Below the pieces are notes generated by a model. That model saw only the letters and a list, made by a program, of their open reading frames with translations. It had not been told where the DNA came from and did not search any database. A stretch of DNA of 64,000 nt. Source: Pseudanabaena mucicola str. Chao 1806. Its GTDB lineage: Bacteria > Cyanobacteriota > Cyanobacteriia > Pseudanabaenales > Pseudanabaenaceae. Numbering within the stretch: the stretch's first letter is position 1; the number at the start of each line of letters is the position of its first letter. The DNA lies in the NCBI RefSeq assembly GCF_030323025.1, contig NZ_CP097329.1, positions 2,776,001 to 2,840,000 on the forward strand. The letters are read 5' to 3'. The position numbers were made by a program, and so were the translations under genes. This document shows positions 1 through 64,000 of this stretch, in pieces.

Positions 1-901
1 TCAGTAAATCTTGAGCTTGCAATTTTTGGGTTAAAGTGGCGATCGGGCAACGTTGTTTCCATTCTTCCACTTCTTTTTTGTCACGATACAGTTCAGCATC
101 AAACATAGAATGGGCTCGGAAGCGATAGGTGCGACATTCTAAGAAAAAGGGCTTCATCCGATCACGAACAAACTCCACAGCCTTTCGCGCTGCATCTTCT
201 ACAGCTATAACATCCATGCCATCCACAGAGGCGTTCTCCATGCCGTAACTTTTGGCTTTTTCGGTGAAGTTATTGACTGAATGGGAGAACTCGATCGCAG
301 TACCCATCGCATAAAGATTATTTTCACAGATAAACAGAAGTGGAACTTTCCACAGTGCCGCCAGATTCATCGCTTCGTGGAACTCACCCTCGGCGGCGGC
401 TCCATCACCAAAGAAACAACAGGTGACTTGCTTTCTACCGAGTTTTCTATCGGCTAGGGCAAGCCCTACGGCAAGGGGCAACCCTCCGCCAACGATCGCA
501 TTGCCGCCATAGAAGCGATTCTCCTTATGAAATAGGTGCATAGAACCGCCACGACCGCGACAGCAACCTTCTAGTTTGCCAAACATTTCTGCCATCACCA
601 CATTCATGGGAACTCCTCGCGCTAGAGCCTGACCATGTTCACGGTAGGTCGCCACGATCGCATCTTCGGGCTTTAATGATTGCATCACGCCAACAGCGAT
701 CGCTTCTTCACCATTGTAAAGATGTAGGAAACCACGAATTTTCATGGCACTATAGAGTTCTGCACATTTATCTTCAAAGTGTCGAATCCGCAGCATTTGC
801 TGAAGGAGATCGCGTAAATGCTGTGCGTGATTGGGATCTATAGGATTAGTAAGAGCCGATTTTGGCAAGGAATGCGACTCCACAGCCGTTTTATTCTTCA
901 T
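1..901 (-). CDS. pdhA: Thiamine-diphosphate E1 alpha subunit (pyruvate or acetoin dehydrogenase type), partial
   Basis: E1 alpha decarboxylates pyruvate (or acetoin) with ThDP and, with E1 beta, feeds the E2 core to make acetyl-CoA. I translated about 300 codons from the ATG at 901; the 3' end lies beyond the left edge. The ThDP motif is visible as GDGAAAEG followed about 25 residues later by ENN, and GRGGSMH and the phosphorylation-loop-like YRFRAHS are typical of the family. The ATG overlaps the stop of the upstream acetyl-CoA synthetase by one base (TAATG), so the two are translationally coupled. From memory the sequence looks different from the housekeeping cyanobacterial PdhA, so it may be a second, specialised E1 alpha (AcoA-like). 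Family is certain; substrate is not. Confidence 0.85.
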
Positions 902-2658
902 TAGTTTGTCTCCAATGTCGATAAATCGCCTTCGGGTAAACCCAGTTCACGGGCTTTGAGCAAGCGACGCATGATTTTACCACTGCGGGTTTTGGGTAAA
1001 TTGTCTTGAAATTCCAGTTCCTTGGGTGCGATCGCCGATCCTAATTTTTGGCGGGCAAATCCAATCAATTCCAACCGCAACGATTCGCTGGGTTGATGGC
1101 TAGGTTTTAGAGATACAAAGGCTTTCACCAGTTCGCCAATGGTAGGGTTGGGTTTACCAATTACACCTGCTTCTGCCACCGCAGGATGTTCCATTAAGGC
1201 GCTTTCCACTTCAAAAGGACCCACCATATGCCCAGAGGTTTTGATGATGTCATCTTCACGACCAACAAACCAGAAATAACCGTCTTCATCGCGCATCGCT
1301 AAGTCGCCCGTGATATACCAACCACCGACAAAACATTTACGATAACGCGCCTCATCATGGAGATAGCCGCGAAACATTGAGGGCCAATTAGGACGTAGGG
1401 CAAGATCGCCATCCATATTTGGTTTGTCGATCACTTCTAAGGTTCCATCTTCATGTCGCCTAATGATCGCCGCTTCAATACTGGGCAAAGGACGACCCAT
1501 CGAACCAGGACGAATATCCATTGAGTCATAGTTGGCGATCGCAATGCCACCTGTTTCGGTTTGCCACCAATTATCGTGAATAGGTAATCCCAGCTTCTCT
1601 AGCCCCCAAACCACAGCTTCAGGATTAAGCGGTTCACCAACGCTACAAACTAGACGCAAGTGGCTCAAGTCATACTGTTGGCGTGGCTCAATATCCATTC
1701 GCATCAAGCGCCGAATTGCGGTGGGAGCCGTGTACCAAACGCTGACTTTTTGAGTTTCCAGAATGCGATACCAGCGATCAGCATCAAATTCCGCTTCATC
1801 AATGATGCTAGTAATTCCATGGGTAAGCGGTGCAATGATGCCATAGGAAGTGCCTGTGACCCAACCAGGGTCAGCAGTACACCAATAGATATCATAGGGG
1901 TGCAAATCGAGGACATATTTTGCAGTCATGTAATGCATATAGACCGCTTGATGAACGTGAATCGCCCCTTTAGGCATTCCCGTTGTGCCACTTGTAAAGT
2001 GGAGCAGAGCCATATCCTCTGGCTCAGTGGCGACGGTGCTAAACTCCTTAGCCGCCGCTTTCATCAGTCTTGGCAATGACAGCAAGCCTTCGTCAACATC
2101 TTCTTCAGCATCAGCTAATAGAATGTATTGCAACTTGGGTAAGCGTGATCGTAAAGTATCGACTTTCTGCTTATAAAGCAATTTTGTCGTAATCAATACC
2201 TTGGCATCACCACGTTCCATCCGTTGATAAATTGGTTCGGGACCAAAGGCGGAAAACATTGGACAGAAAACACTGCCATTTTTCAACGTGCCAAGCGCTG
2301 CAATATACAACGCGGGAATCCGCCCTGCTAGTACAAATACCCGATCACCTTTCGCCACACCCAAGCTTTGCAAGACATTCGCAAATCGATTACTTTCTGC
2401 TTTCAACTGGTTGTAGCTAAAATCGATAATTGTCCAATCTTTGCCAATAAAGCGCATTGCCAGCTGATCGCCATTAGTACCTGTGGCATGGCGATCAATC
2501 GCAATATCAGCAATATTGATACCTTGGCGATCACTCACACTCTTTAGCTCATTAGCGATCTTATCCCAAGAAAATGTGCTGCAAGTTTCCTCATAGTTCA
2601 ATAAATTCGGAAGCACAGTTCCCTGTATTTTAGGTTTCTCAATCGGTTTCCAGTCCAT
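901..2658 (-). CDS. acsA: AMP-forming acetyl-CoA synthetase
   Basis: 585 aa member of the acyl-adenylating ANL superfamily, closest in layout to AcsA, which activates acetate to acetyl-CoA through acetyl-AMP. Visible motifs: the nucleotide loop [10 protein letters not shown] (222-231), WWQTETGG, the hinge and aspartate stretch [19 protein letters not shown], and the catalytic lysine in [11 protein letters not shown] (K561) that acetylation usually controls. Length fits the roughly 570-residue AcsA type, not the 650-residue Acs type. A GGAGG lies about 11 bases before the ATG. It is the first gene of a pair with the E1 alpha gene (one-base overlap), suggesting acetate recapture linked to acetyl-CoA supply. 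Another short-chain acid as substrate is possible. Confidence 0.88.
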
Positions 2659-2883
2659 TTTTAGACAACCTCCGAGTAAACTGAATGACTAAAAAACTTG
2701 CTTTAAAATGCATAATTCATACAAATATTTCCAACCTATTTGGGAAGAGGTTAGATCGGGCAAGTTCTTTGCTGTGATAGAGTTTTAGCAACTCTATCAA
2801 GTTATATACTAAGAATATTCCACAATGTCTTTAAAAATGACTTAATGTCACAGATCGTAACCAACTTGTAGCTTTTGTAACTA
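2659..2883. other. Upstream region of acsA-pdhA
   Basis: About 225 bases between acsA and the first repeat. It is AT-rich and must hold the acsA promoter on the minus strand. I see no clear operator or ORF. Beyond it lie a 101-bp mobile repeat and an insertion sequence, so any far-upstream control has been displaced. Confidence 0.4.
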
Positions 2884-2984
2884 TAGCGGTTTTCATTTTC
2901 CCGTAGGCAAAATGAAAACTCAAAACTCTTAATGGGACTGATTTTTTGTTTTCAAATGAGTACACACTCATTTGAAAACCGCTA
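2884..2984. repeat. Element A (101-bp MITE-like repeat), copy 1
   Basis: Terminal inverted repeats begin TAGCGGTTTTCA and the element is flanked by TA on both sides (2882-2883, 2985-2986), the target duplication typical of IS630/Tc1-mariner relatives. Inside are two hairpins, one capped GTA and one capped ACAC. A second 101-bp copy lies at 39464-39564 and differs at only a few positions, including the apex of the second hairpin, which reads as its reverse complement (GTGT). No coding capacity. Confidence 0.85.
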
Positions 2985-2987
2985 TAG

Positions 2988-4253
2988 ATTAACTGAGATC
3001 TTGCACCATTCCCAAAAGCTTTAAGTAGGAATGGGTTTGAGAACAATTTTAAAACCATAACGAGCAGCAATATCAGCATTAATTCGGATGTATCGGAGGA
3101 GTTTTAACCAAAGGACAGAAGGGAATAAAACAGAAAGTGTCAAATCAGAGGCAGCCTTCCAGTCCAAGACAGGAGGTGGCGACCATTGAGTACTCCAGTG
3201 AGCCAAAAGATAAGCAATCAGAGATAGAATTAGCCAACGAAAAACTCCAAGTTTTGTAGACTGCCCAAAACAATGTAAACCAAAGCGATGTTTAATGGTT
3301 TTGAAAAATCCCTCAATCGCCCAACGCTTACGACCCAACATCACCAGATAAGCACCCGAATAAGGATGAGAAGAAATCACAAAGCGTAACTCTCGTTTGC
3401 TATCAGCTCTTTTGAGCCAGAACCAAGAGATGGTAAATGTGGTACTTAGCCCTTCGAGTAAAACTTGTTGCCCCCGTTTGCCATGACGATAAAGTTGTTT
3501 GACCGAACGCCCATCTTGAAGCTTACGATTGCAGCGTATGCCCACAACAACTCGCCAAGCCTTTGCTCGGACTGTATTTAAAAACTTGACTGTGCAAAAC
3601 TCAGTATCAGCAAGAACAATTACTTTCCTGCCTTGGGTTAATCGCTTTGGCACTGTTCCCAACAATTTACAAGCTAAGTCTGATGGACTCGCATATCCCT
3701 TGCCGCGCCACACTCTAAAACTCCATGGTATTCGCCACTCACCGTAGACTAGATAAAGTAAGACTAGATGAAGTCCTCGCTTACCGTTGAGCATCCTTAC
3801 CCATGGGGCTGAGCCGTCAGCCGTCGAGGTATTTAGATGCAAAAACTTGCCGCATTTTGTCAATGTGGTCAAGTCAATCAAGATCTTCAATGGACTCCCT
3901 TTGTATGGTCGATGCTGAGCGATTTGCTCTAAGATGATCTGACGGGTTATCCGAATCACTGACCGCGTAGACCAGTTATAGTGATTTTGAAACCGACTTA
4001 ACGAACTGGCTGATTTTACTTGCGTATGTTGAGGTAAAGGATGTCCCTGCGCTTCGAGAAATAGTCCCAATATCGCATTCAGACTGGCTTTTTGATACAC
4101 ACTAGGCATAAAGCTCAGAAGGCTATAAACTAACCTTTGGGCGTGCTTAACGATGCTTTCCATATCGTTATTTAAATTAGTACTACGCCCTTTTTTTCAC
4201 ATCTCTCGTCTTTTTGCAACCCCTTTTTAGAATGGTGCAAGATCTCAGTTAAT
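2988..4253 (-). mobile_element. Complete insertion sequence, IS4/IS701-like DDE type
   Basis: The element is bounded by perfect 24-bp inverted repeats (2988-3011 and 4230-4253; inner part CTGAGATCTTGCACCATTC) around one intact transposase gene. The outermost bases include TTAA on both sides. Since TTAA is its own reverse complement, these bases may be a 4-bp target duplication of the YTAR kind known for the IS701 family, not part of the element. It lies 3 bp from element A and separates acsA-pdhA from the pyruvate formate-lyase locus. Confidence 0.85.
3021..4163 (-). CDS. DDE transposase (IS4/IS701 group)
   Basis: 380 aa cut-and-paste transposase. The acidic triad is readable: D97 in ILIDLTT, D186 in VLADTEF and E284 in RKRWAIEGFFKTIKHRFG, where E284 and K288 form the usual E-x-x-x-K signature. 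The reading frame is complete with no internal stop and fills the element between its inverted repeats, so the copy is potentially active. The E-region resembles IS4-type transposases. The element size and possible TTAA target suggest IS701, so the exact family is open. Confidence 0.85.
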   Translation of the reverse strand: MESIVKHAQRLVYSLLSFMPSVYQKASLNAILGLFLEAQGHPLPQHTQVKSASSLSRFQNHYNWSTRSVIRITRQIILEQIAQHRPYKGSPLKILIDLTTLTKCGKFLHLNTSTADGSAPWVRMLNGKRGLHLVLLYLVYGEWRIPWSFRVWRGKGYASPSDLACKLLGTVPKRLTQGRKVIVLADTEFCTVKFLNTVRAKAWRVVVGIRCNRKLQDGRSVKQLYRHGKRGQQVLLEGLSTTFTISWFWLKRADSKRELRFVISSHPYSGAYLVMLGRKRWAIEGFFKTIKHRFGLHCFGQSTKLGVFRWLILSLIAYLLAHWSTQWSPPPVLDWKAASDLTLSVLFPSVLWLKLLRYIRINADIAARYGFKIVLKPIPT

Positions 4254-4343
4254 TAAAGTGAAGGTTTTGATGTTTTCATTTTGAGTGCGGCACAATAAAA
4301 GTATCAAAACATCAATTATTCTCAATTTCATTGGAGGTTCACT

Positions 4344-4709
4344 ATGTCTGAATCTACAACCAAGCATTCCTATGCTGACCAAATGAAACACATTCGCAGC
4401 TACACTGGTAAACTATCCACCGCGATTCCTGAAGTAATGAAGGATTTCTACGCGCTCAGTAAAGCTTCGTCAGCGTCGGGTGTCATCGATAGTAAAACCA
4501 AAGAATTAATTGCTCTAGCGATCGCTGTTGCAATTCACTGCGACGATTGCATTGCCTTCCATACCAATTCTGCTCTTCATGCAGGAGCAACCAAAGAAGA
4601 AATTACAGAAGTACTTGGTGTCGCCATCTTTATGGGCGGTGGTCCTGCTTTGATGTATGCCACCCATGTGATGGCAGCGATCGATGAATTACAGCAAGCT
4701 AATTCTTGA
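4344..4709 (+). CDS. AhpD-like / carboxymuconolactone decarboxylase family protein
   Basis: 121 aa, all-helical CMD/AhpD family. The redox motif CDDC followed by IAFH is present in the stretch CDDCIAFHTNSALHAGA, as in alkylhydroperoxidase D-like proteins that reduce peroxides or recycle peroxiredoxins through a CxxC pair. A strong GGAGG stands 9 bases before the ATG. The gene is convergent with pflA and starts only about 90 bases from the right end of the insertion sequence, so its promoter is short or partly supplied by the IS. A role in protecting the oxygen-sensitive glycyl radical enzyme next door is attractive but only inference. Confidence 0.8.
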   Translation: MSESTTKHSYADQMKHIRSYTGKLSTAIPEVMKDFYALSKASSASGVIDSKTKELIALAIAVAIHCDDCIAFHTNSALHAGATKEEITEVLGVAIFMGGGPALMYATHVMAAIDELQQANS

Positions 4710-4750
4710 TTCTAATTCTTAATTTTTCTAGCGGCAGAGCGATCGCATGA

Positions 4751-5491
4751 TTAAAGCACAGTTGCCCCAATGGTATTAATTCCGCGATCGCGAAATATAT
4801 TAACTGTTTGCTGTACGAGTTCGGGTGGTGCTGGTGGTGTGTCTTTGAGGGAATAGGGCAAACCTAGTTGCTCCCATTTATATTCCCCCATTTTGTGAAA
4901 TGGTAAAACTTCTAATCGCTCCACATTTTTGAGGGTGGCGATAAAATCTGCGAGTTGATTTATATTGTCCGTGTTATCGGTGAGATGTGGCACTAATACA
5001 AATCGAATCCATACAGGTTTACCAATGTCACTCAGATATCTCGCCATTGTTAGAGTTGGCTCAATAGAAACGCTGGTAACTTTGTAATAGAGTTCAGGAA
5101 TGTAGGATTTGATATCCAGCAAAACTAGGTCAGTTTCTTCGAGAACGGGTTTCGCAACTTTGATCGCACAGTAGCCCGATGTATCAATGGCGGTATGCAA
5201 GCCCAACTGATGACAACGCGACAAGATCTCCCTCGTAAATTCAGGCTGCATCAATGGTTCCCCACCGCTTATGGTTACGCCACCTTTACGAATGAACGAT
5301 TTACATTTTTTGATCTCATTTATCAGATAATCAACCGTAACTTCTTTGCCATCATGGGCATTTCGACAGTCTGGGTTATGACAGTAAAGACAGCGCAAAG
5401 GGCAGCCCTGCGTGAAGACAATAAATCTGATCCCTGGTCCATCGAGTGTACCGAAAGTTTCAATAGAATGAATACGTCCAACTCCAGACAT
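4751..5491 (-). CDS. pflA: Pyruvate formate-lyase activating enzyme (radical SAM)
   Basis: 246 aa radical SAM enzyme that places the glycyl radical on pyruvate formate-lyase. The 4Fe-4S motif C30-x3-C34-x2-C37 (CPLRCLYCHNPD) has the same spacing and positions as in the E. coli enzyme, and the N-terminal substrate-binding segment SIETFGTLDGPGIR is present. It lies downstream of pflB on the same strand, 250 bases away, the gap being filled by a nested pair of mobile repeats. The start is the ATG at 5491 with GAGG a few bases upstream. The C-terminus ends with the usual RGINTIGATVL-type segment. Confidence 0.93.
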   Translation of the reverse strand: MSGVGRIHSIETFGTLDGPGIRFIVFTQGCPLRCLYCHNPDCRNAHDGKEVTVDYLINEIKKCKSFIRKGGVTISGGEPLMQPEFTREILSRCHQLGLHTAIDTSGYCAIKVAKPVLEETDLVLLDIKSYIPELYYKVTSVSIEPTLTMARYLSDIGKPVWIRFVLVPHLTDNTDNINQLADFIATLKNVERLEVLPFHKMGEYKWEQLGLPYSLKDTPPAPPELVQQTVNIFRDRGINTIGATVL

Positions 5492-5523
5492 TAAATTTCC
5501 TCAATAACCTCAATAATTTTTAG

Positions 5524-5700
5524 GTAGTGTTGCAAAGTTAGGACTTACGCAAACCGAACGAATTTATTAGGCTTGAGGTAGATGTGGTGCGGGCTTCGCC
5601 CGCACCACATCTACCCAATGCGTAAGTCCTAAAAGTAATTTTTTTATTAACTGTGTTGCGAGCGCTTTGCGCCCGCAACACAGTTACGTTGCATGACTAC
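5524..5700. repeat. Element F interrupted by element B (nested repeats)
   Basis: The outer ends match the 79-bp element F at 21035-21113 read in reverse (GTAGTGTTGCAAAGT ... GCATGACTAC). Inside it sits a 93-bp element B at 5539-5631. The duplicated target AAAGT is seen at 5534-5538 and 5632-5636. The arithmetic closes exactly: 79 + 93 + 5 = 177. The F hairpin (arms 5649-5665 and 5669-5685) has a TTT apex. The unit lies between pflB and pflA. Confidence 0.9.
5539..5631 (+). mobile_element. Element B (93-bp MITE), copy 1
   Basis: Perfect 13-bp terminal repeats TAGGACTTACGCA / TGCGTAAGTCCTA, a GC-rich inner hairpin with TTC apex, and a 5-bp target duplication (AAAGT). Other copies: 39455-39650 (inverted, split by element A), 61622-61714, and a truncated one at 22652-22699. 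No coding capacity, so a transposase acting in trans is assumed. Confidence 0.9.
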
Positions 5701-5742
5701 CAATTTTTATAAAGAGTGCCGCTTTGCAGTACTCTTTATCGA

Positions 5743-7971
5743 TTAGACACGTTCGTGGAACGTGCGTTTAATCACGTCCAGTTGCTGCTCACGGGTGAGC
5801 TTGATGAAGTTCACGGCATAGCCTGAAACGCGAATTGTGAGTTGTGGATGTTTTTCAGGGTGTTCCATCGCATCTAGTAAAGTGTTGCGATCTAGAGCAT
5901 TAACATTAATGTGATATCCACCATCATGGAAGTAACCATCTAACAATCCAACAAGGCTATTGAGGCGATCGCTTTCCTGTCTACCCAACGCCGCAGGCAC
6001 AATCGAGAAGGTATTGGAGATACCATCCTGACAATCACTGTAGGGCAGTTTGGCAACCGATGAGAGTGAGGCGATCGCGCCGCAACAGTCGCGTCCATGC
6101 ATCGGATTTGCTCCAGGGGCAAAGGGTTCGCCAGCCCTACGTCCATCGGGAGTATTACCCGTTTTCTTGCCATAGACAACATTGGAAGTAATCGTGAGTA
6201 CCGATTGCGTAGGTACAGCTTGGCGATAGGCAGGATGTTTGCGGATCTCATTCATGAATCTTGCAACAAGGTCAACTGCGATACTATCGACGCGATCATC
6301 GTTATTGCCATACTTAGGATATTCGCCTTCGGTCTCGTAATCTACCGCCAAGCCTTGATCGTTGCGAATCACCTTCACCTTGGCATATTTAATCGCCGAG
6401 AGGGAGTCCGTAACTACGGATAGACCCGCTATACCACAAGCCATGGTGCGATAGACATCACGATCGTGCAATGCCATTTCGATGCGCTCGTAGCAATACT
6501 TGTCATGCATATAGTGAATGACATTCAGCGTATTAATGTATGCCTTCGCCAACCATGCCATCATTTGCTGCAAGCGATCATTAACTTCTTGAAAATCCAG
6601 ATATTCACTGGTAATTGGTGCAAAATTGGGAGCGATTTGATCCCCAGACTTCTCATCCTTACCACCATTGATTGCATAGAGCAATGTCTTAGCAAGGTTA
6701 ACCCTCGCACCGAAGAACTGCATCTGCTTACCAATTCGCATGACCGACACACAACAGGCGATCGCATAGTCATCGCCATAGATCGGGCGCATCAAGTCAT
6801 CATTTTCATATTGAATAGAACTAGTATCGCTGGATACCTTTGCACAGAACAGTTTGAAGTTCTCAGGCAAGTGTTCTGACCATAAAACCGTCAAGTTCGG
6901 CTCTGGGGCTGCTCCTAGATTTACCAATGTATGCAGGAAGCGGAAACTGCTTTTGGTCACTAAAGTCCGACCATCGGCACTCATGCCACCGATCGCCTCA
7001 GTTACCCATGTGGGATCGCCTGAGAATAGATCATTGTAGTCAGGGGTACGCAAGAAGCGCACCATGCGTAACTTCATCACAAAATGATCTACTAACTCTT
7101 GCAATTCCGTTTCCGAAGTCTGACCATTTTGCAGATCACGCTCGAAATAGATATCTAAAAATGTCGAAACCCGACCGAGGGACATGGCAGCACCATTTTG
7201 CTCTTTGACTGCTCCTAGGTAGCCAAAATAGAGCCATTGCAAAGCTTCTTTAGCGGTCATGGCAGGACGACCAATATCAAAGCCATATTTTGCCGCCATT
7301 TCCTTGAGTTCAAACAAGGCTCGAATTTGTTCCGATAGCTCTTCCCTTAGACGAATAGTTTCTTCGTCCATGACATCAACCTCAAGAGAGTCTTTTTGGG
7401 TCTTCTTGTCATCAATCAGGCGATCAACACCATAGAGGGCTACCCGACGATAATCACCAATAATTCGTCCTCTTCCATAGGCATCGGGTAAGCCTGTAAT
7501 GATTCCCGATTTCCTTGCCTTTCGCATTTCCGTGGTATAAGCATCAAATACACCATCATTATGGGTTTTGCGATATTTAGAAAAAACTTCTTCTGTGGCG
7601 GGATCAAGTTGATAGCCATAGGCTTCTAGTCCCGATTTCACCACACGAATACCACCATTGGGCATGATGGCGCGTTTGAGTGGCTTATCTGTCTGTAATC
7701 CGACAATTAGTTCTAGTTCACGATTAATATATCCAGCATCATGGGCAGTGATTCCTGCAGGAACTTTAGTATCAACGTCCAATACCCCCTTTTGACGTTC
7801 TAGTTTCATCAGTTCCAGCACTTCGCTCCAAAGCTGCTGGGTTCTAGTGGTTGGTGCAACCAGAAACTCAGCAGTTCCTTCGTAGGGTGTGTAATTCTTT
7901 TGGATAAAATCTCTGACGTTAATCTCTTTTGTCCAACTACCCACTGTAAAGCCCTGCCATTCTACATACAT
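5743..7971 (-). CDS. pflB: Pyruvate formate-lyase (formate C-acetyltransferase)
   Basis: Glycyl radical enzyme converting pyruvate and CoA to acetyl-CoA and formate under anoxia. The reading frame can extend to a TTG at 7986, but the ATG at 7971 has GGAGG 7 bases upstream, so I take 742 aa. The active-site cysteine pair sits in [20 protein letters not shown] (about 406-407 in this numbering), and the glycyl radical loop RVSGYA lies about 25 residues from the C-terminus. Length and motifs match the E. coli enzyme closely. With pflA downstream this is a complete fermentation module, useful for dark or mat-interior metabolism. A clear promoter and a 5' inverted repeat precede it. Confidence 0.96.
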
Positions 7972-7999
7972 TGCTTTAACCTCCAATAGATTTTTGTGG

Positions 8000-8032
8000 C
8001 TGAAAGAAATAAAAAGTATCTTTATCTTTCAG
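8000..8032 (-). promoter_or_regulatory. Inverted repeat in the pflB leader
   Basis: Near-perfect dyad with arms CTGAAAG...CTTTCAG around an AT-rich centre, 29 bases upstream of the pflB start. It would fall at the very 5' end of a transcript from the promoter at 8037-8064, so it can be an operator at the start point or a 5' mRNA stem-loop. Function is not known from sequence. Confidence 0.5.
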
Positions 8033-8036
8033 TTCT

Positions 8037-8064
8037 ATTATAGGTTTATCCATTTATCTATCAA
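8037..8064 (-). promoter_or_regulatory. Sigma-70 type promoter for pflB
   Basis: On the minus strand TTGATA (8059-8064), a 16-base spacer and a perfect TATAAT (8037-8042) precede pflB by about 65 bases. No FNR-type TTGAT-N4-ATCAA site was seen beside it. Confidence 0.6.
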
Positions 8065-8146
8065 AGTAATAGCAGTAATCTTATTACAAAAGTTAACTAG
8101 TAAAATCTAATCCAATCAGGGGATGTAGACTCTGTTAAGGCTATGA

Positions 8147-8208
8147 CTAGTCATGTAATTGTGTTGTGGGCGCGAAGCGCCCGCAACACAATTACATTGC
8201 ATAACTAG
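8147..8208. repeat. Element F-like palindrome with GAA apex
   Basis: A palindrome about 62 bp long; inner arms 8155-8173 and 8177-8195 with one mismatch and a GAA loop. The outer ends ACTAGTCATG / CATTGCATAACTAG resemble the outer ends of element F at 5524 and 21035. It lies between the secreted protein gene and the pflB promoter. Confidence 0.8.
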
Positions 8209-8290
8209 CAAATAAAGTTTAGTTCTCTAAAAACTAGTGATGGGCATCCCTAATGTGTCGTCTATGTAGTGGGCAACACTTTGTTTTTTG

Positions 8291-8842
8291 TTACCATTGG
8301 CAGAGTTGTGATGGGGAGGTCATTGAAGGTTGTAAATATCGATAAAATCCCGCCAGATCTAATGTAGCCTGTTGGAATAAAATCCATTCAATGCGATTGC
8401 CTCTATCATCCCCCTCAGAGCTACGCATAACTTTGTAATCATTGAGACTTAAATGTCCTTCTTCATCCCATTTAAATTCAGCTTTAGGAATATTCATCCA
8501 TTCTCTACCTGCCCAAGAAACTGCGAGGGCTTCCCCCATAATGTTATTGTCGATTACTTTTCCCCGTATACAGATCAAGTCATCGCTATGCGGATAGGCA
8601 TAATATCCATCGACGCGATCGCCTATTTTTGTGAAGTTAAAACATACACCCGCACCATCAAGCTTTTGGGGCTTGGGCTTACTACAAAATTGATAATTGC
8701 CATTGCCTAAATTAGTGATCGCCTGTTGTGGTTGGTTTTGCGAATCAGTTGCAGAACTTATGAACAGGCTTGAAGACATCACTACTAAAGCGATCGCTAT
8801 ATCTTTGAGGAAATTTTTGAGGAGATTATAAGTACGCAGCAT
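8291..8842 (-). CDS. Secreted hypothetical protein
   Basis: 183 aa. The N-terminus has a basic start and a hydrophobic stretch (IAIALVVMSSSLFISSA), consistent with a signal peptide. The rest is hydrophilic with GNGNYQFCSKP, three cysteines spread through the mature part and an aromatic-rich segment around GYYAYPHSDDLICIRGKV. I do not recognise the family. A very strong ribosome-binding site, AAGGAGGTGAT, lies 6 bases before the ATG, so it is probably well translated. It stands alone between the pflB upstream region and tldD (divergent). Confidence 0.7.
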   Translation of the reverse strand: MLRTYNLLKNFLKDIAIALVVMSSSLFISSATDSQNQPQQAITNLGNGNYQFCSKPKPQKLDGAGVCFNFTKIGDRVDGYYAYPHSDDLICIRGKVIDNNIMGEALAVSWAGREWMNIPKAEFKWDEEGHLSLNDYKVMRSSEGDDRGNRIEWILFQQATLDLAGFYRYLQPSMTSPSQLCQW

Positions 8843-9166
8843 AATTGCATCACCTCCTTAACCTATATTTTAGTCGTTTTCTATGCCCAAATGTTCCCTA
8901 AATGCATTCAGAATCTTGTTTTCCAGCTTTAGGATTACAATTTCGATCAGCCAACTTTGGCTGATCGAAGTCGAAGCTGTAGGTACTTTAATTAATCGCA
9001 AGTCCCATAGCAGTCCTAAATGGTTTGTAGAAGCGCACCCCTTCCACAAACCATTTAGGACTGCTTATAGATATGAATTTATGATCTTAGTACACAAAAA
9101 CGATATTTTTATGCCATAATCGCAGATGAGATACATTCCTCCACCTGTTCTTGAGAGTTTCAGAAT
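8843..9166. other. Divergent intergenic region with two palindromes
   Basis: Between the secreted-protein gene and tldD. It holds a 13-bp-arm palindrome (8942-8969, arms TTCGATCAGCCAA) and a 20-bp-arm hairpin (9009-9028 with 9046-9065). A 78-codon reading frame across it (8883-9119) is composed largely of these repeats and has no ribosome-binding site, so I do not call it a gene. Confidence 0.6.
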
Positions 9167-10555
9167 ATGGATATATGGCAATTTAAGGATCGACTTTTAG
9201 ATTTGGTAAGCAAGTATAAATCTCAAGTTGATTTCTTTGCAATTCGTTTAGAGCAATCGCAGGGTGCGGATATTTTTTTACGCAGTAGTAAAGTAGAAAC
9301 CCTGAGTACAGGCATCTCCATTGGTGGACAGGTACGCACTTGTCACAAAGGGGGCTGGGGATTTGCGAGTTTTAATAATCTCCATAACTTAGAGAGTAAG
9401 CTGCAAGAAGCGATCGCGGCAGCTAAATGGGTGGGTAATGAAGAAACGATTCTGGCTGAGCTTGCCCCTGTGCAGACGAAAGTTTCTCTGATCAAGGAAA
9501 GCCCCCATCGCATTGATCTCATAGCGAAAAAAGATCTATGTAGTCATTACAATGATATTTTGAGATCGGTTTCTGACCACGTTGTAAGTACGTCTGTTCG
9601 CTATGGAGATTGCACTCAGCAAGTGATTTTTGCCAATTCCGAAGGCACAATGCTCGAACAGGAATGGGCGGATTGGGAAATGCGCTGTTCCGCAACCGCG
9701 CGTAAAGGTGATATTGTGCAAACAGGTCGTGAAACCTTTGGCTCAAGGCGTACATATACAGATTTATTAAATTTAGATCAACAGGTGATCGGTGCAGCCC
9801 AACGTGCCACAACTGCCCTAAATTTACCGCATGTGCAGGGCAATAGCTATCCCGTCGTCATCGATCCCATTTTGGCGGGACTATTTGTCCACGAAGCCTT
9901 TGGACACCTCTCCGAAGCAGATATGCTCTATGAAAATCCTGACATGTTGGAAACGATGAGCATTGGGCGTAGATTTGGCTCTGAATCTCTCCAGATTTTC
10001 GATGGAGCTTCTCCTGCAGAACATCGCGGCAGCTATCTGTATGATGATGAGGGAGTTCCTGCAAGTACCACCCAATTAATTAAGGATGGTGTATTAGTAG
10101 GTAGACTGCATTCTCGTGAAACTGCGGGTAAACTCGGAGAAAAGGCGACAGGCAATGCCCGATGCTTAGATTATCATTATCCCCCGATTGTCCGTATGAC
10201 AAATACTTGGATTGGTCGCGGTCAAACCCCTGTAGCTGATTTATTTAATGATATTCCTCTTGGTGTATATGCTAAAAACTGGCAAGGAGGTATGACCAAT
10301 GGTGAAATGTTTACCTTTACGGCTGGAGAGGCTTGGATGATTCGGAATAGCGCAATTGCTGAACCAGTCAAGGATGTCACCATTTCAGGAAATGTCTTTG
10401 AGACTTTAGCTGATATTGAGGCGATCGGTGATGACTTTTTGTGGGATGAGTCGGGTGGTTGTGGCAAAGGTGGACAGAGTGGGCTTGCTGTTGGTTGCGG
10501 TTCTCCTAGTTTGAGAATTAAAAATGCGATTGTCGGAGGTGAAGCAAATGGTTAA
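9167..10555 (+). CDS. tldD: TldD-family metalloprotease
   Basis: 462 aa TldD/PmbA family protein. The zinc motif HEAFGH is at 242-247, followed by the family's LSEAD. The C-terminal CGKGGQSGLAVGCGSPSLRI is also conserved in TldD. In bacteria TldD forms a heterodimer with TldE (PmbA), which lacks the zinc motif, and digests unfolded peptides. It processes microcin B17 and CcdA in E. coli. No tldE is in this window, so the partner must be elsewhere. The last 8 bases overlap the downstream histidine kinase gene. Start at the ATG 9167; no strong ribosome-binding site is visible. Confidence 0.92.
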   Translation: MDIWQFKDRLLDLVSKYKSQVDFFAIRLEQSQGADIFLRSSKVETLSTGISIGGQVRTCHKGGWGFASFNNLHNLESKLQEAIAAAKWVGNEETILAELAPVQTKVSLIKESPHRIDLIAKKDLCSHYNDILRSVSDHVVSTSVRYGDCTQQVIFANSEGTMLEQEWADWEMRCSATARKGDIVQTGRETFGSRRTYTDLLNLDQQVIGAAQRATTALNLPHVQGNSYPVVIDPILAGLFVHEAFGHLSEADMLYENPDMLETMSIGRRFGSESLQIFDGASPAEHRGSYLYDDEGVPASTTQLIKDGVLVGRLHSRETAGKLGEKATGNARCLDYHYPPIVRMTNTWIGRGQTPVADLFNDIPLGVYAKNWQGGMTNGEMFTFTAGEAWMIRNSAIAEPVKDVTISGNVFETLADIEAIGDDFLWDESGGCGKGGQSGLAVGCGSPSLRIKNAIVGGEANG

Positions 10556-12161
10556 AATTCTCACAAAACTTAAAGAAGTTAACCTACAGTTAGTGGAAAC
10601 GATCGCTGAGCAACAGCAAAACGAAGATCGATTAAATTTGCAACTCACACGATTGCGATTAATGTACGACTTTGTGTCAGCGTTGAATGCGGCTCAAACT
10701 ATCAATGAGATTTATCAAATTGCCTTAAATTTTATCTGTCCTGCATTGCGAACTTCCCGCGCAGCCCTGATGACTTCCGATACAAATTACAGTTTGAAGT
10801 ATCAAGAGTCAGTGAGTATTAGCGAAGATTTCAAACAAGCGATTGAAACCTTTTTTGCTGATCCATTGCATAGAGTAGAGTTAAAAGCACGATTCTTTCC
10901 TCGCTGTGCAGTCTTTCCTAGCGATCTCCTTTTACAAACTATTTGTCAATCAGAAAATATTGGTGCATGGGCAGTATTTCCCCTCGAATACGAGAATCGG
11001 CACCTTGGCGATATTGTGGCGTATTTTGATGCTCCCCGCCAGTTCAATGACGAGGAAGTACAATTAATGCAAACCATTGTGACTTACATTGCGATCGCTA
11101 TTACTCGCAAGCAAGCCGAGCAAGCACTCAAAGAAAGTCAACAATTTATCCAAAGAATTACCGATACTACTCCCAATATAATTTATATTTACGACATTGA
11201 AGAAAATCGCAATGTCTACTGCAATCAAACTATCCATCATATTCTTGGATATACCCCCTTAGAAATTCAAGCGATGGGTGAGTTATTTCTCAGTATTGTC
11301 ATCCATCCCGATGATTTATCGAAGATCAAAGAGCATTATGCGAGTGTCCGCCATAAGAAATTTGATGACCTATTTCTACTTGAATACCGTATGAAAGATT
11401 CTCATGGCAAATGGAAATGGTTTTATAGCCAAGAGACAGTCTTCCTCTGCAATCCCGATGGCACAGTCAAACAAACAATTGGTGCTGCCTCAGATATTAC
11501 AGAATTAAAAGAGGTAGAAAATCGCCTTCAAGCCTCTCTAGCGGAGAAAGAAGTCCTATTGAGAGAAATCCATCATCGCGTCAAGAATAATTTGAGTGTC
11601 ATTGATAGCTTACTATCGATGCAAGCGCGGTATGTCAGTGACATTGAAGCATTGAAATCGCTCTCAGATAGCCAACGTCGCATTCATACTATGTCTCTTA
11701 TCCATGAGCAGTTATATCATTCCCATGATGTGTGCAAAGTTGATTTCTGTGAATATCTACAGCGTCTTGTCGTCAATCTCTATAGTTCGAGTAATTTTAA
11801 TACTAATCAAATTGAACTAAAGCTCGATCTTCAACCAGCTTTACTCAATATTGATACAGCAATTTCCCTGGGATTAATAGTTAATGAGTTACTCACTAAT
11901 TCTTTTAAACATGCCTTTCCCGATAACCTAAAGGGATTAATCGAGGTGATTTTGTATGAAGATACTAATAATGAACAGCATAGATTGCACTTAACTATTC
12001 GTGATAACGGTATTGGTATTCCCCAGAATATTGATGTTAGTTCTACAGCTTCTCTGGGACTCAGGTTAGTCAAGATTTTGACGCAGCAACTTAGGGCTAA
12101 ATTAGATCTATCTTGTGATATGGGTACAAGTTTTCATTTCGTCTTTGATTCAAGTCTATAA
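10548..12161 (+). CDS. GAF-PAS sensor histidine kinase (HisKA_2/HWE type)
   Basis: 537 aa cytosolic sensor. A GAF domain spans about 35-190, a PAS fold about 205-325 (IHPDDL, then GAASDITELKEVE linker), a HisKA_2 dimerisation domain has the phosphoacceptor in EIHHRVKNNLSV (H342/H343), and the ATPase domain has N-box VNELLTNSFKHAF and G-box IRDNGIGIP. A frame-extending ATG lies at 10524, but GGAGGTGA precedes the ATG at 10548, so I use the latter. That start overlaps the tldD stop by 8 bases, giving translational coupling. No response regulator is adjacent. There are no membrane segments, so the signal is internal or a diffusible ligand. Confidence 0.9.
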   Translation: MVKILTKLKEVNLQLVETIAEQQQNEDRLNLQLTRLRLMYDFVSALNAAQTINEIYQIALNFICPALRTSRAALMTSDTNYSLKYQESVSISEDFKQAIETFFADPLHRVELKARFFPRCAVFPSDLLLQTICQSENIGAWAVFPLEYENRHLGDIVAYFDAPRQFNDEEVQLMQTIVTYIAIAITRKQAEQALKESQQFIQRITDTTPNIIYIYDIEENRNVYCNQTIHHILGYTPLEIQAMGELFLSIVIHPDDLSKIKEHYASVRHKKFDDLFLLEYRMKDSHGKWKWFYSQETVFLCNPDGTVKQTIGAASDITELKEVENRLQASLAEKEVLLREIHHRVKNNLSVIDSLLSMQARYVSDIEALKSLSDSQRRIHTMSLIHEQLYHSHDVCKVDFCEYLQRLVVNLYSSSNFNTNQIELKLDLQPALLNIDTAISLGLIVNELLTNSFKHAFPDNLKGLIEVILYEDTNNEQHRLHLTIRDNGIGIPQNIDVSSTASLGLRLVKILTQQLRAKLDLSCDMGTSFHFVFDSSL

Positions 12162-12534
12162 ATGGTTTCCAGTGGCTAAATTGTGTTACTTGGAACCTTC
12201 CTAGTCCCTATAATTAGTTGCGTTTTTATAGTTGTTTTAAACTGGTAGATGGGCTTAGAATTCTCTCAGCCGTCGGCGTCGGCTAGATGGATGAAGTAGA
12301 AGTTGCAGTTTTTATATAAGCATGGGTCGCCTGATATGCAGGCGACCCATGCTCTAGGTTTAGGTTTGCGTAAGGACGGGCGGCGCGAAGCGCCGCCCGT
12401 CCTTACCTATTTGGCACTAACATTCTAGCTTTTGTTGGTCTTCGGGTGTCATTTGCTTCAGGACGGAATTTTGCTTCTATTATCTCATCCCTATACTCCG
12501 TAGAATATTTTAACTATTTATGAAATTGACAAGA
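12162..12534. other. Convergent intergenic region with repeat E and two hairpins
   Basis: Holds repeat E copy 1 (about 12227-12315), a hairpin with 14-bp arms GCATGGGTCGCCTG (12320-12333 / 12339-12352), and a GC-rich hairpin with 17-bp perfect arms and GAA apex (12370-12386 / 12390-12406). The latter two probably end transcripts of the converging histidine kinase and kinase-GUN4 genes, though neither is followed by a good T-run. No gene is visible. Confidence 0.7.
12227..12315. repeat. Repeat E, copy 1
   Basis: Shares ATAGTTGTTTTAAA, TAGATGGGCTT, CTCAGCC and a terminal GAAGTTTT-like segment in the same order with 40813-40905. The second copy keeps a cleaner palindrome built on CTTCGACTT / AAGTCGAAG; this one looks degenerate. 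Confidence 0.6.
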
Positions 12535-14061
12535 TCAGGATGAACATCGATAGAGAACTGCGATGACTTTCTCTAAATTCTTGTTTGCAGGATCCCGTAA
12601 CAAAAATGGTAAATGACCAGTGGGCGGAGCTTTAAAATTAGGTTGGCGACTTTCTAGGTAGTCCCATCGAGAAGTTTGACGATTGTAGGCAGTTTCGATC
12701 ACTAATTCACCAAAGCTATTCATCCAACCCATAACTTCGTAGGTTTTATGAATATCCTTATCATTAGCAGTGTAAAGTTTCTTTTGAGCCGATAATCCCA
12801 ATTTGCCATTACTTGCCTGTGTCCATAGCTGATCAATCAAGACTAAATCTGCACAACTAATCTGTTTAAATTCGTCAGGATGAAAGCTGCCATCATTATA
12901 GGATTGATTCCCCGCAGCTTTGAGCAATGATAAATAGGTTTCGTTATCAGCCTCTTTCCAATCCTTGGCATCTAGATAGCTACGAAGTTGAGCATAATTA
13001 CGATCAATTGGTATGATCGGCACAGCTTGAGGACTAATGGCTTCTAAATAGCTACTTGGTAAAGGTGCGGGGCTAGCAGTAGGTTTAATAGTTATGGAAT
13101 TATCATACCGCAATGGATTCCAACCTGTTGCAAATAGATAACTACCAGTAGCGATGATCAAACATGCGATCGCAGATGGTAATAGCCAAGGGCGAGGTGG
13201 AACTTCGCGATCATCAGTAATCCTCGGTGAAGCAGTACTTAGCTTAGGCAGTTTTGCCATATCCTTGAGAACTTCATCAACGGTTTGGTAGCGATCACGA
13301 TGATTACAACGGATCATCCGATCCAAAATGGTGGCAAAGTCACGGGTAACCTTGGCATATTTATGCCAAATAATTTCATTGTCCCGATCTCGTGAAAATT
13401 GGCTTGGATGTTTGCCTGTCAATGCTTGTAAAGCAACCATTCCCAATGAATAAATATCGCTAGATGATACCGATTGTCCTCGCTCTTGTTCGTAGGACAT
13501 ATATCCAAGAGTGCCAATTGGTAATGTAACCCTTGCTTTGTGATGGGCATTGGCAACTTCCATTTGAACTTGTTTGACCGTACCAAAATCAATCAGAACT
13601 AATTTGCCATCACTATGACGACGAATCAAATTGCTAGGTTTAATATCGCGATGAATAACATTGTAATGATGGACAAATTGCAGGATTTCCAAAACCTCTT
13701 TAATGATTTGGGCTACCCTTGCTTCTGCCATTTGACTTCCTGGCAACATTTCGGTGCTCAGGGGATGTCCTGCAATATATTCTTGAACGAGATAGAATTC
13801 TTTATTTTCTTGAAAGTACGCATAGAGTTGGGGAATGCGATCGTGTCTGCCCAATTCTTGTAAGGTTTCCGCTTCAGCTTTAAAGAGTTCCAAAGCCTTT
13901 TGCGTAAAAATGGGATCATCAATAGTGGGATTGAGATGCTTGACGACACATTTAGGATTTTTGGGCAAACGAGTATCTTCTGCAAGGTAAGTTTGGGAAA
14001 AACCTCCTTCTGCCAATTCCTTCATAATCCGATATCGCCGATCAAGCAGCCTGCCTATCAT
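12535..14061 (-). CDS. Membrane Ser/Thr protein kinase fused to a GUN4 domain
   Basis: 508 aa. The N-terminal Hanks kinase domain (about 8-270) has the glycine loop LAEGGFSQTY, the catalytic loop HRDIKPSN (D139) and DFG (158-160), so it should be active. One membrane helix (about 292-310) follows. The exported or distal C-terminus (about 350-490) has the GUN4-like pattern YAQLRSYLDAKDWKEADNET...LLKAAG. GUN4 binds porphyrins and activates Mg-chelatase in its free form; kinase-GUN4 fusions are a known cyanobacterial architecture of unknown signal. It lies 10 bases downstream of the D27-like isomerase gene on the same strand, implying co-transcription. Confidence 0.88.
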   Translation of the reverse strand: MIGRLLDRRYRIMKELAEGGFSQTYLAEDTRLPKNPKCVVKHLNPTIDDPIFTQKALELFKAEAETLQELGRHDRIPQLYAYFQENKEFYLVQEYIAGHPLSTEMLPGSQMAEARVAQIIKEVLEILQFVHHYNVIHRDIKPSNLIRRHSDGKLVLIDFGTVKQVQMEVANAHHKARVTLPIGTLGYMSYEQERGQSVSSSDIYSLGMVALQALTGKHPSQFSRDRDNEIIWHKYAKVTRDFATILDRMIRCNHRDRYQTVDEVLKDMAKLPKLSTASPRITDDREVPPRPWLLPSAIACLIIATGSYLFATGWNPLRYDNSITIKPTASPAPLPSSYLEAISPQAVPIIPIDRNYAQLRSYLDAKDWKEADNETYLSLLKAAGNQSYNDGSFHPDEFKQISCADLVLIDQLWTQASNGKLGLSAQKKLYTANDKDIHKTYEVMGWMNSFGELVIETAYNRQTSRWDYLESRQPNFKAPPTGHLPFLLRDPANKNLEKVIAVLYRCSS

Positions 14062-14071
14062 AGTAGTCCGT

Positions 14072-14737
14072 TTAACTTAATTTAGGACAAGCCTGATCTG
14101 CGAGACTTGCCGTTGGGCATTGATATCCTAAACATGATTGCTCATAGGCAGGATCTACTGCTGGATCGGGAGGCATTTGTCCAAATACCATTTTGCAACT
14201 GAGATCTTCAAAATTTGGAGTCATGGTCAAGGGAATCCCGAACTTTTCCGTAAAAAATTCTTGAGTCGGAACTTTACACATATTGACACACATCCCCACA
14301 CAACCGCTATCCACTAAATAGCGGCATTTTTTAATATGCACTGCTGAAGGTTGCGATCGCACATTACCATCGGGCAAATCCACCTCCGCCTCAATAACTT
14401 CACAGGGACCAACGAGCCACTCAAACATTTGAGCCGCAAACCATGCATTGAGAACACATACTAACCGCGTTGGTGCAAAAAAAGTGCGGATTGCCCAAAG
14501 CGCTGGTGATGGTACTAGGGATTGCAACACCTTGGCGACAAGTAATTGCTGTTCCTGAGCATTCCGTCCCTGCATAATTTTCTTGGATAAGTCCACAAAG
14601 CCATCATAGCCCTTGATTTCAGTTCCTTTGCCCAAAGCCTCTGACATTTTGCGCGAAAATAACCAGATAAATAAACGATCAATAAAATTATCGTTATATT
14701 CATCTTTAGCAATTTTTTGCAAGGCTTTAGGCTGCAT
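14072..14737 (-). CDS. D27-like carotenoid isomerase (DUF4033)
   Basis: 221 aa from the ATG at 14737, which has a GAGAGAG just upstream; the frame also opens at a TTG at 14755. The C-terminal cysteine-rich DUF4033 domain is clear: DSGCVGMCVNMCKVPTQEFF, PNFEDLSCKMVFGQMPP and a final CLGYQCP. This is the domain of plant DWARF27, a non-heme iron beta-carotene 9-cis/all-trans isomerase in strigolactone synthesis. Cyanobacterial relatives exist but most have no assigned substrate, so carotenoid isomerisation is family-based inference. It is followed 10 bases later by the kinase-GUN4 gene. Confidence 0.85.
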   Translation of the reverse strand: MQPKALQKIAKDEYNDNFIDRLFIWLFSRKMSEALGKGTEIKGYDGFVDLSKKIMQGRNAQEQQLLVAKVLQSLVPSPALWAIRTFFAPTRLVCVLNAWFAAQMFEWLVGPCEVIEAEVDLPDGNVRSQPSAVHIKKCRYLVDSGCVGMCVNMCKVPTQEFFTEKFGIPLTMTPNFEDLSCKMVFGQMPPDPAVDPAYEQSCLGYQCPTASLADQACPKLS

Positions 14738-14921
14738 AGACTCTCTCAAACTCAACTAACAGGAAGCACCGCATACTTAAAACCCAAAACCGGTGTTTAT
14801 ATCGCCCACTAAACAGACGACTCAAGCTTCTAGATTTTCATGGATTTGTTTCCCCGCCTTCGGCGGGGAAACAAATCTGTATTTCACTAGACTGGTAAAC
14901 GCTTTATGCATAGCTACTTAA
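14738..14921. repeat. Intergenic palindromic repeat (family G-like) with TTC apex
   Basis: A 16-bp perfect-arm hairpin (14843-14858 / 14862-14877, arms GATTTGTTTCCCCGCC) with a TTC loop. It is flanked by AAAACCCAAAAC on one side and GCATAGCTACTTA on the other, as in the palindrome at 32705-32810. It probably ends the FemAB-type operon transcript. Confidence 0.6.
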
Positions 14922-15920
14922 TTATCGTAATAGACGCATAATCACATCCGCTAAACAATCATAAAAGAAATAGTCGTGAGCACCAATAGTCTTTGTGATT
15001 TTGCCGCCAAATTTAACTTTAAATCGTGAGAACTGGTAATAGGCATGAGTGGGATCATCACTGAAGCCATAGAAATCATAAATTCTGTAACCAAGTTGTT
15101 TCGCACGTTGAATCGCAGCCCAATGTAACGCATAAACTGGCATTACCTGCTTTGCACGCTCACTGCGTCCACCGTATAGATAGGTACAACGCTCGCCCCA
15201 GTAGATTAACAAAATTGCGGCAAGTATTTCACCGTTATATTTCGCAAAGCCAATTTCTGCCATATTTTCACGAAATAGATTTTGGCAAAGCTTAATAAAA
15301 TATCCATAGGGTTCACTCAAAAAGCCTTGACGTTGAGCCGTTTCATAAAACAGATCATAAAAATGAGGAATCGCAGTATCCTCCTTAGTGAAAATTGTTT
15401 CCACAGCATAGCGCTGACTGAGACGGATGTTATAGCGTCCCTTGGCATGCATTTGTGCGAATATCTCTGCTTCACTTTGGGATAGATCGATCCAAAGCGT
15501 TTCTGATGGCATTATATCTGCTGGCGATCGCCTAAAATCTTGTCCCATCCAGTCAGGTTTTTTAGATAACAAAGGCTCAATCCGTAAAGCGATCGCACCA
15601 TATAAACCCATACCTTTAGATAATTTTTCTGCTTGATTTAATAAAAGCCTCATTCCTTCTGTTTCTAAATTTGGCGGTAATAGAGGAGCCGCAGGCGCAA
15701 AAATCAGATTTGCTGCACTACGTTGAGGATAAAAATAGAAAATACAGCCCCCAATTAATTGATTTAATTCATCAAACAGTCCGTAGCGAAAGGTTTGATA
15801 GCCATCAAGTTCACGAAAGTTTGCCCATGCCCAAGACTGCATAAAACAACCATGAAGATATGTTTGGGTGAGCTTGTCCCAAGCTCTGCGATCGCCATCT
15901 AACAACTCCCTCAAAATCAC
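14922..15920 (-). CDS. FemAB-like aminoacyltransferase (GNAT superfamily)
   Basis: 332 aa protein of the FemAB/FemX family, which transfers amino acids from aminoacyl-tRNA to peptidoglycan precursors; other relatives acylate different amines. N-terminal FMQSWAWANFRE and C-terminal HWAAIQRAKQLGYRIYDFYGFSDDPTHAYYQFSRFKVKFGG are the typical GNAT-like halves. The reading frame opens at a GTG at 15920 with no clear ribosome-binding site. It is the third gene of a same-strand cluster (31-base gap after the spermidine-synthase-like gene), so its acceptor might be a polyamine or a polyamine-bearing product and not cell wall. That is inference. Confidence 0.78.
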   Translation of the reverse strand: MILRELLDGDRRAWDKLTQTYLHGCFMQSWAWANFRELDGYQTFRYGLFDELNQLIGGCIFYFYPQRSAANLIFAPAAPLLPPNLETEGMRLLLNQAEKLSKGMGLYGAIALRIEPLLSKKPDWMGQDFRRSPADIMPSETLWIDLSQSEAEIFAQMHAKGRYNIRLSQRYAVETIFTKEDTAIPHFYDLFYETAQRQGFLSEPYGYFIKLCQNLFRENMAEIGFAKYNGEILAAILLIYWGERCTYLYGGRSERAKQVMPVYALHWAAIQRAKQLGYRIYDFYGFSDDPTHAYYQFSRFKVKFGGKITKTIGAHDYFFYDCLADVIMRLLR

Positions 15921-15951
15921 TTTATGCTCGTTTGAAAACTGCTATGGATTA

Positions 15952-17481
15952 TCATTTTTTCTTGTCATCGGCAAGGTCCATTAACCAGACAATACCGCCC
16001 ACTGTCATCATAAATCCTAAAAATCCTAAGGCAAAACTACCATCATCCGAACTACTAATAAATCCTGAAGAGGAAGTAGAACCCTTAGCAAATACAGCAT
16101 CTGGAGCTGCTAAATTAGATACTATCAGGGTTAAAGAGACGATCACAATTACCTTAGCCATAGTCAGATTAAAAGAAGGTCTAGATTCAGAATTTATGGA
16201 AAGTGCTTGGGAATGCTGCTCAGGCTTTTCTTCCAAAGACTGAGACTGCTGAAATTTAATAATCTTAGTTTGCAATTCGCGCAAATCGTCAGCAATTTCA
16301 TGGGTTAATTCTTGCGATCGCTCTAGTAGTTTGGCAATTAAGCGAGGAAAATCAATTTGATTAAGTAATTGCTTGGATCGTCCTAACCATTCCTGCGAAA
16401 TTTCTGGCGTTTGCGAGTGATGCTGTGCAGGAATTAGTAGACTATCAGGGTTGAAATCTAATTGCTTGAGCCAAGATTGAGCTAAAGACTCTAGACTCAT
16501 GGGATCGCTAAATAGAAGATGATGATTGTCATTAGTAATCACTGTTGGTGAATCTTGAAGATCTAAAAAATTAATTTGAGAAGTTTCTGAAAAAGTTGTT
16601 GATTTATTTGGATTAGATATGTGTAAATGATTGAGTAAATAGAAAAGTAATTGCGATGAATCTTTTTGATGAATAGTTACGGAATGTCGGGCTTTTGCGA
16701 TCGCTGTATCAAAAACAAACATATCCTGTAAAGCATCTAAGCTTAAATCTCGCAAATTAGGAGGTAAATCTAGAGACTCAATTTCTGAGCGGATAATGGC
16801 GTTCTCGGAAGCGAGCAAGAATCCCCAATTGCCATAGTCATGATTGATAAAAGAGGGGATTTGCAACTGCATCGGTTTGACAGCTAAACCTGCAGCTTGC
16901 ATAGTTTGATAAATGCACCAGAATGCTAACGTATTGCAATCAGGCGAAACCGAATTAGCAGCAATAATTCCCGAAGGTACAAGTACTTGTTTGAGTAGGT
17001 CAAACCACTCTAACGCATAAACTTGAGTTTCTGTAACTGAGGTGGGATAGGTAAAGTCACAAATAATGGCGTGATATTTATAGTTCTGAAGACTTTCCGC
17101 ACAGAATTCTTGTACCAAACGATTGAGAAATGCAAAGGCTTCGTGAATATGAATCGTAACTTTAGGGTTAACTAAACTCCCTTGATTAAAACTCGCAAAA
17201 TCCTGTTTACCCAGATCAATTACTTCTTGAGAATAGTCCACTAGATCAATGTGATAGACCTGTGGAAATCTTAAGATATCCCTCCCTGCCAGCCCATCCC
17301 CACCTCCACAAATAAGAACTCTGAGTAATTCATCTGGAAATCGCTTAGCGGCTAAAGCGATCGCAGGAATCGTCAAATATTCATGATAGATCGCTTCATC
17401 GGCACTATGAAACTGCAATTCCCCATTGATATAAAAAGCAACTCCATCGGTGTGCTGCTCGACAAATAAAGAGGCTGCCAT
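15952..17481 (-). CDS. Spermidine-synthase-like protein with C-terminal membrane anchor
   Basis: 509 aa. Residues 1-250 are an aminopropyltransferase/methyltransferase fold: the HEY segment YHEYLTIPA, the SAM-binding loop CGGGDGLAGRDILRF, an acidic strand VDYS, and IICDFTYPTS where SpeE has DxTDP. One acidic residue of the usual catalytic pair is replaced by Cys, so the classical putrescine reaction is doubtful. A long low-complexity middle (about 250-440) leads to two hydrophobic segments (about 445-465 and 483-503), unusual for this family. It is the middle gene of a cluster with DUF4178 (65 bases upstream) and FemAB (31 bases downstream), and the DUF4178 protein is also tail-anchored. Confidence 0.82.
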   Translation of the reverse strand: MAASLFVEQHTDGVAFYINGELQFHSADEAIYHEYLTIPAIALAAKRFPDELLRVLICGGGDGLAGRDILRFPQVYHIDLVDYSQEVIDLGKQDFASFNQGSLVNPKVTIHIHEAFAFLNRLVQEFCAESLQNYKYHAIICDFTYPTSVTETQVYALEWFDLLKQVLVPSGIIAANSVSPDCNTLAFWCIYQTMQAAGLAVKPMQLQIPSFINHDYGNWGFLLASENAIIRSEIESLDLPPNLRDLSLDALQDMFVFDTAIAKARHSVTIHQKDSSQLLFYLLNHLHISNPNKSTTFSETSQINFLDLQDSPTVITNDNHHLLFSDPMSLESLAQSWLKQLDFNPDSLLIPAQHHSQTPEISQEWLGRSKQLLNQIDFPRLIAKLLERSQELTHEIADDLRELQTKIIKFQQSQSLEEKPEQHSQALSINSESRPSFNLTMAKVIVIVSLTLIVSNLAAPDAVFAKGSTSSSGFISSSDDGSFALGFLGFMMTVGGIVWLMDLADDKKK

Positions 17482-17546
17482 ACCTTACCTAACTCCTGAG
17501 ATTATCAAAATAAAGCCAAGAATGATTGATTATTAATGCCCAAGCA

Positions 17547-18227
17547 TCAAGCCATAAAATAAGAAGCCATCAAAATAATGCCAATAATTACTAAACCCCA
17601 AGCGCAGATCCATTCCCAAGTGCGATCATTACTTTTTTTATTATGACTTGGAGAATATTTAGAGGAAAAGCTTTGGGTGGTGATGGACTTCTCGGCGATC
17701 ACAAAGTCATCAGGGTTAACTTTCTTGGTGGAATAAACATGAAGTTCCCGATTTTGCCAAGCCTCAATTGCTAAATTCCAAAGGTGTTTCTCATCCCAAT
17801 AGTCCCATGTGATCCGAGATTCACTATTATTTTCGCTTGTATAAATTCCCTCTGTTTGAGATTCAAAATAATAGAGTCTTCCTAAAGCTCTTAACTTGAA
17901 ATATGGCTCACGATGTTCTTGCATAGCATCCCATAGCGCAAAACGGACATCATCGCCTACATGTTCCCCCGATACACGATTAACGCCAATTTCCTCTGAT
18001 AAATACCAATTGATCCGAGTTTCAAGATTCTCAGGATCGCCTTCCCGCAATAGATAATAACTAGTTTTGCCTGAATTCAGTAACCATTCCATGGTCTCGT
18101 AACCGTTAGGATCATCATAGGTGCTAAAGTCTTCAACTTCCCATTGTGTTCCCCCATAGGTAACGAGATCGCCTGCTCTCAGGCGTGTAAGGAAGCTAAC
18201 ATAATCAGTACTAAAAGATGATTTCAT
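17547..18227 (-). CDS. DUF4178 protein with C-terminal membrane helix
   Basis: 226 aa. The DUF4178 signature is repeated twice: RAGDLVTYGGTQWEVEDF...WLLNSGKTSYYLLRE...INWYLSEE near the start, and LRALGRLYYFESQTEG...ITWDYWDE...WQNRELHVYSTKKV after it. The C-terminus is one membrane helix (about 203-226, WICAWGLVIIGIILMASYF). DUF4178 proteins recur beside spermidine-synthase-like genes in many bacteria (general knowledge), and that is seen here. It is the first gene of the cluster; a 21-bp-arm palindrome and a tandem repeat lie upstream. Biochemical function is not known. Confidence 0.8.
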   Translation of the reverse strand: MKSSFSTDYVSFLTRLRAGDLVTYGGTQWEVEDFSTYDDPNGYETMEWLLNSGKTSYYLLREGDPENLETRINWYLSEEIGVNRVSGEHVGDDVRFALWDAMQEHREPYFKLRALGRLYYFESQTEGIYTSENNSESRITWDYWDEKHLWNLAIEAWQNRELHVYSTKKVNPDDFVIAEKSITTQSFSSKYSPSHNKKSNDRTWEWICAWGLVIIGIILMASYFMA

Positions 18228-18271
18228 AATATTCCTGCTATTAGTTCAGGCTTTATAAGCCAATTATAATT

Positions 18272-18316
18272 AAAAAATGAGAGTTGCATCGCAAAGCGAT
18301 GCAACTCTCATTTTTT
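18272..18316. repeat. Palindrome with 21-bp perfect arms
   Basis: Arms AAAAAATGAGAGTTGCATCGC and its complement (18272-18292 / 18296-18316) around an AAA apex. With the T6 end it would work as a terminator in either direction. It sits between the DUF4178 gene and the tandem array. Confidence 0.8.
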
Positions 18317-18343
18317 AACTCTGTGGAGCGGCTTCGCCGAACT

Positions 18344-18944
18344 ACAAAAAACAAGAAACCTAACTAATTTAGAACTTAAATTTTGTACTGTGGCTTTACT
18401 ACATTCTAAAAAACAAGAAACCTAACTAATTTAGAACTTAAATTTTGTACTGTGGCTTTACCACATTCTAAAAAACAAGAAACCTAACTAATTTAGAACT
18501 TAAATTTTGTACTGTGGCTTTACTACATTCTAAAAAACAAGAAACCTAACTAATTTAGAACTTAAATTTTGTACTGTGGCTTTACCACATTCTAAAAAAC
18601 AAGAAACCTAACTAATTTAGAACTTAAATTTTGTACTGTGGCTTTACCACATTCTAAAAAACAAGAAACCTAACTAATTTAGAACTTAAATTTTGTACTG
18701 TGGCTTTACCACATTCTAAAAAACAAGAAACCTAACTAATTTAGAACTTAAATTTTGTACTGTGGCTTTACCACATTCTAAAAAACAAGAAACCTAACTA
18801 ATTTAGAACTTAAATTTTGTACTGTGGCTTTACCACATTCTAAAAAACAAGAAACCTAACTAATTTAGAACTTAAATTTTGTACTGTGGCTTTACCACAT
18901 TCTAAAAAACAAGAAACCTAACTAATTTAGAACTTAAATTTTGT
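18344..18944. repeat. 62-bp tandem repeat array (about 9.5 units)
   Basis: Units begin at 18361, 18423, 18485, 18547, 18609, 18671, 18733, 18795 and 18857, with a partial tenth at 18919. The period is exactly 62 bp and units are almost identical: units 1 and 3 read TACTACA where the rest read TACCACA. Each unit carries a small stem TGTGG-CTTTA-CCACA. The array is bounded by larger GC-rich hairpins (GCGGCTTCGCCG near 18330 and 18954). No spacer diversity exists, so it is not CRISPR. It lies immediately downstream of psaJ. Confidence 0.95.
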
Positions 18945-18974
18945 GGTGCGGCTTCGCCGCACCACAAAATTTAA
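18932..18974. terminator. Large hairpin downstream of psaJ
   Basis: Perfect stem of about 19-20 bp (CTTAAATTTTGTGGTGCGGC with its complement) closed by a TTCG-type apex, 17-58 bases after the psaJ stop on the minus strand. It probably stabilises or ends the psaFJ transcript, and its AT-rich arms match the flanks of the 62-bp units. Confidence 0.7.
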
Positions 18975-18989
18975 GAAGCTTTAACTAAT

Positions 18990-19106
18990 TTAGAAAGGGA
19001 AGGTGAGAGTGTCTGGGAAAAAGCGGTTAGCTTCGATCAAGATACCAGCCGTGATCGTGAGCCATACAGCAGCTACAACAGGAGCAGAAGATAAAAAACC
19101 GTTCAA
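18990..19106 (-). CDS. psaJ: Photosystem I subunit IX, PsaJ
   Basis: 38 aa thylakoid membrane peptide, too short for ordinary gene calls. Translation gives [21 protein letters not shown] then [17 protein letters not shown], matching PsaJ with its single helix and conserved E-x-NRF-x-PD. The start must be TTG at 19106: no ATG is available in frame, and AAGGAG lies 7 bases upstream. PsaJ stabilises PsaF in PSI. It follows psaF by about 110 bases, the standard psaF-psaJ operon. Confidence 0.93.
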
Positions 19107-19214
19107 TGGAGTTCTCCTTATTAGTATAGTTAGTTTTTATGATTCTCCAAAGTGTTCAAAGATTTAACTAAAAAACTTTGGAGCAGTTAGTAAAGCGATC
19201 GCTAGATATCAAGA

Positions 19215-19784
19215 CTAGCGAGGCGAAACTGTAACTTCATTCTCAGGAGCTACGAGTTCACCAGTTCCAAATTCTTTGAGAGCAAGAAGTGGCCATGCAA
19301 AACCAGTTAATGAAAACTTAACTGCAAGAGGAAGATCGATTAGGATTTCCTTTTGGGCTGCGGTTGCAACATCTTTGCGAACTGCGATCAAGTAGCTGCG
19401 ACCAACCCATCCAATCCAACCTGCGATGTATAGGAACAGCAAGGAAGGAATAGTGAATTCTCCTGCATGGCTCCAACGACCATCGCTGATCAAGTGAGGT
19501 AGACCATCGTCACCGCAAAGCAACCCAGAGCTAGCATATTTAGCAAAGCGATCCTTGGTTTGAGCAACTTTAGCATTGAGGTAATCTGCTTGAGGAGTAC
19601 CAGCCTTGAAATTGGCTAGTCGTGCAGTGTAACCATCAACTTCTGATTGCAAACGATCTTGAAAAGCCGATGAAGAAGCACAAGGTGTCAAAGCTGAGAA
19701 ATCTGCGTATGCAGCAGGGGTTGAGGAAAGGCTAACACCAAACCACAAAGCAACAACTAGAATGAGAGCAAAAAGTCTTTTCAT
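19215..19784 (-). CDS. psaF: Photosystem I subunit III, PsaF
   Basis: 189 aa lumen-facing PSI subunit (plastocyanin/cytochrome c6 docking side). A signal peptide of about 27 residues ends at [11 protein letters not shown]. The conserved [39 protein letters not shown] segment with its membrane helix, and the pair of cysteines C35 and C90, fit PsaF. Same-strand psaJ follows; tsaD is divergent, the order common in cyanobacteria. Confidence 0.97.
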
Positions 19785-19920
19785 AGACTGACCTTAACTT
19801 ACCTTTGTTTAAAATTAGGCAAAAATAACGAGATTTTCGTTTGAGAACTTGGTTTCAGATCGTATATCAGCGATCGCGCCTTGGTAAAGCAATCTTCACA
19901 TCCTGTAAAGTAAATTATCA

Positions 19921-19967
19921 ATTAAGATGATCTAGATGTCGCGTCGCGACATCTAGATCATCTTAAT
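19921..19967. promoter_or_regulatory. Perfect 23-bp-arm palindrome 12 bases before tsaD
   Basis: ATTAAGATGATCTAGATGTC and onward mirrors itself around a single central T (19921-19943 / 19945-19967), followed by TTTTTGTTT. It sits inside the tsaD leader directly before the start codon and 137 bases upstream of psaF. It looks like a terminator or strong leader hairpin; as an operator it could face both genes. Confidence 0.75.
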
Positions 19968-19979
19968 TTTTGTTTAGAA

Positions 19980-21005
19980 ATGCCAACAATTCTTGCGATC
20001 GAATCTAGCTGTGATGAAACGGCGGCAGCAGTAGTATGCGATCGCCAAATTCTTAGTAGCGTGGTTTCATCACAAATTCAAACCCATGCACTCTATGGTG
20101 GCGTTGTGCCTGAGATTGCCGCCCGTCAACATGTCGAGATGATTAATCCTGCGATCGCTGAAGCATATCGCGAATCGGGTAAAACATGGGCAGAGATCGA
20201 TGGAATTGCGGTTACGACAGCCCCTGGATTAATTGGCTCACTAATGATTGGAGTGACAGCCGCTAAAACTCTGGCAATGCTTCATAAAAAGCCTTTAATC
20301 GCCATACATCACCTTGAAGGACATATTTGCTCGGCTTTACTTGCTGAACCGACCTTAGAGCCACCTTTTTTATGCTTATTGGTTTCTGGTGGACATAGCA
20401 GCATTATTCTCGTGAAGGACTATACCGACTATCAGGTGATGGGTAAAACCCGTGATGATGCCGCAGGGGAAGCCTTTGATAAGGTAGCGCGGTTGTTGGG
20501 TTTGGGCTATCCGGGGGGACCCGTTATCGATAAAATCTCTAGTTCTGGCAATCCCAAGGCATATAAGTTGCCACAGGGGCGCATTCCCGATTCTCCCTAT
20601 GATTCTAGTTTCAGTGGTTTAAAAACAGCGGTGTTGCGATTGACTCAAAAGTTAAGCCCCAATGGAGAAGAATTGCCGATCGCGGATATTGCTGCTAGTT
20701 TTCAAGAAACTGTAGCATTGGCTCTGGCAACCCGCACGATTAAATGTGCGATCGCGCATAATTTATCCACTATTGTGGCGGTTGGCGGTGTCGCCGCAAA
20801 TAGTGTTTTGCGATCGCGCTTAGTCACTATGTCCGCCGAAAATAATATTCGCGCCATCTTTCCGCCTTTAAGTCTCTGTACCGATAACGCTGCTATGATT
20901 GCCTGTGCAGGAGCAATTCACCTATCACGAGGTGAGACTTCATCGATGAATATTGCCACGCGATCACGCCTCAATCTTGAAGATTGCCAGAGTTTGTATA
21001 TCTAG
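19980..21005 (+). CDS. tsaD: tRNA threonylcarbamoyladenosine synthesis protein TsaD
   Basis: 341 aa Kae1/TsaD ASKHA-fold enzyme that transfers threonylcarbamoyl to A37 of ANN-decoding tRNAs. The metal-binding HHLEGH (H111, H115), N-terminal [13 protein letters not shown] and the LVSGGHSSI and VGGVAANS loops are intact, and length is typical. The start ATG has no Shine-Dalgarno and sits 12 bases after a perfect palindrome. A terminator hairpin (21005-21033) begins inside the stop region. Divergent from psaF. Confidence 0.96.
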
Positions 21006-21033
21006 AAAAAGAGCCGCCTCGTCGCTCTTTTTC
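21005..21033. terminator. Terminator after tsaD
   Basis: Arms GAAAAAGAGC / GCTCTTTTTC with a 9-base loop, T-run included in the arm. It lies just before element F copy 2. Confidence 0.75.
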
Positions 21034-21034
21034 G

Positions 21035-21113
21035 GTAGTCATGCAATGTAATTGTGTTGCGGGCGCTTTGCGCCCGCAACACAATTACTAAAAAAATTAC
21101 TTTGCAGCACTAC
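21035..21113. repeat. Element F, copy 2 (79 bp)
   Basis: GTAGTCATGCAATG ... TTTGCAGCACTAC with a 19-bp perfect inner stem (21048-21066 / 21070-21088). Read in the orientation of the copy at 5524, its apex is AAA where that copy has TTT. It lies between convergent tsaD and a PlsC-like gene. Confidence 0.85.
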
Positions 21114-21114
21114 C

Positions 21115-22500
21115 CTAGATCGTTGATCGCACGATTAAATTGTTGAGGGAATTGGAGATCTCTTCGGTGAGCTTACGAGTACATTCCTTGGCAGCAGTGC
21201 GACTAGATTGGTATTCGGATAAGCGATCGGAGACTGATAGAGGCTCAGCGACAGAAATAATTAATTTGCGATCACCAAAATTAGGAGCTTCTTTAAAAAC
21301 TGAATCTGGGTTGCGTTCAGTGACACGATACAACACACTCCACATTAGTTTTAAAACCTCCACATAGCGACTGGGACTAGGATGTTGACGTACATAGTCG
21401 CTAGTAACCCCAATAATACTTTCAGCAATTTTCATATGCCAATTGCTGTAGTTAGCTTCGAGAGCAAGTTGATCAGCAAAGCTCCGTTCTACCTGTGTTA
21501 ACTGGGTAAGCCCTTTGATGTCATTACGAAAAATCCGATCCCAAGTTGCTTGCTCTAGACGACGACAGCGGTCAATCGCCGTTCCTTTAGATTTGATGCC
21601 AAAATTCATTTCGGCAACACGCAAAATGCGATCTGCTAAATTCTGAATGCGAGTTGCTAAATCATCACTATCTGTGATCTCAGGAGCATTACTAGCATAG
21701 TTCCCATAAAAATTTTTGTAGTAGTCGCTGACCCATTGAACTAAATAACTTCCTAAATCGTAGAGACGCTGGTAGCGAGTGTCGGACGTGATTTCAGGTT
21801 TAGTAATACCGCATTCTTTTTCGATAGTGAGGATCGTTTGATCGATCGTCACCCAAGCCTTAGCTGAGTATTCATATTGAATACCCACAGGAACAATCAA
21901 CATCTCCTCGGTACGCCCTTCCTTTTGCAAGTCTTCGGCAGACCAGAAACCGATTTGAGCAATACCTGGTTCTAACTCGGCAATCATTTCACTTTTGCCA
22001 TTAGTACCACCTTCGGGAGCCATTGAAAGCGGCTCTTTACCGTTAGTGATCTGTTTACGCATCAGGTTTAAGGCAGGGCGATCAAGCTTGCCCCGAAAGA
22101 TGGAAATGCCGCCTAATGCAGGAAATAGCCAATTAATATATTCCCCTGCCCATAGAGAAATACCGCGATCATAGACAAAACTGCTATGGGGAGTCTTCCT
22201 TAGCTTAATACCCATTTCCTTGGCTTGTTCGGGTACGGCATAGGCAAGTAGATACAACATCGCAAAGGGATCATCGGTGGTGGGATGCCGAAAAGCTAGG
22301 AGACAACGCGATTTTCCATCTTGAAATTTTTTGGTAACATTCACAAGGCGATCAATATATCGGGTTTCAATCTGCTTGATGCCACATTGTCCCCACAACC
22401 AAAAAGGCACTACTAGTCGTATAAATTTCAGTAGAAATTGGCTAGGTTTGGGCGGATAAACCTTAAGTGGTGGTTGGACGCGAGTCAAATCTACTGCCAT
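21115..22500 (-). CDS. PlsC-like glycerolipid acyltransferase family protein
   Basis: 461 aa from the ATG at 22500, which has GGAG 4 bases upstream; the frame also opens at a TTG at 22524. Acyltransferase motif I is AFRHPTTDDPF (H-x4-D), followed by ALGGISIFRGKLDRPA (motif II-like) and LSMAPEGGTNGKSE (motif III-like). The C-terminal 200 residues are an extra helical region not found in ordinary PlsC. It probably acylates a lipid at the membrane; the specific substrate is unknown. A standard PlsC is also encoded at 60510-61181. Confidence 0.75.
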   Translation of the reverse strand: MAVDLTRVQPPLKVYPPKPSQFLLKFIRLVVPFWLWGQCGIKQIETRYIDRLVNVTKKFQDGKSRCLLAFRHPTTDDPFAMLYLLAYAVPEQAKEMGIKLRKTPHSSFVYDRGISLWAGEYINWLFPALGGISIFRGKLDRPALNLMRKQITNGKEPLSMAPEGGTNGKSEMIAELEPGIAQIGFWSAEDLQKEGRTEEMLIVPVGIQYEYSAKAWVTIDQTILTIEKECGITKPEITSDTRYQRLYDLGSYLVQWVSDYYKNFYGNYASNAPEITDSDDLATRIQNLADRILRVAEMNFGIKSKGTAIDRCRRLEQATWDRIFRNDIKGLTQLTQVERSFADQLALEANYSNWHMKIAESIIGVTSDYVRQHPSPSRYVEVLKLMWSVLYRVTERNPDSVFKEAPNFGDRKLIISVAEPLSVSDRLSEYQSSRTAAKECTRKLTEEISNSLNNLIVRSTI

Positions 22501-22740
22501 AATCTCCATTGTTTTGCTTAGCAATACGCATTAAAACACGCCAAGCAAGAATTCACAATTTGGGACTTAATTGAGTCAGCGCTCTGAATGGGGCAATTAA
22601 GACTTAACAACTACATATAGTGCACGTGCCATATGCACAGTAAAGTCACTAGCGGTGCGGGTGAAGCCCGCACCATATCTACCCAATGCGTAAGTCCTAA
22701 AATATTTAACTAAATAGGGATTATGCGAGTCTTGTAGAGT
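22501..22740. other. Divergent intergenic region with truncated element B
   Basis: Right half of element B at 22652-22699 (ending in GCGTAAGTCCTA), with its hairpin capped GAA where copies 1 and 3 have TTC in the same orientation. The left terminal repeat is missing. No gene is visible. Confidence 0.7.
22652..22699 (+). repeat. Truncated element B, copy 4
   Basis: Only the right half survives (hairpin with GGTGCGGG arm, then CTACCCAATGCGTAAGTCC). Apex GAA in element orientation. Confidence 0.75.
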
Positions 22741-23694
22741 ATGGTACAATCGCGCCCAATTTCCCAAAACTTAATTTTTTTATTTCGCTACCTTTGGCTG
22801 GCAAGCAATATGAGACTCCACACACATCCAAATCTGCATAGTTTTGCCATTGGGCTGATATCTCTGGCTGGTATTAGTGCAAATATCAGCTTTAGTGCCT
22901 CAACCAATGCCCAGTCTTTCCCTAATGATTCTGTGCAAGTCACCCCGACTAACTCTGTTGCAACTCAATACCTTGTGTATCTGCCTAATGTGGCAGATAT
23001 TAAACAGGCAAAAATTTTAGCTCCAGATGCTTTTGTGAGCCGTTTAGATACTGGTGAGCAAGTGGTGCAATTAGGACGCTTTAATAACTTAAATCTTGCC
23101 CAAAGACGGGCAGCCCAGTTTAGTCAAGCTGGACTCACACCCCAAATTAGAACTGTCCAAAGTAAATTTGCTATTAATCCCGCAATCACAATTCCCTCAA
23201 TCCCTACTTCTAATCCTGTCCCCAATAGTTCTGTTCCGATACCTGTAGATTCTATCCCAAATTCTACACCGAGAAATGATGCCTTGCCTGGTGTGCCAAA
23301 TTCAGGATTCCCGAATACATCAACGCCCAATAATTCTCAGCCTAATTCGATTGAGATTGTTCGATCGCCTCAACCTCAACCAATTCCTCAGCAAATTCCT
23401 CAACAAAGCCAACCAATACAAATTCAAACTGCTGCTCAACCTATCCCTGAAACCTCCCAACCCCCAAATCAACCCACAAAAGATGTGTCATCAATGCACT
23501 ATTTTGTCATTGTTCCTACTAGTTCTGTCTCAGAGCTACAAAGAGTACAAACGGTTGTTCCCACTGCTCAATTGCGATCATCCTATCGAGGTACTTATAT
23601 TGAAGTCCAAGGCTTCCCTGATCGCATTAGTGCTGAAACCTTAAACCTAACCATGCGTCGCCAAAACTTTGATAGTCGTGTTGTTTATTTCTAG
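22741..23694 (+). CDS. Exported protein with two SPOR-like repeats
   Basis: 317 aa. The N-terminus has a hydrophobic export signal (IGLISLAGISANISFSA) if translation begins at the ATG at 22741 or the internal one at 22810. Two similar domains follow: YLVYLPNVADIKQAK...VQLGRFNNLNLAQRRAAQFSQAGLTPQI and, at the end, HYFVIVPTSSVSELQRVQ...IEVQGFPDRISAETLNLTMRRQNF. Both have the SPOR pattern that binds denuded peptidoglycan glycan strands at septa. A Pro/Gln/Ser/Asn-rich linker of about 120 residues separates them. A role at the cell wall or septum is inference from the fold. Confidence 0.65.
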   Translation: MVQSRPISQNLIFLFRYLWLASNMRLHTHPNLHSFAIGLISLAGISANISFSASTNAQSFPNDSVQVTPTNSVATQYLVYLPNVADIKQAKILAPDAFVSRLDTGEQVVQLGRFNNLNLAQRRAAQFSQAGLTPQIRTVQSKFAINPAITIPSIPTSNPVPNSSVPIPVDSIPNSTPRNDALPGVPNSGFPNTSTPNNSQPNSIEIVRSPQPQPIPQQIPQQSQPIQIQTAAQPIPETSQPPNQPTKDVSSMHYFVIVPTSSVSELQRVQTVVPTAQLRSSYRGTYIEVQGFPDRISAETLNLTMRRQNFDSRVVYF

Positions 23695-23700
23695 TTAAAA

Positions 23701-23723
23701 AAAGCAGCGCGAAGCGCTGCTTT
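23701..23723. terminator. Bidirectional terminator with GAA apex
   Basis: Arms AAAGCAGCGC / GCGCTGCTTT (23701-23710 / 23714-23723), GAA loop, followed by TTTT on the plus strand and preceded by an A-run. It serves the convergent SPOR-like and glycosyltransferase genes. Confidence 0.85.
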
Positions 23724-23725
23724 TT

Positions 23726-24901
23726 TTAGTAGATACGTCCGCGCCAACTTTTCGGTTTAGTAAATGCAGAAATCCAGATCCGTATTACGGCAAAGGGATC
23801 AGCAAGGGGAGATAGCCAAAACCAAAAACCCACTTCGGTATAACTAGTCCGAATACCAAATACCAGTAAGCATCGGATCAATACTAAAAAGGCATTGAGC
23901 CAAAATAGAGTATTAATTATTAATGATGGTGCTGGTTGCCAAATCGATAGGGCTATTAATAAGGGAATAGGTAGCCCTTGAACCGCCGTTAGCAAAAGAC
24001 AATCCGCAAAGGTTTGACTAGGCGTTGAGGCATCCTTAAGATCGAGCGATCGCCCCCATTCCTTCCATGTTTCCTGCATTGAGTTATACATCCGCACCTG
24101 CATCAAGGCTGCCCCATCAAGAAATCCCACCTTTGCGCCCTTTTGAGCGGCGGCTCTAGCAAGGGTGACATCATCACAAAATGAAGATTTGGCAAGCTCA
24201 TAGCCATTTAGTTCGACTAGCTTGGTGCGCTTTGATAAAAAGCATTGACCATTTGCCATGACCCGATCTTCAGTAAATTGATCGCGATCGCCTGTTGCCC
24301 CAAATCGGTAAATCAAGGTAATTAACAATGCAGGTTGTAGCCATTGTTCGCCTGCGGTCTTAAGAATAAATTTAGGCGATAGGGATACAATATCAAAATT
24401 TTCAGCAGTGGCTTGCTGCACAAAACTTGTGACTAGTCCTTTTTGTGGGAAGGTATCGGCATCAATACCGAGAATCCATTCACTAGTCGGATCAGTATGC
24501 AAAAATCCTGTATGTAAAGCCCAAGGGCGACCAACCCAACCTTCTGGCAAGGGGTCATCGGTAATCAGCTTTAAAGGAATCGGAAAATCTGGTTGTAATT
24601 TCTGTACATATTCGGGTGTGCCATCCTGCGATCGGCTATCAACAACGATGATTTCCTTCGCAGCCTGATCGCGCAATCCTTCTAAACATGTCGGTAAACG
24701 CTCAACTTCGTTAAGCGTCGGGATCACAATCGAAACACTAGGTCTTTGTTTGGCTAAAGCTTCGTCATTTGCATCAAGGGGCAATAGTGGCGGCGTGCGA
24801 TCACGGGCAGTGCTAAGCCTTTTTAGGAGTACAAGGGTGGCGGGGACTTGTAATAACAAAAGGAATATTAAGAAGCCTGTCAAGAAAAGCGGATTATTCA
24901 A
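23726..24901 (-). CDS. cruG: Family 2 membrane glycosyltransferase, CruG-type
   Basis: 391 aa. One N-terminal helix, a GT2 domain with SIVIPTLNEVERLP, the metal-binding GIDADTF, the acceptor-region FCDDVTLARAA and MYNSMQETWKEWGRS, then two to three C-terminal helices. This layout fits the CruC/CruG carotenoid glycosyltransferases; CruG adds the 2'-O-sugar of myxol-type carotenoids (myxoxanthophyll) in cyanobacteria. The GT2 call is firm. CruG is recalled from family shape and the RGRIY-type end. No carotenoid gene is adjacent to support it. Confidence 0.65.
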   Translation of the reverse strand: MNNPLFLTGFLIFLLLLQVPATLVLLKRLSTARDRTPPLLPLDANDEALAKQRPSVSIVIPTLNEVERLPTCLEGLRDQAAKEIIVVDSRSQDGTPEYVQKLQPDFPIPLKLITDDPLPEGWVGRPWALHTGFLHTDPTSEWILGIDADTFPQKGLVTSFVQQATAENFDIVSLSPKFILKTAGEQWLQPALLITLIYRFGATGDRDQFTEDRVMANGQCFLSKRTKLVELNGYELAKSSFCDDVTLARAAAQKGAKVGFLDGAALMQVRMYNSMQETWKEWGRSLDLKDASTPSQTFADCLLLTAVQGLPIPLLIALSIWQPAPSLIINTLFWLNAFLVLIRCLLVFGIRTSYTEVGFWFWLSPLADPFAVIRIWISAFTKPKSWRGRIY

Positions 24902-24997
24902 CTTCGATAAGTTTGATAAAAATAATTAGGAATCAGTAAAAACTTACTCCTCTCCTCCTCTCCTATTGGGAGAGGAGGCTGGGGGGTGAGGGAGATA

Positions 24998-25510
24998 TTA
25001 GTCTTCCAGCAAACTTCTCAACATCCATGCAGTTTTTTCATGGACTTGCAAGCGTTGAGTTAACAGATCGGCAGTTGGTTCATCATTGGCTTTTTCTGCG
25101 ATCGGAAAAATGGAACGCGCGGTTCTCACCACCGCCTCTTGCCCTTCCACCAATAGCTTGATCATTTCCGTTGCCTTGGGTACTCCCTCTGTTTCAGGAA
25201 TTGAGGTGAGCTTAGCGTAGGCAGAATATGTCCCAGGAGCAGGAATTCCGAGAGAACGAATTCGTTCGGCAATCAGGTCAACTGCGAGAGCAAGTTCGGT
25301 ATATTGCGCTTCAAACATAAGGTGCAAAGTATTGAACATTGGTCCCTTAACATTCCAGTGGAAATTATGGGTTTTTAGGTAAAGGGTATAGGTATCAGCG
25401 AGTAATCGCGAAAGTCCATCAGCGATTGCTGTCCGATCATCTTCAGTAATACCAATATTAATTGTGCTAGGTAGCTCTTTATCGACAGATTTTTCCTTAT
25501 TCTTACCCAT
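24998..25510 (-). CDS. dps: Dps-family ferritin-like DNA-protection protein
   Basis: 170 aa. Ferroxidase ligands at the Dps inter-subunit site are all present: H51, H63, E67 (Asp in E. coli), D78 and E82, in [20 protein letters not shown] and AVDLIAERI. Dps stores iron using hydrogen peroxide as oxidant and may bind DNA. The charged N-terminal tail ([11 protein letters not shown]) is short. GGGAAA lies upstream of the ATG. Monocistronic by position. Confidence 0.92.
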
Positions 25511-25686
25511 ATTGATGTATTTCCCTTAATAGTACTGATGGCGATCGCAGAAGCCGAAGGAGTCTTTCACAGAGACATGGAGCACAACTAAGGTTGAATC
25601 GATCTGTGAAATGCACAAAAATTAGGCATAGGTTTACCCAGATAAAAGCTTATGTGTAGCTATATCTAGCAAGAATGTCAACCAAA

Positions 25687-26037
25687 CTATTTAGGATTAG
25701 GCTCAAAGAATACTTTATATAAAATAAACCCGACTAGTGCCAGAATACTGATCGAAATTGCGGCTGTTACTAGTTTAAACACAAAGTTCAGAATCGAAAA
25801 TGCGACTAATCCAATCACAACAATTGCGGCAATTTTGGTTGCCCCAGTCAAGCTATTTACCCAATTGATGAGGCTGCTTAAACTAGTTTTCGCAGCATTC
25901 ATTCCTTGGCTAATCGTAGCAAACTCTGGCTCAGCCCGTTTTTCAGGTTCGTGGGTTTGCTTATTTGTTTGTTGCTTGCCCATCACTTCTTGCTCTAGCT
26001 GACGAAAGCGCTCTTCTAAGTTATCGTTTTGACTCAT
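25687..26037 (-). CDS. Small membrane protein, unknown family
   Basis: 116 aa. An N-terminal charged, coiled-coil-like segment (LEERFRQLEQEVMGKQQTNKQ) is followed by a linker and two adjacent hydrophobic helices (about 69-89 and 91-110). I recognise no family. It lies alone between dps and ndhJ with the same orientation. Confidence 0.6.
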   Translation of the reverse strand: MSQNDNLEERFRQLEQEVMGKQQTNKQTHEPEKRAEPEFATISQGMNAAKTSLSSLINWVNSLTGATKIAAIVVIGLVAFSILNFVFKLVTAAISISILALVGFILYKVFFEPNPK

Positions 26038-26230
26038 TGCAGCAAAGAATAAAAAAACTATGGCTTATTCTACTGTAAACCTTAAAAGCTAATAAGCTTG
26101 CTTAGGATGTAATTAGGGGAACTGCACAAGTTTATGAATAAAAACATAGATTAGTAATGGGTTTCTCATTGAATGGGGACGTAACTTATTTACGGCTGTT
26201 CGTTCCATAATATATTTAACGGTCTTCAAA

Positions 26231-26264
26231 AAAGGAAGAAGCACCCATTGGTGCTTCTTCCTTT
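26231..26264 (-). terminator. Terminator of the ndhCKJ operon
   Basis: Arms AAAGGAAGAAGCACC / GGTGCTTCTTCCTTT (26231-26245 / 26250-26264) around CATT. On the minus strand it is followed by a run of T. It overlaps the ndhJ stop codon. Confidence 0.9.
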
Positions 26265-26790
26265 AATATGCGTCTTGCAACTCGTAAAAGTCTGGAGTGA
26301 CATAATCCTTTCGCATCGGATAGCCAATCCAATCTTCAGGCATAAGAATACGCTTAAGGTTGGGATGTCCTTCGTAAACAATGCCGTACATATCGTAGGT
26401 TTCGCGCTCTTGCCAATCCGCGGTTTTCCAGATCCAGTAGACAGATGGACAGTGAGGATCGGTGCGTGGTAGAAACACCTTAACGCGAACTTCCTCAAGT
26501 CGATCGCTTTTATCAATCCCCTCATCGGTCAGTTTTGCGAGATGGTAAACACTCACCAAACTATCGCCAGCACCTGCATCATAACCACATTGACACATTA
26601 AGTAGTTAAAGCCATAGGCATAGAGAGCTGTGGAAAAGGGAAGTAAAAACTGGCGATCAATTTTGAGAATTGGAACACCTTGTTGGTCTAAGCCAAGAAA
26701 CTCGTGCTCAAAACCATTATTAGTTAGCCATTGAGAAACTGGTGCAGTTGCCTCAGTCGTAACCAATGCTGCTTCTTGATTATCTGCCAA
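26263..26790 (-). CDS. ndhJ: NAD(P)H-quinone oxidoreductase subunit J
   Basis: 175 aa subunit of the peripheral arm of cyanobacterial NDH-1 (complex I 30-kDa homologue). The signature [39 protein letters not shown] is intact. It overlaps the end of ndhK by 11 bases and is the last gene of ndhC-ndhK-ndhJ, closed by a terminator. Confidence 0.96.
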
Positions 26791-27526
26791 CTGTCTCGAC
26801 CTCCTTTTGAGCCATTTGTAATGCGGGTAAGGGAATACCAGACTCGACCAATTCCTTTGGTGGAGCTACACGGGTAGGACTTTCTAAATATTGTCCTGTG
26901 AGGATGGGGCTAACTACCTTCAATTCATGCTTGACCGCATAATAGCGATGAGTACGATTGAGATTAGCTCTTTCATTAAAGCCTTCAGTACCAATCTTTT
27001 TGCGAAGTTTGATAATTGCATCCATAATTGCTTCAGGGCGAGGAGGGCAACCAGGGATATACACATCAACGGGAATTAATTTATCAACTCCGCGCACGGT
27101 GGTATAGGAATCAGTGCTAAACATTCCGCCTGTAATTGTGCAAGCACCCATTGCAATTACATATTTGGGTTCTTGCATCTGTTCATAGAGCCGCACCAGT
27201 GCAGGAGCCATTTTCATGGTGACAGTGCCTGCGGTGATGATCAAGTCAGCTTGGCGTGGGCTAGAACGAGGTAATAGACCAAAGCGATCAAAGTCAAACC
27301 GAGAACCAATCATCGCCGCAAACTCAATGAAGCAACAGCTAGTACCATAGAGCATCGGCCATAGGCTGGACATTCTCGACCAGTTATAAAGGTCATTAAG
27401 CGTGGTCAAAATGACATTATTAGATAAGTCTTGGGTAACTTGAGGCGTTGCCGCAGGATTGATAAGACGTTGGGTTTGTTCTTCAATGCTAAAGTCCAGA
27501 CCAACGGTTTCGGATTTCATGACCAT
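26780..27526 (-). CDS. ndhK: NAD(P)H-quinone oxidoreductase subunit K
   Basis: NDH-1 subunit carrying 4Fe-4S cluster N2. The ligand pattern is visible: [16 protein letters not shown] and [10 protein letters not shown]. The frame opens upstream at a TTG (27547), but AAGGAG stands 7 bases before the ATG at 27526, giving 248 aa. An ATG at 27520 that overlaps the ndhC stop (ATGA) is the alternative. Middle gene of the operon, overlapping both neighbours. Confidence 0.96.
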
Positions 27527-27876
27527 TCTAATGCTCCTTTTCTCCAAGCGTAGACTAGACCAAAAATGAGAATAGTAATAAAGATAAGTGCTTCAACAAA
27601 GGCTAGTAAGCCGAGTTTGCTAAATGCGACTGCCCAAGGATACAAAAACACTGTTTCCACGTCGAAGATCACAAAGGCGAGGGCAAACATGTAATAACGA
27701 ATATTAAACTGAATCCAAGCTCCCCCAACAGGTTCGCAACCAGATTCGTAGGTAGTACGACCTGCAGCTCCCGACTGTTGTGGACTTAAAAGACCAGATA
27801 GCAATAGCCCCGATATCGGGACAAGCGTACAAACAATGATGAATACCAGTAAGTATTCGTATCCGCTTAAAATCAA
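27517..27876 (-). CDS. ndhC: NAD(P)H-quinone oxidoreductase subunit 3
   Basis: 119 aa, three membrane helices. The conserved loop [12 protein letters not shown] and the [24 protein letters not shown] segment identify NdhC. First gene of ndhCKJ. These subunits serve all NDH-1 forms in respiration, cyclic electron flow and CO2 uptake. Confidence 0.96.
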
Positions 27877-28219
27877 GATGTATTACCTCTTCAAGCTAGC
27901 TTGACTAAATCTAATTTATAACGGCGGATATTAGCAACTGCTACAAATTAGGAGATCGTGACTACATTATATGGTCGCAGTGGTAGATGAAAATTTGTTA
28001 CAGACTAGAAATTTTTCTATACATTGGCTTATATACTTGAATACCGTGCCAAATGGTTGTGATTTAAGTCTTTAGCAGCAATTACAGCTTTTTCGGTATC
28101 TTGGCATTATCTTGATAAATCTCACTGATTTATCCCAAAATATACTTCTAATAACAAATTTAACTATCAATAAATTCACTTAAATTCACCATCCTGATTT
28201 AAAAGTTTTAGGAGTTTTC
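27877..28219. other. Divergent promoter region of ndhC and heme oxygenase
   Basis: 343 bases, AT-rich, with no repeat, ORF or clear operator that I can see. TTAGGAG lies 6 bases before the heme oxygenase ATG. Confidence 0.5.
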
Positions 28220-28954
28220 ATGAGTCAAGGTTTAGCAACAAAGTTGCGCGTAGGTACACAAAAATCTCACTCGGCAGCAGAGAGTACCGATTTTATTAAA
28301 TGTTTTTTAAAGGGTGTTGTTAACAAAACTGCCTATAGCCGACTCGTCGGTAATCTTTACTTTGTTTACAAAGCGATCGAACAAGAGTTTGAAGTTCACA
28401 AAAATGATCCTATTCTCAGTAAGCTCTACTACCGCGAGCTATGGCGCGAAAAGAGCTTAGAACTCGATATGTTGTTTTACTTTGGCTCTAATTGGCAGGA
28501 AAAAGTAAAGCCTACTCCTGCTTGCGAAAAGTATCTGGCTCGCATCCGTGAGATTTCGGCTACTGACCCAGTCTTGCTCGTAGCCCATGCTTACACTCGT
28601 TATATGGGTGATTTATCTGGAGGTCAAATCCTCAAGAAAATCGCTAAGGAGTCGATGGGGCTAGTCGATGGCGATGGTACTGCTTTCTATGAATTTGAAG
28701 ATATTCGCAATCACGGTGAATTCAAGAAGAATTATCGTGCGGCTCTTGATACTTTGCCTGTAGATGAAGCGACCGCTCAGCGCATTGTCGATGAAGCTAA
28801 TGCTTCTTTCCATATGAATATGGCTATGTTCCGTGAGTTGGAAGGTAACTGGCTCTTGGCTTTAACCAAGTTTGGCTGGAACTCCTTAGTTTCTAAAATC
28901 AAGGGCGAACCCAAAAATACTTCTCTTCGCCGCGAATCAAACGCAGCTAGCTAA
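28220..28954 (+). CDS. ho1: Heme oxygenase (biliverdin-producing)
   Basis: 244 aa. Oxidises heme to biliverdin IX-alpha, CO and iron, the first step to phycobilins and phytochrome chromophore. The proximal ligand is H17 in VGTQKSHSAAES, and the distal helix is YMGDLSGGQILKK. Length matches cyanobacterial Ho1, with a C-terminal extension after the core. Good Shine-Dalgarno and a strong hairpin terminator after the stop indicate a single-gene transcript. Confidence 0.96.
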   Translation: MSQGLATKLRVGTQKSHSAAESTDFIKCFLKGVVNKTAYSRLVGNLYFVYKAIEQEFEVHKNDPILSKLYYRELWREKSLELDMLFYFGSNWQEKVKPTPACEKYLARIREISATDPVLLVAHAYTRYMGDLSGGQILKKIAKESMGLVDGDGTAFYEFEDIRNHGEFKKNYRAALDTLPVDEATAQRIVDEANASFHMNMAMFRELEGNWLLALTKFGWNSLVSKIKGEPKNTSLRRESNAAS

Positions 28955-28957
28955 ATA

Positions 28958-28986
28958 AGAAAAGGGCGCGAAGCGCCCTTTTCTTT
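28958..28986. terminator. Terminator with GAA apex after ho1
   Basis: Arms AAGAAAAGGGCGC / GCGCCCTTTTCTT with a GAA loop, ending in T-rich sequence. It is shared with convergent bioU. Confidence 0.85.
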
Positions 28987-29003
28987 TGCATGGCTATTTC
29001 AAA

Positions 29004-29987
29004 TTAACGAACAAATGCAGGCATGACTTCAGCCGCAGTCATCAATCCATAGATACCGTGCTGATGGAATTTTTTACCAGCTTTGAGATAGCCAAAAGCA
29101 GGACCACATACATTTGCTGCCATACTGGTTTCATCACCAAGAATGAAAGTATGGGTAGAGATTTTGCCCTCAAAGGTGCGCCCTGTCAGCTTCATATTCG
29201 TGCTGAGGGGTTTCTTAGGATTACGGGTATCGACTACGCCACCGACGGTAACACGATCGCGATCACAAATACCGACACGCTCAAGCATAATGTCATCGGC
29301 ATGTTCCATGTTTTCCAGCGAGATTAAGCCATTGGTCTTTTCGAGCAGAGCCTCTACTTCAGCTTCACTCATGGCTTGGGCAATATCGACAGTGTAACCC
29401 GACATATGGGCGATATCTTCGCGAATGGTAGCACGATATGCGTTCCAGTTAGCAATACCAACCCCGAAGGTAATCTCAACCTTGTGGACTTCGGCAAAGC
29501 TCTGAGCAGCGATCGTCGCTGCCGCAGTCAATAATCCAGGAGTTGCGCCACAACCAGACATATAGGTGATGCCTGCGGCTTCTAGTTCGGGGGCGAGGGC
29601 AATCATTTGCTCAACGGCACTAGTGCGTTTGATCGCATCGACAAGCACACCCTTCCAACCTGAAGCGATGAATTGCTTTGCCACGCTTGCCATGAAAGTA
29701 TTAGGCAGGTTCGGCAGGGCGAGGAAATAACCATCGACATCTTTGGCGGTAGCGATCGCCTCAGCAATGCTGTGTTGAGTAAGAATACCTGATGATTCGA
29801 GGTAGCCAAGGGAGCCTTTGTTTTGATAGGTGGAGATCAATTGGTTAGCATCTAGCCCCTTTGGGGCATAGGCAAAGCCTTCTTTGTCCGCCGCAACTAC
29901 TAGCTGCATTTCTTGCTTAGCACTAAGCAATTTCGCCGCCGCTTGTCCTAATCCACCAAATCCTAAAATTCCAACTTTTAATGCCAT
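29004..29987 (-). CDS. bioU: Suicide enzyme BioU for DAPA synthesis (biotin)
   Basis: 327 aa NAD(P)-binding protein ([16 protein letters not shown] at the N-terminus) of the saccharopine-dehydrogenase-like group. The sequence fits the cyanobacterial BioU type, which replaces BioA by donating the side-chain amine of one lysine to make 7,8-diaminopelargonate, a single turnover. The expected lysine is K120 in [15 protein letters not shown], followed by [16 protein letters not shown]. The assignment rests on memory of the family. A general saccharopine reductase-like role is the alternative. Convergent with ho1; no other biotin gene nearby. Confidence 0.7.
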
Positions 29988-30390
29988 TTAAGTTTAACTT
30001 CGTTTTTTGCTATGGGAGTTTACAATTCTGATGCGATCCTTTAATGTGCCATATTTTCGGACGCAATAACACATTAGAATTTTTAGAATTTAATGCAATT
30101 TCAGGATAATTTGAAACGGGCTTTGAGAGAGAGTTTGTGTAGAAAGCCTTCTCTTAAAGTCCAGAGGTAAAAGCCTTGCTACGCAAAGCTTTTACCTCTG
30201 GACTTTTAAAATTTGCCAGCTTAACCCGAACTGACGTTACATTTTGGAGTGGCTCAAATCGATGATTCACTGAGAGTTGTTGTAATTTTTGTTTGGTTGC
30301 TATTTGTTTACAGATTTAAGAAATAATAATGAAGAGGCTATCTCACCGATAGCCTCTTCATAAAAAGTTACAGCATATAGTTTAGATAAT
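29988..30390. other. Intergenic region with element C copy and tRNA terminator
   Basis: Contains element C copy 1 (about 30095-30239) and a hairpin with arms TGAAGAGGCTATC / GATAGCCTCTTCA (30330-30342 / 30348-30360). On the minus strand that hairpin is followed by TTATTATTT and probably terminates tRNA-Leu. No ORF. Confidence 0.65.
30095..30239 (-). repeat. Element C (MITE-like), copy 1
   Basis: Reverse orientation of the 151-bp element at 50825-50975. It shares AACGTCAGTTCGGGTTAA at one end and GATAATTTGAAAC at the other. The hairpin between them has 19-bp perfect arms (30156-30174 / 30188-30206) whose sequence is unlike that of the other copy. Its left terminal repeat is degenerate. Confidence 0.8.
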
Positions 30391-30471
30391 GCGGAACGGG
30401 GGACTTGAACCCCCAAGTCTTTCGACACATGTACCTGAAACATGCGCGTCTACCAATTCCGCCAGTTCCGC
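30391..30471 (-). tRNA. tRNA-Leu (anticodon CAG)
   Basis: 81 nt cloverleaf. Acceptor stem GCGGAAC/GTTCCGC, D-loop with GGTAGACGC, anticodon stem CATGT-ACATG around loop TTCAGGT giving CAG, a short variable arm (class II), and T-loop GGTTCAAGTCC. CCA is not encoded. Reads CUG codons. A hairpin terminator lies just downstream. Confidence 0.95.
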
Positions 30472-30690
30472 TTCTGTTTTTTTTACAACTACCAATTAGC
30501 TATTAGCGATTAGTAACTAGCTATGCTTGTAAATGAGATATTTCTTCTTACTCGCAGATAACAAGTTTGCTGTAAAGCTTGCACAATGTCAATAATCAAA
30601 AACTATAAATTTGGGTTAACTGCATATGTTTCTAGATAAACAGCAAAACAAAGAATTGCAACGTAGAATAGAGCAATTCTCTTTTGTTCT

Positions 30691-32574
30691 TTATTCTACG
30701 GTGACAGATTTGGCGAGATTTCGAGGCTGATCGACATCTAAACCCCGATGTGCTGCGACATGGTAGGACAGTAACTGTAAAGGAATTACAGTAAGAATTG
30801 GTGAGAAAATCTCATCAACCACAGGAATTGGTAAAATGTGATCGAATACCTCATGAGCCGCAGGATCGTCAAGAGGTGCAACCCCGATTAGCTTGGCATC
30901 CCTAGCTTTAGCCTCTTGAGAATTGGAGAGAACTTTCTCATATACCGACCCAGGGGCAGCGATCGCTACTACTGGAACATCTTCATCAAGTAGGGCGATC
31001 GGTCCATGTTTCATTTCACCTGCTGGATAGCCCTCAGCATGAATATAGCTGATTTCCTTGAGCTTGAGAGCACCTTCGAGGGCGATCGGAAAATTGATGC
31101 CTCGTCCAAGGAAAATGAAATCCTTAGTATGGGTAAACTGCCGTGAAAGGTCTTCGATATAGCGCTCTTGACTTTCTAAAATCCTTTCCATATAAGCAGG
31201 GAGTTGGCGTAAACCCTCAATTAATTCTTGAGTTCTCTCTGCTGATAAAGTTCCTCTAGTCATGCCAAATTCTATTGCTAGTAAATAGAATATTAGTAAT
31301 TGTGCCACAAAGGTCTTGGTTGCTGCTACACCAATTTCTATTCCTGCTTGGGTATCAATAACAGCATCAGCAATACGACCAATCGAACTCTCGGTCCGAT
31401 TGGTAATGCCGAGACAGCGATCTCCTCTCGATTTAGCTAGTTCCAGAGCCGCCAGAGTGTCCGCAGTTTCGCCTGATTGAGTTACGCCAATCACCAGCGT
31501 ATTTTTTAGAACAGGTGGTGGTGAATAGCGATACTCTGAAGCATATTGGACGCTAGTTGGAACCCCTGCTATCTGCTCTAGTAAATATTTACCTACCAGA
31601 GAAGCATGCCAACTGGTTCCACAGGCAAGAATCTCTACTCGTTCAATGGAATCAATGCAATCAGTAGGAAGTCCTAACTGCATTTGATTGGTTTCACTAA
31701 TATAGCTAGCTAGCCCTGCTCGAAATACCCCTGGTTGCTCGTAGATTTCCTTGAGCATATAGTGCTTAAAGCCCTGTTTCTCCACCATAGTCGGATTCCA
31801 GTTGAGGATCTGGGGTGAACGACGTAGGCGATCGCCTTTGGCATTAAATACCTGTACCGAGTCCTTCGTTAGTCGAGCAATTTCGCCGTTATCTAAAGGA
31901 ATGACGGTACGGGTATAGGCAACTAATGCAGGGGTATCAGAGGCACAGAAATTTTCATCTTTACCAAGACCAATCACCAGTGGTGCTTGCTGACGCACGA
32001 CGATCAATTCATCGGGATAATCGGCATGAACCACCGCGATCGCATAGGCTCCTTGCAATCTATCAACTGTCAAACGGACTGCTTCAAAGAGAATTGAAGG
32101 TGATTTTTCAGGAATAATATTGCCTTGCTTTTCTAACTGGGTCAGAAACTCGGCAATCATGTGAGGGATGACTTCTGTATCAGTCTCACTTACAAAAATA
32201 TGACCGAGTGCCTTTAAATCAGTCCGCAGAATGTGATAGTTTTCGACGATGCCATTTTGGACTACCGCTAAGTTACCCATCGTATTGGTATGCGGATGGG
32301 CATTATGTTCTTCGGGCTTACCATGAGTTGCCCAACGAGTGTGACCAATGCCAATAGGAGCGATGGGAGCCGCATCTGCATTGAGCTTTTCTTCGAGTTG
32401 GATCAGCTTGCCCTTAGCTCTAACCCGATGCAAGCAGCGTTCAGATGGATCATCAAAGAAGGGAATTGTTGCCACGCCTGCGGAGTCATAGCCGCGATAT
32501 TCTAGCTTGCGTAGCCCTGAGATTAAAACTTCATTCGCCGAACGATGTCCGATATAGCCAACAATTCCACACAT
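30691..32574 (-). CDS. glmS: Glutamine-fructose-6-phosphate aminotransferase
   Basis: 627 aa. Makes glucosamine-6-phosphate for peptidoglycan and lipopolysaccharide. The N-terminal Ntn glutaminase has the nucleophile C2 (MCGIVGYIG) and GHTRWATHGKPEEHNAHPH. Two SIS sugar-isomerase domains follow (ACGTSWHASLVGKYLLE and GRGINFPIALEGALKLKEISYIHAEGYPAGEMKHGPIAL), and the C-terminal DVDQPRNLAKSVTVE is canonical. No glmS ribozyme-like leader was seen. Confidence 0.97.
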   Translation of the reverse strand: MCGIVGYIGHRSANEVLISGLRKLEYRGYDSAGVATIPFFDDPSERCLHRVRAKGKLIQLEEKLNADAAPIAPIGIGHTRWATHGKPEEHNAHPHTNTMGNLAVVQNGIVENYHILRTDLKALGHIFVSETDTEVIPHMIAEFLTQLEKQGNIIPEKSPSILFEAVRLTVDRLQGAYAIAVVHADYPDELIVVRQQAPLVIGLGKDENFCASDTPALVAYTRTVIPLDNGEIARLTKDSVQVFNAKGDRLRRSPQILNWNPTMVEKQGFKHYMLKEIYEQPGVFRAGLASYISETNQMQLGLPTDCIDSIERVEILACGTSWHASLVGKYLLEQIAGVPTSVQYASEYRYSPPPVLKNTLVIGVTQSGETADTLAALELAKSRGDRCLGITNRTESSIGRIADAVIDTQAGIEIGVAATKTFVAQLLIFYLLAIEFGMTRGTLSAERTQELIEGLRQLPAYMERILESQERYIEDLSRQFTHTKDFIFLGRGINFPIALEGALKLKEISYIHAEGYPAGEMKHGPIALLDEDVPVVAIAAPGSVYEKVLSNSQEAKARDAKLIGVAPLDDPAAHEVFDHILPIPVVDEIFSPILTVIPLQLLSYHVAAHRGLDVDQPRNLAKSVTVE

Positions 32575-32704
32575 AATGTCAAGTTGAAGTAGATACGATT
32601 ACAATTTTGTACGCTTAGAGTACAAAATTTATGATCGTATTTAACCACGTGAGGTTCCTGCTAAGTATCTGAAGTACAATTAAATATAAAACTTCAACAC
32701 ATGT

Positions 32705-32810
32705 AAGTAGCTCAACTTAATTAAAACCCAAAACGAGAGTTTGTTCCGCCCGCGTAACGGGCGGAACAAACTTCTCGATTTTTAGTTTACTTATGTCTAG
32801 CTACTTAGCG
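32705..32810. repeat. Family G palindromic repeat
   Basis: Outer AAGTAGCT / AGCTACTTA ends, the phrase TTAAAACCCAAAAC, and a hairpin GTTTGTTCCGCCC (32739-32751) / (32759-32771) with a GCGTAAC-like apex, then TTTAGTTTACTTATG. The 54805-54865 region repeats the same phrases with different arms. It directly abuts the IS5 remnant. Confidence 0.65.
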
Positions 32811-32818
32811 CAAGCTAA

Positions 32819-33416
32819 GAGCGTGTTTGAGAAGATATTAAGGATAAAAAAGATCAAAAAAGCTTCCAAAGATATAGCCTGTCAATATACAAAAAACAAA
32901 GACAGCCTTATGGAAGCAACCAAGAAATCCTACACCACAGACTTAATCGATAACCAGTGGGAACTGATAAAAGACTTGATACCCGCAGCAGGAACAGGAG
33001 GTCGCAAAAGGACAGTGGATATTTGAGCCATTCTCAATGCTATTTTCTACATCAATGCCGCAGGCTGTGCATGGCGAATGTTTCCGCACGATTTGCCTGT
33101 ATGGCAGACGGTCTATAGTTACTTTCGACTTTGGCGCATTACCAACACTTGGCTAGAGATCAACGCTAAATTGCAGTAATGGTATCGTGTCAGAGAAGGA
33201 AGAGAAGCTATGCCTTGTGCAGGAAGTATTGACAGTCAATCAACTAAAATTGCTAGTCGATTAGCTTGCCCAGAGGAAGTTGATACTGATGGCAACAAAT
33301 TCGTCAATGGTCGCAAACGTCATCTGCTTGAGGATACTCTGGGATTGATGATGATGGTCGTAGTTACGGCAGCAAATGTCAGTGGCACTGGTCAGTTAAT
33401 GAGGGTTAGTTGTTGA
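32819..33416 (+). pseudogene. Broken IS5-family transposase
   Basis: From the ATG at 32910, one frame reads [19 protein letters not shown]...TVDI, stop (TGA 33024), AILNAIFYINAAGCAWRMFPHDLPVWQTVYSYFRLW, stop (TAA near 33177), then SIDSQSTKIAS and VNGRKRHLLEDTLGLMMMVVVTAANVSG, with an abrupt end at 33416. This is the IS5/IS1031-type DDE transposase interrupted by two stop codons and lacking its C-terminal third. The left end GAGCGTGTTTGAGAAG near 32819 looks like the original IS terminus. It is inactive, and an IS1595-type element lies immediately beyond. Confidence 0.85.
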
Positions 33417-33447
33417 AACGCCCACTTCAAACCGATAAAAAAAGCCG

Positions 33448-34467
33448 TCGCTCATGTAGGGAAATAGGTGGAAGCGGGGAAAAGAAGACGACGCAGGAAA
33501 TCAAAATCAATCCAACGTAGATTGTGTGACCACTCGAACATGGCTACATAGAGATACAAATACTTTTTGTGAATACCTCGAAAGGGACGCAGGAAATTGC
33601 GTAAGCCGACCCAAATCCCTTCCATAGTATTGCAATGTACCTCGTAAAAGCCATCGCCATCATCATCACGAGCATACTCACCTTGAGAGTGACAAACGGT
33701 CTGACGCTCACGACCAGAAGCAGGTATGCGATTGTAAGCATCAGATTCATCGGTAAAGACTGTGGTGGTCGGTAAAGTCGTTGACTCTACCTGCGGTTGA
33801 ATCGTGATTTGTTGGGTATTATCACAGACCTTCAGGCGGATCTGAGCACTGCTCCGCCCAACAGTACCAACAATGGGTGGACGATCATTCGCCATTGTCC
33901 CCTTGCCTTTGCGTTGATTCCCTCGCTGTCGTGGTGGGTCGGTAATCGAGTCTTTTTTTGCGCCCTTTTCCCCTGCATTCTGAAACATCTCGTCCATCTC
34001 TGCTTCATCATCGGGTAGAGCCGTAGTAATCAAATGAGCAAATCCTCGGCGCTGGATACGATGCCGACAACTCAATAACGTTCCATAGTCAAGTCCTAAT
34101 TCTTCTGCTATGTGTTGGGTCGTTTGCCCTTGTAAAAATCCACGCAATATCAACACGATCTGACTACAGTTGTAGTGGCTTCCTGACAAGTCCGTCCCTG
34201 TAAAAATGTGAAACACTCTGCCACATTCCCGACACTTATATTTGACAATAGGTGAGCGTTTACGATCATGCGGCGCTTGTCCTGCTGGTAATGCGTGTCC
34301 ACTTGGACAATTCAGTCCCTGCGGATGGAGGATCTTCATTAGCCATTCATAGCAGGCTTGCTCATCTAGCAATTCAGTTAGGGGAAACTTGATCATGACA
34401 TCTCAGATGATTAATCAATACGACTTCCTATTATTTTGCCATTTCACCTGCTTCCCCAGATGAGCGA
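33448..34467 (-). mobile_element. IS1595-family insertion sequence
   Basis: Imperfect inverted ends of about 26 bp (33448 onward TCGCTCATGTAGGGAAATAG; mirrored at the right end TCGCTCATCTGGGGAAGCAG) enclose one complete transposase. I found no clear 8-bp target duplication. It sits between the end of a broken IS5 copy and a cut-off short reading frame at 34415-34516. Confidence 0.75.
33452..34396 (-). CDS. IS1595-family transposase (zinc ribbon + DDE)
   Basis: 314 aa. The N-terminal zinc-ribbon has two Cys pairs (NCPSGH variant and CRECG). The catalytic domain shows DDEAEMDEMFQNAG, TDESDAY and the N/E region HCNTMEGIWVGLRNFLRPFRGIHKKYLYLYVAMFEW, all characteristic of the ISXO2-like IS1595 superfamily. 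The frame is uninterrupted, so the enzyme is potentially active. The first Cys pair is atypical (CPSGH). Confidence 0.88.
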   Translation of the reverse strand: MIKFPLTELLDEQACYEWLMKILHPQGLNCPSGHALPAGQAPHDRKRSPIVKYKCRECGRVFHIFTGTDLSGSHYNCSQIVLILRGFLQGQTTQHIAEELGLDYGTLLSCRHRIQRRGFAHLITTALPDDEAEMDEMFQNAGEKGAKKDSITDPPRQRGNQRKGKGTMANDRPPIVGTVGRSSAQIRLKVCDNTQQITIQPQVESTTLPTTTVFTDESDAYNRIPASGRERQTVCHSQGEYARDDDGDGFYEVHCNTMEGIWVGLRNFLRPFRGIHKKYLYLYVAMFEWSHNLRWIDFDFLRRLLFPASTYFPT

Positions 34468-34516
34468 AAAGCTCATCACTAGGACTTTGTTGACCATCAA
34501 CGGGAGTGTTGTTCAT
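34415..34516 (-). pseudogene. Short ORF truncated by IS1595
   Basis: 33 codons, MNNTPVDGQQSPSDELF and then residues encoded by the IS1595 terminal repeat, up to TGA. It begins about 90 bases after glsF on the same strand, beyond a terminator. The N-terminus reads like a real acidic protein cut by the insertion. I cannot identify the original gene. Confidence 0.4.
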
Positions 34517-34572
34517 AATCTTCACGCTCTTTTCTGGTTGTTTGACGGGCGCTAATAATTCGCATTAAAAAA

Positions 34573-34592
34573 CAAGGGGCTTAAGCCCCTTG
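34573..34592 (-). terminator. glsF terminator
   Basis: CAAGGGGC-TTAA-GCCCCTTG followed by T6 on the minus strand, 12 bases after the glsF stop. Confidence 0.9.
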
Positions 34593-34603
34593 CCTCTTAT
34601 TAA

Positions 34604-37600
34604 CTAGCTGCCACCGATACGGGCAACATCGCGGGAGTTGGCTTCAAAGGCGGCATTGAGGGCATCATCACCACTCAGACCATTTTCGAGAGCTTCCTTA
34701 ATCGACTGCAAGACTCGCTTGTAATCTTTCGGCATTACCTTTACGAATTTAGGAACACTCGCATTCCAATCAGCGAGAACCTTCGTACCTTTAGCGCTCT
34801 CCGTATAGTCAACGTGCTGCTGAATCAACTGCTTCAGATCCTTGATCTCTTCGGGATCTTCGAGTTTCTCTAAGCCGACCATCGAGGTATTGCAACGAGT
34901 TGCGAAATCGCCAGATTCATCGAGAATGTAGGCAACACCACCACTCATACCTGCGGCAAAGTTCCGTCCTGTTAAACCGAGAACGACTACTTTTCCTCCA
35001 GTCATATATTCGCAACCATGATCGCCAATGCCTTCGACTACGGCATTTACGCCAGAGTTACGCACACAGAATCGTTCGCCAGCGATGCCGCGAATGTAAG
35101 CTTCGCCACTAGTTGCACCATAGAAGGCAACGTTACCTGCAATGATGTTCTCTTCGGCGACAAAGGTAGAAGCTTTGTGGGGATAGAGAATGATCTTACC
35201 GCCGCTCAGACCTTTGCCGAGGTAGTCATTGGTGTCGCCTTCCAGTTCCATGGTCACACCAGAGGGAACGAATGCGCCAAAGCTTTGACCAGCCGTACCT
35301 TGGAAATGCAGATGTACGGTGTCATCGGGCAATCCTTCCCAATGACGTTTGGTGATTTCGTTGCCGAGGATAGTTCCAACGGCGCGATTGATGTTCTTGA
35401 TGGGAACTATTGCCTCAACAGGTTCACCATCAACGATCGCTGCTTGACATAAATCTAACAACACGGTCATATCAAGGGACTTATCTAAACCGTGATCCTG
35501 TGGGATTTTGGCATAGCGTCCGACATCTTCGCTCACTTCGGGCTGATAGAGAATCTTCGAGAAGTCTAAGCCCTTGGCTTTCCAATGTTCCACCGCTTGC
35601 TTCGCTTCGAGGACATCGGTACGACCGACCATTTCATCGAGGGTGCGGAAGCCTAACTGTGCCATGAGTTCACGCACCTCTTGAGCGATGAAGGTCATGA
35701 AGTTGACGGTGTGAGCGGGATCGCCTGTGAATTTATCGCGTAGTTGTGGATCTTGAGTTGCCACACCAACGGGGCAGGTGTTGAGATGGCAGACGCGCAT
35801 CATGATGCAGCCCAAAGTGACTAGGGGCGCAGTGGCAAAGCCAAACTCTTCAGCACCAAGTAGAGCCGCGATGACTACATCTCGACCTGTTTTCATTTGT
35901 CCATCGGTTTCCACAACGATGCGGCTGCGGAGGTTGTTGAGAACGAGGGTTTGGTGGGTTTCCGCGAGTCCGAGTTCCCAAGGTAAGCCAGCGTGTTTGA
36001 TCGAGGTTTGGGGTGATGCGCCAGTACCGCCATCGTAGCCAGAGATCAGCACGACATCAGCGTGAGCTTTGGAAACCCCTGCGGCGATCGTGCCGACACC
36101 AACTTCTGAAACTAGCTTGACGCTGATACGGGCGGCGCGATTGGCATTTTTGAGATCATGAATCAACTCTGCGAGGTCTTCGATAGAGTAGATGTCATGG
36201 TGAGGAGGTGGGGAAATCAAGCCCACCCCTGGGGTGGAGTGGCGCACTTTGGCAATCCAAGGATAGACTTTCTTGCCAGGGAGTTGTCCGCCTTCTCCAG
36301 GTTTTGCGCCTTGAGCCATTTTGATTTGAATCTCTTTGGCTTGAGAGAGATAGAGGCTAGTCACACCGAAACGTCCAGAGGCAACCTGTTTGATGGCGCT
36401 ATTTTTGGAATCGCCTTGCTCATTTGTCCATGTGTAACGTTCGGGGTCTTCACCGCCTTCGCCTGTGTTGGATTTGCCGCCAATGCGATTCATGGCGATC
36501 GCCAAAGCTTCATGGGCTTCCTTAGAAATGGAGCCGTAGCTCATTGCGCCAGTCTTGAAGCGGCGCAGAATGCTTTCAATTGGTTCTACTTCTTCAAGGG
36601 GAATTGACTCGCGAGATTTGAAATCAAGCAAGCCGCGAAGGGTGAAATGTTGCTGATTCTGCTCATTGACAAGTGCCGAATACTTCTTGAACTGATCGTA
36701 ATTGCCTTCACGGACTGCCTTTTGGAGAGCATGGATGGTTTCAGGGCTGAAGAGGTGGGCTTCTCCTTCCTTGCGCCATTGGTATTCCCCTCCTACATCA
36801 AGGGTGAGGTGATCTTTTCGCTCATGGAATGCATGGCTATGACGGGCGATCGCTTCTTTAGCAATCACTTCCAGATCAGCACCTTCAATGCGAGAGGATG
36901 TCCAAGTAAAGTATTTCTTGATCACATCCTGATTGAGCCCCACTGCTTCAAAAATCTGAGCACCGCGATAGCTTTGGATTGTGGAAATACCAATTTTAGA
37001 AGCAACTTTCGTTACACCCTTAGTAGCTGACTTGATGTAGTTCTTGACCGCAGTTTTGTAATCGACATTTACGAGCAAGCCTTGCTTGATCATGTCGTTG
37101 ATACTTTCAAAGGCAATATAGGGATTGATCGCACCGCAACCATAGCCAATCAAGAGAGCGAAGTGATGCACTTCTCTAGGTTCGCCCGATTCGAGAACCA
37201 GACCAACCCTAGTACGAGTTCCTGTGCGGATGAGATGATGATGTAATCCTGATACGGCAAGTAATGCGGGAATTGGAGCACTCTCAGCATTTACGCCCCT
37301 ATCACTTAAAATCAAAATATTTACACCATCGGCGATCGCCTTGTCAGCCTGAGTCGCTATATTTGCGATCACCTGTTCCAAGCCCTTAACACCTTCTTTT
37401 GGATTGAACAAAGTGGAAAGAGTGATTGATTTAAAATCACCTTCGTTAATATGCTTCAACTTCGCAAGTTCGGCATCACTAAGGATCGGAGTCTTTAGTT
37501 CGATCAAATGACAGCTCTCAGGTACAGGCTTGAGTAAGTTCCGTTCTGCACCAATAGTTGTTTCGGCGGAAGTAATGATTTCTTCACGAATGGAATCGAT

Positions 37601-39190
37601 TGGTGGATTCGTCACCTGTGCGAATAGCTGCTGGAAGTAATCGTAAAGCAGTTTAGGTCGATTGGAGAGAACTGCTAAAGGTGTGTCGGCTCCCATTGCA
37701 CCCACTGCTTCCACGCCATCCCGCGCCATTGGTGTTAATAGTAAGCGCAAATCTTCAAAGGAATAGCCGAAAGCCATTTGACGCTGAGTTAAGGGAATTG
37801 ATTCTGGTGCGGATACTTCTGCATCATTGAGATTGGCAATTTCCACCATGTGCTGATTAATCCATTCACGGTAGGGATGCTCAGTCGCGATTTGATGCTT
37901 GATTTCTTCATCGGCAACAATACGACCTTCCTGCATATTCACAAGAAACATCCGTCCAGGTTGCAATCGCCCCTTGGATTCGATGCGTTCAGGCTCAATT
38001 TCCAAGACACCTGCTTCCGATGCAAAGATAACTAGATCATCCTTAGTGACATAGTAACGGGAAGGACGTAAACCATTGCGATCAAGAACTGCGCCAATCA
38101 TTGTGCCATCGGTAAAGGCAATCGATGCAGGGCCATCCCAAGGTTCCATTAAACAGGAATGGTATTCATAAAAAGCTTTCTTCTCATCACTCATGGACTC
38201 ATGGGCAGTCCAAGGCTCAGGAATCATCATCATTACCGCATGAGGAAGCGATCGCCCTGCCAAAGTCAATAATTCCAAAGCATTATCAAAAATTGTGGAG
38301 TCGCTACCATCAATATTGATCACTGGCTTGATTTTGGAAATATCATCACCAAACAAATCTGACTCGAACAATGATTGACGGGCGATCATCCAGTTGATAT
38401 TACCGCGTAATGTATTAATCTCACCATTATGAGCAATGTAGCGGTAAGGGTGCGATCGCTCCCAACTGGGAAAAGTATTCGTACTAAAGCGCGAGTGAAC
38501 AAGAGCCAGAGCGCTTTCCATGTCGGGATCACGCAAATCAGAGTAATACTGCCCTACCTGAGCCGTCATCAACATCCCCTTATAAACGATCGTACGACAG
38601 GAAAGACTGGCTGGATACCAATAGGGATCTACTTTAGCAGCGCGAATGGCGGTATGGGCAAGTTTGCGAATTACAAATAACTTGCGATCAAAGGCGAGAT
38701 CATCTCCAAGATGTGTAGGACGATCAATAAACACCTGCTGCATGAATGGCTCACTCGATTGAGCAGTAGCCCCCAAAGATGAATTATCGGTAGGCACATC
38801 ACGCCAGCCAAGAACCTTTAAACCTTCTACTTCTACCAACTTCTCGAAGATTTTTCTTCCATTTTTTCTGGCTTCAGGATTGGGAGAAGCATAAACCATG
38901 CCTACACCATATTGTCCTGCCTCAGTCAAGCTAATATTTGCGGCAGCAGCCACTTTTGCTAAAAATTTATGGGGAATCTGTAACAAAATCCCTGCACCAT
39001 CACCTGTATTCGTCTCACAGCCACAAGCACCACGGTGTTCCAAGTTTTCCAGAATGGTTAGCCCCTGCTCAACGATCGCATGGGACTTCTGCCCTGACTT
39101 ATGGACAATAAAGCCAACACCACAAGCATCATGTTCAAACTGTGGATCGTACAAACCTTGATTTACTGGGAGTGCGTTGCTATTCATCAT
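34604..39190 (-). CDS. glsF: Ferredoxin-dependent glutamate synthase
   Basis: 1528 aa. Converts glutamine and 2-oxoglutarate into two glutamates with reduced ferredoxin, the GOGAT half of ammonium assimilation. After a short propeptide the class II glutaminase begins at C23 ([10 protein letters not shown]). The central and FMN domains follow ([49 protein letters not shown]), then the 3Fe-4S cysteines in [20 protein letters not shown], and the C-terminal GXGXG beta-helix ([18 protein letters not shown]). Length is standard. No adjacent small subunit, as expected for the ferredoxin type. Confidence 0.97.
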
Positions 39191-39454
39191 GGACTACAAA
39201 GGTGAGGTATTTAAAAGGATTATGTGAGCTAGGACGTAATTAAAAGGTTACACTGGCTACATTAGGATTGTACTCATAAATCTATATCTTAGGTAAGATG
39301 TCTTCAAAAAATGATAGCTGTTTCTGAAAAGAGAGTTGCAGCGCGAAGTGCCATAACTCTCTTTTCGGGGATGTTAATTTTGTATTAAGACAAAATCAAC
39401 ATCCCCAAAACCTAGCCCAAAAATAGTAATTTCCTTACCCCTTGAACAATTAGT

Positions 39455-39650
39455 TAGGACTTATAGCGGTTTTCATTTTGCCGTAGGCAAAATGAAAACT
39501 CAAAACTCTTAATGGGACTGATTTTTTGTTTTCAAATGAGTGTGTACTCATTTGAAAACCGCTATACACTTGAGGTAGATGTGGTGCAGGCTTCGCCTGC
39601 ACCACATCTACCTCAAGCCTAGTAAATTCGTTCGGTTTGCGTAAGTCCTA
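39455..39650 (-). mobile_element. Element B, copy 2, split by element A
   Basis: Reverse orientation. Left end TAGGACTTA and right end GCGTAAGTCCTA flank a 101-bp element A. A 5-bp target duplication TTAGT is at 39450-39454 and 39651-39655. Removing element A and one TA restores a contiguous B sequence, so A arrived after B. The B hairpin apex is GAA in element orientation, opposite to copies 1 and 3. Confidence 0.9.
39464..39564. mobile_element. Element A (101 bp), copy 2
   Basis: Same length and terminal repeats as 2884-2984, flanked by TA (39462-39463, 39565-39566). It is inserted inside element B. Its second hairpin apex reads GTGT where the first copy has ACAC. Confidence 0.9.
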
Positions 39651-39698
39651 TTAGTATAAGATATTAGCAAGTAATGATTTGGGGCACAAATCCTGTCT

Positions 39699-40469
39699 AT
39701 GCCTGAGAAAGAACAAATGAGCCTGTTCAATTTGACTCCATCGGAAGTTCCGCTCACAGAACTTCCCAAGGCTAATAGGGTTGAGGCTCTACCAACTAAG
39801 ACTGCTCACTCTCCTAAAAATGCTGCTACGGCTGCAGTTAATGCCGTGCCGATCAATGAGCAATTTGCTAACCTCGATGAGCTAAAAGCAGCCGCTTGCA
39901 ACTGCCAGAAATGCCCCCTTGCCGCAACTCGTACAAATGTGGTCGTCGAAAGAGGTGATCGCAGTGCCAAAATCCTGATCATTGGGGAAGCCCCAGGGGA
40001 ACAAGAAGATTTATCTGGCTTACCATTTGTCGGTAAGTCAGGTCAACTTTTAGATAAAATTTTAGAATCTGTGGGCTTCGACACTAGTAAAGATGTCTAT
40101 ATTTGCAACACCGTCAAATGCCGTCCTCCGAATAACCGCGTCCCTACCGAAGTCGAGACAACCACATGCAAACCCTATTTATTAGAGCAAATTCGCCTTG
40201 TCAATCCCAAAGTTATTTTGCTCACGGGGGCAACCTCTCTGAAATCAATTCTCGGTGAAAAATTAGGTATTACTAAAGTTCGTGGTAAGTGGTATGAGTG
40301 GGAAGGTCGACTAGTCATGCCCATATTTCACCCCTCCTATTTATTACGAAACCAAAGTCGTGAGCAGGGCAGCCCCAAGTGGCTAACATGGCAAGATATA
40401 AAAGCAATTAAATCAAAGTATTTAGAAATAATAGGTACAAAACCAATTGATGATGATGAGGAATTTTAG
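39699..40469 (+). CDS. Type-4 (Fe-S) uracil-DNA glycosylase
   Basis: 256 aa. Removes uracil from DNA to start base excision repair. Motif A is GEAPGEQED (96-104), motif B is HPSYLLRN (211-218), and four cysteines fit the family's 4Fe-4S cluster (C69, C72, C141, C157). The first 55 residues are an Ala/Pro-rich extension not found in shorter family members. The stop overlaps the DUF2288 start by one base (TAGTG), so they form an operon. Confidence 0.92.
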   Translation: MPEKEQMSLFNLTPSEVPLTELPKANRVEALPTKTAHSPKNAATAAVNAVPINEQFANLDELKAAACNCQKCPLAATRTNVVVERGDRSAKILIIGEAPGEQEDLSGLPFVGKSGQLLDKILESVGFDTSKDVYICNTVKCRPPNNRVPTEVETTTCKPYLLEQIRLVNPKVILLTGATSLKSILGEKLGITKVRGKWYEWEGRLVMPIFHPSYLLRNQSREQGSPKWLTWQDIKAIKSKYLEIIGTKPIDDDEEF

Positions 40470-40759
40470 TGAGTAATGTAAGAGCAGATTTAGCGGAAAT
40501 GGTAGATGTGGCGCTGTGGGAATGGTTATCGTCCCATGCCGCTAGAGCAAGAGTAATTTTAGTCGGGGCAAATCTGGATCTCGTCGATGTAGGTGTTGCT
40601 TTGACTGAGGACAATACGCAGTTAGTGCAATCATGGATCGAGGATGGCTGGTTGCGTCATCCTACTGCTGAGGAACTAAGTGCTTGGAATGCAAACAAGG
40701 AAAAAGAGTTTACCAGTCTTGTTATTCCACCATTTGTATTAGCTAAACTAAATTTCTAG
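40469..40759 (+). CDS. DUF2288 family protein
   Basis: 96 aa acidic soluble protein. VDVALWEWLSSHAARARVILVGANLDLVDVGVALTEDN is the DUF2288 core. The start is GTG, overlapping the glycosylase stop by one base. Function is unknown; the coupling to a DNA-repair gene is the only clue. A strong terminator follows at 40921-40955. Confidence 0.75.
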   Translation: MSNVRADLAEMVDVALWEWLSSHAARARVILVGANLDLVDVGVALTEDNTQLVQSWIEDGWLRHPTAEELSAWNANKEKEFTSLVIPPFVLAKLNF

Positions 40760-40812
40760 CATAAGGTGACGATTTGCGTCACCTTATCTGTTTATCTGTA
40801 AATAATCTAAAA

Positions 40813-40905
40813 ATATAGTTGTTTTAAATAAACTTTAGATGGGCTTCGACTTCGCTCAGCCATCGGTGTAAGCTCGCTGAGTAAAGTCGAAGCTGAAGTT
40901 TTCAT
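40813..40905. repeat. Repeat E, copy 2
   Basis: Same order of phrases as 12227-12315 (ATAGTTGTTTTAAA, TAGATGGGCTT, CTCAGCC). This copy forms a palindrome CTTCGACTTCGCTCAGC / GCTGAGTAAAGTCGAAG. Confidence 0.65.
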
Positions 40906-40920
40906 TTTAAATTATCTATA

Positions 40921-40955
40921 AAAAAGGAGATCAGTTGATAACTGATCTCCTTTTT
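40921..40955 (+). terminator. Rho-independent terminator of the UDG-DUF2288 operon
   Basis: AAAAAGGAGATCAGTT / AACTGATCTCCTTTTT with loop GAT, then TTG. 160 bases after the DUF2288 stop. Confidence 0.85.
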
Positions 40956-40967
40956 TGTCTTTATTAG

Positions 40968-41024
40968 ACAAAGAAAAAAGCCTAGGTTACTTTCCCTGTT
41001 TCGTTCCTAGGCTTTTTTCTTTGT
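40968..41024. terminator. Second hairpin with 19-bp perfect arms
   Basis: ACAAAGAAAAAAGCCTAGG (40968-40986) pairs with 41006-41024 across a 19-base pyrimidine-rich loop. The T-rich arm allows termination on either strand. Confidence 0.7.
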
Positions 41025-41208
41025 TCGCTCCTCACACTCCTATACTATACATCCCCTATCTCGAAATGTCTACTAGATCTTTGTAAAAAACTATGTATTT
41101 TTATACGCCTTTTAGCTGATATTTTAGTTTGACCGCGATCGCTACCCATCTAAAGGTTTGTAGCAAGCACATTCTAGAGGGATGCGCTTGCCACAAAAGC
41201 AAAAATTT

Positions 41209-42000
41209 CTAATAAATAGCTTCCTTTGGCTTCACCAAATTAATTGCTCTCAATCCCGAAATTACACCCGTACCAATCACTGCTCCCGACAAACCCCGCA
41301 TCGCATTTTCGACAGGAATAATCGGAATCAGTGCATTCCAAATTGGTTCTGGCCAGTTAAAGAGATAGTAAGTAAATGGAACTTGGCTGAGGTGAGCCAG
41401 CCCACATATTGTCCAAGTACCGCCAAATATACCGATCGCTACTTTAACTAAACCATTGCTGCTAATGAGACTAACAAATAAATTCCGTGTTGGTAACAAA
41501 AATAAAAGTATGGCTGACCAATCGATGAATGACCCGAGAATAAAAGTATTGATCGGAATACCATTACGGATGATCGCTAAATAGGCATAGGCAGTTAACT
41601 CCAATCCAAATAAAACTGTTAAGGCTAAGAAAAAAAACTGCCGACTGTGATTTATTCTCATAGAGCCTGCGGCAAAACTCGCAACTACAGCTCCCCAAAT
41701 CGCGATCGCAGGTACACTTCCTGCGGTATGAGGGGCAAGGAAGATGCCAATAAAAGTACCAATACCACTAGCTAAAGCACCTGCTAAAGGTCCGAGTAGC
41801 CAACCTAAAAGGGGGTAAATGCTTTGGCTGAGGGGAATGCCTTTGCCAGAGCCAAGGGTAATCGAAAAGGGAATAAAGGCTAAAACGGTGGTGACAGATG
41901 CAAGGACAATAATATAAGCGATCGGTGTGCCATCAATTGCTGCACCGCCAATAGCTCTGACTTCGCGCTCTTTACCTTCAGGAATATGAGTGTCGGACAT
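41209..42000 (-). CDS. Multi-pass membrane protein resembling an ECF transporter S component
   Basis: 263 aa with about six to seven hydrophobic segments and a hydrophilic N-terminus. The pattern AYIIVLASVTTVLAFIPFSITLGSGKGIPLSQSIYPLLGWLLGPLAGALASGIGTFIGIFL resembles S components of energy-coupling-factor vitamin transporters and related proteins. No EcfA or EcfT gene is nearby, so it would use shared ones, or the similarity is only of fold. Substrate unknown. No riboswitch-like leader was recognised upstream. Confidence 0.55.
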   Translation of the reverse strand: MSDTHIPEGKEREVRAIGGAAIDGTPIAYIIVLASVTTVLAFIPFSITLGSGKGIPLSQSIYPLLGWLLGPLAGALASGIGTFIGIFLAPHTAGSVPAIAIWGAVVASFAAGSMRINHSRQFFFLALTVLFGLELTAYAYLAIIRNGIPINTFILGSFIDWSAILLFLLPTRNLFVSLISSNGLVKVAIGIFGGTWTICGLAHLSQVPFTYYLFNWPEPIWNALIPIIPVENAMRGLSGAVIGTGVISGLRAINLVKPKEAIY

Positions 42001-42292
42001 GGCAGTGTTTGAGGATTTTGTTGATTTTAGGTTAATTGTCTCAGCAGCAATTTTAATTTTATCGCAACCAAGTAAAACTAAAAAATCAAAGAATTTATAA
42101 CTTACATTATATAGAGTATTTCTTACTAAAAGATAGTTGCTGCTTGGATATCCCTAGCTGACATCTCTGCTATACAAGGGTTAAAGCTTATTGTAGATAG
42201 TTGTAATGATAAAAAATAATATAAATTTATTGACTTTAATTCTCAAATAGGTTTAAGCTATTTTCAGTAGTTATTGCAAGTAATTCTTTTTA

Positions 42293-43339
42293 ATGCATAG
42301 ATTGTTATCTCAAAATTCATTAGCCAAAGCCTTACTTAAACCCGTTAATTTATTGGTAGCCCTAGGTTGCATAAGCTTAGTCGGTTTAACTGCTTGTAGT
42401 GACAGTAATCAACAAACTACATCTCAATCCAATCAATCAGTCACAAAGACTGCGGATAAGGAGCCTCCTAAAGATAGTCAACCCAAACCAACGGTGGCAA
42501 CCCAAGCACCTATTAAAGAAATCACGATCGCCTTTGCCACTCGTCGAGATACCAAGGATCTACAAAGCAAGGTTGACCAAGTTTCTAGCATCTTATCAAA
42601 GGAAATTGGCATACCTGTCAAGGGTGTAATTGGTGACGAAACTGCCTCAGTAGAAGCGCTCAGAGCCAATCGAGCTAATGTTGCTTTTGTCAGTGGTCGT
42701 GCTGCCCTCAAAGCTGAGGATTTATCAGGTGCAAAGATGTACCTTGCAGAAGTCCGTGAAGACTATTCAGGAGGAAAAACCTACAAGTCTGTGTTTGTCG
42801 TACCTGAAGATAGTCCTTTAAAAACCTTGCCAGATCCTCAGAAAAATCTAGAACAATTGCGCGGTAAGAGGATGGCTTTCACTTCCCGTTCCTCTGGTTC
42901 AGGATTTATTTTTCCTGTGAGTGAATTAGTGGGATTAAAGTTTGTCGATGGACCAGATCGCTTAGAGCAGTTCTTTAGCAAAGTGACCTATGGTGATGGC
43001 TATAGTAGCGCTCTGCAAGCTGTATTACGTGACCAAGCCGATGTTGCTGTAGTGTCCGAATATGCTTTGCTCCCACCTTGGGTAACTACTGAAGAAGGGA
43101 AAAAGCTCAGAGTTCTCCATGCTGTTGCGAATGTACCTGCTCATGGAATTTCCATTGATGATAGTGTTCCTACAGATGTTCGAGAAAAGTTGATTACTGC
43201 CTTCTTAAAACTAAATGAACCTGCAAATAATGGGCTATTCCGCAGTATGTATAACTCCACGCAACTCGTAAAAGTCGATCATGACACTCACCTAGCACCA
43301 ATGCGAACTGCAATTCAACGGGCGGGACTAAAACCCTAA
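42293..43339 (+). CDS. phnD: Phosphonate/phosphite ABC transporter binding lipoprotein
   Basis: 348 aa. A lipoprotein signal with lipobox LTAC (Cys about residue 35) is followed by a Ser/Thr/Gln-rich linker and a PhnD/PtxB-type domain (ITIAFATRRDTKDLQSK...FVSGRAALK...FTSRSSGSGFIFPVSEL...VAVVSEYALL). Binds phosphonate, phosphite or a related oxyanion outside the membrane. First gene of phnD-phnC-phnE; a 13-bp-arm hairpin separates it from phnC. No phosphonate lyase or phosphite dehydrogenase lies in the window. Confidence 0.88.
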   Translation: MHRLLSQNSLAKALLKPVNLLVALGCISLVGLTACSDSNQQTTSQSNQSVTKTADKEPPKDSQPKPTVATQAPIKEITIAFATRRDTKDLQSKVDQVSSILSKEIGIPVKGVIGDETASVEALRANRANVAFVSGRAALKAEDLSGAKMYLAEVREDYSGGKTYKSVFVVPEDSPLKTLPDPQKNLEQLRGKRMAFTSRSSGSGFIFPVSELVGLKFVDGPDRLEQFFSKVTYGDGYSSALQAVLRDQADVAVVSEYALLPPWVTTEEGKKLRVLHAVANVPAHGISIDDSVPTDVREKLITAFLKLNEPANNGLFRSMYNSTQLVKVDHDTHLAPMRTAIQRAGLKP

Positions 43340-43361
43340 TTCATCGTTAGCAAACCCAAAT

Positions 43362-43404
43362 TGAGTAATAAAGTGTCTCACAGAGCAAGATACTTTATTA
43401 CTCA
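43362..43404 (+). promoter_or_regulatory. Intercistronic hairpin between phnD and phnC
   Basis: TGAGTAATAAAGT / ACTTTATTACTCA, perfect 13-bp stem with a 17-base loop and no T-run. It probably protects the phnD message or partly attenuates phnCE so that the binding protein is made in excess. Confidence 0.6.
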
Positions 43405-43434
43405 TCAATTAAGCTTAAATGTGACTTTAAATGT

Positions 43435-44214
43435 ATGGAACCTTTATCAGATAGAAACTTGCCTGCGATCGCTTGCCAAAATATCCGCACGGAATATCAA
43501 TCTACTCTACAACGTCCAATCCTCAATGGTATTGATGTGCAAATCAATCACGGAGAATTTGTCGCTTTATTGGGAATGAATGGGGCTGGCAAATCCACTC
43601 TATTACGCTCACTAGTTGGTCTAGTCCCAATTCAGCAAGGCGAAATTCAAATATGTGGAACCTCGGTTGAGCAAAGACATATTGGTGAAGTGCGTAAAAA
43701 TATTGGCTTCCTCTTTCAAGGTGGTGCTTTAGTCGATCAGCTTTCTTGTTTAGATAACGTGCTCTGTGGCTGTTTAGGAGAGCTAACCACATGGCAAAGT
43801 CTCTGGGGATTTCCCAAAAGTGATCGCCGCGTTGCGATGCAGCTACTTCAGAAAATGGGATTACAAGAGCAAATCTACCAAAAAGCAAGACAACTAAGCG
43901 GTGGTCAACGCCAAAGAGTCGCGATCGCACGCACCTTAATTCAATCACCCCATATTTTGCTAGCTGATGAACCGACGACTGGCTTAGACTTATCAGGCAT
44001 TAATCAAGTGATGGAATCCCTTGCCGAAATGCATAGTCGCGGTTTAACTGTGGTCGTGGTGTTGCATGATCTCTCTCTCGCAACTCAGTACGCCCAGAGA
44101 GCAATCATCCTTGACGCAGGGAAGGTCTGGTATGATGGGGACTGTCAAAATATTGAAAGACAGTTTGTGAGATTGCAAAGTCTGTCCCAATTTCAGTCCG
44201 CTAACGCTGCCTAA
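43435..44214 (+). CDS. phnC: Phosphonate/phosphite ABC transporter ATPase
   Basis: 259 aa ABC ATPase. Walker A GMNGAGKST, Q-loop FLFQGGALVDQLS, signature LSGGQRQRVAIARTL, Walker B ILLADEPTTGLD and the H-loop VVLHDLSLA are complete. The stop shares its last base with the phnE start (TAATG). Energises PhnE. Confidence 0.92.
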   Translation: MEPLSDRNLPAIACQNIRTEYQSTLQRPILNGIDVQINHGEFVALLGMNGAGKSTLLRSLVGLVPIQQGEIQICGTSVEQRHIGEVRKNIGFLFQGGALVDQLSCLDNVLCGCLGELTTWQSLWGFPKSDRRVAMQLLQKMGLQEQIYQKARQLSGGQRQRVAIARTLIQSPHILLADEPTTGLDLSGINQVMESLAEMHSRGLTVVVVLHDLSLATQYAQRAIILDAGKVWYDGDCQNIERQFVRLQSLSQFQSANAA

Positions 44215-45029
44215 TGAAATTTACTGATCGGATTCACCTCACTATTTCTAAAATCACCTCAAACCAATACAATGTCTGGTTGATGAGAGTTTTGGTAGAT
44301 ATTGGTTTAGGATGGGCTTATATCTGGTCATTGCATGGGCTAAAAGTTAATCCTGAATTAATCAAAACCAGTCTTCCCTACATGACAGATTTTCTGTCGC
44401 GGCTATTGCCACCTGATTTCAGTATTTTAGATGTGGCGATTAAAGCGCTAATTGAGACTATACAAATGTCTCTCTGGGGAACGACCATTGGTGCAATTCT
44501 CTCCATTCCTTTAGCACTCCTATCGGCTCGGAATCTGTCACCTACATGGTTACGCTGGCTAGCGAGTCTAATCCAAAATGTTGTCCGTTCCGTTCCATCG
44601 ATTATTTTAGGACTATTCTTTGTTGCTGCGACAGGTTTAGGTGCACCCGCAGGGACTCTGGCTTTAGGAATCTATACGATTGGCTATTTAGCAAAGTTCT
44701 ATCAAGAGGCGATCGAATCTGTGGATCAGCGATCGCTTGAAGCATTACAAGTTAGTCGTGCTTCGTGGTGGCAAATTGCTCAATACGGAGTTATGCCTCA
44801 GGTGTTGCCGCTCTGTCTTGGCTATACGCTTTATATGTTTGAATACAATATTCGTGCTGCCTCTGTTTTAGGGGTAGTCGGTGCTGGTGGAATTGGCTTT
44901 GAGCTAGTCAGCTATATTCGCGGTTTTGAATACAATAAAGCCACAACGATGATGTTAGTTTTATTAGTAGTTGTCACGGCGATCGATTCGCTCAGCAGTC
45001 AATTGCGGAATAAATTTAAAGTAGATTAA
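44214..45029 (+). CDS. phnE: Phosphonate/phosphite ABC transporter permease
   Basis: 271 aa, about six membrane helices. The cytoplasmic EAA-type loop EAIESVDQRSLEALQVSRASWWQIAQYGVMPQ fits PhnE/PtxC permeases. Last gene of the transporter operon, one-base overlap with phnC, ended by a 25-bp-arm palindrome. Only one permease gene is present. Confidence 0.92.
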   Translation: MKFTDRIHLTISKITSNQYNVWLMRVLVDIGLGWAYIWSLHGLKVNPELIKTSLPYMTDFLSRLLPPDFSILDVAIKALIETIQMSLWGTTIGAILSIPLALLSARNLSPTWLRWLASLIQNVVRSVPSIILGLFFVAATGLGAPAGTLALGIYTIGYLAKFYQEAIESVDQRSLEALQVSRASWWQIAQYGVMPQVLPLCLGYTLYMFEYNIRAASVLGVVGAGGIGFELVSYIRGFEYNKATTMMLVLLVVVTAIDSLSSQLRNKFKVD

Positions 45030-45030
45030 G

Positions 45031-45083
45031 CCAGAAATTTTTTGAAAGGTTTACGAAGTAAACCTTTCAAAAAATTTCTGGCT
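45031..45083. terminator. Palindrome with 25-bp perfect arms and GAA apex
   Basis: GCCAGAAATTTTTTGAAAGG and onward (45031-45055) pairs perfectly with 45059-45083 around GAA. It begins right after the phnE stop and lies between convergent phnE and the iron permease gene. Confidence 0.85.
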
Positions 45084-45110
45084 TCGGTATGGGATGCAAA
45101 GAGATGAAAT

Positions 45111-46040
45111 TTAACCTTGCTGTTTACTAATAGACTTTCCTAAGAGGCTCTGGAAATAAAGGAAACCCGCAGAGATTAAGAAGGTGAAATAACCAAGTGC
45201 CTGTCCTAGAAATAGGCGATCGCGAAAGCCGAACATCGCTTTAAGTAAGATAGCGGGAAATCGAGTATCAGGGAAAGTATCATGGACATCCCAAACTAAA
45301 CCACCAAGCAAACAAGAACTCATTTCCGTAGCTGAAGTTGCAGGTAAACAAATAGAAGTTTGCGTGAGTTGTCCATAGGCAGCTACGGCTTTATCAAGAT
45401 GCCCGATCACACTGACCACTAAGCCTGCAACGATCAGTAAGAGAAATATTCCCATTGCCTGAAAAAATACTTGGAGATTAATGCGAATGCCAAATTGAAA
45501 GAGTGCAATCCCAATTGTAACTGCACCAACTAAACCTGCGATCGCACCGACAATTGGAACAAGCCCACCTTGTAGCTTTGCTGAAATAAAAATTACGACC
45601 TCAAAGCCCTCTCGTAATACCGCAATTAAAATCAGGATAAATACTGCCCAACCCGCACTTTTTTCATTAGCGATCGCCTTACCAATTTGCCCCTCGATTT
45701 CCCCCTTGAGTGCCTTAGCATTTTCGGTCATCCAGACTAACATCCAACTCAGCATGATGATTGCAGTGATTCCTAATACTCCCTGCCAAAATTGGCTATA
45801 AAAAGCAGCCTGCATCGGTTCTTTATTTTCCACCTGTTTCACAAGCCAATTAAGGAATATACCGACGATAAAACTTGCGAATATTCCCGTGCCAATTCCA
45901 CCAAATACCCAAGGATTAAGCGAGCTGCGATCAACTTTTTTCAAATATGCCATTACAATTCCCACCACAAGGGCAGCTTCAACTCCCTCCCGCAAAGTAA
46001 TCGCAAAAATTGGTAATACTCCACTAAAATCCATATCCAA
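45111..46040 (-). CDS. FTR1/EfeU-type iron permease
   Basis: 309 aa, seven membrane helices. Both REGxE iron motifs are present: TLREGVEAAL (R18-E22) and VLREGFEVV in the fourth helix. FTR1 proteins import ferric iron after oxidation. No EfeO or EfeB partner follows, and the phn operon converges on it, so it is a single-gene unit. A 21-bp-arm palindrome lies upstream. Confidence 0.92.
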   Translation of the reverse strand: MDMDFSGVLPIFAITLREGVEAALVVGIVMAYLKKVDRSSLNPWVFGGIGTGIFASFIVGIFLNWLVKQVENKEPMQAAFYSQFWQGVLGITAIIMLSWMLVWMTENAKALKGEIEGQIGKAIANEKSAGWAVFILILIAVLREGFEVVIFISAKLQGGLVPIVGAIAGLVGAVTIGIALFQFGIRINLQVFFQAMGIFLLLIVAGLVVSVIGHLDKAVAAYGQLTQTSICLPATSATEMSSCLLGGLVWDVHDTFPDTRFPAILLKAMFGFRDRLFLGQALGYFTFLISAGFLYFQSLLGKSISKQQG

Positions 46041-46664
46041 GTTTTCCTATAAATCATTTTTTAATGAGTTCATACTAGTATCACTAGATATATGTCGCGA
46101 AGCGACATATATCTAGTGATACAAATTCTTTCCTTCTAAATTTTTAATTGTTTTTACTTCATTTGAGAGGGCAATGTGGACTTAAAATAACAATCCCGAA
46201 AAAACGCTAAGACAAGTTGCTAATCAAATCGACAATATCCTAGATAAAGAAGTACAATTTAGCGTCACTACATCAACCGCTATAATATCAGCAACAGCTA
46301 TAAATAAATCATCCAAAAACTTTTGGGGAGCAAAATAATGGAAAAATGATTAATTTATAAAAATTTTATTATAGAGCAAAGCTAAATGCAAAGCTGAAAC
46401 TGCCAATCAAATAGCCACAAATATACTACTTTCCAATATTTCCGTAAAATTAGTTACCCAATTTACAAGCATCTCTCTAAAACAGGTCGAAAGACTTAAA
46501 AAGCTCTCTCAAATATCTAAGATGCTTAAATTGTCTAAGCCGAAGCGATCACCCAAAAATTAATCATCACCATTTACATGATGGATATTTATTAAGACTA
46601 ACATTGATTTAAGTCTATAAATAGTTCATGTGTTATTTGGGGAGAAAAAGCTATTGGAATAAAC
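46041..46664. other. AT-rich region with palindrome and coding debris
   Basis: Starts with a GAA-capped palindrome (46078-46098 / 46102-46122, 21-bp perfect arms, GTATCACTAGATATATGTCG). Then come two open stretches without start codons: 46186-46338 and 46375-46563. I see no intact gene. The recJ promoter must lie at the right end. Confidence 0.6.
46186..46563 (+). pseudogene. Remnant of an unidentified gene
   Basis: The first fragment reads NPEKTLRQVANQIDNILD and on to NFWGAK, then stop. A frameshift later 62 codons (46375-46563) read AETANQIATNILLSN and KQVERLKKLSQISKMLKLSK up to TAA. The amphipathic, Lys-rich ending looks like real protein, but neither part has an ATG. NQI-type phrases recur in both. 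Identity unknown. Confidence 0.35.
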
Positions 46665-48998
46665 ATGTCACCGACCAATTGGCATATTTTAGAAACTGTT
46701 GAACCACCAACTTGGTTAATTGAAAAAGTTGGTAAGTTTGCCGCGCAGTTACTTTATCAAAGAGGCATATTTGAGTCTGAGAAAGTAGATGCATTTTTAT
46801 CAATCGAAACTTATCAACCAACGAGAGCTTTTACTTTTCCTGAAATGCAGCAGGCGATCGCCAGAATTCAAAAAGCCTATGAACAAGAAGAAATGATCGC
46901 TGTTTGGGGTGATTTTGATGCCGATGGGATTACTGCTACGTCAGTCTTGTGGGAGGGGCTAGGACAGTTTTTTAAGCAAGGTGATCGCTTAGTTTTTTAT
47001 ATCCCAGATCGTCTTAAGGAATCTCATGGGGTCTCAATCAGAGGTTTGGATAAGTTGCGATCGCAATGTGAATCTGCAAGGAAATCTATCAATTTAATTA
47101 TTACCTGTGATACGGGTAGTACTAGTTTAGATGCAATTAATTATGCAAGAGGATTAGGAATTGATGTGATTGTCACCGATCATCACACTCTGCCTGATGA
47201 ACGTCCCAATGTAGTCGCAATTATCAATCCGCGTTATTTAAGTAATGACAATCCTTTGTTCCATTTATCAGGTGTGGCAGTTGCTTATAAATTAATGGAA
47301 GCATTGTATGAAACGATGCCTGAAGTTCCCCAACAGCCACTAGAGGATTTATTAGATTTAGTGGCGATCGGACTAGTTGCGGATTTAGTGCAATTGACAG
47401 GTGATTGTCGCTATCTTGCCCAAAAGGGAATTGCGGTTTTGCGACAAAAGAAACGCCTCGGTGTACGGATGCTCTTAGAACAATGTAAGCGTGCTGGAGA
47501 TCGTCCGATTGATATCAGCTTTGGCATTGCGCCACGAATTAATGCCGTCAGCCGTATCTGGGGCGATGTGCGGAAATGTGTTGAATTGCTCACTACACGT
47601 GATGAGAAGGTATGCAGGGCTTTGATCGATCAAACAGAATTGGCGAATACTCAGCGCAAAGCTTTGCAAAAGAGGGTATTTAAGCAGGTACAAGGGAAAA
47701 TCGAACAGCTTGATTTATCAACAACGGGAATTATTATTCTTGCCGATCCCCAATGGCCGGTGGGAGTTTTGGGATTAGTCGCAGGTCAAGTGGTTGCTGA
47801 ATATGGTCGCCCGACAGTTCTCTGTACGGTTGAGGATGGTATTGCTAAAGGCAGTGCACGATCTCTGGAAGGAATTAATCTCTATGAACTCCTCAAAGGA
47901 CAAGAACATTTATTGCTAAGCTTTGGAGGTCATCCCCTCGCAGGTGGCTTGAGCTTTGCGCTGGAGAATTTGCAAGTACTTGCTGAGGCGATCAATCAGC
48001 GCTTTTGGAGTCAATATGGACAGTTACAAAGCAAGGCGATAACTATTGATTTGGAAGTAACAATTGCCGATTTGAATAAGGATTTGTTTAATGAATTCAA
48101 ACAGTTAGAACCCTTTGGCATGGGTAATCCTGCGCCGAAGTTACTAGTGAGGAACTGTGAGTTTGTCGATATATCCAATGCTAATATTCGCACTCATAAA
48201 GGACAAAAAGTTGAATATATCAAAACCGAATTTACCTTGCGCGATCGCCAAGGTCATCAAATTCATGGTGATTGGTGGGGACATTACAGCTATGAGTTGC
48301 CAGATACTGCCTGTGATGTGGTGATCGAGCTAGTGGATAACACTTTTCGCAAACGTTATGATATACGTCTGTTGGATATCCATGCTCAAAGCGCCCCACT
48401 AAAGTCCGAGAAATCCACGCTTGCATCAAACTCCATCAAAAAGCAAAATCCCAATCTCAAAATCATCGATCTGCGTGGGCATGAACAATTAAAACAAGAT
48501 TTAGAAGCTACGATCTGCGATCGCTGTCCTACGAGTTGGCATGATTTAAACATACTCATCGAGCAAGCGGCTCAATCCCATCAAACATTAGCGCTAGTTT
48601 ATCCCAATCCTGAAAAGCTGAATGGGGCGATCGCGTGGCAAACCCTTGTGGGTATCGCCAAATACCTTAGTCGTACAGGCAAAGAGATTAAGCGATCTCA
48701 ATTAATTGCTAAATTAGGAATCGACGATCAAAGTACTTTGCGGATTGGATTTGAGGAATTGCGACAATATGGCTATATTGTGGAGATCATTCATAATGAA
48801 AGTAATGATCAACTAAATGATCCTCAGATACGCATCAGTTCTGTTGCCGCCGATCATTTATCAACACAATCATCAACACAATCATCAACACAATCATCGA
48901 CTATCACCAAACAGTTTATCCAAGCTGCTAATGAAATCCTGTTTCAGCAACAGTTCTTTGATAGCCAATTAATTTCTGTGAATGAGCATGACCGCTAA
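46665..48998 (+). CDS. recJ: Single-strand exonuclease RecJ
   Basis: 777 aa, 5'-3' ssDNA exonuclease in recombination and mismatch repair. DHH-family motifs: VWGDFDADGITATS, ITCDTGSTS and VTDHHTLPD, then the DHHA1 glycine motif SFGGHPLAGGLSF and an OB-fold region. A cyanobacterial C-terminal extension of about 170 residues follows, with STQS repeated three times from a 12-bp DNA repeat (48861-48896). Its end overlaps the start of the ABC exporter gene by 17 bases. Confidence 0.93.
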   Translation: MSPTNWHILETVEPPTWLIEKVGKFAAQLLYQRGIFESEKVDAFLSIETYQPTRAFTFPEMQQAIARIQKAYEQEEMIAVWGDFDADGITATSVLWEGLGQFFKQGDRLVFYIPDRLKESHGVSIRGLDKLRSQCESARKSINLIITCDTGSTSLDAINYARGLGIDVIVTDHHTLPDERPNVVAIINPRYLSNDNPLFHLSGVAVAYKLMEALYETMPEVPQQPLEDLLDLVAIGLVADLVQLTGDCRYLAQKGIAVLRQKKRLGVRMLLEQCKRAGDRPIDISFGIAPRINAVSRIWGDVRKCVELLTTRDEKVCRALIDQTELANTQRKALQKRVFKQVQGKIEQLDLSTTGIIILADPQWPVGVLGLVAGQVVAEYGRPTVLCTVEDGIAKGSARSLEGINLYELLKGQEHLLLSFGGHPLAGGLSFALENLQVLAEAINQRFWSQYGQLQSKAITIDLEVTIADLNKDLFNEFKQLEPFGMGNPAPKLLVRNCEFVDISNANIRTHKGQKVEYIKTEFTLRDRQGHQIHGDWWGHYSYELPDTACDVVIELVDNTFRKRYDIRLLDIHAQSAPLKSEKSTLASNSIKKQNPNLKIIDLRGHEQLKQDLEATICDRCPTSWHDLNILIEQAAQSHQTLALVYPNPEKLNGAIAWQTLVGIAKYLSRTGKEIKRSQLIAKLGIDDQSTLRIGFEELRQYGYIVEIIHNESNDQLNDPQIRISSVAADHLSTQSSTQSSTQSSTITKQFIQAANEILFQQQFFDSQLISVNEHDR

Positions 48999-50805
48999 CT
49001 TTTGGGACATTGTCCGTTACTTTAAACGCTATCGCAATACAGCAATCTGGAGCATTACAGGTTCCAGTCTATTTGAAATCATCGATCTCGCCGTTCCCTA
49101 TACCATTGGACAAATCCTGAATGTACTATCAGGGCGATCGCTCGATCCCGAAATCAATAGCCTCGTCATGGCAATGGCTAACACATTTGGGCAGACTTCA
49201 AGCCAAACTAACACCTTAATCATTCTTGCGAGCTTGATTTTTGTGGTGACAGTTTTACGCGCACCGATTCAGGTTTGGATTGCCAATAACTTCCATTGGG
49301 AAATAGCTCTCAAATCACGCCGCGATCAGACTCAAAAAGCGATCGCCAAAATCTTAACCCTACCTATCGAGTTTTACGATGAGAATAATGCGGGCAGGAT
49401 TGCAGGACGTGTGGCGCGAGGTTTAGCCAATCACATGTGGTCATATCCCGAAATCGCAGGGCAATTGATTCCTAGAGTCGTGCGAATCCTCGGTATTTTT
49501 GTAATCATCTGTGTGATCGCATGGTGGATCTCCGCATTCTTTTTAGTGTCATTTATTTTGGTGCTATTAGGAAGTTTGCAAAAACTAAAGGGATTAGTCA
49601 AAACGGAAGAGAATCTTGACATTTATCAAGAGAATACCGAAAGTCGTACTTCCGAAATCATTACTAGCATCAAGACCGTCAAAGCTTTTGCCAATGAAGC
49701 AAAGGAATATAAGCGTCAAAGCGAACGTCTCGAACGGGAAGCCAAAGTTTCTCTTTGGGGTATTCACGTTGGCTATGTAAAATTAGGTATGGTGCGTGAT
49801 ACAGTGCTGGAAGCCTGCCAATTTGTTGTCTTTGGAGCCGCCCTATTCGCCACCTTTGGTGGCAAGATGTCTATCGGACACTTCATCACCATTTCCACCT
49901 TAGCAAGTATGGCTTATTCGGAAATCAAACCGATTTGTTTACTTGCCGAAGTCTTTGCCCGTCGCTATTCGTCCATGCTGCGATTCCACCAGTTCATGAA
50001 ACAACCCAATGGACAAGATGCCGCGATCGCTCTATACCCCAACACCAAATATCCCCAATATCACTTTGCAGGCAAAGTCGAATTTCGCAATCTCACCTTT
50101 GGCTATGATCGCGATCATCCCGTCCTCGAGAAGATCCAATTCATCATTGAACCATGTGAAACCGTTGCCCTAGTAGGAAAATCTGGTTCTGGTAAATCCA
50201 CTTTAGTTAAATTGCTGTTCCGTTATTTCGAGCCATCAAGTGGTGGCATCTTGATTGATGGAACAAATATTACCGAACTCGATATTACGGGCTATCGTAA
50301 ACGTCTGGCGATCGTCCATCAAGAGGTGGATATCTTTAATGGAACTCTGATGGATAACCTCATGTACGGAAATCCCACGGCAACTTTTGCTCAAGTTCAA
50401 GAAGCCTGTGCGATCGCTAGTGTTGATGAGTTTCTCCATTTATTACCCCGAGGTTATAACACCATTGTTGGTGAAAGGGGTGTGCGTCTCTCTGGTGGAC
50501 AACGTCAACGCTTGGGCATTGCCAGAGCATTGCTAGTCAATCCCGATATTCTCGTCTTTGATGAGGCAACTTCTAGCCTAGATTATGAATCTGAGCGATC
50601 AATTCAACTCGCCATGCGACGTATTCAGGGAACCCGCACCACAATTGTGATTGCTCATCGGCTTAGCACCGTGCGCGAAGCCGATAAGATTGTAGTTTTA
50701 GATAAAGGTGCGATCGTCGAAATTGGCTCCCATCAACAGCTTCTTGCTCAAGGTGGCATCTATCATCGCTTACATTCTCTCCAAGAGTCGGGTGAATTGT
50801 TGTAA
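48982..50805 (+). CDS. ABC exporter, fused permease-ATPase
   Basis: 607 aa half-transporter of the MsbA/HlyB type. Six N-terminal membrane helices, with RRDQTQKAIAKILTLPIEFYDENNAGRIAGRVARG in the first coupling region, then an ATPase with GKSGSGKST, LSGGQRQRLGIARAL, ILVFDEATSSLD and the H-loop IAHRLSTV. It would work as a dimer exporting a lipid, peptide or drug. The start (ATG 48982 or 48988) lies inside the end of recJ. Substrate is not indicated. Confidence 0.88.
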   Translation: MSMTANFWDIVRYFKRYRNTAIWSITGSSLFEIIDLAVPYTIGQILNVLSGRSLDPEINSLVMAMANTFGQTSSQTNTLIILASLIFVVTVLRAPIQVWIANNFHWEIALKSRRDQTQKAIAKILTLPIEFYDENNAGRIAGRVARGLANHMWSYPEIAGQLIPRVVRILGIFVIICVIAWWISAFFLVSFILVLLGSLQKLKGLVKTEENLDIYQENTESRTSEIITSIKTVKAFANEAKEYKRQSERLEREAKVSLWGIHVGYVKLGMVRDTVLEACQFVVFGAALFATFGGKMSIGHFITISTLASMAYSEIKPICLLAEVFARRYSSMLRFHQFMKQPNGQDAAIALYPNTKYPQYHFAGKVEFRNLTFGYDRDHPVLEKIQFIIEPCETVALVGKSGSGKSTLVKLLFRYFEPSSGGILIDGTNITELDITGYRKRLAIVHQEVDIFNGTLMDNLMYGNPTATFAQVQEACAIASVDEFLHLLPRGYNTIVGERGVRLSGGQRQRLGIARALLVNPDILVFDEATSSLDYESERSIQLAMRRIQGTRTTIVIAHRLSTVREADKIVVLDKGAIVEIGSHQQLLAQGGIYHRLHSLQESGELL

Positions 50806-50824
50806 CAGTGTCGAATCAGAGTAA

Positions 50825-50975
50825 TTAACGTCAGTTCGGGTTAAGTTGGCAAATTTTAAAAGCCCAAAAGTAAAAGTCTTGCCTAGCAAGACTTTTACTT
50901 TTGGGCTTTGAGAGAGGGTTTGCTACGCAAACCCTCTCTCAAAACCTGTTTCAAATTATCCCGAACTCACGTTAA
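50825..50975 (+). repeat. Element C (151 bp), copy 2
   Basis: Near-perfect terminal repeats (AACGTCAGTTCGGGTTAA / TTATCCCGAACTCACGTT). Inside are two long hairpins: AGCCCAAAAGTAAAAGTCTT-type arms and a TTTGAGAGAGGGTTTGC stem. The right end abuts the stop codon of the COG0523 gene, and the left end is 19 bases after the ABC exporter stop. Confidence 0.85.
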
Positions 50976-51944
50976 TTAAGCTAAGCAATCAAGGAAATCT
51001 GCTTTTAATTTTTCAGCATCAAGATTACGACCGATGAATACAAGTTCACTTTTGCGCTTTTCATGAGGTTGCCATAGGCGATCACGAGTACCATCAAATA
51101 ACATATGCACACCTTGAAAAACAAAGCGTTCATCGATTCCCTTAATATTGAGAATGCCTTTCATTCTAAATATGTCCACTCCCTGTTCCCGAAGTAGTGT
51201 ACTAATCCAAGCGTTAACTTTAGGTAAATAAAGTTCCCCTTCTTCAATGATCGCAACAGACTTCACCGTGTCATCATGCTCATGGGCATCTTCAGCGAGA
51301 AATTCAGGGTCAATTTGTAAAGCTCTCTCTAGCTCAAATGCACCGACCCCTAGCACAGCATCCATAGCAATTTCTGAGTTTTGCGTACGATAGATTTTGC
51401 TCATCAAGTTCATTGCTTTGATGCGTTGCTCTAATCCTTCGAGTTCTGGTTCGCCTACCAAATCAGTTTTGTTCAACAAAATGATGTCAGCGAAAGCGAT
51501 TTGCTCCTGTACTTCTTCAGCATCCCAATGCTGCGAGATATGCTTTGCATCAACTACGGTGACTACCGCATCTAGCTTGGTTTTAGTGCTGACATCTTCA
51601 TCTACAAAAAAAGTTTGAATTACAGGCGCAGGATCAGCAAGTCCAGTGGTCTCTATCACTAAATGATCAAATTTGTCACGGCGGCGCATCAGGTTCGTGA
51701 TAATTCTAATCAAGTCACCACGCACAGTACAGCAAATACAGCCATTGTTCATTTCAAAGATTTCTTCGTCAGCATTAACGACCAACTTATGATCGATGCC
51801 AACTTCACCAAATTCATTGACGATCACAGCAACTTTTTTGCCATGTTCATGGGTGAGAATGCGATTCAGTAATGTAGTTTTACCTGCACCGAGATAGCCT
51901 GTTAGCACAGTGACAGGGATTGCTGAGAAGTTGGTGGTATTCAT
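50976..51944 (-). CDS. COG0523 (CobW-type) GTPase, zinc metallochaperone
   Basis: 322 aa from the ATG at 51944. P-loop GYLGAGKTT (16-24), the metal-binding CxCC motif C69-C71-C72 ([13 protein letters not shown]), a His-rich acidic loop EDAHEHDD and the C-terminal CobW domain. The open frame continues upstream to 52010, but that part (MIMIIII) is just the translated operator, so the shorter start is right. The Zur-like box 27 bases upstream makes it a zinc-starvation GTPase that hands zinc to client proteins; metal specificity is inference. Confidence 0.88.
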
Positions 51945-51970
51945 AGAATTTTTGCTGCTTGAATATTCAA

Positions 51971-51985
51971 TAATGATTATCATTA
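51971..51985 (-). promoter_or_regulatory. Zur/Fur-type operator
   Basis: TAATGATTATCATTA is a perfect 7-1-7 palindrome, with another TATCATA half next to it. It matches the form of cyanobacterial Zur boxes (TGATAATnATTATCA), 27 bases before the COG0523 start. Confidence 0.75.
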
Positions 51986-52109
51986 TCATATCGTGTTCAA
52001 GCAAAAGCATTTCTAAAATATCGCTTAACTATCACCCCTAATTTAATCATCATGCTAATTTAAAATAATAAATGCCTCAAGATTTTGCTCATTTGAGAGG
52101 ATTCTAATC

Positions 52110-52206
52110 ATAACGATTTTAGAAAGAGCAGTGAGTACGATGCAGCAGTTGCCAATTGAGAAGCGGCAAGAGGCTTTAAATTTCATTGAATTTCTAGTTT
52201 TTAAAA
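52110..52206 (+). pseudogene. N-terminal fragment of a DUF2281/VapB-like antitoxin
   Basis: Reads ITILERAVSTMQQLPIEKRQ and EALNFIEFLVFK, the N-terminal helix of DUF2281-type antitoxins. The expected ATG is ATA at 52110, so the start is lost. Downstream the frame runs into an antisense methylase fragment. No toxin gene remains. Confidence 0.55.
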
Positions 52207-52482
52207 TGGGCGATCGCGACATTCCTGCACATTGTCTTCTAAAATATCAATTCCATAGATCGAAGAAATCGCCACAACTGCATTGCGCTCATACTCTAGC
52301 TGCAACTTGCCATAGCGCGTCCACACAACCTCTAATTTACGTTCCAAAACCTCCACCCAAAAATTCCCCGTTTCACAGGCAGGTTCTAAAAATTTCGACT
52401 CAATGCATTTTGTTTCATACTTTACCAGCTCCAGTATTGCTTTCACCTCACGCTGGTTGGTGAAAACCTTACCATGATTCGG
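52201..52482 (-). pseudogene. Fragment of a restriction-type DNA adenine methylase
   Basis: The frame reads NHGKVFTNQREVKAILELV, then KFLEPACETGNFWVEVLERK, KYGKLQ-like text and SIYGIDILEDNVQECRD before a stop. This is the N-terminal part of an N6-adenine methylase of a restriction system, where motif I should be EPACGTGNF; here Gly is replaced by Glu. There is no start codon and everything after motif II is missing, so it is a fossil. Confidence 0.65.
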
Positions 52483-52619
52483 TTACTCTCTGTTTCGAGA
52501 TTACCTGTTTTTCCGAAGTTTCTATACCCATATTTTTGTGTTGTCGATAACTTGCTTGCGAATAGATTAAGTTGGGGATTTTCGAGGTTTCCAAGTCCCT
52601 CGAACTCTGGGAGAAGGAT
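52483..52619. other. Unassigned sequence between methylase fossil and ldpA
   Basis: No feature that I can support. It includes the end of the methylase debris and the region just downstream of ldpA. Confidence 0.3.
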
Positions 52620-53624
52620 TTAGGGTGAAGGCGTTTTAATTTGGGAAACTAATTGCTTAGCGATCGCTACGGCTTGCCAGAGTAGACAAGGATGCTCTTC
52701 AAGACGATCAGGTATTTCTTCACCACGACTTTCGAGAAAATCCATCACGATTTTCCGAGCATAGCTGCCATAGGCAACTCCCGCGACGGGAATGTCCGCT
52801 TGGCGTAGTTTGGGAACTGTACTAGCATTGGTTCCGCCAGCTAGTTGCACAAAGCCAATGGGTAACTGAAAATCGAGAACCTTTTGTCCTAGTTGCAAGG
52901 CTGCTCTCGTTGCCCCATCACCAATATCACCACTCATCGGTCTACCATCGGTTTGCCAAATTAGCGATCGCGGTTTTGGCTGCATCCCCTCAAGCAAAGA
53001 GAGCAGATAGTCATGTAAATTTTCACAATCGGGGAAGCTAATCGCCACTAATTTGAGCTTAGGGATGATCGGGCTTAGGCGTTGCCAAAAGGCTGCAAAC
53101 TCTTGAGTACGATTTGGTTGTGTATGAATTTCGATCGCATCAACTTTTTGGTTAAGGACTTCATCAAAAATATCTTCAGGGATATAGACTTGTTCGCGAG
53201 TGTGAATAATTTGTACTGGACATAGAGACAAACATCGACCGCACCCATAACAAAGACTTGGCATGATTCCTTTGTAATCACTACCAAATTTAATTGCTGA
53301 GGTGGGGCATACTTTTTCGCAAGGTCTTGGGCAATCTTTGGGACAAAGTTGGGGATCAAAAATTGCTTTGCGAAAGTGTGGATCTTCCCCATCATTAAAG
53401 CTGACCATCACTAGTGGCGATCGCACAGATTCGTCTAACTCCATGGCGGCAGCAATTCCTTCCCTTGCCGCCGCGATCGTTGCAGGATCGGGAGCCATAT
53501 CGATGCAGTCAGCTCCAGCTAAGGTGTAGATCTGGGCTAAATGGCGAATGGCTGGTAAATGTTGATAACTCGCGCCACAAATGAGCTTAAACCACTGGCG
53601 CGATCGCAGAGATTCTATTTCCAT
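52620..53624 (-). CDS. ldpA: LdpA, iron-sulfur protein of light input to the clock
   Basis: 334 aa from the ATG at 53624 (MEIESLRSRQWFKLI); the open frame extends 45 codons further but without family character. Two ferredoxin-type Cys clusters are visible: LCPKDCPRPCEKVCP and LCYGCGRCLSLCP, as in LdpA, which in Synechococcus senses redox state and tunes the circadian period. The C-terminal half contains LAGGTNASTVPKLRQADIPVAGVAYGSYARK, typical of the family. The gene is single and divergent from the prohibitin-like gene. Confidence 0.85.
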   Translation of the reverse strand: MEIESLRSRQWFKLICGASYQHLPAIRHLAQIYTLAGADCIDMAPDPATIAAAREGIAAAMELDESVRSPLVMVSFNDGEDPHFRKAIFDPQLCPKDCPRPCEKVCPTSAIKFGSDYKGIMPSLCYGCGRCLSLCPVQIIHTREQVYIPEDIFDEVLNQKVDAIEIHTQPNRTQEFAAFWQRLSPIIPKLKLVAISFPDCENLHDYLLSLLEGMQPKPRSLIWQTDGRPMSGDIGDGATRAALQLGQKVLDFQLPIGFVQLAGGTNASTVPKLRQADIPVAGVAYGSYARKIVMDFLESRGEEIPDRLEEHPCLLWQAVAIAKQLVSQIKTPSP

Positions 53625-53901
53625 AATTTCAGGGCAAATTACAATGGTAATTTGCACACTGAAAACCCTCAATAATGCCGAATATTGTTGATTGTAACTG
53701 TGATTGTCATTATTTACAGCGATAAAATCCAAGAAAGTGTTTTGGCGCAATTTCACCAATATAGCTGTAGATATAATTAAGGAAATTAATCAGCTATAGC
53801 GTTTACCAATCAGTGAGTTCCGCCGAAGTCGGGAACACAACTCTCTAACTCGATTACTGTAAAGCGCTATATGAAGGCTGTCCTATCACAGGTAAATCTA
53901 A

Positions 53902-54810
53902 ATGTCATTTATCGTCTCGACGATCTCTTCATTGCTATCTGTACTTGTATTTTTTAATAGTCAACGTCTAGTTGATAATCGCACTGCCCGACTAGTGATC
54001 AAAGCGATCGCGGGCTTGATTGCTCTGACAACGGCGATTAGTGCTTTAAGTCGATTATTGGTGGTGATACCTGCGGGAAGTGTTGGGGTTGAAGATTTTC
54101 AGGGCAAAGTTAGCGATCGCACGTTACCCGCAGGGCTGCGCGTCATTAATCCCTTTGCTGATGTAGTCCAGTTTTCAACCCGCCTGCGTGATATCAAGGA
54201 GGAAATTGGGGCAACCTCCAAGGAAGGCTTAGCGATCGGCATTGATGTCAGCATTCAATACCATATTGATCCTGCTAAGGCGGCTAGTGTCTATCAAAAT
54301 ATTGGGCTAGAGGAACGGGAAATCATCGTGTCACGCTTTCGGTCAATTTCACGGGAAATCGTCTCTGGCTATCCTGCGGAAGCGATCTATGCTACTAAAC
54401 GTGAAGAAGTCAGTCTAAAACTTGCGGAAAAATTGCGATCGCAAATGGCTCCCCTTGGTTTTGTCGTCGATGAAGCTTTGCTCCGCAATGTCAAGGTTCC
54501 TGAAACTTTGCAAGCAGCGATTCAGCAACGACTCAAGGCGGAGCAAGAAAATTTGCAGATGAAATTTGTGCTTGAAAAAGAGGCTCAAGAGGCTGAACGT
54601 AAGCGCATCGAAGCTAAAGGTCATGCGGATGCTCAAAAAATCTTGGCAGAGGGGCTAACGCCTGCCGTCTTACAATTACGCGCGATCGAGGCAACTGAAA
54701 ATCTCGCCAAATCCACTAACTCTAAAGTCATCGTGTTGGGTAATGGGCAAGGCACACCCTTAATTTTGCCAGTTGAGCGAGATGCTAGTAAATCAGTTCC
54801 AACCAATTAA
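53902..54810 (+). CDS. Prohibitin-like SPFH membrane protein
   Basis: 302 aa. A hydrophobic N-terminus (about 5-60, one or two helices), then the SPFH/band-7 domain (VIPAGSVGVEDFQGKVSDRTLPAGLRVINPFADVVQFSTRL) and a coiled-coil with QQRLKAEQENLQMKFVLEKEAQEAERKRIEAKGHADAQKILAEG. It should form ring-shaped membrane assemblies that chaperone proteins or stabilise membranes. No linked protease. Confidence 0.88.
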   Translation: MSFIVSTISSLLSVLVFFNSQRLVDNRTARLVIKAIAGLIALTTAISALSRLLVVIPAGSVGVEDFQGKVSDRTLPAGLRVINPFADVVQFSTRLRDIKEEIGATSKEGLAIGIDVSIQYHIDPAKAASVYQNIGLEEREIIVSRFRSISREIVSGYPAEAIYATKREEVSLKLAEKLRSQMAPLGFVVDEALLRNVKVPETLQAAIQQRLKAEQENLQMKFVLEKEAQEAERKRIEAKGHADAQKILAEGLTPAVLQLRAIEATENLAKSTNSKVIVLGNGQGTPLILPVERDASKSVPTN

Positions 54811-54862
54811 TTTAAAGCCCAAAACTATGTGCTTCCCGCGTAGTGGGAGGCACATAGTTTAC
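54811..54862. terminator. Family G palindrome between convergent genes
   Basis: AAACTATGTGCTTCCC (54822-54837) pairs with 54845-54860, one wobble, apex GCGTAGT. Flanking phrases AAAGCCCAAAAC and GTTTACTTAT recur at 32705-32810. Confidence 0.65.
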
Positions 54863-56590
54863 TTATTTCTTGTTCTTTAAGGTGGTGGTGCTATCAATGA
54901 TTCCATCACTGCCCTTGTCAAGTTCAATTGTGAGGCTGCCTCCTTTGCCAGTCCATTTGGCATAGTCCAAATAGAGGGTATCTCCTGAATCTAGTGTCAA
55001 ATCTTCACCCTCAAATTTTTGTTCGGTCTTGTCATCGACTCGACGAATGATCAAGTTAAACGTTGCTTCCTGTTTGCTCTCACTAATTTTGATACCAAAG
55101 CGACCTTTGGTAGTATCCAGATTTGCGCTGATCGTACCTCCAGCATCGATCTCTATTCCATCAAGCTCAAACTCATAGTCATCGTTCTTGCCAGAAGTTC
55201 CAAATATAATATTGGGAGTTTCCTTATTACCGGGTTGGTAGGATAAGCTCTGACCACTAGCATCAAATTTAATAGTGTCTTTTTGTCCTGATAGTACCTT
55301 AATCCCTTCTACAGCAAGATCGTAGTTAGGACCAATCATCGCAACATCAGTTAGATCTTTTCCATTACTTTTTTTGTTACCTTGCAAATTAATTGTGAAG
55401 GGGATATTAAGGGGAATATTGTAGACAGGTTCCTCATCATCTTGCCAAAGTTTGCTGCTCTTAATTGGAATGAATGTTGCTCCAGAGAAAGTGTTTACAA
55501 ACTTTTCATTCTCATAGCCAATTTTTTGATTGCCATTAGTAATTAGAATGTCAGCATCGCCTTCGAGAAAGATTTGGTTAAATTGTGCTGTGATTGCATT
55601 GCTAGTATTCCCTTTATTTGCAACTGTTTTGTCAGAACCATTTGTAGCAGATGTCTCATCAGTATCACAGAAATTACAGACTTGGCGCTCGTAGCGGGGT
55701 GGGGTGGGTGTTAAAGTGAGGGTCTTCGTATCAGCATCTCCTATATAAGTTGATTCAGGCTCATCAGGATTGGTTGCAGCGTAATATTTCCAAGTATTAG
55801 TATTACGATCAATCTCGACTTTTCTTTCTATTTTGGGATGGTTATTGTCATAGACCATGACCGCATAATTGCCATTACCTAAATCTTCCACTCCATAGGG
55901 AGTAATCGCATGACCACCTTTAAAACCATCTTGATAAATTCCCATGGTGTAGGTTTGCTCAATTGGAGCATTCGGTTTTAGCGTAGATAAAAGGATGTCT
56001 AACAATTCTGATGGAGTTTTATCTTTAATTTCACGATTTGCAGTTGGTTGTGTGTACTGAGTGGCAAACCAGTATGCAATCTCACGTTGTAGTTTTTCAT
56101 TACCCTGTAGAGATAGATCAGGGGTATTGCCAAATCCACTCACTTTGTCTTTATCAGCATAGAGAATCATACTGAGAGCCGCCATTCCTTCACAATGTCC
56201 GCCATTCATCAATTTATTGACTTCTTTCATCCATTGTTGAGCTGGAGGTGTCAGGATACAATTATCGCCACTGGTAGCACAAACCTGATTTCCAAACATT
56301 CTTTGTATTTCCACAGGTGAGAGATTCTTAATGTTGCTATCCTTGCCATAATTCTCAAAACTGAATCCATTCGATGCTGGACGGAAACCTAAATCTGCTA
56401 TGAGAGCGTTTGAGTTAGCTGATGTTGCTTTGGTCTTGTCTAAGGAGATAGTTTCCTTATTGCTAGAGGGAATAGCAGAATTAGATTGACATCCCACCAA
56501 AATCATCATCAAGGTTAGTGCGGAAACTGCTAGAAACCTAAACCAATGATTAAACAATCTAACAATGCTGATCTTTTTGTGTTCACGCAT
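54863..56590 (-). CDS. Lipoprotein with papain-like Cys/His/Asn pattern
   Basis: 575 aa, no family recognised with certainty. Lipoprotein signal with Cys34 (MILVGCQSN). Residues 100-260 show an order reminiscent of papain-fold peptidases or transglutaminase relatives: C133 in NGGHCEGMAAL, H227 in GFKGGHAITPYGVED, then VMVYDNNHP (D248-N250). The C-terminal half (about 330-575) is beta-rich and repetitive (FDASGQSLSYQPGNKETP, GTISANLDTTKGRFGI), like an adhesion or carbohydrate-binding region. It is anchored outside the inner membrane or on the outer membrane. A cysteine peptidase role is hypothesis. Confidence 0.55.
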   Translation of the reverse strand: MREHKKISIVRLFNHWFRFLAVSALTLMMILVGCQSNSAIPSSNKETISLDKTKATSANSNALIADLGFRPASNGFSFENYGKDSNIKNLSPVEIQRMFGNQVCATSGDNCILTPPAQQWMKEVNKLMNGGHCEGMAALSMILYADKDKVSGFGNTPDLSLQGNEKLQREIAYWFATQYTQPTANREIKDKTPSELLDILLSTLKPNAPIEQTYTMGIYQDGFKGGHAITPYGVEDLGNGNYAVMVYDNNHPKIERKVEIDRNTNTWKYYAATNPDEPESTYIGDADTKTLTLTPTPPRYERQVCNFCDTDETSATNGSDKTVANKGNTSNAITAQFNQIFLEGDADILITNGNQKIGYENEKFVNTFSGATFIPIKSSKLWQDDEEPVYNIPLNIPFTINLQGNKKSNGKDLTDVAMIGPNYDLAVEGIKVLSGQKDTIKFDASGQSLSYQPGNKETPNIIFGTSGKNDDYEFELDGIEIDAGGTISANLDTTKGRFGIKISESKQEATFNLIIRRVDDKTEQKFEGEDLTLDSGDTLYLDYAKWTGKGGSLTIELDKGSDGIIDSTTTLKNKK

Positions 56591-56711
56591 TTGATTTCAA
56601 ATATTTTGAGCAATCCTGATAGGTTAAGTTACTCAAACTGTTAAAATTTTTGTAAGGTTTAATAAAATTCTTTACAGTTTTAGTTATAAAACGCAGACAG
56701 GATCGCAAAAC

Positions 56712-57755
56712 GTGAGAATTGCAGTAGATGCGATGGGTGGGGACTTTGCCCCACGCGAAGTGGTTGAAGGAGCAATATTAGCTCAGACACAATTGGGTGT
56801 AGATATAGCGCTAGTTGGCGATCGCGATATTCTCGCGAACTACTTCAAGCAACATAACTATAAGGAAAGCGATCGCCTAGAGATCGTGCCATCGGAAGGC
56901 ATCATCGAGATGGATGATGAACCCCTCGAAGGGCTACGCCGCAAGCCTAACTCCTCGATCTCCGTTGCCATGAATTTAGTCAAGCGCAAGCAAGCAGATG
57001 CGGTAGTTTCGGCTGGACATTCTGGCGCAGCAATGGCAGCCGCCCTGCTCCGATTGGGGCGTTTACCTGGGGTAGACCGACCTGCGATCGGCGCATTATT
57101 TCCCACACAGGTTCCCCACAAGCCTGTATTGCTACTCGATGTTGGCGCAAACGTGGATTGTCGTCCCAAATTTTTAGAACAATTTGCGATCATGGGGTCG
57201 CTTTACAGTAAATATGCGATCGGTATTCAAGAGCCTAAAGTCGGGTTGCTTAATATTGGCGAAGAAGCCTGTAAAGGCAATGAGCTAGCGATTCGTGTAC
57301 ACCATTCCTTGCAGGATAATCGGCAAATCTTATTTGCTGGTAATGCTGAAGGTCGCGACATTCTAAAGGGGCAATTTGACGTAATTGTATGTGATGGCTT
57401 CACAGGTAATGTTGTCCTCAAATTTGCTGAGGGTGTCGGTAATGCTGTCATGCAAATTCTCAAAGAAGAATTGCCTAAAGGTTGGCGCGGTAAGCTTGGG
57501 GCTCTGCTCCTGAAACCTAATCTCAAGAAAGTTAAAGAACGCATTGATGCCGATGAGTATGGTGGGGCTTTATTGCTAGGTGTGGCAGGTATTTGTGTCA
57601 TTGGTCACGGTAGTTCTAACGCCATCAGCATTCGCAATGCTATCCGTGTCGCCAAGGATGCAGTGGAAAATGAAGTCCTAGAGCGCATCCGTGGTCAAAT
57701 TAAGCCCAAAGTAGCTGTCCCTGCGGATGATACCCCCGACGACCCGCCAACTTAA
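56712..57755 (+). CDS. plsX: Phosphate acyltransferase PlsX
   Basis: 347 aa. Converts acyl-ACP to acyl-phosphate for PlsY in phospholipid synthesis. Starts with GTG (VRIAVDAMGGDFAPREVVEGA) and has SAGHSGAAMAAALLRLGRLPGVDRPAIG and CDGFTGNVVLKFAEG. The fabH gene follows by 70 bases on the same strand, the widespread plsX-fabH operon. Confidence 0.96.
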   Translation: MRIAVDAMGGDFAPREVVEGAILAQTQLGVDIALVGDRDILANYFKQHNYKESDRLEIVPSEGIIEMDDEPLEGLRRKPNSSISVAMNLVKRKQADAVVSAGHSGAAMAAALLRLGRLPGVDRPAIGALFPTQVPHKPVLLLDVGANVDCRPKFLEQFAIMGSLYSKYAIGIQEPKVGLLNIGEEACKGNELAIRVHHSLQDNRQILFAGNAEGRDILKGQFDVIVCDGFTGNVVLKFAEGVGNAVMQILKEELPKGWRGKLGALLLKPNLKKVKERIDADEYGGALLLGVAGICVIGHGSSNAISIRNAIRVAKDAVENEVLERIRGQIKPKVAVPADDTPDDPPT

Positions 57756-57825
57756 TACTTACCTATATTGTTGTTGCTGCGCGTCAACAATATAGCTTTT
57801 TACTTATCCAGCCCAAATATAGCCC

Positions 57826-58797
57826 ATGACTAATACTGAATCTTCTCTGCTCGGAGTACGTTTTATTGGTAGCGGTTCTGCCGTTCCTGATCGCGTATTG
57901 ACCAATCAAGACCTTGCCCAGATGGTAGATACCAATGACGAGTGGATCTCCTCGCGGACAGGTATCAGAGAGCGCCACATTGCCGATGGTGAGAATGATT
58001 CAGTAGCTAACTTAGCGGCTAAAGCTGCTCAACAGGCGATCGCCGCCGCAGGTTTACAGCCCGAAAATATTGACCTAATTATTTTATCTACTTCTACCTC
58101 TGACGATTTATTTGGTACGGCAGGGAGGGTGCAAAAAATCCTAGGAGCAGAGCGAGCTGTTGCTTTCGATCTGGTGGCAGCCTGTTCAGGATTTGTTTTT
58201 GGTTTAGTGACTGCCTCCCAATATATTCGTACAGGTGTTTACAAAAACGTTTTGCTAATTGGGGCAGATGTTCTCTCGCGTTGGGTCGATTGGCAAGATC
58301 GGCGCACTTGTATTTTGTTTGGTGATGGTGCGGGAGCCGTGGTTTTACAATCTAGCAGTCAAAATAGCTTGCTAGGCTTTGAGATGCGAAGCGATGGTAA
58401 GGGTAATGACTTGCTCAATATCAATTATCTTGGACGTAGTACCTTCCATCCGATTACGATGAATGGACAGGAAGTTTATCGGTTTGCGGTGCGGCGTGTG
58501 CCAGAGGTGATCGAAAAGTCCTTGCACCATGCTGGTCTAGCAGTTAACGATCTGGATTGGTTAATCATGCATCAAGCCAATCAACGCATTATTGACGCAG
58601 TGGTCAATCGCTTTGGAATTGATCCTGCTAAAGCAGTGAGCAATATGGGCAAATATGGCAATACTTCGGCTGCTTCAATTCCGATCGCCTTAAATGAATG
58701 GGTCAAAGCAGACAAAATTCAAAAAGATAATTTAATTGCGATCGCAGGTTTTGGAGCAGGGCTAAGTTGGGGTTCGGCGGTGTTTCGCTGGGGTTAG
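57826..58797 (+). CDS. fabH: 3-oxoacyl-ACP synthase III (FabH)
   Basis: 323 aa, initiates fatty acid synthesis from acetyl-CoA and malonyl-ACP. Catalytic C120 in VAACSGFVFGL, His in IMHQANQRI and Asn in YGNTSAASIP are all present. Standard length. Confidence 0.96.
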   Translation: MTNTESSLLGVRFIGSGSAVPDRVLTNQDLAQMVDTNDEWISSRTGIRERHIADGENDSVANLAAKAAQQAIAAAGLQPENIDLIILSTSTSDDLFGTAGRVQKILGAERAVAFDLVAACSGFVFGLVTASQYIRTGVYKNVLLIGADVLSRWVDWQDRRTCILFGDGAGAVVLQSSSQNSLLGFEMRSDGKGNDLLNINYLGRSTFHPITMNGQEVYRFAVRRVPEVIEKSLHHAGLAVNDLDWLIMHQANQRIIDAVVNRFGIDPAKAVSNMGKYGNTSAASIPIALNEWVKADKIQKDNLIAIAGFGAGLSWGSAVFRWG

Positions 58798-58930
58798 ATA
58801 GACAGCATTAGAATTTCTTGTATTTCTTTTGTGACTTTAGGCATCTAGGCAAGCCTGTCAAAAAGATGTAATAATTTGTAACAGAATTGACAAGCGATCG
58901 CTTAACCATACGTTCAAAACGATCAAACCC

Positions 58931-59332
58931 ATGGAACCCGAATCAATCAATACGGAAACTTCTGACGCAGAAACTAAACCAGTACTCAATATCACCATAG
59001 TCGAAGCCCCAGAAGTCAAAGAGGAACCCCATCGTCATGAATGTGGCGTATGCGGCTATATATACGAACCATCAATCGGTGATGCTAAACGGAATATTCC
59101 TGCGGGTACGCCCTTTGAAGAAATCGCCGAAGACTGGCGCTGCCCTGTCTGTAACACTAAGAAAAAATCATTCTCAGATATTGGTGTTGCTTCCAAGCCT
59201 TCAGGATTTACTGAGAACCTTGGCTATGGTTTTGGCGTAAATGTCCTGACACCTAACCAAAAAAACCTACTTATATTTGGATCATTGGCACTTGCTGTCA
59301 TTTTCTTTATCAGTCTTTACGCACTCGATTAA
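58931..59332 (+). CDS. rubA: Membrane-anchored rubredoxin RubA
   Basis: 133 aa. The rubredoxin iron site is C38-x2-C41 ... C71-x2-C74 (ECGVCGYIYEP, WRCPVCNTKK), followed by one C-terminal helix (about 111-131). RubA is needed for photosystem I and II assembly. The ycf48 gene follows by 74 bases, as in other cyanobacteria, but the psbEFLJ genes that usually come next are absent here. Confidence 0.95.
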   Translation: MEPESINTETSDAETKPVLNITIVEAPEVKEEPHRHECGVCGYIYEPSIGDAKRNIPAGTPFEEIAEDWRCPVCNTKKKSFSDIGVASKPSGFTENLGYGFGVNVLTPNQKNLLIFGSLALAVIFFISLYALD

Positions 59333-59406
59333 TTATTAATTAACTAATTCGATATTCACTCAGCATTATTCAGCATTATAAATTCACGCACTTTTATTAA
59401 TTTTTT

Positions 59407-60408
59407 ATGAAACAAAGCATAAAACGCTTTCTTAGCTCTCTATTTGTTTGTGTATTGATTTGCGTATCTTTATTAGGCGTAGCAATGCCTAGTGCCTCGG
59501 CAAATCATGGTAACTGGCACAAAGTGGAGCTACCTGTAGCCATCACCCCGCTTGATCTCTGGTTTGACAAATATGAACCCAATCACGGCTGGCTAGTAGG
59601 TACTGACGCAACTTTGCTGGAGTCCACCGACGGAGGCAAGACTTGGGAAGAGCGTAAACTCGATCTAGGTGATGGCATCTACCGTTTCTCGTCAATTAGT
59701 TTCTCTGGTAACGAAGGTTGGATTACAGGTCAGCCTGCACTCCTGCTACATACCACTGATAATGGTCAATCTTGGTCACGGATTGGGCTTAGTTCCAAAC
59801 TCCCTGGCGATCCCTTTAAGATCGTGGCTCAAGGTCGTAACTCTGCGGAAATGGTTACAGATTTAGGTGCAATTTACAGCACTCAAGATGGGGGGCAAAA
59901 CTGGAAAGCATTAGTTACCCAAGCCGTTGGTAATGCTCGTAATATCTATCGCAGTGATGATGGTCGTTATGTAGCGATTTCGGCAAATGGAAACTTCTAT
60001 TCCACATGGCAACCAGGAGATATGACTTGGATTCAGCATAATCGTAATAGCTCTCGCCGTGTGCAGAATATGGGCTATACGCCAGACAATCGCCTCTGGA
60101 TGCTCAATCGTGGCGGTCAAGTGCAATTTAGTGAAGTTGGCGAGTTTGATAAATGGGAAAAGAAACAAACTCCTAAAGATGGAGGCGGTTTTGGTCTGCT
60201 CGATCTTGCTTATCAAGATGGCAATAATGTCTGGATTTCTGGAGGTAGTTCGAGATTACTCCATAGCGAAGATGGTGGCAAAACTTGGAAGCGTGATGGG
60301 TCTGCCGCAAATGCGGGTGCAAACCTTTACAAACTTTACTTTTTCTCAAAAGATCGTGGTTTCGTAGTTGGACAAAATGGCACATTACTAGCCTATTCTC
60401 CAGACTAA
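59407..60408 (+). CDS. ycf48: Photosystem II assembly factor Ycf48 (HCF136)
   Basis: 333 aa lumenal seven-bladed beta-propeller that helps early D1 and reaction-centre assembly. A signal peptide (LFVCVLICVSLLGVAMPSASA) is followed by recurrent blades containing SxDGGKTWE, DNGQSWSR, QDGGQNWK and EDGGKTWKRD. Same operon as rubA. Ended by two GAA-capped hairpins instead of running into psbE. Confidence 0.95.
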   Translation: MKQSIKRFLSSLFVCVLICVSLLGVAMPSASANHGNWHKVELPVAITPLDLWFDKYEPNHGWLVGTDATLLESTDGGKTWEERKLDLGDGIYRFSSISFSGNEGWITGQPALLLHTTDNGQSWSRIGLSSKLPGDPFKIVAQGRNSAEMVTDLGAIYSTQDGGQNWKALVTQAVGNARNIYRSDDGRYVAISANGNFYSTWQPGDMTWIQHNRNSSRRVQNMGYTPDNRLWMLNRGGQVQFSEVGEFDKWEKKQTPKDGGGFGLLDLAYQDGNNVWISGGSSRLLHSEDGGKTWKRDGSAANAGANLYKLYFFSKDRGFVVGQNGTLLAYSPD

Positions 60409-60421
60409 AAAAATCGTGCTA

Positions 60422-60470
60422 AAAAAGGAAAGGAGGGGCGGCGCGAAGCGCCGCCCCTCCTTTCCTTTTT
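60422..60470. terminator. 23-bp perfect-arm hairpin with GAA apex
   Basis: AAAAAGGAAAGGAGGGGCGG and onward (60422-60444) pairs with 60448-60470. The T5 arm end makes it a strong terminator for ycf48. Confidence 0.85.
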
Positions 60471-60482
60471 AGGATTACCCTA

Positions 60483-60511
60483 AAAACATCCCCGCGAAGC
60501 GGGGATGTTTT
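60483..60511. terminator. 13-bp hairpin with GAA apex
   Basis: AAAACATCCCCGC / GCGGGGATGTTTT around GAA. It overlaps the plsC stop region and probably terminates plsC on the minus strand. Confidence 0.8.
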
Positions 60512-61181
60512 ATCTGCCTAATGCGTGGAGTGCATTAATTGCATCCGCGCATTTTTGTGTATAAGCCTCAAGGGTAGCGCGATCGCCTGACTCTGGAGCA
60601 GGAATCAACTCCCCAATCCGCACCGTTACAGGCTGAAATAATTTAGGAAATTTAGCTCCTTTCGGTAAAATCGTTTCTGTCCCCCACACCGATACAGGTA
60701 AAAAAGGTGCATTGGTTTTTGAGGCAATCATGGCGGCTCCTAATTTAGGATTAGTAATTTTGCCGTCAAGGGTACGTGTCCCTTCCAAGAAAATACCCGT
60801 CGCCCAGCCCTTATTAATTGACTCGATCGCCGATCTAATTGCCGCGCGATCGCCTGCCCCACGTTTCACAGGGTATGCCCCAAAAGCCTTAATCGCTTGC
60901 TTTAACACAGGTATTTCAAACAATTCTTCCTTTGCCATAAAAGCTACAGGACGTGCCATACAACTACCAACGATCAAAGGATCAAAATCACTGGCATGGT
61001 TACTAACTACGATGAGATTGCCTGTGAGTGGCACATTTTCAGCGCCGTAAATACGTTCTTGGTAAAACAAGTACAGCAGTGGACGCACCACTAGCCACTT
61101 AAACATCATATATAAAAGATGATTACCGCCTTGAGCCTTTTCATTATCTTTGGTAGTTGTAGGGGTAGTTTCGTTTTCCAT
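60510..61181 (-). CDS. plsC: 1-acyl-glycerol-3-phosphate acyltransferase (PlsC)
   Basis: 223 aa. Makes phosphatidate from lysophosphatidate. Motif I NHASDFDP (H62, D67), motif II YPVKRGAGDRAAIRSA and motif III FLEGTRTLDG are intact, with one membrane-associated N-terminal helix. bolA lies 58 bases upstream on the same strand. Confidence 0.93.
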   Translation of the reverse strand: MENETTPTTTKDNEKAQGGNHLLYMMFKWLVVRPLLYLFYQERIYGAENVPLTGNLIVVSNHASDFDPLIVGSCMARPVAFMAKEELFEIPVLKQAIKAFGAYPVKRGAGDRAAIRSAIESINKGWATGIFLEGTRTLDGKITNPKLGAAMIASKTNAPFLPVSVWGTETILPKGAKFPKLFQPVTVRIGELIPAPESGDRATLEAYTQKCADAINALHALGR

Positions 61182-61239
61182 TTACCAATTGTCCAAAACT
61201 TTGCTTCTTAAACTTAGTACGAATTAGGTACGTCGTCTC

Positions 61240-61524
61240 TTAAAGTTGTTGCCATTGTTCGGGAGTATAGGTTTTTAAGGCTAGGGCATGAATTGTCGTT
61301 TGCATTTGATCGGCGAGCGCAGCATAGACCATGCGATGTTGCTGCATCATGGTTTTACCTGCAAAACTTTCTGAAACAACGATCGCATCATAATGACCAC
61401 TGCCAACTTGGGAATTCATTCTGCCCTGATGATGTTTATGCAAATCACTACGATCTTCAATTTCTACAATCGAAGCGCTGATTTTTTCTGCCAAAATATT
61501 TTTGATAGTAGTGATAGTATCCAT
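61240..61524 (-). CDS. bolA: BolA-family protein
   Basis: 94 aa. Core DLHKHHQGRMNSQVGSGHYDAIVVSESFAGKTMMQQHRMVYAAL with the metal-ligand histidine of the BolA fold. BolA proteins pair with monothiol glutaredoxins in Fe-S handling. Precedes plsC on the same strand. Confidence 0.92.
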   Translation of the reverse strand: MDTITTIKNILAEKISASIVEIEDRSDLHKHHQGRMNSQVGSGHYDAIVVSESFAGKTMMQQHRMVYAALADQMQTTIHALALKTYTPEQWQQL

Positions 61525-61621
61525 TAATTTCTGAGTGCTTTAAGTGATTGTTTTTGCTTTAGTTTAGTTGACTTAATGAAGAATACATAACTAATTTAGT
61601 TTTAGTATTTTTTCTAAAGAT

Positions 61622-61714
61622 TAGGACTTACGCAAACGGAATGAATTTATTACGCTTGAGGTATATGTGATGCGGGCTTCGCCCGCATCACATATACCTC
61701 AAGCGTAAGTCCTA
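61622..61714 (+). mobile_element. Element B (93 bp), copy 3
   Basis: TAGGACTTACGC ... GCGTAAGTCCTA, same length as copy 1. A 5-bp target duplication AAGAT flanks it (61617-61621 / 61715-61719). Hairpin arms read ATATGTGATGCGGGC where copy 1 has AGATGTGGTGCGGGC; both copies are fully complementary inside. Apex TTC. Confidence 0.9.
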
Positions 61715-61822
61715 AAGATTTATAGCTGCCTTGCAATACCGTTTTTTTTGAAATTAAGGAGTGATATATTTGTGATAGTGCTTCGAGATTTCCTCTCTTA
61801 AATAAACGAATTAGTGGTATTT

Positions 61823-64000
61823 ATGACTTTGATTGATAGTTTTCCACAATGTCAAGATTTACAATCACAGGTTGAATCAATCTTGCAACTTTTGCAACAG
61901 GAATCAACCCTGAGATCGCAACAGGATGGCAGCATTGTGCAGTCATCTCTAAGGAAAGCGATCGCGCCGACATTTGAGATTGTGTTTGCGGGGGCATTTA
62001 GTGCGGGGAAATCGATGTTGATTAACGCGCTCTTAGAACGGGAATTACTTTATAGTGCTGAGGGACATGCCACGGGGACAGAATGTAAAATCGCCTATGC
62101 CAAAACTGGTGAAGAACGTGTGGTTTTAACTTTTTTAAGTGAAGTGGAAGTACGCGAACAAATTAAAACTCTATCGCAGTTAATTGGACAGAATGCACCA
62201 GCAAATATTAATCAACTGGAATCACTCAAACAGTTGCAGACCTTGACCTTATCTGTAATTGAACAGGAAGGGGGCAAGAGCAAGTCGAAACGGGCTAAAG
62301 ATGCTGATGCCTTGAATCTATTGATCGAGGGGTTTATCAATAATCGCGATCGCATTAGTTCGATCGCTAATGCTACCTATTCCATGGAACAGTTTGGCTT
62401 TGAGAATCTCAAAAAAGCTGCTGACTATGCTAGACGAGGCGCTAATAGTGCAGTTTTAAAGCGTGTGGAATATTATTGCAATCATCCACTTTTGCAAGAT
62501 GGCAATGTGATCATTGACACCCCCGGGATCGATGCACCTGTCAAGAAAGATGCCGCCTTGACCTTTGAGAAGATTGAAAATCCTGACACTTCCGCCGTGG
62601 TCTTTGTGCTGAAAACCGCAGCAACTGGAGAACTTACTTCCGAGGAAACGGAACTCAGTGAAAAGATTCAAGGTAATGCAGGTATTCGCGATCGCGTATT
62701 TTATGTCTTCAATCGCATTGATGAAACTTGGACTAACGATCAACTGCGTGATCGCCTGAACTATACAATTTCCAGTCAATTTCGCAATAGCTCAAAAATC
62801 TATAAAACTAGCGGCTTACTTGGATTCTATGGCAGTCAAATTCGACATACTAGTATTGGCGATCGCTTTGGTTTAGATTCCATTTTTGCCGAAAGTGTTA
62901 AATCAGTGGGTGGTACTGAAGGCACACCTCAGTTTGTGAATGAGTTCAATAGCTATTGCTTAGTTTCGGGTAAGCTGGATATTGACAAGTTCCCAATTCC
63001 TTATAATGTTTTGCAAACAAGTGTCAAAAATGAGAAGTATATTCGCTTGCTGGGGGAGTTAGGAACGGGTCTAATCGAGCAACTGATTAAGGATAGTGGA
63101 ATTGAGGAATTTCGCAATGCGATTACTCACTATTTGACCAATGAGAAGCGCCCCCTATTATTTGCCGATCTTGCTGATGACTTACAGCCTATTTGTATTG
63201 CCCTGCGCCAGTTTTATCTAGAAACATGGCACAAGTTAGAGAGTCAGCCTCGCGATATTGAGGCAATTAAATTGCAGGAGTTGAAAAAGCTGGGTCACGA
63301 CCTCAAGCAAATTGGCGATCGCTTGCGTGAACATATTGCTCAAGAGCTAAATGATGCAGTGGCAAGCAATAAAAATCAAGGTTTGGAGGCAGACTATCGC
63401 AGACTCAAAGAGAATATGGTGCGGCGTTTGGATGAGTTGATTGGTTATTTCTCCGTTGCTGAGGTACATCAACGCGCCCAAGCTAGTCACCGCCGTAATT
63501 CCGTTGTACCTGTGATGGGGATTTTGGCAGAGGGTTTCTACTACTTAGCCAATGAGTTAGAAGATGTGTTGGTGGAGAATTCACAAAGGATTGTGGAAAA
63601 CTTCTTCCAGAATTTGATTGAGTCAATCAAGAAAACAGAATATTATCGCGAACTCTATCGCCTATTGGGCAATGATGGCGGTATTGAATCCCGTCTCGAA
63701 AAGCTAGCTATCACGGCATCTGATGCTTTGGTCAATGAGGCGCGGACAGAATGCGATCGCTATGTGCGTGAACGCCCAGAGTTTTACGCAGAAGAGACTA
63801 ACTCCATCTATCAGTTACGTCAAACCTTGCAACAAGCCTGTCGTGGCTATGACTATCAAAGTATGATTGAGGCTGAGCCAGCAATTCGGCAGTTGTTAAA
63901 GCTTGATTTTGAACTGAAGGTTAAAGATACGATTATTCGTACTTTTCGTCAGTCAATCAATCAAACTTTGAGTACACATTTGCTAGCAAGTGCGGAGAAA
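61823..64000 (+). CDS. Dynamin-like large GTPase, partial
   Basis: About 726 codons visible; the end lies beyond the window. The GTPase domain has G1 GAFSAGKSMLIN (about 57-68), a Thr-rich switch (HATGTEC), G3 DTPGIDAP and G4 NRIDE. Long helical regions with charged coiled coil follow (LKKLGHDLKQIGDRLREH). A mid-protein hydrophobic patch PVMGILAEGFYYLANEL might touch membrane. Bacterial dynamin-like proteins remodel or fuse membranes. No second tandem GTPase is visible in the window. Confidence 0.85.
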   Translation, partial: MTLIDSFPQCQDLQSQVESILQLLQQESTLRSQQDGSIVQSSLRKAIAPTFEIVFAGAFSAGKSMLINALLERELLYSAEGHATGTECKIAYAKTGEERVVLTFLSEVEVREQIKTLSQLIGQNAPANINQLESLKQLQTLTLSVIEQEGGKSKSKRAKDADALNLLIEGFINNRDRISSIANATYSMEQFGFENLKKAADYARRGANSAVLKRVEYYCNHPLLQDGNVIIDTPGIDAPVKKDAALTFEKIENPDTSAVVFVLKTAATGELTSEETELSEKIQGNAGIRDRVFYVFNRIDETWTNDQLRDRLNYTISSQFRNSSKIYKTSGLLGFYGSQIRHTSIGDRFGLDSIFAESVKSVGGTEGTPQFVNEFNSYCLVSGKLDIDKFPIPYNVLQTSVKNEKYIRLLGELGTGLIEQLIKDSGIEEFRNAITHYLTNEKRPLLFADLADDLQPICIALRQFYLETWHKLESQPRDIEAIKLQELKKLGHDLKQIGDRLREHIAQELNDAVASNKNQGLEADYRRLKENMVRRLDELIGYFSVAEVHQRAQASHRRNSVVPVMGILAEGFYYLANELEDVLVENSQRIVENFFQNLIESIKKTEYYRELYRLLGNDGGIESRLEKLAITASDALVNEARTECDRYVRERPEFYAEETNSIYQLRQTLQQACRGYDYQSMIEAEPAIRQLLKLDFELKVKDTIIRTFRQSINQTLSTHLLASAEK

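Follow-up and report, generated by a model that had tools for sequence, protein, structure and literature searches.

The hairpins of several small repeat families in a Pseudanabaena chromosome raise the question of whether a hairpin apex can be turned around while its flanks keep their orientation, and by what process. We analyzed a 64,000-nt stretch (the window) of the one-contig genome G000, in which the first-pass annotation had listed opposite apices for the elements A, B, and F. The main comparison was a single genome pair, G000 and the same-species G006, a metagenome assembly (MAG) that represents a population consensus; divergence between the two was ~0.58% overall in a 0.8-Mb sample.

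Hairpin apices in the window

Element A is MITE-like, ~105 bp long, with ends TATAGCGG/CCGCTATA and two internal hairpins. Plus-strand copies lie at 2882..2986 and 39462..39566. Hairpin 2 has the apex ACAC (2962–2965) in the first copy (2948–2979) and the flipped apex GTGT (39542–39545) in the second (39528–39559), as had been annotated, and the 14-bp arms are identical; the apices of the 2.9-kb copy are unflipped in G006. Element B, with ends TTAGGACTTACGCA/TGCGTAAGTCCTAA, has the apex TTC in the plus-strand copies at 5538..5633 (hairpin 5577–5615, apex 5595–5597) and 61621..61716 (apex 61678–61680). The reported GAA apices were found in a decayed plus-strand copy, with an inner hairpin at 22654..22674 and the apex TGAAG (22662–22666), and, once oriented by its flanks, in the reversed minus-strand copy at 39565..39650, where plus-strand TTC (39592–39594) is GAA in element orientation. 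G006 has GAA in the 5.6-kb copy and a flipped apex in the 22.7-kb copy (G000 2798654). Element F has TTT (5666–5668) in the plus-strand copy at 5648..5703, unflipped in G006. The copy at 21048..21088 is reversed by its flanks (minus strand); its plus-strand TTT (21067–21069) is thus AAA in element orientation, as annotated, and is plus-strand AAA in G006. The A copy at 39462..39566 and the B copies at 39565..39650 and 61621..61716 were compared within G000 only.

Other hairpins of the window also differed between the strains. The apex GAA is TTC in G006 at 12370..12406 (arm 17, apex 12387–12389) and at 23696..23728 (arm 15, apex 23711–23713), and TTC is GAA at 18933..18975 (arm 20, apex 18953–18955). 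At 18270..18318 (arm 23), AAA (18293–18295) is TTT, together with one arm change, and at 19920..19968 (arm 24) the 1-nt apex T (19944) is A. Two hairpins without another match in the genome have CATT (26246–26249) replaced by AATG (26231..26264, arm 15) and TCACC (30343–30347) by GGTGA (30329..30361, arm 14). The hairpin at 32738..32772 (arm 15), with two candidate ortholog places, has CGTAA (32753–32757) in G000 and TTACG in G006. At 30156..30206, the whole 13-nt centre is inverted together with the stem mismatch that it contains, from CTTGCTACGCAAA to TTTGCGTAGCAAG. Altogether, 10 of the 12 long-arm, short-apex hairpins of the window with an ortholog were flipped in G006, including B at 5.6 kb and F at 21.0 kb.

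Elements A and B are present in at least 40 copies each in the whole genome, the 40 best candidates having been scored, and their terminal inverted repeats and high copy number are those of MITEs; TA is seen at both ends. Among 26 A copies, the two apices occurred in each of the four possible combinations. For 30 A copies, 22 orthologs were present among 30 G006 loci; five of these 22 had hairpin 1 flipped and one had hairpin 2 flipped, with flank differences of 0.06–1.5%. These orthologous flips and the four combinations led us to reject inheritance of apex orientation by subfamily, in agreement with the annotation, which had proposed comparing close strains for flips without flank change.

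Apex inversion at orthologous hairpins

We compared 0.81 Mb of G000 with 0.74 Mb of G006. The G000 sample contained 642 hairpins with an arm of at least 8 bp, a loop of at most 15 nt, and an apex that was not its own reverse complement (palindromic apices, in which a flip is invisible, do not enter the flip counts). After 87 hairpins without a G006 ortholog were set aside, 555 were scored. In 71 of these the G006 apex was the exact reverse complement, and 60 of the 71 had no other difference anywhere in the hairpin. Five hairpins with ambiguous orthologs are in these counts and in the arm and loop classes; they were excluded from the unique-arm, apex-change, local-divergence, stem-stability, and clustering tests. 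The classes "other" (20) and "indel" (12) were scored as unflipped, and since some of them (e.g., G000 1246497, 1252125, 1573713, and 1680714) hold a flipped apex plus further changes, the flip counts are low if anything.

For perfect hairpins whose arms measured 14 bp or more, a 3–5-nt apex was flipped in 44 of 142 orthologous pairs (31%) and a 1-nt apex in 12 of 30; all 12 changes of 1-nt apices were to the complement. Of 137 loop 3–5 pairs of equal length, 44 had flipped apices and two were altered otherwise. Apex ends were required to be noncomplementary, so that a flip of a 3–5-nt apex needs at least two substitutions. By comparison, 9,456 random segments (56 with an unscorable palindromic centre) gave four "flips", which we infer to be single central substitutions. 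About one third of such hairpins therefore differ between two strains at ~0.58% divergence, and a symmetric two-state model gives ~0.48 flips per hairpin (0.32–0.77), ~83 times the per-site divergence. At orthologous sites of Pseudanabaena genomes, perfect hairpins (arms of ~12–14 bp or more, apices of ~1–7 nt) occur with the apex in either orientation, and the two forms differ by exact inversion of the central block. With both forms at orthologous loci and four apex combinations in element A, flips may be recurrent and reversible; single events were scored as strain differences in either direction.

Flipping extends to other genomes of the genus. Between G025 and G022, 5 of 14 apices were flipped (one on weak flanks, with 15 differences in 60), three were the same, and six could not be scored; the numbers were 2, 4, and 3 of nine for G022 and G014, and 0, 1, and 5 of six for G025 and G014. 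In the search for a third strain close to G000, only 5 of 39 loci from genomes other than G006 matched sampled G000 stretches over at least 600 bp, and their identity of 75%–84% was too distant.

An assembly or sequencing artefact has to be considered because G006 is a metagenome assembly, and hairpins that exceed the assembler k-mer would, we reason, leave the loop orientation ambiguous. However, arms of 14–15 bp, below usual k-mers, flip as often as longer ones (17/56, loops 3–5), other genome pairs flip too, including the one-contig G022, and copies within the one-contig G000 show both apex forms. We consider an artefact quite unlikely.

Arms, loops, and genomic context

Flipping depends on long arms combined with a short apex. 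With loops of 3–5 nt, 6 of 72 hairpins with arms of 8–13 bp were flipped versus the 44 of 142 with longer arms (Fisher p = 1.4e-4); at least one short-arm exception, the 22.7-kb B copy, sits within a longer imperfect stem. The short arms gave 2/42 at loops 1–2 and 1/211 at loops 6–15. When the arm was 14 bp or longer, flips were found in 2/19 hairpins at loops 6–8 and in 4/39 at loops 9–15; in each of these four, further inner pairs follow a mismatch. For spacers of 16–300 nt, inversion was seen in one of 102 cases when arms of 12 bp or more were considered and in one of 48 for arms of 14 bp or more (p = 8e-6 against 44/142). The longest inverted spacer, 16 nt, speaks against a site-specific invertase with a common target site. 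The dominance of cGAAg, cGTAg, and cAAAg (122 of the 138 triloops whose arms are 12 bp or longer) would suit such an enzyme, although CATT, TCACC, CTGAT, AATA, and GAAAT apices flip too and the 71 flipped hairpins have arms that, by inspection, are diverse. Invertase-driven invertons have common recognition repeats that bound a longer segment, and these arms, judged in the same way, do not provide them. We regard an invertase as scarcely credible.

Flipping is also not tied to repeat families, in which the annotation had described it. Where the arms had no 12-mer in common with the rest of the sample, 6 of 16 hairpins were flipped, compared with 38 of 126 others; a genome-wide search with 10 flipped hairpins found no real relative for seven and diverged relatives for three. 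These results bear on ectopic gene conversion between repeat copies with opposite apices, for which A and B offer many near-identical copies and both apex forms. Conversion is contradicted for the unique hairpins, which flip equally, and the A copy L016 keeps, beside its flip, an end variant common to both strains. As the main cause, conversion was rejected, and we hold it to be highly improbable; it could still add to the flips in repeats.

Flip frequency showed no steady increase with local divergence (quartiles 6/35, 15/35, 13/35, and 10/37; Mann–Whitney p = 0.35), and we rejected the idea that flips keep time with it. The frequency was uneven across G006 contigs (0/11 in C146 and 10/13 in C144; permutation p = 0.0074), which, with the absent trend, is awkward for a simple clock. 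Adjacent flips along contigs were in excess against a global shuffle (p = 0.04) and gave p = 0.24 within contigs. Between codirectional genes, GNA and TNC apices on the transcript strand numbered 29:25, and because orientation relative to transcription is close to 1:1, the process is probably neutral. A chromosome-strand bias of GNA apices, suspected post hoc from 100 apices, received no support from 20 further stretches (GNA:TNC 23:17), leaving no sign of a link between flips and fork direction. Only 4 of 183 GNA/TNC/AAA/TTT triloop hairpins, flipped and unflipped pooled, were inside crude reading frames, with 13 more at stretch ends.

Possible mechanism and comparison with known systems

It had been proposed that one arm is copied from the other, with both arms changing together and staying perfectly complementary. 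Arm copying would make the arms perfect without touching the apex; what we observed is that the apex inverts and that arm changes are mostly one-sided. In 4,898 stem pairs of 285 hairpins, there were 38 one-sided differences and six two-sided compensatory ones. As the hairpins were picked in G000, arm mismatches there are undercounted (5 in G000 vs. 33 in G006). The arm-site difference rate was 0.39%, compared with 0.58% overall, so mismatches are near background. Simple arithmetic gives ~0.05 coupled changes from independent substitutions, far below the six seen; arm copying by fold-back probably takes place too, less often and as a minor component at most. In five of seven flips with "loops" of at least 6 nt, a stem mismatch was carried over inverted. 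Together with the mostly one-sided arm changes, this indicates an inversion and not arm copying. Either synthesis must move over to the complementary strand or the segment must invert reciprocally, and fold-back priming would do neither.

From these sequence comparisons, the best explanation, which we think fairly probable, is a template switch to the complementary strand ("spacer inversion"). A replicating 3′ end that copies the first arm would move onto the complementary arm of the other parental strand or of the sister, copy the apex in reverse complement, and switch back within the second arm. The arms being identical, only the apex would record the switch, and a stem mismatch between the switch points would be carried over inverted. 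The mutational origin proposed in the annotation is supported, and a template switch is its best explanation, without hairpin fold-back priming and without restriction to repeat families.

In recombinational inversion, the two arms, brought together in an extruded cruciform or a single-strand gap, would anneal or exchange, and the apex would be inverted reciprocally without template-switched synthesis. This reading, which we find rather doubtful, requires the short loops and long arms observed, and mismatches inside the exchange points would be carried inverted. Plastid inversions of 5–50 bp with 11–24 bp repeats have been ascribed to recombining hairpins (PMC12928735). Against recombination, flip frequency does not track predicted stem stability among arms of at least 14 bp, the quartiles being 15/43, 13/44, 23/50, and 10/43 (ties counted in both neighboring bins). 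Arms of 14 bp are also short for RecA-type exchange. A cruciform-based inversion yields the same sequence product as a polymerase strand switch, and the loop-length limit suits a cruciform intermediate equally well.

A broader possibility, less likely than not, is a general, fast, and reversible hairpin inversion across cyanobacterial chromosomes, near-saturated within species, perhaps polymorphic within one culture, ancestral to the minute inversions of plastids, and based on a replication or repair trait suppressed in other bacteria. Comparison of a 50-kb block of E. coli K-12 with a partly overlapping one of REL606 gave no flips among eight hairpins with arms of at least 10 bp (six the same, two without ortholog), a contrast of little power, with only one arm of 14 bp among 27 hairpins with arms of at least 8 bp. 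No ExoI C-terminal domain was found in G000, an absence cited beside the suppressed-trait reading, though E. coli alone of 14 control genomes has one; neither this nor the two SbcD genes of G000 is diagnostic.

A process of the plastid and yeast type can now be followed, with rates, in a large genome sample of a free-living bacterium. Some cyanobacteria are genetically tractable, so that reporters and mutants could tell template switching from recombinational inversion. In strain comparisons, flipped apices look like clusters of false substitutions and should be masked. Our literature search found no bacterial description of hairpin-apex inversion at this scale and nothing on cyanobacteria, although the phenomenon is described in plastids and yeast.

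Elements A and B resemble MITEs in being short and multicopy with terminal inverted repeats; they serve only as carriers, since flipping takes place without them as well. The correction of quasipalindromes in Escherichia coli, reportedly treated by Rosche in 1997, shares template switching at inverted repeats. Its reporters score intramolecular arm correction (PMC7202029), which makes arms identical and keeps the apex, unlike the six coupled versus 38 one-sided changes in Pseudanabaena.

Minute or small hairpin inversions of chloroplast DNA are said to have been described by Kelchner and Wendel in 1996 and by Kim and Lee in 2005. Such inversions occur between and within species, with stems of 11–24 bp (at least 18 bp in trnH-psbA) and loops of 5–50 bp (25–27 bp or more in most trnH-psbA cases; PMC2903610, PMC12928735). 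Loop flips between close relatives in hairpins with such stems are common to both systems; the plastid is an organelle with loops of 5–50 bp, whereas loops above ~7 nt seldom flip in Pseudanabaena.

A close match is the inverted-repeat spacer inversion of Saccharomyces cerevisiae strains, by intermolecular template switching, with ten events in coding sequences, arms above 9 bp, spacers of 2–5 bp, TTC to GAA among the changes, and reversibility within the species (PMC8604942). Pseudanabaena shares the exact reverse-complement apex with conserved arms and flanks, the long arms, the short spacers, and the TTC to GAA change. The yeast events are ten in coding sequences, whereas the Pseudanabaena genome sample has 71 among 555 orthologous hairpins and few triloop hairpins in reading frames. 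Judged by sequence, the Pseudanabaena flips look like this known kind of event, the spacer inversion of yeast and the minute inversion of plastids, at a high rate across a bacterial genome.

Apex orientation in the repeats and at orthologous loci

The repeats described in the first-pass annotation are present in the window at the positions it claimed. When the copies were oriented by their flanks, their apices read in opposite senses: ACAC and GTGT in element A, TTT and AAA in F, and TTC and GAA in B. Elements A (about 105 bp) and B (about 96 bp) are MITE-like, with terminal inverted repeats and TA ends, and at least 40 copies of each were scored. The genome collection contained 88 A-hairpin stretches; the 80 listed came from Pseudanabaena, apart from one bin labelled "uncultured cyanobacterium". 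The two hairpins of A showed all four combinations of apex orientation among 26 copies, and orientation fixed by subfamily is thus ruled out. The window also has a tandem array of 62-bp units (18190-19047, about 13 units judging by its span), which overlaps the 5' end of a minus-strand reading frame (17547-18227).

Comparison of orthologous loci in close strains, which the annotation had proposed, revealed apex flips in A between flanks that differ by 0.06-1.5%. Thirty A copies were fetched, and 22 orthologs were obtained from G006, a metagenome assembly of the same species as the chromosome containing the window (G000). Hairpin 1 was flipped in 5 of the 22 pairs (between GTA and TAC, in either direction), and hairpin 2 in one (GTGT to ACAC). 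Beside one A copy, on its right side (loci L007 / L099), G006 has an insertion of about 140 bp that is absent from G000; its inverted-repeat ends are GGCTCTTCTGGGTT...AACCCAGAAGAGCC, and it is possibly a recent MITE-like insertion.

For a wider comparison, 0.81 Mb of G000 sequence was set against matching contigs of G006 totalling 0.74 Mb, with 0.58% mismatches over the 374 kb aligned in the first part of the sample. We took every perfect hairpin with an arm of at least 8 nt, a loop of at most 15 nt and a non-palindromic apex. Orthologs were located by 40-bp flanks on both sides (at most 4 mismatches each). This gave 642 hairpins, 555 after exclusion of 87 without an ortholog. The apex was flipped in 71 of the 555, and 60 of these hairpins were otherwise unchanged. 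Size-matched random segments scored as "flipped" in 4 of 9456 cases, presumably single central substitutions, the ends of the centre being allowed to be complementary there.

Flips were also found outside repeat families. Where the arms had no 12-mer in common with the rest of the 0.81-Mb sample, 6/16 hairpins were flipped; among the others the count was 38/126. A whole-genome search was done with 10 of the 71 flipped hairpins, picked for seeming unique: seven matched their own place only (one with an additional weak 77% match), and three had diverged relatives (84-94%).

Arm length, loop length and stem changes

Between G000 and G006, hairpins with arms of at least 14 nt were flipped in 12/30 cases with a 1-nt apex, 44/142 with loops of 3-5 nt, 2/19 with loops of 6-8 nt and 4/39 with loops of 9-15 nt. 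For arms of 8-13 nt, the counts were 2/42 (loops of 1-2 nt), 6/72 (3-5 nt) and 1/211 (6-15 nt). Of 144 inverted repeats with longer spacers (16-300 nt; arms of at least 12 nt), 42 lacked an ortholog; one of the remaining 102 was flipped, and its spacer was 16 nt. In equal-length pairs with loops of 3-5 nt, 44 apices were flipped against 2 changed in any other way, and all 12 changes in 1-nt apices were to the complement. The "loop" was at least 6 nt long in seven flips. Five of these had inner pairs beyond a mismatch that was inverted along with them, which is block inversion; the other two had true 6- and 7-nt loops.

The annotation had also claimed that both arms change together and stay complementary, and this was largely refuted. 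In 285 non-overlapping hairpins (of 344; 50 lacked an ortholog and 9 had a length change), the 4898 stem pairs showed 38 one-sided differences against 6 two-sided compensatory ones. Divergence at arm sites was about 0.39%, a figure that is if anything low because the hairpins were picked in G000, near the 0.58% background. The hairpin at G000 1252125 (locus L137) combined an apex flip with one added base pair across its two arms, and looks like a single arm-copying event. This coupled insertion and the six coupled changes suggest that arm copying exists and is rarer.

Triloops of long hairpins were very uniform. In the G000 sample (arms of at least 12 nt, n = 138, repeats each counted), cGAAg occurred 52 times, cGTAg 45 and cAAAg 25; examples in the window are at 5595-5597, 12387-12389 and 23711-23713. 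The cGNAg motif forms an extra-stable DNA minihairpin (GCGAAGC). This motif and the uniformity of the triloops suggest that the apices are shaped at the DNA level. Two SbcD homologues scored above the family cut-off (G000:C1:1024032-1024811 and 264035-264796), and the ExoI C-terminal domain was not found in a domain search of G000.

Mechanism and rate of flipping

With identical arms, a flip must involve the complementary strand, which either serves as template for the apex or swaps apices with the other strand. Hairpin priming, one of the causes put forward in the annotation, does not fit: fold-back of the nascent strand would perfect the arms and spare the apex, and it is the apex that is inverted. 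Judged by the sequence products alone, template switching and recombinational inversion would fit alike.

Under a symmetric two-state model, 31% flipped corresponds to 0.48 flips per hairpin (0.32-0.77), and the modelled rate per hairpin is about 83-fold the per-site divergence. The flip fraction was uneven among G006 contigs beyond chance (permutation p = 0.0074), from 0/11 in C146 to 10/13 in C144, and showed no steady rise with local divergence. Such unevenness might arise if coalescence times vary along a genome that recombines. GNA and TNC apices, set against co-directional neighbouring genes (crude reading frames), were distributed 29:25, and orientation therefore does not seem to be selected by transcription. 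An earlier suspicion that the apex strand depends on chromosome position failed in new stretches (23:17).

Other genomes and known systems

Three other Pseudanabaena genomes were compared at orthologous hairpins with arms of at least 14 nt and loops of at most 5 nt. Between G025 and G022 (8.7% divergent over 46 kb aligned), 5 of 14 apices were flipped, one of them with weak flanks, 3 were the same and 6 were otherwise changed. G022 and G014 gave 2 flipped, 4 same and 3 indeterminate (n = 9), and G025 and G014 gave none flipped, 1 same and 5 indeterminate (n = 6). Apex flipping is therefore not confined to one assembly, although the numbers are small. The E. coli sample was too small to gauge whether the Pseudanabaena rate is special.

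Plastids are known to undergo minute hairpin inversions (PMC2903610, PMC12928735), and yeast shows spacer inversions (PMC8604942). In E. coli, template-switch correction of quasipalindromes has been studied (PMC7202029). Two surveys deal with inverted repeats in bacteria (PMC10434271, PMC13155455). Among the best-ranked matches in the open-access literature, which leaves most subscription journals outside, we found no description of genome-scale apex flipping in hairpins of cyanobacteria or other bacteria. The Pseudanabaena flips are therefore classed as a bacterial, genome-scale and fast case of a kind known from plastids and yeast.
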